Positions 1 to 51,968 of a stretch of 51,968 nt of DNA are shown piece by piece. How positions within the stretch are numbered: position 1 is the stretch's first letter; each line of letters opens with the position of its first letter. Under the pieces are notes generated by a model that saw only the letters and a program-made list of their open reading frames with translations, had not been told where the DNA came from and did not search any database. The position numbers and the translations under genes are program-made. Location of the stretch: positions 196,315 through 248,282 of the forward strand of contig NZ_KB893168.1 of assembly GCF_000374005.1 (NCBI RefSeq), in the 5' to 3' direction. The DNA comes from Kiloniella laminariae DSM 19542 (GTDB lineage: Bacteria; Pseudomonadota; Alphaproteobacteria; Kiloniellales; Kiloniellaceae).

Positions 1-3000
1 TTTCCGTATAGGCATTGGTATCAAGAACCAGCCCGGTTTCCCTGCCTCCAATTTCACTCGCCGTCTTCCAACGACTGGCAAAACGGGCGTTGAACAGGAT
101 CACCCCCAGCGCTGCTTTCGGTCCGACAAAGCTGATATCATAATCACTGGTGAGATTTTCAGATCCAAAAGCCTGAACCTCTCCCCCGATTTCCTGTATG
201 ATCTCGTTGGCCAGATTATCGACAATTTGCCGACGAAGATTGACAAGTTTACGCATATCCTGTGGGGAGAGATTGCCTTTCTCGTAATCTTTTCGGGCTG
301 CATCCCAGTCACCTTTGTAGGTTTCCATCAGGATTTTGGTTGGCCTGTCTACAAAGAGCAACCAGTCCAGATATTCAATCTGCCGGATCTGGGAATCCCG
401 GAGCTGGCTGACTTTTGTCGTCGGCCCGGTCCCTTCAACAGGTGGTTTACCGATGCTCTCGAGCCATCTGTTGATCCGTACTTCATTCAGGCGTTGTAAT
501 GGTGTTTTTTCTTTACCTTCCAATACCTTGCCCGTGCCCTTTAACATGACGATCGTCAAGAGGTTTCCAAGATAATCCTCCTGCGTAATTTGATTGCCTT
601 CCAGCAGGGCATTTAACTGGGTCAGCATCGCTGCCTCCCCGAAAATCGCACTGCCTTTCACAAAGGCAGCCATCTGTTGCAACCCCACACGGCTGGTCGC
701 CTTGGCCAACCCTTCAGCCCCGGCTCCAAAACCTTTTAAAGCACCAATGATCAAGAGGTTATGTGCATATTCTTTGAGAAGTGTTTCACTCGACCAATAA
801 CCATCCTTCATCAGAAGTGCCGGATCCAGCGCCACTTGGGCGGTCCGGTTTAACAGGGTAAAGGCACCGGCCTCAAGGGCCAAGCCGGTACCATAGGCCA
901 GCGCTTTACCGCCAAGCGACCTTACGGCACCATAGGCTAGGACTTCGGCGGTGGCCCAGCGGCCAAACTTCCCGGCAATGCCTCCGGGAACCGCAATTGT
1001 GGCAAAGAGTTCCCCGGCCTGTTGAGCATTGACAAAGCGGTCAATTGTTCCCGCCACACCAGTCTGGGTTCTTGCAACAAAGGTACTTCCGACTTTTGTC
1101 GGCTCCAGCACAATCTGTTCTGGAATGACATAAACCCCGTCTTTCAGGAAACCATGGGTGCGGAGTACTTCCTTATCGACCTCACTGAGCTGTTCCGGAA
1201 GGTTATGACCCGCCCGGATCAGAGCAATGTTCAGTTTCTGGCTTTCGGCGATCACCTCTTCCAGTGCAGCCTGGGTATCTTTCATCCCGCCCAGAAGATT
1301 TGCGGCCCGCGCGGGTCCGGCTTTATACCATTCGATATGCAGATAGCTGACAAAGCTGTCCAGTTCTCCAGCAAGGGATGCTTCTCTCAAGGGGATCATG
1401 GACCGGAAGAGCCTCTGGGCATCCTTTTCTATCAAAGCTGATTGATACTCTTCAATCAACAGACGCTGCTGGTTCAGGACAATCCGTCCCTCAAGTTCCT
1501 GCGCCGCACCTTTCATCAAGCGTCCTGTCTGTGCCATCTGTTCGAACATTTCCAGAAGCGGGTTCGAAGAGCCAACCAGCGCGCGCAGGTATTTCGCTTC
1601 GGCATTGACCAGCTTTTCATAGAGCTCACCGCGCTCTTTACGGCCACGGGTCCTATCCTCGTTAATCAACTCGGCACGTCTTTGATCCAGGTACTTCAGC
1701 TCGGCATCGTCCATCGCCAGTGTCAGCCAGTGATTTCTGTATTTTTTCTCATCGGCCTTGTATTCCCGCTCTCTTGGCGTGTTTTTATGATTGGCCAGGG
1801 TTTTCTCCCTCAGCCCCCTGCCAATAGTAAAATTGCCAAGGTTTTTCCGCTCATCCCAGATCTCGTCCGCCGACTTGCCGTTTGCATAAACCCCGGCAAC
1901 CTTGCGCTGGATGATGGTAATCTCCCACTCCCGGTGGTTTTCCGGCAGGAATGATCCATAACGCATGCCATACATCCGGTAGTCCGGTGCATTGAAGACA
2001 TCTGCGTTCTCAATATAATAATCTTTAAAGCCGTCCCGGATGGCCCGTAAATTGTTCAAACGGGAGAGCTGTTCTGCCAAGTTTATTTTAGTGGTTTCAT
2101 TATCGCGCAGAACATCACCCAATCCATCAAAGGCCTTGAGGATCTGGGCTTCTTTTTGATCAACCTCTTTACTTGCCAAATCCACAAGCTCTGACATTTT
2201 TTTCTGCCGTGTCTTCGGATCTTCTGACAGCAGGCCGAGGCGTAATTTCAATTGGGCCAGAGAACGCAACTCAAGCTGGATTTGTTCAAGACTTCTCCGG
2301 TGCGTGCTTTTCTGCTCTTTAACCCGCGCTGTTTTTGCGGCAACGGCTATGCGTTCGTTAAAATACCCGTCGAGTTTTTCAGTGATGGCTTTACCATTAT
2401 CGCTCAGGAACTTTGCAAAAATCTTCTGATGGGCTTCGCTAAGCCGTGGATCTTGTGACCGCATCCGGATACCATCCAACAGACGTAAAGCCTGAAGGAA
2501 ACCCCGACCAATTTCTTCGGGGCCATTCTCCTTCAACAGTTTTTCAATCTGTTTCTGCAATGCAGTGCCAGCGATATCATAACGCCCTGCGTTCACAGCA
2601 TTTTTGGCAATCGAACCAAGTTCGTCTGCCGAGGTTCCTTCCCTGGCAACAGCCCCTCTCCAGGCAGCGGCTTTGTCTATTTCAGCCATCAGGCGGTTAC
2701 TCGATGAAACCAGAGCGGTTTTATATTTTTCATCCAGTCCTGCCGTGGATGACAGTTGTTTTATGAAGGCCTCCAGCTTTTTCTTTAACTCCAAATCGTC
2801 CTGCGTACTGCCCAAACCACTGGCCATAAGCGAGATTTCTGCAAATTCCAGCTGGATGTTAAGGCGCTGCCTTGTCGCTTCGTCGATATCTTCAGCACTT
2901 CTGAGTACAGTGATAAGGGCGCGGGCACTAACATGTGCGCCCTGTTCAATGAACCCGTTCAGAACAATACTGGAAACCACGGGTCCGATCTCAACAGGTA

Positions 3001-6000
3001 TATTTCCCAAGAGAGATTTTATAATTTCTGGTGTGGCTTCTTTCCCCGTTCTTGCCAGGGACAGCCGTACCTGAAGCGCAAGCAAGGACGGATCGTTTGG
3101 TTTGCGCACAAGGGCCTTGTTAAGCACATCACCAGCTTCCGTAAATTTACCTTCGCGCAACAGCCTTTCGGCCCAATGCAATGAAATCCCGGCAATAACC
3201 TTTGGATCTTTTGCTGTTTCGAGGAACCCTTTCAGGGCAGCTTCGCGCAATGCCTTGAGGTCAGATAATTTGCCAAGTTTCTCGCGTTCACTGGCATTCA
3301 GGAAACCATAGCGTTGTTCTATCTGTGTAACGATATCAATAAGAGCGAGCGATCGGCTTTGCTGTACCGACTGATCTTCGCTCTCAAGGCTTTTCAATAT
3401 CGCCACTGCTCCCGCGAGATCACCACTGTTCACCAGATTGCGAACCTGTTCCAGGCGGGAAACCGCATATTTTTTGCGCAACTCTTCCTGGGTTTTATTT
3501 TTCTCTGCCGAAAACTTGCGCCCGTAAACAACGGCACGCATGTCATTTATCCTGACCAGTTGTTTGGTCAGTTCCGATGTCAGACGCGTCTGTTCTGTCC
3601 CCTTGACCATATCCTTCTGAACTTGCGCGAGCAGACGACGGACGTTCAGATTAACTGCCTCAAGGGCGACCATCAGTTTTTCTGCATCCCCTTGTTTCAT
3701 ACCGCTCTCAACCCGTGCAAGTTGACGCTGTAATTGAGAGATAAGCGGCGGAAGTTCTTTGGGATCTGTTCCCGGCAGGCGCGCCAGATCAACCAGCGAG
3801 GAAACAGCATTCAGAAGCTCAAGAGCAGAAGCTCCCGGAACATTCAGTTTCTCATGTTGTGCGGCTTCAAGCCTTGACTTGAGCTGTTCGTAGGTGGCCT
3901 TGAGATAAGACGTCTCGCGATCATTCTTGCCCTTTTTCCGTGTTGCGAGTATCTCGGCCAGAAATTTCAGACGTGGCTCTTCACTCGCTTTCTGCTGCTC
4001 ACCATTACCCGAGGTCAGCTCCCGGTTTATCCTTCGGAAAAGAGCATCGAGAAGAACTGCAGCATCCGGTTTCAGGCCATTATCAACCAGTTCATCAAGT
4101 GCTTCGTCAAGCAGCTGTTCGGTAATATCTGCCCCGAACCTCTGTGCCATATCAGAAAGCACGCCGGGTAAGATACCTGCTGCCGGATCTTCTTTGGCGA
4201 AAGCTGGAAGTATGTCTTTGTTAATCCATTGCACAAGGGAACTCACCGCTTCCAGCTCGGAAGGTTTACTGCGCCCCTCCTCTCCAACCGGGTAACTGGC
4301 TTTTGTCGCCTTGATCCGTTTTTTCTCTGCTTCGAGAGCGGCCTTTTGCGTTTCGAACACCTGGGCAAGGCCGTTCTGACCAATCCCGCGATAGTGCGCC
4401 GCAGCGGTTTCAAAGGCCTTGATGTTCTCGCTCAAAACCAGTTCGCTCGCCTGCTCTGGGTTTTGTTCTACAGGTTTATTGGCCTGGGATCGTAATTTTT
4501 CCTGCTCACTTTCGAGCTGCTTTGCCAGACTGTCGCGACTGGCAAACATCACCTCTCGCTGATCGTTCAAGGACTTTGCCAAACCGGGAACATTGCTGTT
4601 TTCTGTCGCAGCCATCGTCTCTTCAAGGGTCTCGATTGACTTGTTGAGGCTCGCAATAGCAGTGCTCAGCTCCTTGGTCTTGGCATTATCTGGGTTTTTT
4701 ACGGGTGTTACCACAACAGGGTCCGGTTTCTCCACCGGCGGGGGCGCTCCCTCTCTGCCAAGTAACCGATCAATCGTGTTTAATCCCCGTGGATTGTTTT
4801 TGGTCTTTTCCTTCTCGAGCGTCCTTTGGTTTTCCAGCGCCTTTGCCACCTGTTGACGGCTAGCTTCCAAAGCTTGCCTTTGCGCAGAAAGACCCTGAGA
4901 CAGCGGTTGGGGCTCACTTCCTGCAAGTGCCTCCTCAACTGAGGTAATCGCCGAAATATTCAAATCCAGATTGGTGAGTGCCTGCTTGAGCTGCTCTGCT
5001 TTACGTGATTCAGTTCTTGTTCTGGTTTGCACCCTGGCAAGGTCCACCTGATTTTTCTGTGTCTGGAGCTGTTGTTTTTCCTGATCCAGCTGCTTCTCCA
5101 GGGTTGCCCTTGAGGTAAAGAGAGCCTCTCTTTGTAGATCCAGACCAACTTCAAGACCGGGAATTTTATGCGATCTGGCAGCCGTCATTGTCTGTTCCAC
5201 GGCTTCGATCGTATCATCCAGGCCAGATATGGCATTTTCCAGCTTGATAACCGCTTCACTTTTCTTTGGTGCCTCAGTAACCGTCAGCTGACGGACTGTC
5301 TGGTCAGCTGACTTGGCCAGATCTCCCGCAGATACTGTTCTCTCTTCCGTTGTGGTCAAACCGGATAAAGCCGCGCCCGCAATTCCGCCAAGACCGGCAG
5401 CAACTCCGCTCAGTTCTTTCTGATCTTTATCAAGCAGCTTCTGTACGACACCTGTCCCGGATTTTTCCGGCTCATCAGGAAGTCCAGCAAGACTGACCTT
5501 CTTGTTTGTTGCCTCGGCAACCTTGCGGCGATTTTCTTCTATGCCCTTGAAGGTATCAATGACCTGGTCTCTGGCTGTGTTCCAGGTAATCGCCCCACCA
5601 CGTGTCATCGGGGTCGGGGTGAATTTCCCGTCCTGCAGCGTACCTTTCACCCCGAGGCTGTCCAGTTTACCAACAACCTGATCTTGCTGGGCTTTAATTT
5701 GATCGCGCTGAAAAGCAAGTACCTCGGTCTGTTGAGCCTGCTGTGCTGTCAGTCCTCCCTGAGATTGAAAAGAAGCCAGCTTGCGCGAAACCGTATCGAG
5801 TTCGGTTCCAAGTTTGGCCAGCTTCATCTGCTGGTCGGCGACTGCCGCAACATTATTCGCCAATGCCTTGCGATCAACCTTTCCGTCCGGCCCCAGAGCC
5901 AGCCCACTGGCAACATCCGTGTTGTATAACCCGACTTGCCTGCTGAAAATATCAACCTCGACATCTGGCAGCAGCCCCCGCATCTCTTTACGGATCGCAT

Positions 6001-8503
6001 CAGCCTGATCCCGAAGTTCGCCTGACCGCAAACCATCGCTGTAATTTTGCAGGTTCTGATCCGCTTCATGAAACGCCTCGGTTGCCTTCAAAAGCTTGGC
6101 CCGGTTTTCCGCCACCTTTTCTCGCAGGGCCTTGGGACCTGTAAAGGTCTTGTTCATCTGCTGTCGCATCTCTTCTTCCGAGCGCATACCGCTGACATCA
6201 AAATCAATATATTCGGTATCACCAGCTTCAACGAGAGCCTGCTGGGCCTTCTTGACTTCCTCCAGAGCGTCAAAGCGGACCTGATCCCTGCGCCGTTGTT
6301 CCTTCAGCTCGTTAGTATAGCGGCTATCCTTGTCTGCATTTTCGGCTTTGATCTGCTTCTCGACCTCATCCAGCTTATCCGCAAGTTGGCCGAACTTTGC
6401 CAAACTTTCTGGCGATCCTCCTTTGGGAATTTCACCCGAAGCCAAAGCCTTTTCTGCTGCATCCAGACGCTCAAGAGCCGAATCATACTGTGCCCCGACC
6501 TTTTCAAGCTCCCCGAGTTCCATTCCTTTAATGGATTTGGCTTCATAGAAAGAATCCATGAACTCCTTGGGAATATCCCCACCAACATTCGGGCCGATTG
6601 GACCTGACAAAAAGCCCTTGCCCTTCTGGCTTTTATCAAAGGCTTTTTGGGCAGCATCCAGTTCAGCACCCAATCCCAGTGCATTGGCCTCGGCAACGAA
6701 GACAGCTTCCTTTGCTTCAGCCTGGGCAGACTCATTTTGTTCAAGCAAACCTTCCAGTCCCCGCATCTGCTTGCGGAAATCAGAAGCCTCATTTTCCGTA
6801 ATACCTTTGCCATGTTTCTGCCATTCGGCTTTTTGACGAAGATCCGCCATGGCCCGTTTGATCTGCTCTTCCTGTTCAGCAAGCTGCTTTACCTTTTTAT
6901 CGGCTTTATGTTTATCAAACTCGGCATCATTCATGCCAAATTTCTGGTCTTTCATATCTTCAACCAGCTGTGTGGCTTTCTGATGCTCTTTGACGTCCTT
7001 GTTAAATTGTTTGGCTTCTTTCTGCAGAGCAGTCCCCGCATTTCTGTGATCATGTTTTGCGGCCTGGTTATCCGCGCGAAGTCGCCTGATATTCTGGCAG
7101 GCTGAACTCCGGCAATTGGGGTCCCCATCCCTGCGCATCTCATCTTCAATTTCACGCAGATTTTTATCTTCGCGTTCAAGATCCTCCCCGTCTTTTTCAT
7201 GCTTTTCAGCTTTTCTTTTCAGCTCCTTGTTCTTTCGTTCAAGCTCCTTGCGCTCTTCCTCAAGCTTTTCTTCTGCTTCTCTGCGCGCCTTGTATTTTTT
7301 ATCTTTCTCCCGGCGCTCCATTTCTTCTTTCATCCGCTTTCTGGCTTTTTCCAGCTTCTCTTTCAGCTTTTTCTTCTTCTCCAGCTCTTCTTTTATTTTC
7401 TTCGCTTTTTCAGCGTTCTCTTTGTCTTCCTTGTCCGCCGCCGCTTCGATATCCTTGGGATCAACCACAATCTCGAGTGTTGCATTCTCAATCATGGCCA
7501 GTGAGGCATTTCCAGCTGAACGAACCATCTCCCCAACCTGATTGATCAGGCTGTTCAGGTTTGGGCCAGACCATTCGCGGACCGTATCAATGCTGCTGAT
7601 CGGGGCGACATCTTCCCGGACCAGGTTTCTTTTCGCCCGCTCCTCCGAAGCCTTGCGCATGGCTGTGATCTGCTCAAGCGTCATGCCCGGTTCTTTTTTC
7701 TTTTCCTCGTGATGAACCTCGTTACTCCCTTGGGAAACACTCCCCCCTTCTTCGGTTATCGCAGCAGCTTCGCCACTTTCGGCGATAACTTCCTCAGCAG
7801 CGGCTTCGGCATCAGCTCCAGCATCTGATGAAACCTCTGAGCTTTCTGCCGAGACTTCACTCGAGACAGCTGCAACAGAAGAAGGTGCCGCTGGTACAGC
7901 TTCTTCGGTAGGGTTCTGTATCGCGATTACAGGAGCTGAGGGACTTGATACCACCTCGGGGGCCCTATTGACCTGATTAACGGAAGGCGGCTGCGGTGCA
8001 ACGGTTATCCGGGTATTTCCTCCGGTTACCGTTTCCGTGCGGCTTGTTCCTGGTACCGTCATCCCCAGCACATTCGGTTGATAAGGCGCGGCTATTACAG
8101 GTGTAGACGATGTTGTTTCGCTTGTTGTGACAGAAGAAACACTAGAGGGGACATTATAGGTTTGAATATTATAGGTCGGGACCGGTGTCTCAATAACATT
8201 AAAGGTGGGCAAGGTTGGGCGGTAAGGCTGACTCGGGCTATAGGGTGATACATACCCTTCAGCCTGTCGCGCTTGGGTAGCCTGGGTGGCTTGCGTTGCC
8301 TGAGTGGCATAACCACCGCCATAAGTCGTCGCCTGCCCCGGCGTAAAGACACTATAGCCCTGGTTTTGATAGATAGAGGGAATCTCCTGCCCCCGAGATT
8401 CTTTGGGAAACAGAAAAAGGGCCAACAAAAACAGGAAAATACGATAATCCCTATAGCTCGAAAGAGTGGGATATACCGTCCCTGTAAGTAAAAAACCGCC
8501 CAT
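1..8503 (-). CDS. Giant exported coiled-coil protein with C-terminal nucleotidyltransferase-like motif (3' end outside window)
   Basis: An open frame of 2834 codons runs unbroken to the window edge, so the C-terminus is missing. I chose the ATG at 8503 because GGGAG lies about 10 bases upstream; an in-frame ATG at 8518 is an alternative. Residues 1-45 hold a signal sequence or anchor (hydrophobic YRIFLFLLALFLF). Residues 50-270 are Thr/Gln/Pro/Ser/Ala-rich with an ATQ repeat. About 320-640 is Lys/Glu-rich coiled coil with a CRSSAC motif near residue 464. About 1090-1400 contains imperfect coiled-coil repeats. Residues 1400-2480 are mostly helical and charged. About 2490-2650 is a Gly/Ala-rich hydrophobic stretch. 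Near 2780 a GSENLTSDYDIS motif resembles the GS...DxD active site of polymerase-beta-type nucleotidyltransferases. I do not recognise the whole protein. The layout (export signal, long stalk, hydrophobic segment, enzyme-like end) suggests a secreted or surface effector, which is inference. Confidence 0.85.
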   Translation of the reverse strand, partial: MGGFLLTGTVYPTLSSYRDYRIFLFLLALFLFPKESRGQEIPSIYQNQGYSVFTPGQATTYGGGYATQATQATQATQARQAEGYVSPYSPSQPYRPTLPTFNVIETPVPTYNIQTYNVPSSVSSVTTSETTSSTPVIAAPYQPNVLGMTVPGTSRTETVTGGNTRITVAPQPPSVNQVNRAPEVVSSPSAPVIAIQNPTEEAVPAAPSSVAAVSSEVSAESSEVSSDAGADAEAAAEEVIAESGEAAAITEEGGSVSQGSNEVHHEEKKKEPGMTLEQITAMRKASEERAKRNLVREDVAPISSIDTVREWSGPNLNSLINQVGEMVRSAGNASLAMIENATLEIVVDPKDIEAAADKEDKENAEKAKKIKEELEKKKKLKEKLEKARKRMKEEMERREKDKKYKARREAEEKLEEERKELERKNKELKRKAEKHEKDGEDLEREDKNLREIEDEMRRDGDPNCRSSACQNIRRLRADNQAAKHDHRNAGTALQKEAKQFNKDVKEHQKATQLVEDMKDQKFGMNDAEFDKHKADKKVKQLAEQEEQIKRAMADLRQKAEWQKHGKGITENEASDFRKQMRGLEGLLEQNESAQAEAKEAVFVAEANALGLGAELDAAQKAFDKSQKGKGFLSGPIGPNVGGDIPKEFMDSFYEAKSIKGMELGELEKVGAQYDSALERLDAAEKALASGEIPKGGSPESLAKFGQLADKLDEVEKQIKAENADKDSRYTNELKEQRRRDQVRFDALEEVKKAQQALVEAGDTEYIDFDVSGMRSEEEMRQQMNKTFTGPKALREKVAENRAKLLKATEAFHEADQNLQNYSDGLRSGELRDQADAIRKEMRGLLPDVEVDIFSRQVGLYNTDVASGLALGPDGKVDRKALANNVAAVADQQMKLAKLGTELDTVSRKLASFQSQGGLTAQQAQQTEVLAFQRDQIKAQQDQVVGKLDSLGVKGTLQDGKFTPTPMTRGGAITWNTARDQVIDTFKGIEENRRKVAEATNKKVSLAGLPDEPEKSGTGVVQKLLDKDQKELSGVAAGLGGIAGAALSGLTTTEERTVSAGDLAKSADQTVRQLTVTEAPKKSEAVIKLENAISGLDDTIEAVEQTMTAARSHKIPGLEVGLDLQREALFTSRATLEKQLDQEKQQLQTQKNQVDLARVQTRTRTESRKAEQLKQALTNLDLNISAITSVEEALAGSEPQPLSQGLSAQRQALEASRQQVAKALENQRTLEKEKTKNNPRGLNTIDRLLGREGAPPPVEKPDPVVVTPVKNPDNAKTKELSTAIASLNKSIETLEETMAATENSNVPGLAKSLNDQREVMFASRDSLAKQLESEQEKLRSQANKPVEQNPEQASELVLSENIKAFETAAAHYRGIGQNGLAQVFETQKAALEAEKKRIKATKASYPVGEEGRSKPSELEAVSSLVQWINKDILPAFAKEDPAAGILPGVLSDMAQRFGADITEQLLDEALDELVDNGLKPDAAVLLDALFRRINRELTSGNGEQQKASEEPRLKFLAEILATRKKGKNDRETSYLKATYEQLKSRLEAAQHEKLNVPGASALELLNAVSSLVDLARLPGTDPKELPPLISQLQRQLARVESGMKQGDAEKLMVALEAVNLNVRRLLAQVQKDMVKGTEQTRLTSELTKQLVRINDMRAVVYGRKFSAEKNKTQEELRKKYAVSRLEQVRNLVNSGDLAGAVAILKSLESEDQSVQQSRSLALIDIVTQIEQRYGFLNASEREKLGKLSDLKALREAALKGFLETAKDPKVIAGISLHWAERLLREGKFTEAGDVLNKALVRKPNDPSLLALQVRLSLARTGKEATPEIIKSLLGNIPVEIGPVVSSIVLNGFIEQGAHVSARALITVLRSAEDIDEATRQRLNIQLEFAEISLMASGLGSTQDDLELKKKLEAFIKQLSSTAGLDEKYKTALVSSSNRLMAEIDKAAAWRGAVAREGTSADELGSIAKNAVNAGRYDIAGTALQKQIEKLLKENGPEEIGRGFLQALRLLDGIRMRSQDPRLSEAHQKIFAKFLSDNGKAITEKLDGYFNERIAVAAKTARVKEQKSTHRRSLEQIQLELRSLAQLKLRLGLLSEDPKTRQKKMSELVDLASKEVDQKEAQILKAFDGLGDVLRDNETTKINLAEQLSRLNNLRAIRDGFKDYYIENADVFNAPDYRMYGMRYGSFLPENHREWEITIIQRKVAGVYANGKSADEIWDERKNLGNFTIGRGLREKTLANHKNTPREREYKADEKKYRNHWLTLAMDDAELKYLDQRRAELINEDRTRGRKERGELYEKLVNAEAKYLRALVGSSNPLLEMFEQMAQTGRLMKGAAQELEGRIVLNQQRLLIEEYQSALIEKDAQRLFRSMIPLREASLAGELDSFVSYLHIEWYKAGPARAANLLGGMKDTQAALEEVIAESQKLNIALIRAGHNLPEQLSEVDKEVLRTHGFLKDGVYVIPEQIVLEPTKVGSTFVARTQTGVAGTIDRFVNAQQAGELFATIAVPGGIAGKFGRWATAEVLAYGAVRSLGGKALAYGTGLALEAGAFTLLNRTAQVALDPALLMKDGYWSSETLLKEYAHNLLIIGALKGFGAGAEGLAKATSRVGLQQMAAFVKGSAIFGEAAMLTQLNALLEGNQITQEDYLGNLLTIVMLKGTGKVLEGKEKTPLQRLNEVRINRWLESIGKPPVEGTGPTTKVSQLRDSQIRQIEYLDWLLFVDRPTKILMETYKGDWDAARKDYEKGNLSPQDMRKLVNLRRQIVDNLANEIIQEIGGEVQAFGSENLTSDYDISFVGPKAALGVILFNARFASRWKTASEIGGRETGLVLDTNAYTE
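4310..5225 (-). repeat. Four imperfect coiled-coil repeats inside the giant protein
   Basis: Within the giant reading frame the pattern (P)GL...L..QR.AL..SR..L.KQLE recurs. The anchor Leu codons lie near 5155, 4891, 4582 and 4369, which is 88, 103 and 71 residues apart. The first and third copies are the most alike (IPGLEVGLDLQREALF and VPGLAKSLNDQREVMF). The second and fourth are more diverged. This looks like old duplication of a helical hairpin unit in a stalk. Confidence 0.7.
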
Positions 8504-8520
8504 CACCAAATCTCCCATAT

Positions 8521-8534
8521 CCTGTCCAGACAGG
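8521..8534. promoter_or_regulatory. Small inverted repeat upstream of the giant gene's ribosome-binding site
   Basis: CCTGTC-CA-GACAGG is a perfect 6-base inverted repeat. It lies just upstream of the GGGAG sequence that precedes the ATG at 8503, in the 170-base gap after the csgG-like gene. It could fold in the mRNA leader, but a two-base loop is tight, so a role is only possible. Confidence 0.3.
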
Positions 8535-8673
8535 GATTACTTCGACGACAGCGGTTGGCCACCGTAGCCTACTGCTACAAAGCCTTGTCCTGTGTATTGT
8601 TTATCTCGCCATCACCTCAATCTGAAGCAACCCATATGCAAGCTTTTCATCCCACCTTCCACCAGCCGAGCCA

Positions 8674-9705
8674 CTAGCGGACAAGAACAATCACGTCTCC
8701 CCTCTGCGGTGCATCAATGTCCAAAGGTATAAAACCTCCAAAGGAAACCTTTTCAAGCACATCGGAGACCGTCACCAGTCCGAGTTCTTTTTTACGGATC
8801 ATCAAGACTTCACCCGTCTGGGGATCGGTCAGTCTCTTGACAACCCGCTCAACCATAAACTTGTCATTGGCCTGAATACCCGAGCTGCTGCCAGCATTGA
8901 TATAAACCTGCCCCTCGTCAAAATCGACCACCTGCCCTGTCCAGGCCACCGTATTGGTTTTTGCAGCAATCAGCTGAACAGCATGGGTAATGGCTTTTCT
9001 CGTGGCTTCACCAAGCGGGGTTTTGTAAAACTGGTTTGTGCCCAGACTGACGCCCTCATAGCCAAGCGACAGGTCCCAGGAGGAGTTATCAATCGGTTCA
9101 GACACCCGGTAGACCTCCTCGACCTGGGATGTCGTGGCATTGACAAGCCGGATATCCATAGCCACCTTTCCCGAGGCTGATTGCCTGGAGAGGCCACCGC
9201 TGAAGAGATTGCCAATTGTCCCGGTAGAGACACCAAGGCCAAAACCACCGCCTTGGTCATCGGTACCAAATTCGGTAACCGAGCCATAGATCAAAAAATT
9301 CAGCCCGGTGACCTGGCCCAGTTCCGGACCTGTTGTCGGGCTGGTTATATTCTGACCCTTCATTTGCTGCTCCGCCAGTACCTGCTGAACGTTGGCACGT
9401 TCAACAACAATAAAGCGGCCTGACTCAACCAGTGCCGAGGTCATCATGGCGGAAAGCCCGCCCCCGATATCCCAATCTCCGTACTTCTGCTCAAAAGCGC
9501 CAATGGCATCAAATTTCCCGACCGACACCACCCGTTTTGGCCCGGCAATTTCCTGTACCGGTTCGGTCAGAACCATGACTTTCTCGTCACCAGTATCGGC
9601 AGAAGTCTGGGAATAGACGGGGGACAGTGACAGGGCACAAAACAAAGATGCCACCGTAAAAATCAGTCCGCTTTTCGAGAGGGAATGCAACTGAAGCCCT
9701 AGCAT
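8674..9705 (-). CDS. CsgG-family outer-membrane secretion pore-like protein with FlgT-like C-terminal domain
   Basis: The protein has 343 residues if it starts at the ATG at 9705, which has AGGAAAGG about 10 bases upstream; a 20-codon upstream extension is in frame but lacks this. Residues 1-32 form a signal peptide with no convincing lipobox. Residues about 40-255 match the CsgG pattern: a conserved early segment ending in ERANVQQVLAEQQ, then LIYGSVTEFG, a Gly-rich insertion, VAMDIRLVNATTSQV and a long helix ending AITHAVQLIAAKT. CsgG forms a nonameric outer-membrane channel for curli subunits. Residues about 256-343 add a beta-rich domain (VYINAGSSSGIQ, DPQTGEVL) like the C-terminal domain of FlgT-type proteins. 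E. coli CsgG lacks this tail. No CsgA, CsgB, CsgE or CsgF is nearby, and the next gene encodes the giant exported protein, so that protein may be the client. CsgG relatives that act in envelope assembly rather than export remain possible. Confidence 0.8.
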   Translation of the reverse strand: MLGLQLHSLSKSGLIFTVASLFCALSLSPVYSQTSADTGDEKVMVLTEPVQEIAGPKRVVSVGKFDAIGAFEQKYGDWDIGGGLSAMMTSALVESGRFIVVERANVQQVLAEQQMKGQNITSPTTGPELGQVTGLNFLIYGSVTEFGTDDQGGGFGLGVSTGTIGNLFSGGLSRQSASGKVAMDIRLVNATTSQVEEVYRVSEPIDNSSWDLSLGYEGVSLGTNQFYKTPLGEATRKAITHAVQLIAAKTNTVAWTGQVVDFDEGQVYINAGSSSGIQANDKFMVERVVKRLTDPQTGEVLMIRKKELGLVTVSDVLEKVSFGGFIPLDIDAPQRGDVIVLVR

Positions 9706-9774
9706 AGTTGTTAGCCTTTCCTGATCTATTATACCGCAAACCAAGACCCCGACAGCCGTCCCCAAAAACAGAGG

Positions 9775-10392
9775 CTATTGAGGTACCCAGATCCCGGTTG
9801 TTTTATCAATCCGATATCTTTCAACTAGCGAGCCATCAACGGTGATCACATCAGCAACAATAAAACCCTCTTCATCACTTATATCACCAACTTTCAGCCG
9901 TGGATTTCCATTCACCATCAACTGATATTCAAGCAGCAGACGAACCGCTTTCTCATTCGGTCCAGTGGGTCCGTAAACATTCCCGACCTGAGACCCTGAC
10001 TGAGGTGACGAAGACTGAGAACGGACGACACTAAGTGCACGTGGCAATGTGTGTGGAGGAGATTCTGTACTGGGTTGAGGATTTTGCTCCTCTGCAAGAG
10101 CACGGACAATGTTGGACAGAGTGTTAATCTGTTGTGTCAGTGCATAATAATCAATCTGACGATCTTTGGGATCGCGATAGATATTTTCATAACCGAGCTG
10201 CGATTGAGCCCTGATTTCAGAGGCTTTTCGTAATTGTTGCGCCTGGAAGTGCTGCCGCTCTTCCAGTGAAATTTCTTCAGAGAATGTAACCTTGGGATTA
10301 CCAACAAAACTTACCAAAAGCAAAAATGCGACACTCAAACAAAGGCCATTTTTACCGGCTAACAAACTCCTGAATTTAAAGGGAACATCCAT
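9775..10392 (-). CDS. Small exported protein with PepSY-like C-terminal segment
   Basis: The protein has 205 residues from the ATG at 10392, chosen because GGAAG lies five bases upstream and a clean signal sequence follows (LCLSVAFLLLVSFV). The N-terminal third after the signal is helical and charged (EERQHFQAQ and onward). The middle is Ser/Pro/Gln-rich linker. The last 60 residues (about 145-205) contain NPRLKVGDISDEEGFIVAD and a segment ending in VERYRIDKTTGIW, whose spacing of D..G, GS.V and ID..TG resembles a PepSY repeat, a fold found in periplasmic inhibitor or binding modules. It lies 69 bases upstream of the csgG-like gene on the same strand and probably shares its transcript. It could be a periplasmic accessory factor for the pore. 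No specific family name can be assigned. Confidence 0.7.
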   Translation of the reverse strand: MDVPFKFRSLLAGKNGLCLSVAFLLLVSFVGNPKVTFSEEISLEERQHFQAQQLRKASEIRAQSQLGYENIYRDPKDRQIDYYALTQQINTLSNIVRALAEEQNPQPSTESPPHTLPRALSVVRSQSSSPQSGSQVGNVYGPTGPNEKAVRLLLEYQLMVNGNPRLKVGDISDEEGFIVADVITVDGSLVERYRIDKTTGIWVPQ

Positions 10393-10468
10393 TGATCTTC
10401 CAAACAAATTTACGGAGGTAGCTGTCGTAATTTTGTAACTATTGTACAGAAACACCCCTAATTAAGCA

Positions 10469-10487
10469 ACAAGAGCTATCCTCTTGT
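10469..10487 (-). terminator. Possible terminator hairpin downstream of oxyR
   Basis: ACAAGAG-CTATC-CTCTTGT is a perfect 7-base stem with a 5-base loop, about 50 bases past the oxyR stop codon. On the minus strand it is followed by TTGCTTAATT, which is only moderately T-rich, so termination is plausible but weakly supported. Confidence 0.4.
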
Positions 10488-10537
10488 CATTATTGGAATA
10501 AACCCCACACACAACCATAGGAAAGTTATTTTTTTAT

Positions 10538-11440
10538 TTACACAATTGGCTGAGAGTTTTTGAACAACTCCGCCAAAAGTTCAAACTCTGCAACTCGCGG
10601 AGATGAGGCTCTCCACACCAGACCTATCTGCCGGGCTGTCCGTCTTTGCAGAGGGATCAGGCGAATATCCCTTGTGGGAGACATCCCGGCGTCCACTGCC
10701 ATTTGGGGTAACAGCGTTACACCAATACCTGAGGCCACCATTTGCACCAGAGTTTGCAGGCTCGTGGCATCAAACTGAACCCGGACAGGAGACTTGTTCA
10801 GGCTACAGGCTTCCAGGGCGTGGCTCCGAAGACAATGCCCCTCTTCGAGTAGGAACAGAGGCTGATCGATCAGATCTTCGTCTGTAATCGTTTCATGGTC
10901 GGACAAGGGATGATCGGCATGACAGGCGAGCTGGAAAGCATCATCAAACAAAACACGCACTGCCAAATTTTCTGTGTCGTAGGGGAGTGCGATCAGAGCA
11001 ACATCAAGTTCACCTTCCCGTAGACGAGAAAGAAGAACAGAGGTTTGTTCCTCGCGCAAGTACAGTCTTAATTTCGGATACCTGCCCCCGATCTCTGGCA
11101 GTATCTTCGGTAATATGAAGGGACCGACTGTTGGAATCGCTCCCAGTTTCATATCCCCGGTCATTGGTTCTTTCTGGGTGGATGCCAGCCGCATAACGTC
11201 TTCTGCATCGCGTAATAAACAACGCGCCCGTTCGGCAATCTCCAGTCCAATGGGGGTTACAAAAACCGTCCGCTTGGTTCGCTCGGCCACAGCAACCCCC
11301 AGAACGTTTTCCAGATCACGGATGCCAGCACTGAATGTCGAAGGTGTGACATTACAGCGTTCAGCCGCCTGGGCAAAGTGTCGGGTTTCGGCAAGAGCTG
11401 TCAGATATTGCAGCTGCTTAAGACTTGGTAACGGCTTCAT
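10538..11440 (-). CDS. oxyR: OxyR, LysR-family hydrogen peroxide sensor and regulator
   Basis: The protein has 300 residues, standard for LysR regulators. Residues 5-64 form the winged helix-turn-helix (LKQLQYLTALAETRHFAQAA, then CNVTPSTFSAGIRDLE). The rest is the two-lobed effector domain. GHCLRSHALEAC holds two cysteines eight residues apart, matching the peroxide-sensing pair of E. coli OxyR (Cys199 and Cys208), and TSLQTLVQMVASGIGVTLLP is the typical OxyR C-terminal segment. In the family, peroxide forms a disulfide between these cysteines and switches the protein to an activator of katG and other defence genes. It is divergent from katG across 252 bases, the usual arrangement for direct control. 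The match of both motif and context makes this a confident call. Confidence 0.95.
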   Translation of the reverse strand: MKPLPSLKQLQYLTALAETRHFAQAAERCNVTPSTFSAGIRDLENVLGVAVAERTKRTVFVTPIGLEIAERARCLLRDAEDVMRLASTQKEPMTGDMKLGAIPTVGPFILPKILPEIGGRYPKLRLYLREEQTSVLLSRLREGELDVALIALPYDTENLAVRVLFDDAFQLACHADHPLSDHETITDEDLIDQPLFLLEEGHCLRSHALEACSLNKSPVRVQFDATSLQTLVQMVASGIGVTLLPQMAVDAGMSPTRDIRLIPLQRRTARQIGLVWRASSPRVAEFELLAELFKNSQPIV

Positions 11441-11456
11441 CTATCATTTTCTATAA

Positions 11457-11471
11457 TTCGGAAATTCCGAA
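11457..11471. promoter_or_regulatory. Palindrome in the oxyR-katG divergent promoter region
   Basis: TTCGGAA-A-TTCCGAA is a perfect 7-base inverted repeat 17 bases upstream of the oxyR start. It contains a T-N11-A core, the typical LysR-family box, so it is a candidate for OxyR self-control. I found no clear match to the long four-element OxyR operator of E. coli nearer to katG. Confidence 0.5.
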
Positions 11472-11659
11472 CACAATATCAAATTTATATCGTTTCACAA
11501 AATTATATTAAGTACGTAAATTTCTTCTAATGAATTCGGGATACCACAAGTGATCAAAAATCAGGGACATAACAACACCAGTTCCACAGACCCAATATTT
11601 TAAATTTCCAAGAAAGCTGCCTTGATACAGCACACAATGATAAGCTGACCCAAGACTGA

Positions 11660-13888
<2,229 letters not shown>

Positions 13889-13900
13889 TCTTCGCTTCCG

Positions 13901-13944
13901 CCCCTCGAACGCTGTCAAAACCCGGCTGCGTTCGGGGGGCTTTT
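13901..13944 (+). terminator. Rho-independent terminator of katG
   Basis: CCCCTCGAACGC pairs with GCGTTCGGGGGG (12 pairs including one G-T) around a 15-base loop, followed by C and TTTT. It begins 12 bases after the katG stop codon. On the minus strand no T-run follows, so it does not serve eutC. Confidence 0.85.
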
Positions 13945-14022
13945 ATAACTGGCGCGGGACGGCCAAAGCCACTTGGTTCACCCGACAGTTATTCCCGGAA
14001 GTTAATCCTGTATTTCCAGTCT

Positions 14023-15015
14023 TTATGCACGCGCGCTTATTGACGTACCAGCATCGCCAATAATGTTTCTGACATGTGTCGCAATCGCCGTATCCTGAGC
14101 ACCTGTTCCGGTGAGATCACAGATCGTAATGTCATCCTCATGACTTCGTCCCACAGACACGCCGGTAATAACCTGTCCCAATTCTGCTGGCTGTTTTCCG
14201 CTCCAGCATCCGGCGTCAATTGCCGCCCGCAGCTCCCCCATCTTTTCACACTGGCTGACACGGTCACATACATAGGCATCTGCAAGTACAAGCGCCTTGG
14301 GGTCAATTTCGTTCTTGCCGTGCTGATCCGATCCCATCGCTGTGATATGAAGTCCGGAATGCAACCAGTCAGCAGAGATTACCGGTGTTCTTGCGGGTGT
14401 GGTTGTAATAACGAGCTGGCTTTGGGCCACCAGAGCGGCTGCATCCCCGACGACTTCTGTCTCAATACCGAGAACCCGGGCCACATCTTCAGCACAACGC
14501 GCCGCATGTTCCGCATTCCGTCCATGGATTAATGCCCGCGAAAACGGCCGCACGAGATGTGCCGCCTGCAACTGCAAACGCGCCTGAACTCCTGTGCCGA
14601 TCACACCAGCTGTCTCGACCTCAGCCGGAGCCAGATGGCGCGCGGCAACCGCACCCGCAGCCGCTGTCCGGATATCGGTCAGATAACCATTATCCAGAAA
14701 CACAGCCTCAACCAGACCGGTTTTTGCTGATAACAGGATCATCAGGCCGTTCAGACTGGGCAATCCCAGTTTCGGATTGTCAAAAAAACCCGGACTAACC
14801 TTGATTGCAAAGCCGTCGAACCCCGGGATATAGGCGGTTTTAACATCCACTTCACCATTTGCTGCTGCCAGCTCCATTGACAGAACCGGAGGCATCACGA
14901 CAGCCCCGGACGCAAGAGCAGCAAAAGCCTGCTCAACGACCTCTACCGCTGTCAGATCAAGCGTGATCACATTACGTAACTCTGCCTCGGTGACGATCCT
15001 GACTTCATGCGCCAT
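14023..15015 (-). CDS. eutC: EutC, ornithine cyclodeaminase-family protein of ectoine/hydroxyectoine utilisation
   Basis: The protein has 330 residues and belongs to the ornithine cyclodeaminase/mu-crystallin family. The Rossmann motif GVIGTGVQARLQLQA near residue 140 binds NAD(P). KVSPGFFDNP near residue 73 and the DIRTAAAGAVAARHLAP helix are typical of the family. Family membership alone would not separate ornithine cyclodeaminase, alanine dehydrogenase and EutC. The last position of an ehuDCBA-like and eutB operon points to EutC, which together with EutA and EutB is thought to process the hydroxylated breakdown intermediate of 5-hydroxyectoine. Its start overlaps the end of eutB by 11 bases, so translation is coupled. 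No eutA is seen here. Confidence 0.88.
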   Translation of the reverse strand: MAHEVRIVTEAELRNVITLDLTAVEVVEQAFAALASGAVVMPPVLSMELAAANGEVDVKTAYIPGFDGFAIKVSPGFFDNPKLGLPSLNGLMILLSAKTGLVEAVFLDNGYLTDIRTAAAGAVAARHLAPAEVETAGVIGTGVQARLQLQAAHLVRPFSRALIHGRNAEHAARCAEDVARVLGIETEVVGDAAALVAQSQLVITTTPARTPVISADWLHSGLHITAMGSDQHGKNEIDPKALVLADAYVCDRVSQCEKMGELRAAIDAGCWSGKQPAELGQVITGVSVGRSHEDDITICDLTGTGAQDTAIATHVRNIIGDAGTSISARA

Positions 15016-16009
15016 AGAGTTTTCCTTTCAACCTGCGTTCCCCCAACAACACGTCCTGCCCGGACATGATCGCAGTAAAGATATTCATGTCGAGATTGCG
15101 CCCTGTGATAATTGTTCCTGTGGATCCCTCTGCCTTTACCTTGCCGGATAGGACTGCCGCCAGACCTACACAGGAGGCTCCCTCCGCAATAATCCGGTCT
15201 TCGAAATACAGCACCTGCATGGCATCGCGAATTTCCTCTTCACTCACCAGAACAATTCCATCAAGGAGATCGCGGCACATGGCAAAAGACAGCCTATTAT
15301 TCAATTCGATCCCGCCTCCCAGGCTGTCTGCAAGACTGGCAACTTCTTCTACCTCAATCGGTTTCCCGGCCAGAATCGAGTGATGCATGGCAGCCCCTCG
15401 ATCCATAGTGATACCGATAACCTGAACCTTCGGATTAACAGCCTTGGCAGCAGCAGCAACACCTGCGGCAAGACCGCCTCCGGAAAGTGGGACAAGCAAC
15501 CTGTGCAGGTCCGGGCGTACATTTATAATCTCAAGACCGATCGTCCCCTGCCCGGCAATAACATGAGGATCATCAAAGGGCGAAATCTCCACCAACCCTT
15601 CCAACTCCACCAGACGTCGGCTTTCGGCAAGCGCGTCATCCTGGCTTTTGCCAACGATCCTGACTTCGGCACCAAGCGCTTTAATACCCTCAACCTTGGC
15701 CTGGGGCACGAGGGACGACATACAGACAATCGCACGCAGGCCCAGACGCGCAGCGGCAAAAGCAACCCCGCGTCCATGGTTGCCCGTTGAACAGCAGGTC
15801 ACCCCGGCGGCGTCACCCGGCACAGATGCAACCGCATTCATGGCCCCGCGCAGCTTGAAGGCACCGATGGGCTGCATGATCTCCATTTTCATCAGGAACT
15901 CCTGCCCCGCATATTTGGTCATATAGGGAGAAGGAATAAACGGCGTATTATCTGCCACCCCTTTAATTATCTGCTGGGCGGACAGAATATCCTCAATCTT
16001 TATGCTCAT
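15005..16009 (-). CDS. eutB: EutB, threonine dehydratase-like PLP enzyme of hydroxyectoine utilisation
   Basis: The protein has 334 residues and the fold-type II PLP pattern of threonine/serine dehydratases. The PLP-binding Lys sits in PIGAFKLRGAMNA near residue 53, the PLP phosphate loop is PLSGGGLAAGVA near residue 180, and a Gly-rich C-terminal turn (TGRNLDM) closes the fold. It is shorter than biosynthetic threonine deaminase because it lacks the ACT-like regulatory domain. Placed directly after the ehu transporter genes and before eutC, it fits EutB, which works on the hydroxylated derivative from 5-hydroxyectoine. The start lies three bases after the ehuA stop. A general serine/threonine dehydratase is the alternative if context is ignored. 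Confidence 0.88.
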   Translation of the reverse strand: MSIKIEDILSAQQIIKGVADNTPFIPSPYMTKYAGQEFLMKMEIMQPIGAFKLRGAMNAVASVPGDAAGVTCCSTGNHGRGVAFAAARLGLRAIVCMSSLVPQAKVEGIKALGAEVRIVGKSQDDALAESRRLVELEGLVEISPFDDPHVIAGQGTIGLEIINVRPDLHRLLVPLSGGGLAAGVAAAAKAVNPKVQVIGITMDRGAAMHHSILAGKPIEVEEVASLADSLGGGIELNNRLSFAMCRDLLDGIVLVSEEEIRDAMQVLYFEDRIIAEGASCVGLAAVLSGKVKAEGSTGTIITGRNLDMNIFTAIMSGQDVLLGERRLKGKLYGA

Positions 16010-16012
16010 GCT

Positions 16013-16825
16013 CTAGTCCGCTGACTTTACCGCGCTCAGGAACTGCTGCGTGCGTTCCTTTTGCGGGTGGTCAAACAACTGTTCGGGTGGCCCCTGTTCC
16101 TCGATTTTTCCACCAAAGAAGAAACACACCCTGTCAGAGATATCTTTGGCAAACCCCATCTGGTGGGTCACCATCAACATCGTCAGATTATGTTCTGCAA
16201 CAAGCTTCTTGATCACATTTGTAACCTCGCCAATCACTTCGGGATCAAGCGCGGAAGTCACTTCATCAAACAGCATTACCTTTGGTCGCATCGCCAGAGC
16301 CCGCGCAATGGCAACTCTTTGCTGTTGTCCCCCAGACAAACGCGAGGGATGTTGATCCTTCTTGTCGATCATCCCTACAAGCTCAAGCAGATCTTCGGAT
16401 CTTTCGCGCGCGGCCCTTTTTGACATTCCCAGAACCTGCACAGGCCCTTCCATGCAGTTTTGCAGCGCCGTCATGTGCGGGAAAAGGTTGAAATGCTGGA
16501 AACACATGCCGATGGGTTCGCGTGCCTTGCGCAGGTACTTGTCATCTGCAGGAACCAGCCCCCCGTTCTTTTCCATATGCGTGATCGGTTTGCCGTTAAC
16601 ATAGATCACTCCTTGCTGGATGCGCTCCAGCATCAACATGCGAAGAACAGTTGTCTTGCCAGAGCCTGACGGACCGATCACAGACACCATTTCACCCTCA
16701 CGGATATCGAGATCAAGATTCTCGAGAACCGTCAGGGAACCATAGGCCTTGGTAACGTTTTTAAAGCTGACCATAGGGACATCCGCCCCCTCCAGCTGTA
16801 ACGGATAGCGTGACATGTCTTCCAT
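16013..16825 (-). CDS. ehuA: EhuA, ectoine/hydroxyectoine ABC transporter ATPase
   Basis: The protein has 270 residues from the ATG at 16825, which overlaps the ehuD stop by one base (TGATG) and has AGGGG upstream. It has the full ATPase set: Walker A GPSGSGKTT near residue 54, signature LSGGQQQRVAIARAL near 160, Walker B VMLFDEVTSALD (Val where most polar amino acid transporters have Pro) and the H-loop MVTHQMG. It matches the polar amino acid importer ATPase family, which also includes glutamine and histidine transporters. The ectoine assignment comes from the operon with ehuBCD, eutB, eutC and a divergent doeA. It energises import from the cytoplasmic face of the inner membrane. Confidence 0.9.
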   Translation of the reverse strand: MEDMSRYPLQLEGADVPMVSFKNVTKAYGSLTVLENLDLDIREGEMVSVIGPSGSGKTTVLRMLMLERIQQGVIYVNGKPITHMEKNGGLVPADDKYLRKAREPIGMCFQHFNLFPHMTALQNCMEGPVQVLGMSKRAARERSEDLLELVGMIDKKDQHPSRLSGGQQQRVAIARALAMRPKVMLFDEVTSALDPEVIGEVTNVIKKLVAEHNLTMLMVTHQMGFAKDISDRVCFFFGGKIEEQGPPEQLFDHPQKERTQQFLSAVKSAD

Positions 16826-17496
16826 CAGTACACCCCTAACTTTCTGCGAACCCACATTTCAGAAATTCGAACCAGCCCTGCTGTGGGCAGCGATACCAGG
16901 AGAAAAATTATCCCCACCAGGGTGTAGGGTTCGAGAAAACGATAACTTTCTGATCCGATTGCATTGGCCGTATGCATCAGCTCTGCCACGCCGATCACCG
17001 ATAACATCGGTGTGTCCTTGAGAATACCAACGAGATAATTTCCCATTCCAGCAAAACAGGCGGGCAAAGCCTGGGGAATAATGATCCGCCAATAGGTCTT
17101 GCGCGTCGAAAGACTGAGGGCGGAACAGGCTTCCCATTGCCCCACAGGCACACTGTTCAGACCACCGCGATAAACCTCGGACAGATAGGCCGAATAGTGC
17201 AAGCCAATAGCAATCATCCCCGATGTCCAGGGCGACAGCCGGATACCGATCTGCGGTCCGACAAAGAAGACAAAAAAGATCTGAAGAACCAAAGGGGTGG
17301 ATCGGATGAACTCGACAAATTCACGCACGACCAGGGTGAGCAACCTGTAGGGAGTGCGTTGGGACAAAGCCAACACAAGCCCCAGTACAATGGCGATACC
17401 ATAACCAGCCCCTGCAGCAAGCAGCGTGTTCGCCGTTGCTGATATCAGCCGCGGCAATATTTCCCATGTAAAATCCCAGCGCCAGTCAAACATCAT
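16825..17496 (-). CDS. ehuD: EhuD, ectoine/hydroxyectoine ABC transporter permease
   Basis: The protein has 223 residues from the ATG at 17496, which overlaps the ehuC stop by four bases (ATGA) with GGGGAGG upstream; a second in-frame ATG follows directly. It has about five membrane segments typical of HisM/GlnP-type permeases. The EAA loop that contacts the ATPase is at SVPVGQWEACSALSLS, followed by IIIPQALPACFAGMGN. The early motif EFIRSTPLVLQIFFVFF is typical of polar amino acid permeases. It pairs with EhuC to form the membrane channel. Confidence 0.9.
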   Translation of the reverse strand: MMFDWRWDFTWEILPRLISATANTLLAAGAGYGIAIVLGLVLALSQRTPYRLLTLVVREFVEFIRSTPLVLQIFFVFFVGPQIGIRLSPWTSGMIAIGLHYSAYLSEVYRGGLNSVPVGQWEACSALSLSTRKTYWRIIIPQALPACFAGMGNYLVGILKDTPMLSVIGVAELMHTANAIGSESYRFLEPYTLVGIIFLLVSLPTAGLVRISEMWVRRKLGVY

Positions 17497-18161
17497 TCGG
17501 TCCTCCCCAGCTTGCGCAACATGACCTGTTCGAGCCACCGCATGAACGGCGTTACCAGCACCCGAGCGAATAGATAATAAATGATCAGTGCAGTTCCGAA
17601 TGTCTGTGCGGACAGATAGGTTGACCCGTTGATCTGCTTGGCCTCGAACATCAGATCAGCGACCGAGATCAGCGAAACCAGCGCCGTGCCTTTAAGCAGT
17701 TCGATCAGCAGGTTACCCCAGGGCGGCAGCATATTCAAAAGAGCCTGTGGCAGAATGATCCGCCACATGCGTTTGGCCGGTGACATGGACAGGGAATAGG
17801 CCGCTTCCCACTGTCCTCTGGGTACAGATTGTATCCCTCCCCGGACCAGTTCGGCACCATAGGCCCCCAGGTTCATGCCAACAGCGACAAAACCGGCGGT
17901 AAATTTCTCAAGCGTCAGTCCAAACAGAGGAAGCACAAAAAAGATCCAGTAAAGCTGAACCAGCAATGACGTACCGCGAAACAATTCGATGTAAATGACT
18001 GCGCTCCCTTTGATCAAAGGGTTCGACGAGAGTTTCATCAAGCCGGCAAGCAGCGCGATCGCAATTGCCAATACGGCCGCAAGGGCAAACTGCACCGCCG
18101 TTATCAAGGCACCATCAACAAAACGTGGGCCCTGTTCTACAAGAAATTCCCAATAGGACAT
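17493..18161 (-). CDS. ehuC: EhuC, ectoine/hydroxyectoine ABC transporter permease
   Basis: The protein has 222 residues from the ATG at 18161, preceded by a strong AAGGAGGTG ribosome-binding site; the frame extends upstream but over a terminator-like hairpin. It has the HisM/GlnP permease layout, with ELFRGTSLLVQLYWIFFVLP early and the EAA loop SVPRGQWEAAYSLSMS followed by IILPQALLNMLPPWGN. It is similar in plan to the next gene, as expected for the two halves of a heterodimeric channel. The strong ribosome-binding site just after the hairpin suggests independent tuning of its translation. Confidence 0.9.
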   Translation of the reverse strand: MSYWEFLVEQGPRFVDGALITAVQFALAAVLAIAIALLAGLMKLSSNPLIKGSAVIYIELFRGTSLLVQLYWIFFVLPLFGLTLEKFTAGFVAVGMNLGAYGAELVRGGIQSVPRGQWEAAYSLSMSPAKRMWRIILPQALLNMLPPWGNLLIELLKGTALVSLISVADLMFEAKQINGSTYLSAQTFGTALIIYYLFARVLVTPFMRWLEQVMLRKLGRTE

Positions 18162-18184
18162 GCGCCACCTCCTTGAAAAGCCAC

Positions 18185-18210
18185 AAAAAAATGCGGGTGC
18201 AGGCACCCGC
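18185..18210 (-). terminator. Attenuator-type terminator between ehuB and ehuC
   Basis: Read on the minus strand, GCGGGTGC-CT-GCACCCGC forms a perfect 8-base stem followed by A and seven T residues. It sits between ehuB and ehuC in the same operon. Partial termination here would give more binding protein than permease, a common arrangement in ABC import operons. Confidence 0.85.
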
Positions 18211-18228
18211 GAGACTTAGGGAGGTTCT

Positions 18229-19074
18229 TTAGCGGTTATTACAAACCCAATCCGTTGTGGCTTCCCCGGGCAGGATTTTTTCGTCATAACCATACGGGGC
18301 TACAGCCTCAAGCATCGCTTCCGACCCCAGATAACCAGTCTGCGCCTGGTTGAATTTCGTCAAGAAATCTGAATCTTCGCCATTGAAGGCAATTCCGACC
18401 CAGTTCTGTGTCCATTCCGGCAAGGCACCCGGATCAGTAACATCCAGTGTTCCACCAGAATTCGCAGAAAGCTCTTTTGCCGTAAAGAAGGCTACCGCGC
18501 CCGCATCGGCACGCCCTGCCTTGACAGCAGCCAGAATTTCGGTTGGTCCGGGAACCTGCATGATGCTTGCATCAGCAAGACCTTCTTTCCTGGCGGCTTC
18601 AACAGTATTAAAACCTGCTCCGGTCACCATAATGGCATCCTTCTCGATCAGGTCCTTGTAGTTCTCGATGCCTTTTGGGTTGCCTGCAGGAACAATAAAC
18701 GCGTCAGAAACCCGGGCCATCGGTTCTGAGAAAGACACGTTTTCGCAACGGCTGTTCAAGATAAACATGCCGCCTGTAATCATGTCAAAGCGACCGGCCT
18801 TGAGACCAGGAATCAACCCACCCCAGTCTGTCACAACCGGCTCGACATTTTCATAGCCCATCTTGCCCAAGACGCCCAATACATGCGCATTAACAAAACC
18901 CAGCGGTTGATTGGCTTCACCCGGATAGGCCCAGGGAACTTCATTTGCAAAACCAATCCGGATTGTCTCACCTGCCTCGATCCGGTCCATAAGTGGTCCG
19001 GCCTGAGCGGACACAACCCCGATTGCCAAGACGGCAATTGTTGCGAACGAAGACTTCAGGAAATTACTTTTCAT
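18229..19074 (-). CDS. ehuB: EhuB, periplasmic ectoine/hydroxyectoine-binding protein
   Basis: The protein has 281 residues from the ATG at 19074, which has GAGG eight bases upstream and begins a clean signal peptide (residues 1-25, ending VSAQA). The frame extends further upstream through the promoter region and is not used. The mature protein is a family 3 solute-binding protein: IRIGFANEVPWAY opens the fold, DWGGLIPGLKAGRFDMITGG carries the substrate-contact loop, and SFSEPMARVSDAFIV follows. Near-identical phrasing is typical of EhuB proteins, which deliver ectoine and 5-hydroxyectoine to EhuCD. It is the first gene of a six-gene operon and is divergent from doeA. Confidence 0.92.
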   Translation of the reverse strand: MKSNFLKSSFATIAVLAIGVVSAQAGPLMDRIEAGETIRIGFANEVPWAYPGEANQPLGFVNAHVLGVLGKMGYENVEPVVTDWGGLIPGLKAGRFDMITGGMFILNSRCENVSFSEPMARVSDAFIVPAGNPKGIENYKDLIEKDAIMVTGAGFNTVEAARKEGLADASIMQVPGPTEILAAVKAGRADAGAVAFFTAKELSANSGGTLDVTDPGALPEWTQNWVGIAFNGEDSDFLTKFNQAQTGYLGSEAMLEAVAPYGYDEKILPGEATTDWVCNNR

Positions 19075-19117
19075 AGCTTGATCCTCACTGTTCACGGACA
19101 TTTTTGTTGTTATTAAT

Positions 19118-19127
19118 TTGTATACAA
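19118..19127. promoter_or_regulatory. Candidate GntR/FCD operator near ehuB
   Basis: TTGTATACAA is a perfect 10-base palindrome 44 bases upstream of the ehuB start. It matches the GTATAC-centred half-site pattern of FadR/FCD-type GntR regulators. Such a regulator is encoded just downstream of doeA. Confidence 0.6.
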
Positions 19128-19220
19128 CAATATCAAAACAGGAACATGTCAACAAATAAAATAACCATAATTGACAATTTTCGATCATATTATGTTGTTT
19201 AAAGTGAACTTTACAATTAT

Positions 19221-19230
19221 ATGTATACAT
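19221..19230. promoter_or_regulatory. Candidate GntR/FCD operator near doeA
   Basis: ATGTATACAT is a perfect 10-base palindrome 28 bases upstream of the doeA start. It shares the GTATAC core with the palindrome near ehuB, about 103 bases away. One site on each side would let a single regulator control both transcripts. Confidence 0.6.
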
Positions 19231-19257
19231 CTAAGATTATGCATTTCGGAGCACTAA

Positions 19258-20445
19258 ATGTTGAAATCAAAGGATCTTCCCTTCAGCAAAAACGAGTACG
19301 ACAGACGAATATCAAAGTGCCGTTCAAAAATGCTGGCTGCGGGAATCGAGACACTTCTTGTAAGCGATCCCTCCAATATGGCCTGGCTTACCGGCTACGA
19401 TGGCTGGTCATTCTATGTCCATCAGGGAGTTATCCTTTCCCTGAGCGATGATCCGATATGGTGGGGACGTGCGCAGGACGCAAATGGAGCGCTGCGCACT
19501 GTCTGGATGGAAGACGGCTGTGTGATTGCCTACGGGGAAGCCTTCGTACAATCAACCACCTGCCATCCAATGCAGGATCTCGCCCGGAAGTTAAGTGACC
19601 TTGATTTGCTTCGTGGGCGCCTAGGTGTTGAAATGGACAACTATTACTTTTCAGGCAAGGCACTCGACAGCTTGCGCCAGTCTCTCCCCGGCATCGAACT
19701 GGTTGACACCACAGGAATGGTCAACTGGTGCCGAACGGTAAAATCATCCGAAGAACTCGGCTTTATGCGCAACGCCGCGCGTATTACCGAAAAAATTATT
19801 GGCAATATCGTAGAACGCGTGGAACCAGGCATCCCCAAAAACAAACTGGTCGCACAGATTTACGCCGATGCGATTGATGGGGTAGACGACCTCTGGGGGG
19901 ACTACCCCGCCATAGTTCCCCTGCTTCCCAGTGGCGCAGATGCATCAGCGCCACACCTCACATGGAATGGCAAGGAGTTCGCCACTGGTGAAGCCACTTT
20001 TTTCGAAATATCAGGCTGCTACCGCCGCTACCATTCCCCCATGTCCAGAACGGTATTTCTTGGCAAGCCACCAGCCCACTTGATCAACGCAGAACAAGCC
20101 CTGATCACAGGGCTGGAAGCCGGACTGGAAGCGGCAAAGGCAGGAAACCGCGCCTCGGATATTGCAAAGGCACTCAAGAACGAATTGCGCAAAGCGGGAA
20201 TAGATCGGCAGGGACGCGTGGGCTATCCGACTGGCCTGTCCTACCCCCCTGACTGGGGCGAGCGGACAATATCATTACGTGAAGATGACGATAGCATTCT
20301 GGAACCCGGCATGACGTTTCATTTTATGCCGGGCTTGTGGATGTCAGATTGGGGGCTGGAGATCACCGAGACAATCGCGATACGCGAGACCGGCCCTGCC
20401 GAATGCCTCGCATCGGTTCCCCGCAAGCTTTTTATCAAAGACTGA
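19258..20445 (+). CDS. doeA: Ectoine hydrolase DoeA/EutD
   Basis: The protein has 395 residues and starts at an ATG with GGAG seven bases upstream. It has the creatinase/aminopeptidase M24 fold: an N-terminal domain to about residue 165 and a pita-bread catalytic domain after it. MAWLTGYDGWSFYVHQG near residue 42 and GLSYPPDWGERTISL near residue 325 are hallmarks of ectoine hydrolases. DoeA opens the ectoine ring to N-acetyl-diaminobutyrate, which a deacetylase (DoeB/EutE) then processes. That partner gene is not in this window. The gene is divergent from ehuB and followed by the GntR regulator on the same strand. A general Xaa-Pro peptidase is unlikely given motif and context. Confidence 0.92.
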   Translation: MLKSKDLPFSKNEYDRRISKCRSKMLAAGIETLLVSDPSNMAWLTGYDGWSFYVHQGVILSLSDDPIWWGRAQDANGALRTVWMEDGCVIAYGEAFVQSTTCHPMQDLARKLSDLDLLRGRLGVEMDNYYFSGKALDSLRQSLPGIELVDTTGMVNWCRTVKSSEELGFMRNAARITEKIIGNIVERVEPGIPKNKLVAQIYADAIDGVDDLWGDYPAIVPLLPSGADASAPHLTWNGKEFATGEATFFEISGCYRRYHSPMSRTVFLGKPPAHLINAEQALITGLEAGLEAAKAGNRASDIAKALKNELRKAGIDRQGRVGYPTGLSYPPDWGERTISLREDDDSILEPGMTFHFMPGLWMSDWGLEITETIAIRETGPAECLASVPRKLFIKD

Positions 20446-20447
20446 AC

Positions 20448-20543
20448 ATGCTGTACCAGGCAATGTCTCCCCACTATGCTATCGCAGCCCAATGCGATGC
20501 GGATTGGGAAATGCTGGAAAAACTGAAACAGTCATTACACTAG
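20448..20543 (+). CDS. Possible 31-residue small ORF between doeA and the GntR gene
   Basis: The frame opens two bases after the doeA stop and closes 15 bases before the GntR start, filling most of the gap. It would encode MLYQAMSPHYAIAAQCDADW and an 11-residue helical tail. No ribosome-binding site is visible, so it would rely on coupling to doeA. No family is recognised. It may equally be chance or the remnant of a lost gene. Confidence 0.25.
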   Translation: MLYQAMSPHYAIAAQCDADWEMLEKLKQSLH

Positions 20544-20558
20544 TTACGGAGTCAGAAA

Positions 20559-21251
20559 ATGGACATACAGAAAACGGGAGGCTCCACAACAGCCAATGGA
20601 CGATCCCAGGCCATCTTTGAAGAGCTCCGCAATCGGATCTGCTTCCTGATCTATCCTCCGGGAACCCGCTTGGGTGAGATCGAGCTCGCCAATGAATTCG
20701 GGGTGAGCCGAACGCCTATTCGCCGGGTTCTTGCCGGGCTTGAAATGCGCGGTCTTGTACAGGCTCAACATGGCGTCGGAACCATTGTAACCGAGATACA
20801 GGATAAAACCCTGTTTCAGACCTATGAACTGCGCAAAGAGCTTTCTCTGCTCCTGGCTCGACTGTCACCCACGGCGGACAGCCAAAAAATTGCAACGGCG
20901 GTGAAGCCGCTCATCGCCAAACTGCTCGCTCTACCAGACGAGCCCTGCGTAACCGACTACGCCCGCATCAATGCCGCTTTTTTTCAGGAACTCCTGCAGA
21001 TCACTGACAATGAACCCCTCAAGGAAATATGTGAAAATCTTTACTTCCTGACATCCCGGATCTGGGTGCACTCCATTCCCCAATCAAGCCTGCGGGAAGA
21101 AGTCCGGGTTTTCCACCGGGAAATGGAAGAAGTGCTCGATGCCCTGCTGAGCGGCGATATCCAGGCCGTAGGCTATATTCGCTGGATGCACATCAACCTT
21201 AGTTACAAAAGACTGCGCAGTCGAAACACCACTGCCCAACAAGAAGACTAG
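20559..21251 (+). CDS. GntR-family regulator with FCD domain, likely controlling ectoine genes
   Basis: The protein has 230 residues and starts at an ATG with GGAG about eight bases upstream. Residues about 15-80 form the GntR winged helix-turn-helix (GEIELANEFGVSRTPIRRVL, then GLEMRGLV). Residues about 90-215 are an all-helical FCD ligand-binding domain, with the HREMEEVLDALLSGD helix near the end. It follows doeA on the same strand, and two GTATAC palindromes of the type bound by this family sit in the ehuB-doeA promoter. The simplest model is a repressor released by an ectoine breakdown product. It is not the larger MocR-type EnuR known from other ectoine clusters. Confidence 0.88.
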   Translation: MDIQKTGGSTTANGRSQAIFEELRNRICFLIYPPGTRLGEIELANEFGVSRTPIRRVLAGLEMRGLVQAQHGVGTIVTEIQDKTLFQTYELRKELSLLLARLSPTADSQKIATAVKPLIAKLLALPDEPCVTDYARINAAFFQELLQITDNEPLKEICENLYFLTSRIWVHSIPQSSLREEVRVFHREMEEVLDALLSGDIQAVGYIRWMHINLSYKRLRSRNTTAQQED

Positions 21252-21297
21252 CGCCTCCCCAACCGGCGATTCCGATTGCCATCACACCCAAAACAGC

Positions 21298-22602
21298 TCA
21301 CTCCTGCTCCAGGCGCATAACCCCAACTGCTGCGTGATTATGAGCATTGACGACAGCAGAGTTCCCAATTCCTGCCCGCGCCAGCCCCCCTGAAAACTGC
21401 CCCTCGCGGATAAAAATTCCGAGAACAGGTGCTTCCTGTCGTTCGATAAAATCTCCCTGGGGGGTCATGGCCACAACCGTCTGCTTTACCGGCTGGACAC
21501 GTTTTTGCAGGACAAAAAGAACCTCTCCATTTGCGGCTTCTTCCAGCAGCTCCTGCCAGCGGGCTTCTGTCTGCTCCCAGCCACAGAACACCTCCATTCC
21601 GCCATAGCCGATTGCAGCTTTCAAAACCCACTTTTCTCGATCAAATCCCCCCTCCCGGGCAAGCAGATCGGAGGTAACACAATAGGTTTCCGGAATGTAT
21701 TTCAGAACAAGATCCTGATCTGCCGGCGTTAAGGAGCCCTTTCGAGCCTGCTCATAGAGGACAGCCAGGCCCGCCTTACTCATCAGAAGATCTGTTGCCA
21801 GAGGATTAACCGAAAGAACATCCTGCCGACCAACTGCAGAGAGATACCTGTGATACAGCTCAGGTCTGGCAGCAACATCCCGTAGCGTAAACACCTCAAA
21901 GACAAGCGTTACCCCCTTGCTTGCAGGCTCAAACTTGCTTGCAACCTCCACCCGGACCTGCCTGTTTAAAATTCGTGCCAGAACCTGCGCAGCCCCATCC
22001 GCACTGAAGGGACTGTTCCGGTACTGCTGATCATCATCAACAACGACGACATCAGACAGCTCCCTTCCCGCAACAAGCTTTGCTACCAGCTCACCCAACG
22101 CATCCAGGGCATTCCCCCCTCGAACATCATGCCCTGCAAGGTACTCGGCAAGCTGTTCGGACAACAGGACATCGTACAGATCCTGCATCGCATCACAGTC
22201 CAGACCGGAAACAGCTCCACCAGAATTAAACTCGATAATCTTCCACCCCTCAATCGATGGTAGAATATCCCAACGACCAAACGCAGGTGGTCGCCCTGCC
22301 AATGTTCCGGTTAGAAAAGCCGCCTGCTCTGATGAATAACCCAAAGCAAGGGCCCATTGCGTCATATCAGAATGGAAAAACAGCTCTGGCATTTCCTGAA
22401 GCAATTGCCCCAGTCGCTGCAGATCACGACAAGCCTGCCCGGTTTCCTTGCGTCCGAGAATAACCGGGCTCAGCAAGACATTTTCATCCGGGCTCAAAAA
22501 CCGCTCTTTAATCCCTGTGAGGCGGAGGTTGTTCGCACTTTCATCCGCATCATAATCTTCCAGAAAATATTCCTGCCAATGCTCTCCTGGATTACAATCC
22601 AT
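21298..22602 (-). CDS. ATP-grasp peptide ligase-like protein
   Basis: The protein has 434 residues from the ATG at 22602, which has GGAGGGG five bases upstream. It resembles circularly permuted ATP-grasp proteins and glutathionylspermidine synthase-like ligases. GWKIIEFNSGGAVSGLD near residue 120 matches the substrate/metal EFN segment. WVLKAAIGYGGMEVF near residue 325 matches the nucleotide-binding lysine and Gly-rich loop, and VLFVLQKRVQP is the downstream strand. Such enzymes use ATP to activate a carboxylate and form an amide or peptide bond. It is divergent from the NRPS operon and convergent with the GntR gene, so it probably belongs to the natural product cluster, where it could join or extend peptides. 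The exact substrate cannot be read from the sequence. Confidence 0.75.
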   Translation of the reverse strand: MDCNPGEHWQEYFLEDYDADESANNLRLTGIKERFLSPDENVLLSPVILGRKETGQACRDLQRLGQLLQEMPELFFHSDMTQWALALGYSSEQAAFLTGTLAGRPPAFGRWDILPSIEGWKIIEFNSGGAVSGLDCDAMQDLYDVLLSEQLAEYLAGHDVRGGNALDALGELVAKLVAGRELSDVVVVDDDQQYRNSPFSADGAAQVLARILNRQVRVEVASKFEPASKGVTLVFEVFTLRDVAARPELYHRYLSAVGRQDVLSVNPLATDLLMSKAGLAVLYEQARKGSLTPADQDLVLKYIPETYCVTSDLLAREGGFDREKWVLKAAIGYGGMEVFCGWEQTEARWQELLEEAANGEVLFVLQKRVQPVKQTVVAMTPQGDFIERQEAPVLGIFIREGQFSGGLARAGIGNSAVVNAHNHAAVGVMRLEQE

Positions 22603-23240
22603 CACTTCCCCTCCGCCTGGATTATCATTTTATACTCATGCCCCATTTGTTATCACTGGACAAGACAACCTAATGAACTTAGGATTCGATCAACACAAAA
22701 AAGCAACAAGACTCACGAACAGAAAAAATAAAAATACAACTACTGAGTGTTTAAATTTTGATATATCCATTAAAATACAATTCACTATTGGAATTTAATA
22801 ATGATGAGAATATTAAAAACACAACCTCTTAACAAAATAAAATATACAATATAAAATTTAACAATATAATGCCGCGGGAAAACTGGACAACTAAAGTTCC
22901 AGAGCAACACAAAAATACGAACAGGTCAGTGCATATGAAAAACCCATTTACATCCGACTGCAGGCGCGCGATTTGCACCACAGGAATGTCACGCCATCTC
23001 ACCTGCTTTGCATCGTATTTTCATAGTCTGACATTGATCCAGCCTGATTTGACCTAGGGACACATCAGGGGTTTTATTGCAACCAGTCCTCACAGTGGTA
23101 CCAAAATTACGCCACTATAGACGGGTAAGCGAAACCGAACCGGTCTGAATGGATCCAAAGGAATCTGGGCAACGTATCCAAAATTCATACAAGACGGTGC
23201 AATCCGAAGGCAGGATTGCTAAATTATAAAATAATCAGGG
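22603..23240. promoter_or_regulatory. Divergent intergenic region upstream of the NRPS operon
   Basis: This 638-base gap holds no convincing gene. Bases about 22670-22870 are very AT-rich, unlike the surrounding coding DNA, which is typical of a silenced or strongly regulated promoter. A short AGTGG...CCACT repeat lies near 23095-23117 with TATAGA just after. The NRPS1 start at 23241 has only AGGG directly against the ATG, a poor ribosome-binding site, so translation may be weak or leader-dependent. I saw no clear Fur box. Confidence 0.5.
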
Positions 23241-26200
23241 ATGTCTTCAGTCGTGCACAACACTATATACAACCGCTTCCTCGCGCAGGCTCGTAAAACC
23301 CCTCAGCACCTTGCTCTTGTTGATAGCAAAACAAGCCTGACTTATGAAGAGGTCGCCAATGCCGTGGCGCAGTTGGCAAGCCAGATCCAGCTGTCTTCAC
23401 AAGAAAAAAGTGATGCACAAGACCAAAATGAGGATGTGGTCTTTGTCTGTCTTGATCGCTCCTGTGAGATGATTATTGCCTCGCTTGCCAGCCTCTCTGT
23501 TGGCCGCCCCTCTGTTGCAATTGACCCACGCCATCCGACATCACATAAAGAGTTTCTGCTGGAGAATGCCGGTGGCGGTCTCGTCATTACAACAAGATCC
23601 CATCAAAATGATTTTGCCTCTCTCGCAACTGAACCACTTATATATGAACAGCCCAACATCAAGCCGCTCCCCAATTTTTCCTGTGTAGATCTCCGGCCTG
23701 AAGTTCTCCGGCCTGAAGTTCTCCGGCCTGACGTAACGTCTTTTCTGATCTACACTTCTGGATCAAGTGGCCGCCCCAAGGGTGTTGAGCTAACGCAAGA
23801 TGCCATGTTACGCACTTCAGATGCCGTAGTACTAAAGCTGGGCATAACCGTGCAATCACATGTTTTGCACTATGCAGCCCCCGCATTTGATTCTGCGGTG
23901 TTGGAGTGGGTTCTGGCGCTTACGAACGGCGCCAGCCTTTTCCTTGTGCCGGATGACAAAAGAGACGATCCCCGAGGACTGTCAGATTTTCTCGTGGAAA
24001 AGAAGATTACACAGGCAATTCTGCCCTCGGCCCTTTTGCCCTACCTTCCCCTGTCCGAGCGCTATGCCCTTGAAGGACTGGTCGTCGCCGGAGATGTTTG
24101 CCCGGAAAAAACACTGCACAACTGGGCAGAAAAATATCGGCTTTTCAACGGTTATGGGCCAACTGAAATCACGGTTTGTGCAAGCCTGACCCTGATCAAA
24201 CCGGGACAAAGCGCCTCGATAGAAGATGCGACGGCAAATGTTCGTTACAGGATCGAGGATAAAAACGGTCAAGAAAGTGATGAGGGAGAGTTAGTTCTCG
24301 GAGGTCCCCAGGTAGCCCTCGGATATCGGAATGCCCCGGCACTTACAGAGACTGCTTTTTACTCTGATTCCTCCGGCACCAGATGGTACCGCACAGGTGA
24401 TCTGGTGCGACGGATTCAGGGCGGCGAAGACGGGATAAGCGGAGCAAAAAACAAAATCATTTTTGTCGGCCGCAAGGATTTCCAGGTAAAGATCAGGGGA
24501 AACCGCGTTGAACCCGGAGCAATCGAGCAGTTGATCTGCACTCTCGACGAGGTTGAAAATGCCCAGATCCTAACCCCGGAAACGAGACAAGGAGACAAAT
24601 ATCTGCTTGCATTCCTTGCCACCAAAGCCCCCCAGAAAGATATTCAGGACAAGGTTCGCAACCTGATCGCCTCAAGCTTTCCAGACTACTACATGCCGAC
24701 AGATTTCATCTGTCTTGAGCATTTTCCACTTACGGCAAATGGAAAGATCGACCGGAAGGCGCTTTTAAGTACACATCAGAAACCGGGTCCTGTCGCCAGT
24801 TCCGATCTTCTGCTGTCTCTGTTTCATAGGGAACTCGGCCACGAAAAACTGGGTGAAGATGATGATTTCTTTAAGATGGGCGGCAACTCGATTGCTCTCA
24901 TCCGCCTGTTAAACGCCATCAAGGAGAATTTTTCCTGCGACATTAGCGGAAAACAATTCCGGAAAGATCCGACAGCGGCTGCGGCAAGACGATTGCTGGA
25001 ACAAGACATTCCCGCTGCCCTGCCAGCAGTGACAGTACAGACACGTCCCGAACACCCGTTTCCCCTTACGCCCCAACAAAATGCAGCCTGGTTCCTTCAT
25101 CAGAGCAATCCGGACAGCAAAGCCTATCTGGCAGAAGCATCCATCACCTTTAAGGGTACCTTTTCTCCTCTGGCCCTCGAAAAAGCCCTCAACAAGATTA
25201 TCCAGCGTCACGAGATATACCGCACGATATTCATTGAGCAAGATGGCGAGGCGCTTCAGGAAGTTAAAGCTGCTTTTAAGTTAAAACTTGAGCAGGTGGA
25301 TTGCACGACGACTGCCGAAGAAGCGCGCCCGCGCAAAATCGCCCGGCTTTTTGAAACCGCTCTTCCCGGAATCAGCGATCTGGGGCAGTTGCCCCTTGCC
25401 CGTTTTCTTTTGATCCGCTTTGCCGATGATCTTCATGTCCTGTTACATCAGGAACATCATATCATTCACGACGGCTGGAGCGGCAGTGAATTCACCAATG
25501 AAATGCTGAATTTCTATCGCTCAGAAGTCGACCCTGCCTTTGAATACAAGCCGTCTCCTGTTCCCCAGTATCTTGATTTCGCCCGGGAACAGGATCAGTT
25601 CCTTGCCTCAGATGTGGCTGAAGAGCAGCTCGGTTTTTGGCGCAAGCAGCTGGAAGGTTGCCCCAACGGGGTGCGTCTGTTTGGTAAAAAATCTCAAGCA
25701 CTGGGTTTTGAAGGCGCCTCCCAGCGCATGATTTTTACCCGGGACCAATGGGACCGGCTGGAAGAAACCTGCCAGACTTTGGGCATCAGTACCTTCTGTT
25801 ACACCTCGGCTGTCCTGCTTCTCTGCCTGTCACGCTATTCGAACCAGACGGACATCGCTTTTGGCTCCGCCTTTGCCAACCGGAACCGGGGAAACAGCCA
25901 CGCTATTCTGGGGATGCTCGTCAACACCATCGTGTTGCGACAGGATCTTGCGAAGGCATCAACCTTCGAACAGCTTCTGCTCAACACCAGGCAGATGATA
26001 GAGGACGCCCAACATAATGAAGAGTACCCCTTTGGCAAGATTGTTGCGGCTCTCAACCCCGAGCGAGAAGGAGGAAGCAATCCCTTTTTCAATGTTCTGC
26101 TTGGCTTCCATGACACGCCAATCTCAGCCACAACCCCCGAAAACCTGACATGGGTTAAGGATGAGACCATGGAATCAAGATCTTCCAAGTTTGATCTTGA

Positions 26201-28193
26201 TTGTCTCGTCGTACCAAGAAAAGGATCGTTTCACGCAGAAGATGAAGTCCATTTTCTTTGGGAATACAGAAGTGATATTTTCACAACTCAGGAAATAACC
26301 CTTTTTCTGGAGAGCTTTAAAGAACTGTTCCTCGGCATGCTGCCATCGCAGAAGAGGTCTCTCCAATCCCTTCCCGTACCCTCCCTCGCCCAGCAACAAA
26401 AGTTGCTGGTCTGGTCGCAGGGAAAACAAGAGAGCTTCGTGCAAAACTCCCTTGTGTCGGCAATCAGCCATCGTGCAAAGACAAGACCGGAGCACTGTGC
26501 CCTGATAAACGGCCAAACCCGGCTTACCTACGCTGAGCTGGAAGAAGCAGCAAACGAACTGGCCTTGAAGCTTTCGTCCCTTTCACTCGAACCGGGGGCG
26601 ATCGTCGGACTGGAACATGAGCGTGGCAACGCCCTGGTCATTGCCATGCTTGCAGTCTGGAAAGCCGGAGCCACCGTGCTGGTACTTGATCAAAACCTGC
26701 CCCGGGCTCGGCTGGACTACATTCTGACCGAAGCAAGGCCACAGGTGATTTTATCAGCGACCCAGGAAGTTCACTTGATTCCAGAGAATTCCTCTGGTTC
26801 GCTCAACAGCTTTTCCTCCTCCGCCTATATCATCTTCACCTCCGGCTCTACCGGACAGCCAAAAGGGGTGGTGATTTCCCACCGTTCCTTGCTTAACCTT
26901 TGCCATTTTCACCAGGACACCTTCAGTCTCGATGAAAAAAGCAAAGGGATCAGCATTGCCCACCAAAGTTTTGATGCCTATATGGCCGAGGTCTGGCCGC
27001 TGTTGCTTGCCGGAGGCAGTGTTGTCTCCCTGGACGACAGCGAACGGAACAATCTGGGCCTGATGGCCGACCTTTTTGAGCAACATGCCATTACTCATGC
27101 CTGCCTGTCTACCGGGCTGTTTGAAACCGCGATGGCAACAGATTTCCTCTGGCCAATCAGCCTGAAAACCCTTCTGACTGGTGGAGACAGGCTTGGTGCC
27201 GTGACCCTTCCCCCGGATTGCGGATTTCGCCTCTTCAATATGTACGGGCCCACCGAAACAACGGTTGATGCGCTGTGTTTTGAAGTTTGCCAAAGTTACG
27301 AAACCCCGCCCCCTGTTGGTCACCCGATAACCAACGCATCAGCTTATATCATTTCCAAGGGAAAAACTCTCTGCCCTGTTGGTGTCGAAGGTGAACTGCT
27401 CATCGGTGGTGCCGGGGTGGCACAGGGATATCTGGGGAACACTCGACTAACCGAAGAACGCTTCATTGACGGCGCGGAACTCTTTCCTGCTGTTGAGGGA
27501 CGGCTTTATCGCACGGGGGATATGGCCCGCTGGAATGCCTCGGGCCAGATCGAGTTTATCGGACGTCAGGATGACGAGATAAAAATCCGGGGCTACCGGG
27601 TTGACCTGAGCGAGATTACAACCCGATTACAGGCTGATGAAAAGGTATCTCAGGCCGCCTGCCTATACGAAAACGGCTCACTTGTTGCCTACGTTGTACC
27701 ATCAGAAAAAGAACAGAAAGCCATAAGTTCCGGCTCAATTAAACCCCAGAAACTGGCGAGATATCTCTCTGGACTCCTGCGAAAATCCCTGCCGGACTAT
27801 ATGCGCCCCAACGCCATTATGGTGTTGGACTCCTTGCCGCTGACACCCCAGGGAAAACTGGATCGCCGGGCCTTGCCCTCTCCTTTCATTCCCACGGATA
27901 CCAAGGCTGTTGCTGAAAACCCGACGGAGCATAAGGTCACAGAAATCTGGCAAGCTGTTCTTGATCGCCAGGAAATTTCCGTCCTCGACAATTTTTTCTC
28001 GATCGGAGGACACTCTCTTCTGGCAATCAAGATCATTTCCCGCTTCCGGAAAGACCTGGGTGTGACCATGAAACTGGAAGATTTCTTCACCCACTTTTCG
28101 ATCCGGGAACAGGCCAACTTTATTCTTGCTGTCAACAGCCTTCGCAATCCTTCCGAGTTAGAAGGCAATGTCGTTGAAGAGGGAAGCCTGTAA
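23241..28193 (+). CDS. Nonribosomal peptide synthetase 1, A-T-C-A-T (initiation plus one extension module)
   Basis: The protein has 1650 residues. A1 spans about 1-515 (YTSGSSGRPKG at 171, NGYGPTE at 303, catalytic Lys in TANGKIDR at 502). T1 has its phosphopantetheine Ser at 550 (GGNS). C spans about 610-1045 with the active site HHIIHDG at 739. A2 spans about 1060-1560 (FTSGSTGQPKG at 1199, NMYGPTE at 1333, Lys 1539). T2 has its Ser at 1592. It has no N-terminal condensation domain, so it should load the first residue. My manual reading of the specificity codes gives DSLIVAGVCK for A1 and DAACLGMVDK for A2; neither matches a code I know well. The acidic tail VVEEGSL could bind the docking domain of the next enzyme. 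The stop overlaps the next start by one base. No epimerisation domain is seen. Confidence 0.95.
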   Translation: MSSVVHNTIYNRFLAQARKTPQHLALVDSKTSLTYEEVANAVAQLASQIQLSSQEKSDAQDQNEDVVFVCLDRSCEMIIASLASLSVGRPSVAIDPRHPTSHKEFLLENAGGGLVITTRSHQNDFASLATEPLIYEQPNIKPLPNFSCVDLRPEVLRPEVLRPDVTSFLIYTSGSSGRPKGVELTQDAMLRTSDAVVLKLGITVQSHVLHYAAPAFDSAVLEWVLALTNGASLFLVPDDKRDDPRGLSDFLVEKKITQAILPSALLPYLPLSERYALEGLVVAGDVCPEKTLHNWAEKYRLFNGYGPTEITVCASLTLIKPGQSASIEDATANVRYRIEDKNGQESDEGELVLGGPQVALGYRNAPALTETAFYSDSSGTRWYRTGDLVRRIQGGEDGISGAKNKIIFVGRKDFQVKIRGNRVEPGAIEQLICTLDEVENAQILTPETRQGDKYLLAFLATKAPQKDIQDKVRNLIASSFPDYYMPTDFICLEHFPLTANGKIDRKALLSTHQKPGPVASSDLLLSLFHRELGHEKLGEDDDFFKMGGNSIALIRLLNAIKENFSCDISGKQFRKDPTAAAARRLLEQDIPAALPAVTVQTRPEHPFPLTPQQNAAWFLHQSNPDSKAYLAEASITFKGTFSPLALEKALNKIIQRHEIYRTIFIEQDGEALQEVKAAFKLKLEQVDCTTTAEEARPRKIARLFETALPGISDLGQLPLARFLLIRFADDLHVLLHQEHHIIHDGWSGSEFTNEMLNFYRSEVDPAFEYKPSPVPQYLDFAREQDQFLASDVAEEQLGFWRKQLEGCPNGVRLFGKKSQALGFEGASQRMIFTRDQWDRLEETCQTLGISTFCYTSAVLLLCLSRYSNQTDIAFGSAFANRNRGNSHAILGMLVNTIVLRQDLAKASTFEQLLLNTRQMIEDAQHNEEYPFGKIVAALNPEREGGSNPFFNVLLGFHDTPISATTPENLTWVKDETMESRSSKFDLDCLVVPRKGSFHAEDEVHFLWEYRSDIFTTQEITLFLESFKELFLGMLPSQKRSLQSLPVPSLAQQQKLLVWSQGKQESFVQNSLVSAISHRAKTRPEHCALINGQTRLTYAELEEAANELALKLSSLSLEPGAIVGLEHERGNALVIAMLAVWKAGATVLVLDQNLPRARLDYILTEARPQVILSATQEVHLIPENSSGSLNSFSSSAYIIFTSGSTGQPKGVVISHRSLLNLCHFHQDTFSLDEKSKGISIAHQSFDAYMAEVWPLLLAGGSVVSLDDSERNNLGLMADLFEQHAITHACLSTGLFETAMATDFLWPISLKTLLTGGDRLGAVTLPPDCGFRLFNMYGPTETTVDALCFEVCQSYETPPPVGHPITNASAYIISKGKTLCPVGVEGELLIGGAGVAQGYLGNTRLTEERFIDGAELFPAVEGRLYRTGDMARWNASGQIEFIGRQDDEIKIRGYRVDLSEITTRLQADEKVSQAACLYENGSLVAYVVPSEKEQKAISSGSIKPQKLARYLSGLLRKSLPDYMRPNAIMVLDSLPLTPQGKLDRRALPSPFIPTDTKAVAENPTEHKVTEIWQAVLDRQEISVLDNFFSIGGHSLLAIKIISRFRKDLGVTMKLEDFFTHFSIREQANFILAVNSLRNPSELEGNVVEEGSL
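23691..23732 (+). repeat. In-frame 15-base tandem repeat in the first adenylation domain
   Basis: CTCCGGCCTGAAGTT occurs twice in full and a third time in part, encoding LRPEV-LRPEV-LRPDV just before the A3 motif. It lies in a loop region, so copy number changes would keep the frame. Confidence 0.9.
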
Positions 28194-31100
28194 TGGTCGT
28201 CTCTCTTATCCAACAGGCAAGATCCGAAGGTATCGAGCTCTACCTGCAAGACGGAAACTTGCGTTTCCGGGCGCACGGACAGCCTCTAAGTCCGGAATTG
28301 AAACAGAGCCTGCAAACCCGGAAGTCTGCGATTATCAGCTTCCTGCAAGATCATCAGGAGCCTGTAACAACTGGCCCTGAACCACAGCCGGACAAGTATG
28401 GTTCACCAGCTCCACTGACCCATTCACAAAAGAGAATGTTTTATTTGAATCAGCTGCTTGAAGGCGGATCTCAATATAACATGGCAACATCTTTCAGGCT
28501 CAGAGGGCAGCTGGATGTTGAAAAGCTGGAGGATATACTCACCCAGATCCTTGCCCGCCACACGGTACTGCGCACAAGATACAGCCTCATCGATGGTGAG
28601 CCTCGCCAGAGTATCTCCAGCGACTGCGCCCTCCCTCTGCAAAACCACCCACTTTCTCCCAGCTCCCCGCTCGAGGAAACCCTCGCCAAACTCGCCGAAA
28701 TTCCCTTTGATCTTGAAAAGGAAATTCCTGTCAGAGTGTATCTGGTGCAAGAAGACAGCGACCGAAACACCCTGCTTTTTGTGTTTCACCATATCTGTTT
28801 TGACGGATGGTCCTATCAGATCCTGTTCCGGGAAATTTCGACTCTCTTCAGCGGGAAAACTCTCGCTTCCGTCCCTCTCCAGATGGTCGATATCGCCCGC
28901 TGGCAAAACGATAACCCTGACAGCTATCTCTCGCGCTCCTCTCTGGACTTCTGGCAGAACACTCTCGCTGGTGTTGAATCCCTGAATTCTGTTCCGACTG
29001 ACTACCCGCGCCCGCCGGAACAAAGCTATCAGGCTCAATCCCTGACCCGCATGCTCTCGCCAGAGCTTGCAAAGCAGCTACAGCTCTTTGCCCAAAAGCA
29101 ACAGATCACAACTTTTTCCCTCCTGCAGGCGGCCTTCTCTCTTCTGATTTCCCGCTGGTCAGGCCGAAGCGAAGCGGTAACAGGAACGCCGGTGTCAGGC
29201 CGCCATACACCTGACGTGGAAGGCATGATTGGTTTGTTCGTCAATACCCTGCCTTTGCGGATCAAACTGCAAGCCGAAGAAAGTTTCAGACACTACATCA
29301 CACGAATTCAGAACCAGCTTCAGGATACCTTCCGCCATCAGGATATTCCCTTTGAGGTTATTGTCGGTGAACTGGTCAAGGACCGGGATCCCGGGTTCCC
29401 TCCGGTCATTCAGATCCTCTTTGCCATGAATAGCGGCACGACGGATCAGCTGGATATTCCCGGTGTCATCTGTGCCCCCCAGACTGTTTACCGAAATAAT
29501 GTAAATTTCGAACTTGAGCTCTATGTTGATGATCACGAAGACAACATAGAATTTTCCTGGAACTATCTTGAGAAACTCTATTCAGCCTCAACCATTGCCG
29601 AGCTGCACAACAGCTTTGTTACCTTGTTGTCCAGAGCCCTGACCACCCCGGACACAGCGGTCTCCTCGCTTTCGATCTGTCCCGAGGCTTCACAAGCCGC
29701 AATTGCACGCTGGAACAGTGATCATCTGCCGGTCAAAGAAGGGGAAACCTTCCTTGATCGCTTTTCCCGCTCAGTAAAAAATCATCCCCAGGCAATCGCT
29801 TGCAAAACAGAGCAAGACAGCTGGAGCTATCAGGAGCTAGACAGGCTCAGCAACGACCTTGCTGGACAGCTCGTGGCACTGGGCGCAAGTCCTGACGTTC
29901 TGATCGGGTTATCTCTTGCGCAATCGTTCCAGATGATTCTGGCCATACTGGCAATCCACAAAGCCGGAGCAGCCTATGTTCCGCTTGATCCCCAATTCCC
30001 ACCTTCCCGGCTCCGCCAGATCCTCAACAGCTGTCGCCCCTCTATCATCCTAGGGAATGCTGACAGTCCCGAGTTGCTTCATCAGGAAACCGGGTATTTT
30101 CTTGATCTAGACAGGATCACACTCTCTCGGGATGTGGTGGACGGCAGTCATCAGTCCATCAGCGCGACATCGGATAATCTGGCTCCGGATGATCTGGCTT
30201 ATGTCATCTTTACTTCTGGATCGACCGGAACACCGAAAGGGGTCATGGTCGAACACGGCAACCTGAACAATTTCCTTGCCGGCCTGGAACGGGATATGCC
30301 CTTACAACCGGGTATGGTTGTACCGCTGATTACCGCCGCCTCTTTTGATGTGCATGTTGTCGAAGTCCAGCATGTTCTCGCTTGCGGCGGAACGATTGCA
30401 CTCCTGGATTTACCCGCCCTGACTGATCCGGAAATCATGGCCCGGCAATTTGAAGAGCTGAAAATCTCCCATGCCCACGCAACTCCAGCAACCTGGCAGA
30501 TGTTGATTGATCACAACTGGAAACCCGCCACTCCCCTCAAGCTTTACAGTGGTGGTGACAGTCTTCCCTGCCATCTGAAAGACTCTCTGCTTGCGACCTG
30601 TCCCGGCAACAGATTGTGGAATTTTTACGGACCGACAGAAGCCACAGTCTACGTCAGCATGCAGGAAATGACTTCTCAGGCAAAAACGGTAAGCGTTGGC
30701 CGAGCACTTCCGAACAATCGGTTTCATATCCTAGATGACAGCATGAACCCGACACCGCTCGGGGTAACCGGAGAGCTTTTTATCTCGGGGGTCAACCTCG
30801 CCAGAGGTTATTATGACCAGGAAGAACTCACCTCTGAACGCTTTGTTGCTCACCCTCTGACTGGTGAACGCCTCTATCGTACCGGCGATCTTGCCCGCTG
30901 GCGGACTGGTGACAAGGCAGCGGCCATAGACGACCGCGTCGGCACCGTTGAAATACTCGGACGGCTGGATTTTCAGGTTAAACTCAGAGGTCACCGTATT
31001 GAGCTTGGCGATATTGAAAAGCATCTTTGCGCCCACCCTGCCGTGCTTGAAGCAGTGGTTCTCCTCACAGGAGAAACACGAGAGAGGGAGCAGCTCACTG

Positions 31101-31600
31101 CTTTTGTCAGAATTCCTCCAGGGGATAGCGGTGCGCATCCTTCGGCCAGCGAGACAAGTCCGCAGCAAATTAGGGATTTTCTGTCCAGCAGACTGCCTTC
31201 TTACATGATACCGCAGCAGATCATTCCGCTCGACAGCTTTCCTCTGACCGCCAATCGGAAAACCGACCGAAAAGCCCTGCTGGAAACAAAACAAGATTTC
31301 TCAACAACAAAACTGCTTCATCAGGAACTCCCTTCCTCCGAAATCGAATGTGTGCTGGCCCTGATTTGGCAGGATCTCCTGGATAAAGCCCAGGTTGATA
31401 TTCAGAGCAGCTTTTTTGAACTCGGCGGACACTCACTTCTCGCAATTAAGATGCTGAGCCAAGTCGAGAATAAAACCGGCGTCAAGATATCGCTCCGCAG
31501 TCTCTTGAGCACACCAAATATTTTGGGACTGGCCCAGCTCGTCAGCTCGGTTCTCGCCTCCAGAAATCTGTCGGAAACGACCGTTGAAACCCTGATATAA
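28193..31600 (+). CDS. Nonribosomal peptide synthetase 2, docking-C-A-T
   Basis: The protein has 1135 residues. Residues 1-55 form a TubC-type beta-hairpin docking domain (GIELYLQDGNLRFRAHG then helices). C spans about 70-490 with the intact HHICFDG at 199. A spans about 520-1035, with FTSGSTGTPKG at 673, NFYGPTE at 810 and the catalytic Lys at 1023 in NRKTDR (Arg replaces the usual Gly). T carries its Ser at 1081 in LGGHS. The specificity code I read is DVVHYGFVYK, which I cannot match to a known amino acid. A 15-residue insert (near GDKAAAIDDRVG) lies between motifs A7 and A8. The C-terminal tail SETTVETLI is acidic, as expected for a short linear docking motif. It starts within the TAATG overlap with NRPS1, so the two are coupled, and it should add the third residue. 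Confidence 0.95.
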   Translation: MVVSLIQQARSEGIELYLQDGNLRFRAHGQPLSPELKQSLQTRKSAIISFLQDHQEPVTTGPEPQPDKYGSPAPLTHSQKRMFYLNQLLEGGSQYNMATSFRLRGQLDVEKLEDILTQILARHTVLRTRYSLIDGEPRQSISSDCALPLQNHPLSPSSPLEETLAKLAEIPFDLEKEIPVRVYLVQEDSDRNTLLFVFHHICFDGWSYQILFREISTLFSGKTLASVPLQMVDIARWQNDNPDSYLSRSSLDFWQNTLAGVESLNSVPTDYPRPPEQSYQAQSLTRMLSPELAKQLQLFAQKQQITTFSLLQAAFSLLISRWSGRSEAVTGTPVSGRHTPDVEGMIGLFVNTLPLRIKLQAEESFRHYITRIQNQLQDTFRHQDIPFEVIVGELVKDRDPGFPPVIQILFAMNSGTTDQLDIPGVICAPQTVYRNNVNFELELYVDDHEDNIEFSWNYLEKLYSASTIAELHNSFVTLLSRALTTPDTAVSSLSICPEASQAAIARWNSDHLPVKEGETFLDRFSRSVKNHPQAIACKTEQDSWSYQELDRLSNDLAGQLVALGASPDVLIGLSLAQSFQMILAILAIHKAGAAYVPLDPQFPPSRLRQILNSCRPSIILGNADSPELLHQETGYFLDLDRITLSRDVVDGSHQSISATSDNLAPDDLAYVIFTSGSTGTPKGVMVEHGNLNNFLAGLERDMPLQPGMVVPLITAASFDVHVVEVQHVLACGGTIALLDLPALTDPEIMARQFEELKISHAHATPATWQMLIDHNWKPATPLKLYSGGDSLPCHLKDSLLATCPGNRLWNFYGPTEATVYVSMQEMTSQAKTVSVGRALPNNRFHILDDSMNPTPLGVTGELFISGVNLARGYYDQEELTSERFVAHPLTGERLYRTGDLARWRTGDKAAAIDDRVGTVEILGRLDFQVKLRGHRIELGDIEKHLCAHPAVLEAVVLLTGETREREQLTAFVRIPPGDSGAHPSASETSPQQIRDFLSSRLPSYMIPQQIIPLDSFPLTANRKTDRKALLETKQDFSTTKLLHQELPSSEIECVLALIWQDLLDKAQVDIQSSFFELGGHSLLAIKMLSQVENKTGVKISLRSLLSTPNILGLAQLVSSVLASRNLSETTVETLI

Positions 31601-31628
31601 ACACGAGCAATTCGCAGGAAACGATAAA

Positions 31629-34600
31629 ATGATCTCCCTCGAACTTCAGCGCCTTATTCGCGACAATTCTATCGATGTTTATCTCAAGGATGATCAGCTG
31701 GCGGTCCGCTGGCACAAGGGAGAGGTCAATCATGAGATCCTCCCCATACTCAAAGAAAACAAATCCCAGCTGATCGCGTGGCTTTCGGAAAACAGCAACC
31801 CCGACACCACGCAAGGCCGGGCACCAACGGCTCATCACCTGACCACCGCCCTTGCTTCCCATTCCCAGCAAAGTCTCTGGACTTTGAACGAGATTGAAGC
31901 CAAGGGCCTGCACTATACCCTGCCTATGCTAGCTGATCTTTCAGGCCCTCTTGATCGTGAAGCACTTTCACTGGCTCTGGAAACGATTGTCCAGCGCCAT
32001 GAAACACTGCGCAGTGTTTTCCATATTACTGACGATCAGCTTTACCAGACCTTACTTGAGAACTACCGGTTTGTACTCGACTATAGCGACTTGAGCGGGG
32101 AGCAGGATCTAGGGACAGAGTTAGCGGTTATCGAGAACAGTATTTTCGATTTGCCGTTCGACCTGGCAAAGGGACCGCTTTTCCGGGGGCATCTCGTCAA
32201 GACAGCCCATAACAGCCACAAGCTCTATCTGGCGGGACATCACATTGTTATGGATGGATGGTCTTTTGGTGTTCTCAGCAAGGAACTGGCCGAGCTTTAC
32301 AAATCCCGAGTTACAGATCAGGCCAGCTCTCTAGAGGACCTGTCGCACCAGTTTTCCGACTTCAGCCTCTGGCAACAGCAACAAGAGGCCAGCGCCGAAA
32401 CAGCGCGTCATCACAGATTTTGGCGCAAGAACCTCGAAGGGGCACCTGTCGTACACAGCCTTCCGCTGGATCATCCGCGTAAAAGCCATCAGGGTTTCGA
32501 GGGAGATACAGTCGAACGACCTCTTCCGCCAGAATGTGTTACGGCCCTGCAAGATCTTGCCAAAACACATAAAACCACCCTATTCACGGTCTTTTACGCT
32601 GCTTTTACGGCACTTCTCGCCCGGCACTCGAACGAAAACGACATCGTTTTGGGAGCCCCGGTTGCCAACCGGGAAAGGACAGAGTTCAGCAAGTTGATCG
32701 GATTTTTTGCCAATGTCTTACCACTTCGGGCCAAAGTTGATCCTGAACAGGTTTTTGGCGACTTCATTGATCAGTGCCACCAGAATATTTTTACGGCCTT
32801 CGATCATCAGGACACATCCTTTGACCGGATTGTTGAACAGGTAAACCCGCCCAGAAACCTGAGCCACAGCAGTATTTTCCAGATCATGATCGCCATGGAA
32901 AATTTTGTCGCCGACAGCTTTACCATGCATGATGTCACGCTGACCCTGGAATTACCGGAAAATATTTCAGCCAAACATGATCTCGCCCTGGCAATCCGCC
33001 ACCTTCCAGAGGGGCTTTCCCTAAACTGGACCTACGCGACTGAATTATTTGATCGCGAAACCGTGGAAACATTGAGCGAGCACTTTTCTATTCTTCTCTT
33101 GGCGATTGCTGCAGATCCCCAAAGCACAATCTCTGACCTTCCCATGATGTCCGAACAGGAAAACCGGGAACTGCTCAAGCTCAGTGTTGGCCCAAAGGTT
33201 CCTTATGACCAGACAGAATACTGCCACAAACTGTTTGAATCCTTTGTCAGCTCTCAGCCAGATCATGTTGCAGTACGCGACAGCACAGGCGAAATCACCT
33301 ACGGCGATTTGAACAGTCGAGCTGACAAAATCGCGGCTCTGCTCTCAAGCCGGGCTGGAAAACAACCGGGGTATATCGGCATAGCCCTTGATCGCAGCAT
33401 CGACTTTATCTGCGCCCAGCTGGCCGTGTTAAAATCCGGGAACATTTTTATTCCGATTGATCCCTCAAGCCCCGGAAAACGTGTTGCTGATATTGCCGAA
33501 GATACAGGTTTCCGGTTGTTGATAAGCCGCAATGATCTCCTGGCAGATAAAGATCTCGTGCTTGAAGGCATAGAAAACCTCGACATCACAGATTTGACCA
33601 ATCAACCAGTAAGCGATAGCGCTCCTTCTGCCGCAATGCTTACACCAGGGGATGCCGCCTATGTCGTTTTCACCTCGGGATCAACTGGCCGCCCGAAAGG
33701 GGCGATTGCCAGTCACCGGGGCTTTATCAACATGACCCTTTCCCAAAGAGATCGTTTTGACATGACGCCGGAAACGGTCATGACCGTCTCTGCAAACGTC
33801 TCATTTGACTCTGTCCTTTGGGAAATCTGGCCCACCCTGACTTCAGGCGGCTGTCTGGTTATGACCCCTGACGCTACACTCAAAGATCCTCTTAAACTCT
33901 CGGAGCATCTTCAGCAGCATCAACCCAGCCATTTCTGGCTCCCCACCGGATTGATGGAGACCATCTGCAGCATTGATTTCAACTGGCCCGCCTCCATCAG
34001 ACACGCCTTTACAGGCGGGGATCGTCTGACCAAATATTGTCTGCCTCCAGAACTCAAGGCTTCGCTTGTCAACATCTACGGGCCAAGCGAATGCTCGGTC
34101 TGGGCAACCTGTCACGAAGTCACCCCGCAAGATCCCTCCCCAACCCCTATCGGCAAACCACTTTATAATGTCTCCACCTTTATTATGGACGACAAGGCAC
34201 GCCTGTTGCCCCGGGGGGCCGTGGGCGAGATTTATGTCGGAGGCGACGGTGTTGGCCTTGGGTATGTCAACCGGCCGGACCTGAATGAAAAATCCTTTAT
34301 AGCCAACCCTTGTGATGTAAAGGGCCATGAAAGACTTTATCGCACCGGGGATCTCGGCCGCTGGCTGAAGGATGGCACCATTGACTGTCTCGGGCGCATT
34401 GATACGCAAGTCAAGATCCGTGGTTTCCGAATTGAACTTTCAGAGATCACAGCGCACTTGCTGGCACAGAGCGAGGTGGTTAATGCTTTTGTCCATGTCA
34501 CAGAGAAAAGTGGAGACAAACAGCTTGTTGCTTTTGTTGTTCCCCAAAACCCGGAACAAAAAAATGCCCTTGTGGGCGATCTGCGCCGCCACCTTGGACA

Positions 34601-35708
34601 TGTTCTTCCAAACTATATGATCCCGAGTATTTTTTGCATTCTTGATGCCCTGCCCCTGACAGCAAACGGCAAGGTCGATCGGCGTCAGCTTGATACCGTT
34701 CTGGCAGAACAGGGCGACACCAATCAGGTTAACACGGCCAGTCCCCGAGACCAGATCGAACTGGCTCTTTACAAGATCTGGCAGCGTATTCTTTTGCATA
34801 ACAAGATCGGCATCCGGGACAATTTCTTTGATATCGGCGGTTCTTCCATTGCGGCGATCAAGGTTATGTCAGCTATCAATGCCCAGATGGAAACACAGCT
34901 GAACGTTGGCGACCTACTAAGGGCGACAACAATTGAGGAGGTCGCAGAACTGATCCGCTCCGGACGGGCAAACCGTGGCGAACATTCCCGCATTATTGAC
35001 CTTAAGAACGGCAAAAAAGACCGCAATATCATTTGCGTTCACCCTGCCGGAGGCACAGCGTTTTGTTATCTGTCGCTTGCCAAGCTCTTGCCGGACGAAC
35101 TGGGTGTTTTTGGACTTCAGGCGCGTGGGGTCTATCCCGGAGAAACTTTCCTGCCTGATATTTCAACCATGGCCCGCCACCATATTGAATCCATAGAACA
35201 CCTGCTTGATGGCCCGACTGTTCTTGTTGGCGCTTCTTTCGGAGGGCTTCTTGGTTATGAAATGGTTCGAATTCTCCATGAAAGAGGCATCACCAATACC
35301 AGCGTCGTCATGCTGGATACCGAAGGTACCGAAGACCCGGAAATACTGAAGTTGATCAATCCGGTTTCCGCAGAAATTTTCCGGGAAAAGCTTGTTCGCT
35401 ACAACGGCATGTATCCCGGGATTGATGACGCCCAGATCTCTCAATATCACCAGATCTATAACCATCATCTTGTTTCACAGCGCAGCTTTAAAGCCCAAAC
35501 CAGTAAAGGGCGCTGCCTGTTGGTTCAAGCCACCGATGATACCTCTGCGGAAGAACGGGCCTATGGGCAGGAGTATTGGCGCAAGTACGCAGCAGGTGAC
35601 CTGGTTTTTGAAACCAGCCCCGGCGATCATGCCACCATGCTTGAAGCTCCGGCTGTTCAGCACATCGCAAAGATCCTGGAAAAAGAGATCACCCGTGATT
35701 TTACATGA
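31629..35708 (+). CDS. Nonribosomal peptide synthetase 3, docking-C-A-T-TE
   Basis: The protein has 1359 residues and lies 28 bases after NRPS2. Residues 1-57 form a second TubC-type docking domain (SIDVYLKDDQLAVRWHKG). C spans about 75-510 with HHIVMDG at 204. A spans about 540-1040 (FTSGSTGRPKG at 681, NIYGPSE at 815, Lys 1015). T has GGSS with Ser 1073. A type I thioesterase fills about 1120-1359, with the nucleophile Ser 1203 in GASFGG, a probable catalytic Asp in MLDTEG and His 1334 in GDHATML. The specificity code I read is DSWWFGIVWK, unassigned but bulky and hydrophobic. The thioesterase should release the chain built by NRPS1-3, here a predicted tetrapeptide, by hydrolysis or cyclisation. 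Confidence 0.95.
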   Translation: MISLELQRLIRDNSIDVYLKDDQLAVRWHKGEVNHEILPILKENKSQLIAWLSENSNPDTTQGRAPTAHHLTTALASHSQQSLWTLNEIEAKGLHYTLPMLADLSGPLDREALSLALETIVQRHETLRSVFHITDDQLYQTLLENYRFVLDYSDLSGEQDLGTELAVIENSIFDLPFDLAKGPLFRGHLVKTAHNSHKLYLAGHHIVMDGWSFGVLSKELAELYKSRVTDQASSLEDLSHQFSDFSLWQQQQEASAETARHHRFWRKNLEGAPVVHSLPLDHPRKSHQGFEGDTVERPLPPECVTALQDLAKTHKTTLFTVFYAAFTALLARHSNENDIVLGAPVANRERTEFSKLIGFFANVLPLRAKVDPEQVFGDFIDQCHQNIFTAFDHQDTSFDRIVEQVNPPRNLSHSSIFQIMIAMENFVADSFTMHDVTLTLELPENISAKHDLALAIRHLPEGLSLNWTYATELFDRETVETLSEHFSILLLAIAADPQSTISDLPMMSEQENRELLKLSVGPKVPYDQTEYCHKLFESFVSSQPDHVAVRDSTGEITYGDLNSRADKIAALLSSRAGKQPGYIGIALDRSIDFICAQLAVLKSGNIFIPIDPSSPGKRVADIAEDTGFRLLISRNDLLADKDLVLEGIENLDITDLTNQPVSDSAPSAAMLTPGDAAYVVFTSGSTGRPKGAIASHRGFINMTLSQRDRFDMTPETVMTVSANVSFDSVLWEIWPTLTSGGCLVMTPDATLKDPLKLSEHLQQHQPSHFWLPTGLMETICSIDFNWPASIRHAFTGGDRLTKYCLPPELKASLVNIYGPSECSVWATCHEVTPQDPSPTPIGKPLYNVSTFIMDDKARLLPRGAVGEIYVGGDGVGLGYVNRPDLNEKSFIANPCDVKGHERLYRTGDLGRWLKDGTIDCLGRIDTQVKIRGFRIELSEITAHLLAQSEVVNAFVHVTEKSGDKQLVAFVVPQNPEQKNALVGDLRRHLGHVLPNYMIPSIFCILDALPLTANGKVDRRQLDTVLAEQGDTNQVNTASPRDQIELALYKIWQRILLHNKIGIRDNFFDIGGSSIAAIKVMSAINAQMETQLNVGDLLRATTIEEVAELIRSGRANRGEHSRIIDLKNGKKDRNIICVHPAGGTAFCYLSLAKLLPDELGVFGLQARGVYPGETFLPDISTMARHHIESIEHLLDGPTVLVGASFGGLLGYEMVRILHERGITNTSVVMLDTEGTEDPEILKLINPVSAEIFREKLVRYNGMYPGIDDAQISQYHQIYNHHLVSQRSFKAQTSKGRCLLVQATDDTSAEERAYGQEYWRKYAAGDLVFETSPGDHATMLEAPAVQHIAKILEKEITRDFT

Positions 35709-35771
35709 TCACACCCTGTTCAGGTCCTCGACCGGCTTCAGGTAGAACTCCAGGAATAAGTATCGAGAGCA

Positions 35772-35801
35772 GCAGGAGCCGAAAAAAAAAACGGCCCCTG
35801 C
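35772..35801. other. Hairpin with A10 loop between NRPS3 and the NRPS-PKS gene
   Basis: GCAGGAGCCG and CGGCCCCTGC pair over 10 bases with one mismatch around a loop of ten A residues. It lies in the 116-base gap between the two large genes. There is no T-run after it on the plus strand, so it is not a standard terminator. It could affect the mRNA between the two assembly lines. Confidence 0.45.
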
Positions 35802-35824
35802 ACAGCTCCAAGGGAATTATAGCA

Positions 35825-38800
35825 ATGTCAGTTACACAATCTCTTATCGCAACTTTCAAAGCCGTCTGTGCTCGTCATGCAAATTCACCTGCTGTAAGAG
35901 AAAACGATCACAAACTTGATTACAGAGAGCTCGACGAGCTTTCAGACCGTATCGCCCGGAACTTGGTGTTACTCGGAATCAGTAAAGGCCATTCCGTGGG
36001 CCTCTTCCAGCCCCGCAGCCTCCATCTTCCCGCCCTGATACTCGCTGTTCTGAAATTGGGAGCCAACTATGTTCCCATCGACCCCAATGCTCCTGCTTCC
36101 CGCCAGAAAATCTGCCTGGAGGAAGCCGATGTCAAACTTCTGGTTTGCCAGAAACCTTCGCCAGATCTGGGATTGCAGCAAACCACCCTCACCGATCTTT
36201 TGAAACCGGACACAGCCGGGTTTGTTTCTCTTCCTGAAACAGATCCCGGTCACCTCGCCTGTATCCTTTTCACCTCCGGATCTACGGGAACACCCAAAGG
36301 CGTCGAGATCGAACAGGCCGGTATTCTGCGTACAACCGCAAATCCTGATTATCTGGAGATCTTGCCCGGCACCCGATTTGCCAACCTTTCCAACCCGACA
36401 TTTGATGCCCTGACTTTTGAGCTGTTCGGCGCTCTGCTGAACGGCGGGACCCTGGTGATCTTTTCTCAGGAACAGGTGACAGACCCGTTTTTGCTGGCAC
36501 AGGGGCTGCAACAGGAAAAGATCGATACCCTGTTCCTGACAGCTGCGCTGTTTAATGTTCTGGTTGATCTCAGTCCGAACTGTCTTGGTACGGCCCGTGA
36601 TGTTCTGGTTGGCGGTGAACCACTTCGCCCTGCCTCTGTTGCCGCTTTCTTCCAGGCGAACCCGAAAAGCACCTGCCGTCTGCACAACGGCTATGGCCCA
36701 ACAGAATGCACCACCTTTTCACTGACCCACCAGATCCATCCGACCAAGGTCCAGCAATACCTTGACACCGGGAATATTCCGATTGGCACCCCGATCGATG
36801 CTACCGCTATACATATTATCGGGGATGACGGGGCTGCGGTTCCTGAGGGTGCGACAGGGATGCTCTATATCGGCGGAGCAGGACTTGCCCGCGGATATTG
36901 CAACAATCCAGAGCGAACCGCCGAGAGTTTTGTCTCTCTCCCCGCGATTACACCAGATCGGCTTTATCTCACAGGGGATCTGGTGCGTCGCAACAGCGAA
37001 GACCTGATTGAATTTATCGGGCGGCAAGACGGCCAGATCAAAGTACGGGGCCACAGGATTGAACTGGCTGAAATAGAAAACCTGCTGGCGCAACATCCCG
37101 AAGTATCCCAGGTTTGTTTGACCTGTGAACAGGACCAGAACAGCCAGAGGCTGACCGCCTATCTGGTCGGAAAAAAAGCCTGTGATCTGACCCGGAAGGA
37201 TTTCCGGCAGTTTCTGAGCCTCCATTTGCCTCCCTACATGATTCCGCAGCAGTTTTTTCAAATAGACACTCTTCCCCGTACAGCCAATGACAAGGTTGAC
37301 CGGAACCAGCTGTCCCGCAGCGATGCAAAAGCAATTGGCAGAGAGGAGCAGGATGTCGAAATCAGCGACAGCCTTCTGTCATCAGTGCTGGAGATATGCC
37401 GGGAAGTATTGGGTTATGCTATTAAAGCAGAAGAGGCTTTTATTGCCGCGGGTGGAGACTCCCTCGCAGCCATGCGCATTATCGGAAAGATCCGGCAGCA
37501 GACGTCGCACCAGGCAACGGTGGGGCAACTTCTAGGTGCCTCCTCCATTTCCGCTTTTATTCCCTGTCTTGTAAAACAGGATCTCCTACCTGCCCTTTCC
37601 GGTCCTCTCACCGCCAATAAGGCTTATCCCGCCGCTCCGGAACAAAACCGGCTGCTTTTTTTGCAACGTCTGATACCGGACTCCATTGCCTATAACGCTC
37701 CTTTTGTTTTTGACGTAACAGGCTCCCTCTCAATCGGGACACTTGAAAAAGCTCTGATGCTTCTTGTGGCCAGACATCCGGTTTTACGCACCATTTTCGA
37801 AGACAGAAATGGTATCAGCTATGCTGTACCCCGCGAAAACACCATCTTTGAATTAAAACAGTGTGATACCCTTTCTGCTGCACAAGACTATTGCGATCAG
37901 CCCTTTGATCTGGGCAAGGATCTTATGGTAAGGGCAGCTCTGGCCCCAACAGCATCAGAACAGCACAGGCTATTTCTCTGTTTTCATCACATCGCGATTG
38001 ATGGCCAGAGCATCAACCTTCTCTTCGCCGATCTGTCAGCTCTCTATTCTGCTCTGCAACAGAATACCGCCGCCCCGGAACTGTCCGGCAAAGCCGGTTA
38101 TGCTGACTTCGCAGCGGCAAGACAGCTTTTCAATAACAGTCCGGCAGCCCGCGACCAGTTGCAAAACTGGCGCAAGAGATTGGAACCAGCCCTTTCCGGC
38201 CGGGTCTTTACCCCCCTCTTTGCAACAAAATTCACAGATAAATCCACCAAAGGTGGAACAGGGGATTTTTACGAGTACACAATAGAGCCTCAAATCTGGG
38301 AACCGCTGATTGCCTTCACCCGATCAGAAGGCATCACTCTCTTCTCTCTTCTGCTTTCCGCTTTTTCCCTGCCCCTGGCACAGTTGACCGGACGAGATGA
38401 CATCGCCATCGGCACCCCCCTGGCCAATCGGGGTTTGGGAGAGTTCGAGAATATCGTCGGCATGTGTGTCAACAGTCTTCCTTGCCACCTGCCGCTCAAG
38501 ACGAAGGGGTCACTTCGCACTCTTCTTCACCAGACACATAAACATACGACTGAAATTTTTCAGGATCTCGACATCGATTTTGATAACCTTGCGTCCCTCT
38601 TCAGCAAGCGTTCACAGGAAAACCCTCTGTTTGATGTCATGATAGTGCTGGAAAATACCCGCCCTGAAACATTGCAGTTGCCTGGTACCCAAACAACGGC
38701 TGTTACCTATTCCAACGGCAGCGCCAAATTCCCGCTGACACTCTTTATTACAGAACGGGATAAGGGCGCCCATCTGGTCTTCGAGTACAACAATGCTCTG

Positions 38801-41800
38801 TTAACCCTGCATCAGGTCAAATATCTGGCCTCCGGCCTCGAAGTTCTTCTCTCAAAAATTCCAACCGTTCTAAATCAGTCTGTAGCTGACATCTCCCTTC
38901 TGCCCACTGCGATAACCCAACAACTGGAAAGCTGGGAAGGCTCTACCGTGCCTGACGACCCAAGTGATGACCTGATCACCCGCTTTCAGCAACAGGTTGA
39001 CAGACGTCCTGCCTTCCCCGCCATTCAGATGAACGGCAGCGATATCAGCTATCATGATCTTGCCGGGCAGGTTGATCATCTGGTTCAACGCCTCAAAAAA
39101 CGCGGCCTGGGCAGCGGGCACCGTATCGGACTTTGCTTTGACCGTTCTCCCGAAATGATCGTCGCACTGCTGGCCGTGTTAAAAAGCGGTGCAGCCTATG
39201 TTCCGCTGGATCCGGCCTATCCCGGAGAACGCCTGAACTATCTGGTTGAAGACAGTGATATCTCCCTGATCTTGACCCACGGGAAAGCCACCGACAAAGC
39301 CGGGGCTTTTCTTGCCAACTGTGACGTTGAAACCCTCCTCCTTGATCAGAAGGAACTGGAAAAAGACCCGGAGGAAGCAAATCCGTTATCCCAAAGCCCT
39401 GTGCAAGACCCGACAATAGCTGCCGAAGATACTGCCTATGTGATGTATACCTCAGGCTCGACCGGCCTACCCAAGGGAGTCATCATTTCTCACAGTGCGC
39501 TGGCCAACTATCTGGAACATGCAAACCAGCAGTATTGCCAACAGATTGATCTGGCCATTGTCAGCTCATCCCTGAATTTTGACGCGACCATTACAACACT
39601 TCTGGCACCACTATACAGCGGGAAAACAATCCAGCTGTTACCCCAGGATGGCAAAGAGGTCGAGGCTCTTGCCCGGCTTCTGAACAAGACAACAAAACGC
39701 CTCCTTCTCAAGATCACCCCCAGCCATCTCTGGGCTCTGCGCGGGTATCTGGAAACAGCCCCTTCTACGACAGCCCATTGTTTTGTCATCGGCGGGGAAA
39801 GCTTCCCCTGGGTTCTGGCCAGTCATTACCGAACTCTCTTCCCCAAAGCAGAAATCATCAACGAATACGGCCCGACAGAAACTGTCGTTGGCTGCAGCGT
39901 TTATGCCCTGCCAAAAGAAGATCTTTCCAGTCAAATATCCTATCGGGATGTTCCCATAGGCCAACCCATCGCCAACACTCAGATCAAAATCCTGAATGCC
40001 CGGGGAAAACGCTGTTCGATCGGCATTCCCGGAGAAATTTTCATTGGCGGTGCTGGGGTTGGTCAGGGTTATTTCAGACGCTCCGATCTGACCGGTGAAC
40101 GTTTTCCCACTTTGCGATACGGCAAGCGCTACTACGCCAGCGGCGATTTCGGCTTCTGGTCCGAAGACGGCCAGTTACATTTTATCGGCAGGCGGGACGA
40201 ACAATTAAAAGTACGGGGATACCGGATTGAAACTGCCGAGGTGGAAAGCCACCTTCTCTCCCTGCCCGATGTTGAGCAGGCCGCAGTTGCGGTCAAAACA
40301 TCTGAACTGGGGGATACACGATTTATTGGCTACATCGTTACAAAAAACAGCAACCTGACATCGGCAACACTTCGGGAACAGCTCCAGAAAATCTTGCCGT
40401 CTCATATGATACCGGACAGCTTTGTTCATCTTGACCAACTGCCTTTTACCCCCAATGGCAAACTGGATCGTGAGGCCCTTCCCCTGGCACCACAACCCGC
40501 TATTGAAACTCCTGCCCCGCAGGAAAGTAAAAAACTTCAAACCCTTCTCGGTAATGAAATAAACAATGCCCTGGGCTATGAAGTTGATCCTGATATGAAC
40601 TTTTTCGAGGCAGGAATGAACTCCCTCCTCCTGATGAAGGTTCACAGTGAGCTAAAGTCAAAACATAAATTAGACCTGGAACTTGTTGATTTTTTTACCT
40701 ATTCAAACATTTCTTCCTTGGGCTCCTACCTGGGTAATGGCCAGATTGAAACAGAGCAGCTTAAGGAGGAGAAAAAAGCGGGCCTAGAAGAGGAAATTGC
40801 TATTATTGGTATGGCAGTCCACTTGCCCAACGCCCCGGATTTGGTCAGTTTTTGGGAAAAAATACAGCAAGGAGATGACTGTATTTCCCATAATAACACT
40901 TCGAATGTTACCTCCCTTACCGAAAACAGAACCTCCCGGGACAGTCTTCCCGGGGCAACTGATCGACACCGCGTTTCTTCCGTGTCTTCCATGGACGGGT
41001 TGTTTGATTTTGATCCCGCCTATTTTGGCCTGACTGCCAGTGAAGCCGAAGTGATGGACCCACAGCAGCGCCATATCCTTATGGGTGCCGTTCATGCCCT
41101 GGAAAATGCAGGGTTGCCGCCAACAGCGACAACCGGACGTGTCGCTGTTGTGGTCAGCTCCAGTGAAAACCGGTATCAGCAGGCCATTTTAAAATCCGGT
41201 GCTGCACCACGGGACGGTTTCCAGATGTCCCTGCTGAACGAAAAGGATTTTGTCTCCAGCCGGATCGCCTATCACCTCAACCTCAATGGCCCGGCACTGA
41301 CAGTTCAATCCGCCTGCTCCAGCTCCCTCTCGGCCATTCACATCGCCTGTCAGCAACTTCGGCTGGGAGAAAGCGATATCGCCCTAGCAGGAGGAGTTTC
41401 TGCTGATCCGGAACATCTGGACGGCTATGAGTATCGGCAGGGAAGGATATATTCCAGGGATGGCAGATGCCGGTCCTTCAGTCAGGAAGCCAGCGGTACT
41501 GTACCTGCCAATGGCATGGGCATGGTCGTGCTCAAACCTCTCTCAAAGGCACTGGCTGATAACGATCGCATTTATGCCACCATCAAAGGAAGTGCGATCA
41601 ATAATGATGGCCGGGACAAAGTCAGCTTTTTTGCCCCTTCGGTAAAAGGTCAGTCCAGTGTCATCACCCAGGCCATGACAAATGCCGGGGTTGCGGCCGA
41701 ACAGATCAGCTATGTCGAAGCCCATGGAACCGCGACGGAAATCGGCGACCCCATCGAGGTCGAAGCCCTGACCCGCGCCCATCGGAAATCCAGCAGCAAA

Positions 41801-44800
41801 AACGAACATAAAAATGGCTATTGTGCCCTGGCCACCGTTAAGAGCCAGATGGGGCATCTGGCAGCTGCAGCAGGCGTCGTCGGCCTGATCCGGACAGCTC
41901 TGGGGCTGTATCACTCTATCCTGCCCCCCAGTATCGGGATTGGCTCTGCCAATGAACGTATCGCTTTTGACAGTTCCCCCTTTTACCTCAACAAAACCGC
42001 CCGGCACTGGCCAGGACAAACAAGAATTGCTGGCGTAAGCAGTTTTGGCATGGGCGGAACCAATGCCCATTTCATCTTGTCCAGTGCTCTGCAACAGGTC
42101 AAAAACAGGGCTGCATCAGCACATTTCATTCCTTTCTCGGCCAAATCCCCAACGGCTTTGCGGTGCAGTCTTGAGAATGCCTTTGCCAAGCTCAGCGGAG
42201 ATCTGATTGATCTGCAAGAACTTGCGACCATACAGAACAGCGGGAAAAGACATTACCCCTGTCGGGCAGGGTTCCTCTGTCAGTCCAGAGAAGAAGCTCT
42301 TGCCAGACTGTCGGATCTGATCAGTGGCAAGGACATGGCAGCTCCAGATCAAAGCCCTCAAGGCAACAATCAAGATCTGCGCTGGCTGGCGGGTGAAAAT
42401 CCAACTGATTCTGCAGCACATGGCAGACTTCCTCTCGATACCCTTCCCTATCCTTTTGACAAGAAAGAATATCGCTTTACCCCTGCCATTCAGGAGATCC
42501 CCTCTGCTGGTCTGCGGGCCCCGAAGGAGCAGTGGCTGTATCAACAGGGCTGGACATCATTTCAGCAGCTGCAAGCCAGTGAACAAAGACCTCAAACCCT
42601 GATCGGGATCGGCCTTCCTGCTGACTTGAACGGGATGATGGCTGCTCACTGCCAGAACTACCATTCCTCTTCACCAGAAAACCTGCCCGTACTTTTGGCT
42701 GATCTTCCCCGGAATACAGACATTGCCATTCTCTTTGTTACCGAACCGACAGATGAAAATGCCCTGCTGACCCAGATAGAAATTCTGCAGGCCTGGACCA
42801 ATCAGCGTAAAGATCAGCCACTGGACTTTACCCTTATCACTTCGGGGACAGCCAAACTTTCCCCCGGAGAACAGCTTGTTCCCCAGGTCGCATTGCTGAA
42901 CGGGCCTTTATTGGTAACGGCCGCAGAGCATCCGAATATCCAGTCTCGTCTGATTGATGTTGAGCCGGGAGAACTGACTTTATCCCGCCTCCTCAGCCTG
43001 CTGGATAATCTTTCCGGGCGAAACGGACACTTTGCCCTGCGCGGAGACACGCTCTACAGCAAGACCTATAGCCCCATGCTTGCCCCACGCTTTTCCTCCC
43101 CAAGAACGCACAAGGGAGTCTATCTTGTTATTGGTGGCCTGGGTGGCATCGGCCAGCACGTCATGGATCATTTTTCCCAACATGAGCAGGTTACACTGGT
43201 CTCGCTTTCCCGTTCCGGAACTAGTCGCTCCCTAGACCCCGAAAATGTAAAAAAATGGGGAAAAGCCGATCACTACGCCCTGACCGCGGACATTGGCAAG
43301 CCACAAGACGTCAGGGCTGTTGCCGAAGAGCTGCAGCAACATTTCGGACAGCTGACCGGTATTGTCCATCTGGCCGGTCAGGCCGGAGGTGGCCTGCTCA
43401 GCCAGAACACCTCCAAGTCCCTGAAACAGGGGCTGGCCGCAAAAGTTACCGGATTGCAAAATCTGGAACGCTACCTGCTGCCTCTTTCACCGGAGTTTGT
43501 CCTCTGTTTCTCATCCATGTCAGCCGTCTTTGGTCTGCCGGGTCAAAGTGACTATGCCGCGGCCAACAGCTATATGGATGCCTGGGCAGAAAATATGTCC
43601 CGGAAGGTCACAGCTATAGAAAATCCAGCCCGCTTTATCTCCATCAACTGGCCAACCTGGGCGGGAACAGGAATGGCTGCTCACCATGTTTCTTCTTCTG
43701 TCATCGAGAAAGACTATGCCCTTACTGCGGCTGAAGGGCTGGAGATGATGGAGGTCGCCCTGTCTCTGGGACTGCCAAGACTGCTGATTTCCCCGGTAGA
43801 ACTGCGGAAAATCGAAGAGCACCTCAAAACCAAAAACCGTAAATCTCGGGATAGTTCCCCTTCAGGTAACACGCCTCCCGATAGCGTTTCAGCTGCTTTC
43901 ACGAAAGTTCTCGGTCTTGAAGAGCTGGATGAGGAGATGGATTTTTATGATCTGGGAGGCGACTCTCTTTCTGCCCTCGACCTTCTGGATCTGCTCGATC
44001 CTCTCTATCCCGGCAAACTGACGCTCGCCGATATATTGAAACTTGGCAGCGCCTCCGCCATACACAATTATCTCACAGCCGAAAGTGATGCAGACAAACC
44101 GATCGGCTCTGCCTCTTCCCCGAATGACGAAAGTCTGGTGTTGCTGCGCTCTGGTGCCGCTCCGTCAATCTGCTGTATCCACCCTATTGGGGGCGATCTC
44201 TCCGGCTATCGTCCTCTGGTTTCTCATCTTCCGGCTTTTCAGCAGGTGCAGGGCTTTAGAGATCCGGTTCTGGCAAACCCGCAGGCCCAGGAACGCAGTG
44301 TAGAGGAACTGGCACAGCACTACCTTGAACTTCTTGGCGACAAGCTGCCCGAAAGCCTTGTCGGCTGGTCGTTCGGAGCCCTGATCGCCTGGGACATGGC
44401 GAGACAACTCGAACAGCAGGGCCGTCCTCTACCGTCTCTCGTCCTGATTGACCCTCCCGTCATCGGGCAGCAGCAAAACAGCACTTTTGATGCCAACAGG
44501 GTCTTTTTACAGGAACTGGCGCAGGCTCATCCCGATTTTGCAGACAAATCCGTTTTGCAAAATCAATCCTCGGAAAAAATCACCCGCTTGCCTTCTTTAG
44601 GCGACAGCTATATCGAAGCCGTCATGTCTGCCTGCGCAAGAAATGCAACGGCAATGACTTCTTTCCATCCCAAGGCACAAATATCGGCCCGAACCACCCT
44701 TGTGATTGCCGCGGAAGGAGAAAAACCAGAACCGGGTTACTCCAATCGTCATGACTGGTTACAGGACAGCTGGCAGAAATATTTCAAATTTCCTCTGGCG

Positions 44801-44917
44801 AGCCGGGTTCTCCCCGGTGATCACTACACGGTCATGACTGGTACAAACGCCATCCAGATCGCTGATCTGATTTTAACGCCCGATGACCTTTTCCTAGCAC
44901 AAGAGTCCAGCAGATGA
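35825..44917 (+). CDS. Hybrid NRPS-PKS, A-T-C-A-T-KS-KR-T-TE, without acyltransferase
   Basis: The protein has 3030 residues from the ATG at 35825 (AAGGGA upstream). An in-frame ATG at 35705 overlaps the NRPS3 stop, but the added 40 residues are Arg/Lys/Ser-rich and unlike any NRPS. A1: FTSGSTGTPKG 149, NGYGPTE 288, Lys 490. T1: Ser 546. C: HHIAIDG 721. A2: YTSGSTGLPKG 1208, NEYGPTE 1346, Lys 1546. T2: GMNS, Ser 1600. KS about 1655-2075 with Cys 1831, His 1967 and His 2011 (KSQMGH). A linker follows directly, with no acyltransferase. KR about 2430-2640: GGLGGIG 2437, Ser 2566, Tyr 2577. T3: Ser 2714. TE: Ser 2849 in GWSFG, His 3000. The A1 code DAFFLGGTFK is close to valine codes (DAFWIGGTFK), so Val or Ile is likely. 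The A2 code DATIVGEVGK is unclear. KS plus KR without DH predicts a 4-amino-3-hydroxy acid end. Confidence 0.95.
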   Translation: MSVTQSLIATFKAVCARHANSPAVRENDHKLDYRELDELSDRIARNLVLLGISKGHSVGLFQPRSLHLPALILAVLKLGANYVPIDPNAPASRQKICLEEADVKLLVCQKPSPDLGLQQTTLTDLLKPDTAGFVSLPETDPGHLACILFTSGSTGTPKGVEIEQAGILRTTANPDYLEILPGTRFANLSNPTFDALTFELFGALLNGGTLVIFSQEQVTDPFLLAQGLQQEKIDTLFLTAALFNVLVDLSPNCLGTARDVLVGGEPLRPASVAAFFQANPKSTCRLHNGYGPTECTTFSLTHQIHPTKVQQYLDTGNIPIGTPIDATAIHIIGDDGAAVPEGATGMLYIGGAGLARGYCNNPERTAESFVSLPAITPDRLYLTGDLVRRNSEDLIEFIGRQDGQIKVRGHRIELAEIENLLAQHPEVSQVCLTCEQDQNSQRLTAYLVGKKACDLTRKDFRQFLSLHLPPYMIPQQFFQIDTLPRTANDKVDRNQLSRSDAKAIGREEQDVEISDSLLSSVLEICREVLGYAIKAEEAFIAAGGDSLAAMRIIGKIRQQTSHQATVGQLLGASSISAFIPCLVKQDLLPALSGPLTANKAYPAAPEQNRLLFLQRLIPDSIAYNAPFVFDVTGSLSIGTLEKALMLLVARHPVLRTIFEDRNGISYAVPRENTIFELKQCDTLSAAQDYCDQPFDLGKDLMVRAALAPTASEQHRLFLCFHHIAIDGQSINLLFADLSALYSALQQNTAAPELSGKAGYADFAAARQLFNNSPAARDQLQNWRKRLEPALSGRVFTPLFATKFTDKSTKGGTGDFYEYTIEPQIWEPLIAFTRSEGITLFSLLLSAFSLPLAQLTGRDDIAIGTPLANRGLGEFENIVGMCVNSLPCHLPLKTKGSLRTLLHQTHKHTTEIFQDLDIDFDNLASLFSKRSQENPLFDVMIVLENTRPETLQLPGTQTTAVTYSNGSAKFPLTLFITERDKGAHLVFEYNNALLTLHQVKYLASGLEVLLSKIPTVLNQSVADISLLPTAITQQLESWEGSTVPDDPSDDLITRFQQQVDRRPAFPAIQMNGSDISYHDLAGQVDHLVQRLKKRGLGSGHRIGLCFDRSPEMIVALLAVLKSGAAYVPLDPAYPGERLNYLVEDSDISLILTHGKATDKAGAFLANCDVETLLLDQKELEKDPEEANPLSQSPVQDPTIAAEDTAYVMYTSGSTGLPKGVIISHSALANYLEHANQQYCQQIDLAIVSSSLNFDATITTLLAPLYSGKTIQLLPQDGKEVEALARLLNKTTKRLLLKITPSHLWALRGYLETAPSTTAHCFVIGGESFPWVLASHYRTLFPKAEIINEYGPTETVVGCSVYALPKEDLSSQISYRDVPIGQPIANTQIKILNARGKRCSIGIPGEIFIGGAGVGQGYFRRSDLTGERFPTLRYGKRYYASGDFGFWSEDGQLHFIGRRDEQLKVRGYRIETAEVESHLLSLPDVEQAAVAVKTSELGDTRFIGYIVTKNSNLTSATLREQLQKILPSHMIPDSFVHLDQLPFTPNGKLDREALPLAPQPAIETPAPQESKKLQTLLGNEINNALGYEVDPDMNFFEAGMNSLLLMKVHSELKSKHKLDLELVDFFTYSNISSLGSYLGNGQIETEQLKEEKKAGLEEEIAIIGMAVHLPNAPDLVSFWEKIQQGDDCISHNNTSNVTSLTENRTSRDSLPGATDRHRVSSVSSMDGLFDFDPAYFGLTASEAEVMDPQQRHILMGAVHALENAGLPPTATTGRVAVVVSSSENRYQQAILKSGAAPRDGFQMSLLNEKDFVSSRIAYHLNLNGPALTVQSACSSSLSAIHIACQQLRLGESDIALAGGVSADPEHLDGYEYRQGRIYSRDGRCRSFSQEASGTVPANGMGMVVLKPLSKALADNDRIYATIKGSAINNDGRDKVSFFAPSVKGQSSVITQAMTNAGVAAEQISYVEAHGTATEIGDPIEVEALTRAHRKSSSKNEHKNGYCALATVKSQMGHLAAAAGVVGLIRTALGLYHSILPPSIGIGSANERIAFDSSPFYLNKTARHWPGQTRIAGVSSFGMGGTNAHFILSSALQQVKNRAASAHFIPFSAKSPTALRCSLENAFAKLSGDLIDLQELATIQNSGKRHYPCRAGFLCQSREEALARLSDLISGKDMAAPDQSPQGNNQDLRWLAGENPTDSAAHGRLPLDTLPYPFDKKEYRFTPAIQEIPSAGLRAPKEQWLYQQGWTSFQQLQASEQRPQTLIGIGLPADLNGMMAAHCQNYHSSSPENLPVLLADLPRNTDIAILFVTEPTDENALLTQIEILQAWTNQRKDQPLDFTLITSGTAKLSPGEQLVPQVALLNGPLLVTAAEHPNIQSRLIDVEPGELTLSRLLSLLDNLSGRNGHFALRGDTLYSKTYSPMLAPRFSSPRTHKGVYLVIGGLGGIGQHVMDHFSQHEQVTLVSLSRSGTSRSLDPENVKKWGKADHYALTADIGKPQDVRAVAEELQQHFGQLTGIVHLAGQAGGGLLSQNTSKSLKQGLAAKVTGLQNLERYLLPLSPEFVLCFSSMSAVFGLPGQSDYAAANSYMDAWAENMSRKVTAIENPARFISINWPTWAGTGMAAHHVSSSVIEKDYALTAAEGLEMMEVALSLGLPRLLISPVELRKIEEHLKTKNRKSRDSSPSGNTPPDSVSAAFTKVLGLEELDEEMDFYDLGGDSLSALDLLDLLDPLYPGKLTLADILKLGSASAIHNYLTAESDADKPIGSASSPNDESLVLLRSGAAPSICCIHPIGGDLSGYRPLVSHLPAFQQVQGFRDPVLANPQAQERSVEELAQHYLELLGDKLPESLVGWSFGALIAWDMARQLEQQGRPLPSLVLIDPPVIGQQQNSTFDANRVFLQELAQAHPDFADKSVLQNQSSEKITRLPSLGDSYIEAVMSACARNATAMTSFHPKAQISARTTLVIAAEGEKPEPGYSNRHDWLQDSWQKYFKFPLASRVLPGDHYTVMTGTNAIQIADLILTPDDLFLAQESSR

Positions 44918-46197
44918 GCGACAGCATTCACTTCAACGTCGATAACAAGCAGAACCCCGAAGATGTCGATCGCCTGAACAACAGCTTCTACAGCAGGTTT
45001 AACTATCCCTGGGTTCCTCTGTTTCTTCCCAGCTACGAAGACCCCGACTTCTGGACCGCCTCCCTTAATCACGATCTCGGATATTGGGACCGCCCAAGGA
45101 TAAAACCGGATATGAAAATCTGGGTTGGGGGCTGCGGGACCAATCAGGCCATTCTGACCGCTCTGAAATTCCCCCAGGCCCAGGTTCTCGGCAGTGATGT
45201 TTCAACGGAATCCCTCAATACCTGTGCCCGTGTTGCCGAACAGATTGGCCTGACCAATCTGACCCTGCGTGAGGAAAGCCTGAACGCCACCAGTTATGAT
45301 CAGGAATTTGACTATGTGATCTGTACCGGGGTCATCCATCACAACGCCGATCCCTCCATCCCCCTCAAGAACCTGATGCGTGGTTTAAAAGCGGACGGTA
45401 TTATGGAACTGATGGTCTACAATTATTATCACCGGATCCATACAACCGCCTTTCAAAAAGCAATCCGTCTGCTCGGTGGACTGGGTGGTCAGCCAAACGT
45501 TGAAAAAGAACTGCCCCTGACTATGGATCTGGTCCAAAATTTCCCCACCGACTGCCTGATGAAAGATTTCCTCGACCTGCAGCGTTCCCTGCCAGAAGCT
45601 GCTGTCGCAGACTCCCTGCTCCAGCCTGTCGAATACAGCTATACGGTACAGTCGCTGGATGCTCTGGCCCAAGACTGTAATCTGACCCTTTTGAGCTATT
45701 GCCTTAATCAGTTTGACAAACTCAGCGGCAACAGCAACTGGTTAATGGATTTTGCCGGGGAAGAGCAGAAATTCAACTATGCAAAGCTTGATGAAATCGA
45801 TCAGTGGCAGACGACAAATCTGCTGTTGGGGGAAAAATCGCCCATGCTCTGGTTTTATCTGCAAAAATCCGACTGCCCGATCCCTGCCCTGACCGAAAAA
45901 GCTATCTGTGCAAAGTTTCTCAATACGGCGTTTCATCCTGCAAGCACCACCACAAAAAACCACGTCCTGAAAGAGGCTGGCTTTTATGAACTCTCCCCGC
46001 AGGCTATTCCCTGTCCTGCTCCACGGGCGCCGATTAACCCCACAGCAGCTCTGGTTTTCTCACACTGTGATGGAACGAAAACAATCCGGCAAATCCTCCA
46101 AGAAAATGCTCTATCTGCTGAACCGCATTTTATACAAAATCTGAGACTGTCTCTTTGCAGCAGCGGACACCCCTATCTGAAAGCAGTCCAGTCATGA
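44914..46197 (+). CDS. SAM-dependent methyltransferase with PqqD-like C-terminal region
   Basis: The protein has 427 residues, and its start overlaps the NRPS-PKS stop by four bases. After an N-terminal extension, residues about 60-180 form a class I methyltransferase fold: the SAM loop IWVGGCGTNQA near 69, acidic LGSDVSTESL after it, and DYVICTGVIHHNADP near 138. A central region of unknown type follows (about 190-350). The last 60 residues contain LVFSHCDGTKTIRQILQEN, which resembles PqqD/RiPP recognition-type winged helices, though it could be coincidence. Methylation of the peptide, an amine or a carboxylate in the pathway is likely. The acceptor cannot be told from the sequence. Large methyltransferases with this HHNADP motif also occur beside sugar or lipid genes. 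Confidence 0.8.
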   Translation: MSDSIHFNVDNKQNPEDVDRLNNSFYSRFNYPWVPLFLPSYEDPDFWTASLNHDLGYWDRPRIKPDMKIWVGGCGTNQAILTALKFPQAQVLGSDVSTESLNTCARVAEQIGLTNLTLREESLNATSYDQEFDYVICTGVIHHNADPSIPLKNLMRGLKADGIMELMVYNYYHRIHTTAFQKAIRLLGGLGGQPNVEKELPLTMDLVQNFPTDCLMKDFLDLQRSLPEAAVADSLLQPVEYSYTVQSLDALAQDCNLTLLSYCLNQFDKLSGNSNWLMDFAGEEQKFNYAKLDEIDQWQTTNLLLGEKSPMLWFYLQKSDCPIPALTEKAICAKFLNTAFHPASTTTKNHVLKEAGFYELSPQAIPCPAPRAPINPTAALVFSHCDGTKTIRQILQENALSAEPHFIQNLRLSLCSSGHPYLKAVQS

Positions 46198-47447
46198 GCA
46201 CCAGCAGTCTTGGTGGTATTCGAAACACCTTCTCAACACTGCAGAGTCTGCCTGAAGGGGCAAAATTGCTGTTGCTGGGGATCTGTGCCTCACGGTTTGC
46301 GGCCTATATGATCTGGCCTTTTATTGCCGTCATTATGTATAAGCGTTTTGGAACGCCCATCACGGAAATCGGTGCCCAGCTCTCGATTGCCGCCCTGCTT
46401 TCAATCAGTCTTTCTCCGCTGGCTGGCATGCTCGGTGATCGTTTCAACAGCAAAATCCTGATGCTGACCAGCTGCGGTCTTGTCATTTTCTGCTTTTCAC
46501 TGATGGCTTTTCAAAATACTCCCGCCAGCTATTTTACAGCCATCATTCTTTCAGCCATCGCCCACAGTTTCCTTGAACCACTCTTGAGGGCCCGGCTTGG
46601 AGAGACCATTCCCGAAAGCCTGGACCGAGATGACCAAACCCGCGCTTTTCTTTTTCATATCCGCTATTATCTGGTCAATCTTGCTGTCGCTATCGGCCCC
46701 ATTTTAGGTGCCTGGTTTGCTGACCGGGACACCAATCTGGTCTTCCTGATTGCAGGGCTGGCTTACTTCCTGCTGGCAATCTGTATTCTCCTGGCAAAAA
46801 CAGCCCCCAGAAAAGAAACAGCTGCCCAGTCACCCGATACACCCGGGATAACAGCTATTCTCAAAGCAGCTCTCTCCCACCGGCTTTTTCTGGCCGTACT
46901 GTTTGTAAACTTCCTGTTGGTCTTTGTTTATGCCCAGAATGAAGACCCGCTGACCTTCTATCTGGTGACGCTTGAAGTCCAGGATATCAACCAGATCATC
47001 GCCTTGATCAACTTCACCAATACAGCCGTTGTTTTGGTGTTCCACCTCTTTCTGATGGGCTGGCTGGTCACTCTGGATGAAAAGAAAGCCTATGCCCTGG
47101 CATTGATTTTCCTGATGATTGCCGAGGCCATCATCGCCGCAAATGTCGGAGGATGGATGTCAATCTGGTTGCTGGCAATCGGCTGTGCAACCCTGGCAGA
47201 GATTGTTGTCATGCCACTTTTTACTGTCATGATCGACAAGATGGCCCCTTCAGACATGCGCAACAGCTTTTTCGGGATTTCCATGCTTTCCGGTCTGGGG
47301 GCAGCAATAGCACCCTTTACCGGGGCTCTGGTGATCAATCACTATGGTGGGGTCAGTTTGTTTGCCGGACTTGCCCTGATGTGTATTCCTGTTGGCTGTA
47401 TCGGATACCGTATTCTGCAGATTTCCCTGGCCACGAAAACAACATGA
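46194..47447 (+). CDS. MFS transporter, probable exporter of the NRPS-PKS product
   Basis: The protein has 417 residues from the ATG at 46194, which overlaps the methyltransferase stop (ATGA). About 12 hydrophobic segments are visible. The cytoplasmic loop between segments 2 and 3 carries the MFS motif GMLGDRFNSK, and a hydrophilic loop near residues 205-225 separates the two halves. It matches the DHA1-type drug/proton antiporter class rather than a sugar importer. Placed between tailoring and activation genes of the operon, it most likely exports the product across the inner membrane and may give self-protection. No outer-membrane partner or TonB receptor is encoded here. Confidence 0.88.
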   Translation: MSTSSLGGIRNTFSTLQSLPEGAKLLLLGICASRFAAYMIWPFIAVIMYKRFGTPITEIGAQLSIAALLSISLSPLAGMLGDRFNSKILMLTSCGLVIFCFSLMAFQNTPASYFTAIILSAIAHSFLEPLLRARLGETIPESLDRDDQTRAFLFHIRYYLVNLAVAIGPILGAWFADRDTNLVFLIAGLAYFLLAICILLAKTAPRKETAAQSPDTPGITAILKAALSHRLFLAVLFVNFLLVFVYAQNEDPLTFYLVTLEVQDINQIIALINFTNTAVVLVFHLFLMGWLVTLDEKKAYALALIFLMIAEAIIAANVGGWMSIWLLAIGCATLAEIVVMPLFTVMIDKMAPSDMRNSFFGISMLSGLGAAIAPFTGALVINHYGGVSLFAGLALMCIPVGCIGYRILQISLATKTT

Positions 47448-48115
47448 AAATCTTTGAGGCCTCTTTTCCCGTAACGATTCAAAGAGACAATATCCAGTTT
47501 CATGCCTGTCGTTTCACCCACGGAACTGAACCTGTAAAATCACTCCAGACAGCCGATCTTGGTACTCTCTCCCTGCCAGAATCCCTTAACAACGCGATTC
47601 CCAAACGTCAGGCCGAATTTCTCGCCGGGCGTTACTGTGCTGGAAAGGCCTGCAAAAATATCACAGGTGCGTTTGAAACCTTCCCCATTGGTGCCGCTCG
47701 CGAACCACTTTGGCCCAAGGGATTGCAGGGGAGTATCTCTCATACCGCCGGATACGCCATCGCCGCAGTCTGCAAGAACAGGACTATCGGGCTGGATGTC
47801 GAGGAGCTTGTTCCTCTGGCTGACTATGAGACCATCAGAAAGTATGTCTGCACAGAGGCCGAAATTTCCCTGCTTTTGGAAATCCTGCCCCCGCAACAAG
47901 CCCTGACAGCCATTTTTTCGGCCAAAGAGGCCATTTACAAAGCGATCTATCCCCTGGTTCAACAGTTCGTTGATTTCCACGAGATGACCTGTGTTGCGGC
48001 AACTGCCTCCTCCCTCACCTTTCAGCCCTCGGAAAAATTGTGCCAACTTCCTGCCCGCCTCGAAGTTCACTACCACAGTTGGGATGAGCTTTATTTCACA
48101 CTCTGTTGTTATTGA
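47444..48115 (+). CDS. 4'-Phosphopantetheinyl transferase, Sfp/EntD-type
   Basis: The protein has 223 residues from the ATG at 47444, overlapping the MFS stop by four bases; a longer upstream frame exists but lies inside the MFS gene. It moves phosphopantetheine from CoA to the Ser of carrier domains, activating all the T domains of this cluster. Motifs are FLAGRYCAGKAC near residue 62, LWPKGLQGSISHTAGYA near 90, the Mg-binding GLDVEEL near 120 and FSAKEAIYKA near 160. The sequence is of the EntD-like subgroup common beside siderophore and peptide clusters. It is the last gene of the seven-gene operon, and I saw no strong terminator after it. Confidence 0.93.
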   Translation: MKIFEASFPVTIQRDNIQFHACRFTHGTEPVKSLQTADLGTLSLPESLNNAIPKRQAEFLAGRYCAGKACKNITGAFETFPIGAAREPLWPKGLQGSISHTAGYAIAAVCKNRTIGLDVEELVPLADYETIRKYVCTEAEISLLLEILPPQQALTAIFSAKEAIYKAIYPLVQQFVDFHEMTCVAATASSLTFQPSEKLCQLPARLEVHYHSWDELYFTLCCY

Positions 48116-48340
48116 TTTTTCAATCTGCCGCATAAAATGTGATAAACTCCTCACTCATTTCTGAGACAGGCTTTAAAGCTTCATTTATTTTTGCAGCCAG
48201 CAGAGAAACCAGAACTTATCAGCGGCTGTATACCGCAGTAAGCCTTGCTACCCCCCCTGTCATAAATACTACCAGAGCAACACTGGCATTTTCATCCAGT
48301 TCAAGGAACTAAACACCTAGACAGTTGTTAATCAAAATCA

Positions 48341-49540
48341 TCATAAATTGCTTGGAAAACTGCGCCGAAGGGCAAATGCGGTGAAGGTAGCCATCAGGGC
48401 CGCGATCACAACAACGATCAAGGCGGCTGGCCATCCGTAGCCATCAATGACACTCCCCACAGTAACAGGCCCCACAATCAGACCAAGGTTACTTCCTTGC
48501 ATCAGTAATCCCATCACCAGAGGAGCAAGCCTGGTTGAAGGTGCGAGAGTCGGCACAGAGGAAAGAAGGGTCGCCGGTATCAGTCCCCCTGAGACAGAAA
48601 ACACCAAGCAGAGCAGAAATGTTGCTGTGTCACCGAACAGGGGCAAAAATATCCCTACCGCCGAGACGCCCATTGTGACGCAGGAAAAAGCGATAAGAAC
48701 AGGTCGGCTGGTGCCGCGGGTAAGAAAATATCCAGCAAAAAGATTGCCGATAATATTTACCGCCGTCGCCAACGCGCTGAGCAGTCCGGCAATACCATGC
48801 GTAACCCCCATTCTCTCCATCAACAGAACTGGAAGGAAACTAAAGAGCGCAAAGAACATCAGGCTATAGAAAGCAAAGCAGAGTGCCAGCAAGACGGGCC
48901 CCGATTTACCTACAACAGCAAGTGTATCCGCCCCCATCGAGGTTTGAACAGGAGACGGAGTTGCCGTTTTTTCGATAAACTGATATGTCGCGACAACGAG
49001 TGTCGCGGCAAGGAACGCACAGGTCCACCAGATCGTTTTCCAGTCAGTGAAAAGCGGCCCAGCAACCATCGCAAGCGCGATACCAGTTGGCATGAAACAA
49101 CTCCACAGTGCAAATGCGATGTTACGCTGTCCGGTCGGCACAACACGTTGCAAGACTGCCGGGCCGGCAATCGTGATCAGTAAAAAACCCAGGCTCTCCA
49201 GCACCCGCGAAAACAGAAACATAAAGAAGGATGAGGATTTAGCACCAATCGCAGCCCCCAATACGATCGCGCCGAGACCGAAGATCAGTGTCCGGCGATC
49301 CCCCACCCGCGCCACTAAAGCGCCGAACGGTATCCCGCCAACAAGTCCGATAACGGCGAAAATACTCGTCATCCACCCCACCGCTGCGAGATTAAGGCTA
49401 AACTCACTCTGCAGCATAGGCGCAGCGATAGCTACCTTGCCAATTTGCAGGGATGCCACGATTCCGCATCCCACCACTATCGCCACCGTCAACCTTCTTG
49501 TCTTGTCTTCCCAAGCACTAATACCCGTCATTACTGTCAT
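48341..49540 (-). CDS. MFS transporter paired with WrbA
   Basis: The protein has 399 residues with about 12 membrane segments. The first-half MFS motif appears as [15 protein letters not shown], and the segment [19 protein letters not shown] is similar to cyanate/nitroimidazole (CynX/NimT) type transporters. The start ATG at 49540 overlaps the wrbA stop by four bases, so the two proteins are made together. The pairing with a quinone reductase and a divergent LysR regulator suggests removal of a small aromatic or quinone-like compound, but the substrate is unknown. It is convergent with the NRPS operon, and nothing links it directly to that product. Confidence 0.85.
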
Positions 49541-50163
49541 CCTGCCTTCCTCATCTTTGCGGTAGTTAGGGCAGTCGCCAGTTCGGCTATATGCTGCCCC
49601 TGGAAGCGAGCGCCATTCAATTCATTGGTACTCGGCTGGCGATCGCCCCCATTACCATCATCCGCAAGCGTGGAGGCACCATAAGGAGACCCCCCTGTGA
49701 TTTCGTCCATCCGGCTTTGTCCCTTGAAGGAATAGGGCAGGCCAGCAATCACCATGCCAAAATGCAGCAGCACAATATGCGTGGACAGTATCGTAGATTC
49801 CTGCCCTCCATGCTGGCTGCTGGATGAGGTAAAGACACTGCCAACCCGACCGACAAGAGCATCCCGGGCCCAAACACCACCGGCCTGATCAAGAAAATTT
49901 TTCATCTGGGCGGCCATGTTACCAAAACGGGTCGGCGTACCGATAATAATTGCATCATAATCGGCGAGTTCATCCACGGTCGCGGTTTCCACCTGATGAT
50001 TGAGAGTGTAGCCTGCCTTTGTTGAGACATGATCCGGGACAAGTTCCGGTACCCGCTTCAGAACTGCAGAAGCACCAGCCGCCCTCACCCCCTCTGAGAT
50101 TGCTCCGGCCATTGTCTCGATGTGACCGTAAGATGAATAATAAAGCACCAGTACTGTCGTCAT
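49537..50163 (-). CDS. wrbA: WrbA-type NAD(P)H:quinone oxidoreductase
   Basis: The protein has 208 residues from the ATG at 50163, six bases after AAGGAA; an ATG two codons upstream abuts that sequence and is less likely. It is a flavodoxin-fold, FMN-binding enzyme: the phosphate loop is [12 protein letters not shown] near residue 8, [19 protein letters not shown] near 76 and [12 protein letters not shown] near 114 are WrbA signatures. It reduces quinones by two electrons, avoiding semiquinone and superoxide. Full length matches the family. It is the first gene of a two-gene operon with an MFS transporter, divergent from a LysR gene that probably controls it. Confidence 0.93.
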
Positions 50164-50216
50164 TGTCATTTCCTTCTGTCCTAATGAGCTTTCTGCAGGA
50201 GCATGACTCTTTCATG

Positions 50217-50244
50217 ATATCTATATAAGTGACATAATATCTAT
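50217..50244. promoter_or_regulatory. Direct repeat in the wrbA-lysR promoter
   Basis: ATATCTAT occurs at 50217 and 50237, exactly 20 bases apart, between the divergent wrbA and lysR starts. Two helical turns of spacing would put both on one DNA face, consistent with a LysR-type binding site. The region also holds a T-N11-A type arrangement, but the exact operator is uncertain. Confidence 0.4.
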
Positions 50245-50267
50245 CAAACCTATCTGTGGACTAGATC

Positions 50268-51185
50268 ATGTTAGATGCTTTGACACTTGATCAGATGAGA
50301 ATCTTCGTGACAGTTGTTGAATGCGGCAGCTTTCGTTCTGGTGCTATACGCCTTTCTCGCGCCCAATCCGGGATAAGTCATGCGATCGCAAATCTGGAAG
50401 CAGAACTCAATATTCGTCTTTTTGACAGGTCTGGACATCGTCCCGTTCTTACTCAGGAAGGTCAGGCTTTACTGGAAAATGCCCGTGACATCGTCCTCAG
50501 AGTCGATGCCCTGCGCGCACGCGCGCGCGGCCTTGGTGAAGGGGTGGAACTTGAGCTCTCGCTTATCGTCGATACATTATTCCCGATTGCGCAGGTTGGA
50601 GAAGCCCTTGTCGAGATGCGCAGGCTCTACCCTTCTGTATCAATCAAGATGGCCGTGGAACCTTTGGGAGGGCCGATCTCGGCACTCACAGAGAAGCGCA
50701 GTACCCTTGCTATCATCGTAGGCGAGGATTTCCGGGATCCCCGTATCACCCTTGAGGCTCTTTCATCGATCGAAACTGTGGCCGTCGTCTCAAGAAAACA
50801 TCCCTTGGCGATAAGATTACAGCCCCGACCCGCTGGAGTAACTGACCTGGCCGACCATCTGCAAATCGTTCTATCAGACCCAACTGCACTATCGGAAGGG
50901 CGTGATTTCGGTGTAATATCTCCCCAAACCTGCCGTGTGAGCAATCAGGAAACAAAACACGCGCTGATACTCTCTGGCTTGGGATGGGGACGTTTACCTC
51001 TTTGGCTGGTGGCCTCTGATCTTGCCGAAAAACGTCTTGTACGCCTGGACACACTGACCCTGGGGCGGAATGCTCAACTCATATCCGAAGCCTACCTGGC
51101 CCACCGCCTCGACGAACCACTCGGACCTGCCGGCCAAGCATTCAGCCACGCGCTGGCACAAATCGCCACAAGAGCAGGAGAATAA
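50268..51185 (+). CDS. LysR-family transcriptional regulator
   Basis: The protein has 305 residues. Residues 5-64 form the LysR winged helix-turn-helix (LDQMRIFVTVVECGSFRSGA, then RAQSGISHAIANLEAELN and RLFDRSG), and the remaining two-lobed domain would sense a small ligand. It lacks the OxyR cysteine pair. It is transcribed away from wrbA and the MFS gene across about 100 bases, the usual place for a LysR regulator and its targets. By analogy with other regulators beside quinone reductases it may respond to quinone or electrophile stress, but this is inference. Confidence 0.9.
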   Translation: MLDALTLDQMRIFVTVVECGSFRSGAIRLSRAQSGISHAIANLEAELNIRLFDRSGHRPVLTQEGQALLENARDIVLRVDALRARARGLGEGVELELSLIVDTLFPIAQVGEALVEMRRLYPSVSIKMAVEPLGGPISALTEKRSTLAIIVGEDFRDPRITLEALSSIETVAVVSRKHPLAIRLQPRPAGVTDLADHLQIVLSDPTALSEGRDFGVISPQTCRVSNQETKHALILSGLGWGRLPLWLVASDLAEKRLVRLDTLTLGRNAQLISEAYLAHRLDEPLGPAGQAFSHALAQIATRAGE

Positions 51186-51197
51186 AGATTTTTGCGT

Positions 51198-51362
51198 TTA
51201 ATCTGAGACATATCTAGCAGCCTTGAAGGAATTCCAGCATTCGGAAGGATCGTAGAGATCACATATCTTGCCAAGGGCCTCGATCAAATCATCGAAGGCC
51301 CTTGCCGCGGATGCACCCCCAAATAAGCCTTGAAATGGCCCCTTGTTTAGGGGAACGCCAAT
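51198..51362 (-). pseudogene. Remnant of an IS630-family transposase (C-terminal end)
   Basis: On the minus strand, 54 codons end in TAA at 51200. The residues FDDLIEALGKICDLYDPSE and CWNSFKAARYVSD match the usual C-terminus of IS630-type transposases. The upstream part is gone: an in-frame stop at 51363-51365 precedes it, and no DDE catalytic core is present. A near-perfect inverted repeat (51273-51303) overlaps it but lies within the coding remnant. It marks an old insertion between lysR and the solute-binding gene. Confidence 0.7.
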
Positions 51363-51387
51363 TCATGAACAAAGCCGTCTACTAGCT

Positions 51388-51968
51388 TTATAAAGCTGGA
51401 GAAAAGGGCGGCATCAAGAATGACTCCACCTGTGAACTGTCCTGATTGGGGCCTTTGCAAAAGGGGCAAATGACCTCGAAGCTGCCATCCCTGTGCATGT
51501 CATCCAGCGCTGTTGCCAAAAGAGGGGCCAGAGCGCTGTGTTTTTTATGCAGATAGAGATAGGCATTCCGCTGTTCCAGCGGTGTCACTGTCAGGCCTGA
51601 ATATCCGCTTTGTTCCTGTTCGGAAGATATGCGGAAAAGCTCTTTCCAAACCAGAGCTACCTGAAACCGCCCGGCCTTGAGCATTCTCAGGATATTGCTT
51701 TCCAACTCTACCGGCGCAGGGTGGCCATAGTCCCCGGTCCGGCTGGAAAAGATCATCCAGTCCGCCGGGTAACCGACCGAATAGTTGCGCAGAGAATTCC
51801 AGTCAGAAATACGGACCGCGGGATCAAAGCTCAGGGCAACCACCTCCCCCCAGATCAGCGGAGACTCAACCCGGACCAGGTTTTTAAACTCCTCCTCAAT
51901 TCCTTCAATCCTCGGATAGTGACCATCTGCAACCCCGCTGTCTGCCGCACGCCCAGATCGGCGAAAAG
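51388..51968 (-). CDS. Periplasmic solute-binding-like protein (5' end outside window)
   Basis: The open frame runs from the right window edge to a stop at 51388, giving 193 residues of the C-terminal part. The start and any signal peptide lie outside. Features such as ADGHYPRIEGIEEEF, NLVRVESPLIWGEVVALSF, SLRNYSVGYPADWMIF and MLKAGRFQVALVWKEL have the pattern of family 3-like solute-binding proteins common in alphaproteobacteria, often without an ABC operon. The tail adds a CPFC motif and a proline-rich end, which is not usual for the family. Its ligand is unknown. Confidence 0.7.
   Translation of the reverse strand, partial: FRRSGRAADSGVADGHYPRIEGIEEEFKNLVRVESPLIWGEVVALSFDPAVRISDWNSLRNYSVGYPADWMIFSSRTGDYGHPAPVELESNILRMLKAGRFQVALVWKELFRISSEQEQSGYSGLTVTPLEQRNAYLYLHKKHSALAPLLATALDDMHRDGSFEVICPFCKGPNQDSSQVESFLMPPFSPAL

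Follow-up and report, generated by a model that had tools for sequence, protein, structure and literature searches.

The operon spanning 23241..48115 very probably encodes a two-line depsipeptide pathway of the detoxin/rimosamide-like (DRL) kind, in an asparagine variety in which the two halves would be joined by an ester. We refer to the whole stretch of DNA analysed, 51,968 nucleotides of the Kiloniella laminariae DSM 19542 genome, as the window. By Pfam, three NRPS genes and a hybrid NRPS-PKS gene are followed in this operon by those for a methyltransferase, an exporter of the MFS type and a 4'-phosphopantetheinyl transferase (PPTase). The features of the operon are given below together with some relatives, of which G143 is an uncultured Rhodobacteraceae bacterium (contig CANNFQ010000014.1), G144 is the MAG BEIJ4, and G482 and G601 are further genomes with a related hybrid.

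21298..22605, minus strand: U435, uncharacterised, divergent and upstream of NRPS1, with a weak likeness to circularly permuted ATP-grasp type 2
23241..28193, plus strand: NRPS1, A-T-C-A-T, initiation and second residue; codes DSLIVAGVCK and DAACLGMVDK, not decoded
28193..31600, plus strand: NRPS2, TubC_N docking-C-A-T; code DVVHYGFVYK, not decoded
31629..35708, plus strand: NRPS3, weak TubC_N-like docking-C-A-T-TE; code DSWWFGIVWK, not decoded
34986..35702, plus strand: TE1, predicted ester-forming thioesterase (Ser1203, Asp1230, His1334)
35825..44917, plus strand: hybrid NRPS-PKS from its likely start, A(Val-type)-T-C-A(Asn-type)-T-KS-KR-T-TE, with no AT match
38969..40483, plus strand: second A domain of the hybrid (A2), code DATKVGEVGK (predicted Asn), divergent block at about residues 1220-1400
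40787..43804, plus strand: AT-less PKS module, from the KS through the linker to the KR; motifs of both domains intact, AT without a Pfam match
44126..44908, plus strand: TE2, predicted from Pfam, its GxSxG motif and homology to release the joined product
44914..46197, plus strand: class I methyltransferase, found only with Asn-type clusters
46194..47447, plus strand: MFS exporter, related to proteins of G143 (42%) and of the Pro-type locus G601 (48%)
47441..48115, plus strand: PPTase, EntD-like but below the EntD cut-off, with relatives in G143 and G482

A sequence-only reading of this DNA had given coordinates and reading frames for 23241..44917 that proved correct. Its description of NRPS1-3 as opening with A-T and closing with a TE agrees with the Pfam order A-T-C-A-T / C-A-T / C-A-T-TE, and the following hybrid, which it had opening with A-T, without an initial C, and closing with its own TE, is indeed A-T-C-A-T-KS-KR-T-TE. 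To this we add the TubC_N docking domain in NRPS2 (weaker in NRPS3), the AT-less PKS module and the Asn code of A2.

TubC_N was matched at the start of NRPS2 (E 1.7e-12, Pfam) and, below the curated cut-off, at the start of NRPS3 (2.6e-4). Docking of this type would therefore link NRPS1 to NRPS2 and NRPS2 to NRPS3, and end at the NRPS3 TE. No docking domain had been seen between NRPS3 and the hybrid, and we came to the same view: the hybrid ORF opens at 35705, its true start being most likely Met41 at nt 35825, which follows AAGGGAATTATAGCA and directly precedes the A domain; a start of this kind is likewise seen in the G143, G144 and Serratia hybrids.

We found no AT match in the hybrid PKS module with Pfam. 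PF00698 matches a single protein in the genome; this protein is free-standing, resembles FabD and is encoded near a FabF-like KS, and we read it as a probable FabD. The carrier preceding the KS (40517-40744) bears AGMNSL instead of the usual GGxSL; AGxNSL-like forms are also readable in G143 and Serratia, and not in G144.

Several published pathways share this layout. The pseudotetraivprolide cluster pipA-H of Pseudomonas entomophila likewise has a tetrapeptide line with a TE1 and a KS-KR hybrid without an AT. PipAB make the tetrapeptide and PipC the extended dipeptide; deletion of the PipB TE, or its Ser-to-Ala exchange, reportedly abolishes all full-length products, and both halves accumulate. 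FabD acylates the PipC carrier in vitro, and the AT domain is described as lacking in all PipC homologs of known DRL clusters. In DRL pathways generally, TE1 is described as forming an ester between the peptide of the first line and the beta-hydroxyl that the hybrid generates (all PMC12828459). The ppp cluster of Pseudovibrio brasiliensis also has three NRPS genes and a hybrid, PppD, with two TEs and a dedicated PPTase (PMC11796379, PMC12911931), and this alphaproteobacterium yields both the separate halves, pseudovibriamides A and C, and the depsipeptide that joins them, pseudovibriamide B (PMC11796379). The ppp cluster differs in a seven-module line 1, a hydroxyproline unit, the PppK hydroxylase and PppHIJ (PMC11796379, PMC12911931).

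The hybrid core of the detoxin, rimosamide, miramide and chitinimide clusters has the same A-T-C-A-T-KS-KR-T-TE order as the window, split over two proteins in miramide, and miramide and rimosamide also share the C-A-T-TE protein; as published, these clusters differ from ours in their proline-derived gamma-amino acid and TauD-like gene (PMC9503745, PMC8302735). Rimosamide-type pathways are reported to have a TE at the end of both systems, suggesting intermolecular transesterification, and the FR900359/salinamide TEs likewise belong to two TE-terminated lines in which one TE joins the products as an ester, with a different second line (PMC7794379; for comparison see also PMC9205934).

Assuming that the Kiloniella pathway operates like these relatives, line 1 (NRPS1-3, held together by TubC-type docking) would build a tetrapeptide on NRPS3. 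On line 2, the hybrid, Val would be joined to Asn, followed by malonyl extension of the Asn, with FabD loading malonyl in trans, and the KR would reduce the ketone to leave a beta-hydroxy acid on the last hybrid carrier. TE1 would then transfer the tetrapeptide onto the hybrid-bound beta-hydroxyl as an ester, and TE2 would subsequently free the depsipeptide. The methyltransferase would modify the product, perhaps at an uncapped N-terminus, the MFS protein would export it and the PPTase would activate the carriers. The role of FabD as a trans-AT, ester formation by TE1, release by TE2 and the order of release are assigned from the published relatives, above all by homology to pipA-H. We consider the joining step to be well supported by this homology, and the earlier expectation of two products or a final joining, as opposed to one colinear chain, gains support from the homologous pathways, which join their halves.

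TE1 itself is 35-59% identical to 12 relatives in an alignment of 13 sequences, with Ser and Asp invariant in all 13 and His present in 12, the thirteenth sequence ending at the edge of its fetched locus. By this homology and the catalytic Ser and Asp, the window would have the separate NRPS line ending in an ester-forming TE1 that marks DRL clusters, although homology is no proof of the acceptor that TE1 uses. A 2024 study reportedly deals with the chitinimide thioesterases.

One might instead expect two separate products, TE1 hydrolysing or cyclising the tetrapeptide and TE2 releasing a Val-Asn-polyketide acid, with no joining. GxSxG is present in both TEs (GASFG at NRPS3 residue 1201, GWSFG at hybrid residue 2887), and free halves are also known in relatives, namely pseudovibriamides A and C and, in the Pip pathway, ivprolide and pseudotetratide (PMC12828459). 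Nevertheless, we regard this outcome as unlikely, given that published relatives join their halves and that all eight loci found through the hybrid hold a TE1 gene in the cluster, though the length of line 1 varies among loci.

These eight belong to 13 loci examined, the window included, and a hybrid and a TE1-type gene lie in the same cluster in every one. The set consists of the window, G143, G144, two Serratia plasmids, five Streptomycetaceae plasmids, G482, G644 and G601. The five Streptomycetaceae loci were fetched through TE1 itself, so the fair count is 8/8, as only the loci found through the hybrid could have failed. The plasmid search with TE1 gave 165-217 bits for DRL-type loci and at most 99 for the other rows, among the best 20 of 149 records; the first eight of these rows represent two Serratia and five distinct Streptomycetaceae loci (four Streptomyces and one Streptantibioticus, the latter listed twice).

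With the KS-to-TE part as query, tblastn over plasmids (1293 records) matched the two Serratia plasmids in one piece at 35% identity, and these two loci were analysed from it; the five Streptomycetaceae were also listed. The neighbouring Serratia gene encodes a C-A-T-TE protein, and its TE and the TE of NRPS3 share 39% identity. Both Serratia plasmids (L026, L027) carry a Pro-like DRL gene pair and are typed as conjugative, and the C domain of the C-A-T-TE protein, as read in L027, has HHVVFEA, not HHxxxDG.

A scan of species genomes with the KS-TE protein did not confirm a relative. The same scan with a short KS alignment gave 29 loci, including G143 and G144. Architecture was viewed in eight of these, and the two-TE layout was seen in G143 (L028) and G144 (L029) and, within the stretch covered, not in the other six. 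Whole-genome searches at the level of phylum, class and order added G482, G644 and G601, with full-length KS-to-TE matches in 2/398, 3/385 and 1/61 genomes, respectively; the own genome is counted each time, and the counts are lower bounds as few candidates are scored per genome. Partial matches (KS only, or KS to KR) lie outside the 13-locus set, domains being viewed in 10 short loci.

In G482 (L107, L108) the hybrid has the first part of line 1 on one side and the C-A-T-TE gene on the other, with the TE1 gene downstream of the hybrid, so that gene order does not equal chain order there. This arrangement bears on another possibility, in which TE1 or another enzyme would pass the tetrapeptide to the Val amine on the first hybrid carrier to give a seven-unit amide chain. 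That amine would be free because the hybrid initiation module lacks a C domain. Yet no docking connects NRPS3 with the hybrid, the TE1 gene stands after the hybrid in G482 and published relatives form the ester to the beta-hydroxyl, and we judge an amide chain very unlikely.

Ten-letter codes were taken from a motif-anchored alignment at the positions presumed to determine A-domain specificity, and they stand as predictions. The first A domain of the hybrid has DAFFLGGTFK, and the form DAFFLGxTFK occurs in 13/13 loci; if this form is read as Val/Ile, the window has the Ile/Val domain characteristic of DRL hybrids. The A2 code is DATKVGEVGK in the window, G143 and G144, and a DVQ..A code in the other 10 of the 13 loci, with Serratia and one Streptantibioticus one position off the commonest DVQ..A form. 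We take DVQ..A codes to mean Pro, in line with the Ile plus Pro assignment for MirF; the Pro expected of DRL clusters at this domain is then not found in the window, G143 or G144. DATKVGEVGK was predicted as Asn in the zeamine cluster, an assignment that is itself a prediction (PMC3547906). Of the six full window codes it alone was matched in the open literature, and neither four shorter fragments of line-1 codes, taken from the window and G143, nor two complete codes from relatives were found there.

We observed that four of the six A-domain codes are identical between the window and G143 despite just 33-61% identity of the hybrid domains, which suggests selection on specificity. This argues against a degenerate cluster that makes nothing, as do the frames, all open, and the catalytic motifs of the C, KS and KR domains and both TEs, all in place; the four C domains, the only C-domain matches in the whole genome, all carry HHxxxDG. 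Degeneration might be suspected because searches of eight other genomes from the genus, one of which is 77% complete, gave no hybrid homolog, but we hold it to be extremely improbable. With a GC content of 51.9%, against 51.8% and 52.5% in the flanks, the composition of the cluster gives no sign of recent transfer.

In a tree of the hybrid minus A2 (12 rows, one of them Serratia), the three Asn-type loci form one side of a branch supported at 100/99. This branch between Asn and Pro type amounts to 0.40 changes per site on the hybrid minus A2, compared with 3.5 on A2 alone. Mean A2 identity is 27.8% (27-29) between the Asn-type loci and Serratia and 39.2% (38-41) between Serratia and the other Pro-type loci, whereas the same comparison is nearly equal elsewhere (first A domain 39.7 and 40.1%, C 31.6 and 31.1%, KS 52.4 and 53.6%). 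The drop is centred on the pocket, at hybrid residues of about 1220-1400 (18-31% against 45-57% in 60-residue windows). The C-terminal part of A2 is alike in both comparisons (38% and 37%), which may be the mere background level of A domains, and its tree does not hold the Asn-type rows together. A tree of 44 A domains sets the Asn-type A2 apart from the Pro-type at moderate support values (80/71 to 91/83). Common descent of the two types was not rejected by AU tests, whether for the whole domain (p 0.129), the core (0.249) or the C-terminal part (0.146). We therefore favour replacement of the A2 pocket core as the better, though unproven, reading, with fast divergence of the pocket as the alternative.

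The tailoring genes also set the cluster apart. The pipA-H pathway uses Ile/Val-Pro, hydroxylation by PipE, acetylation by PipDFG and N-acetylation by PipH (PMC12828459); the window, in contrast, combines the Asn code with a methyltransferase, and PipD-, PipE-, PipF- and PipG-like queries had no match in it. The PipDFG acylation genes appear to be optional, as they are reported missing from some published DRL clusters (PMC12828459). The GSCFA family, to which PipG belongs, is absent from the whole genomes of the window and G144, and its one member in G143 is on another contig. Its value as a marker is weak, because some Pro-type loci, L065 and G482 among them, likewise showed no GSCFA in the part fetched.

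A TauD-like hydroxylase is described as present in all known DRL clusters. No TauD-like dioxygenase was found in the window, the G143 and G144 stretches or their cluster contigs; TauD-family genes do occur on other contigs of the window genome (C13, C37, C1) and of G143 (C9), and none in G144. All five Streptomycetaceae loci, G482 and G601 have a TauD homolog, and in G644 the hybrid contig bears a TauD-family gene about 27 kb away, outside the fetched part. Neither Serratia plasmid yielded one. Since these plasmids combine a Pro-like code with no TauD, the idea that loss of the hydroxylase followed from the change of Pro to Asn is weakened.

The methyltransferase (427 residues) begins at the end of the hybrid gene in 3/3 Asn-type loci and in 0/10 other fetched loci, its orthologs directly after the hybrid being 63% (G143) and 53% (G144) identical. 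Among 385 class genomes it was found at E 1e-30 in its own genome only, and on plasmids as partial matches only. By sequence, the nearest protein of solved structure is a protein lysine methyltransferase (E 3e-24, over residues 26-255). Because line 1 begins with A-T, the N-terminus of its product should be uncapped; that of Pip is described as capped by a dedicated N-acetyltransferase (PMC12828459). The methyltransferase may act there, which is a guess, as any target of the ATP-grasp-like U435 would be. In G143 an ortholog of U435 with 40% identity lies immediately upstream of NRPS1, and both proteins fall below the PF14403 cut-off (E 0.055 and, in G143, 0.019); the contig of G144 ends inside line 1. 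The G143 order is as in the window: U435, NRPS1, NRPS2, NRPS3, hybrid, methyltransferase, MFS, PPTase.

Elsewhere in the window, an open-ended ORF of at least 2839 residues (2-8518, minus strand), rich in Ala, Leu, Glu and Lys and without a Pfam match, adjoins a small unknown protein and a CsgG-like protein (8674-9765) and could encode a large secreted or surface protein. The catalase-peroxidase gene katG (11693-13888) lies beside a LysR regulator gene (10538-11440). Genes for ectoine-type uptake and degradation occupy 14023-20445 (EhuB-like binding protein, permeases, ATPase, DoeA-like hydrolase, PLP enzyme, cyclodeaminase family). The stretch 19258-21250 may be accessory, as it has a second, weaker match on contig C24 of the same genome and congeners match it weakly.

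The idea of two lines is not in itself new, since the predicted layout matches the known DRL pathway type. The A-T-C-A-T-KS-KR-T-TE order of that type is present, with KS-to-TE homology to relatives. The Pro code and the TauD-like gene, for which we looked, are absent, and we therefore withhold strict DRL membership and place the cluster in a probable sister variety, defined by three loci, that by homology would work like DRL. We did not find an Asn-type DRL among the best-ranked matches in open full-text papers, subscription papers and preprints being outside the scope of the search. Within the literature searched, the Asn code, the cluster without a TauD hydroxylase and the methyltransferase directly after the hybrid are new.

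Published members of the class are described as protecting Bacillus cereus against blasticidin S, with the Ile/Val-proline-malonate piece given as their conserved part. That the present product is likewise an antibiotic antidote would be conjecture. We put at an even chance the broader proposal of a separate Asn branch, in which a swap of the A2 pocket replaced Pro by Asn, genes for the proline hydroxylase and for acylation are absent and the methyltransferase took over tailoring; its conserved warhead would be Val-(4,6-diamino-3-hydroxy-6-oxohexanoic acid), which may act on another target than the proline antidotes do. If true, a core rebuilt on Asn with other tailoring would show which features are needed for activity. 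It would also be a natural case of one A domain changed with the downstream KS, KR and joining TE retained, and would widen the class to unstudied bacteria.
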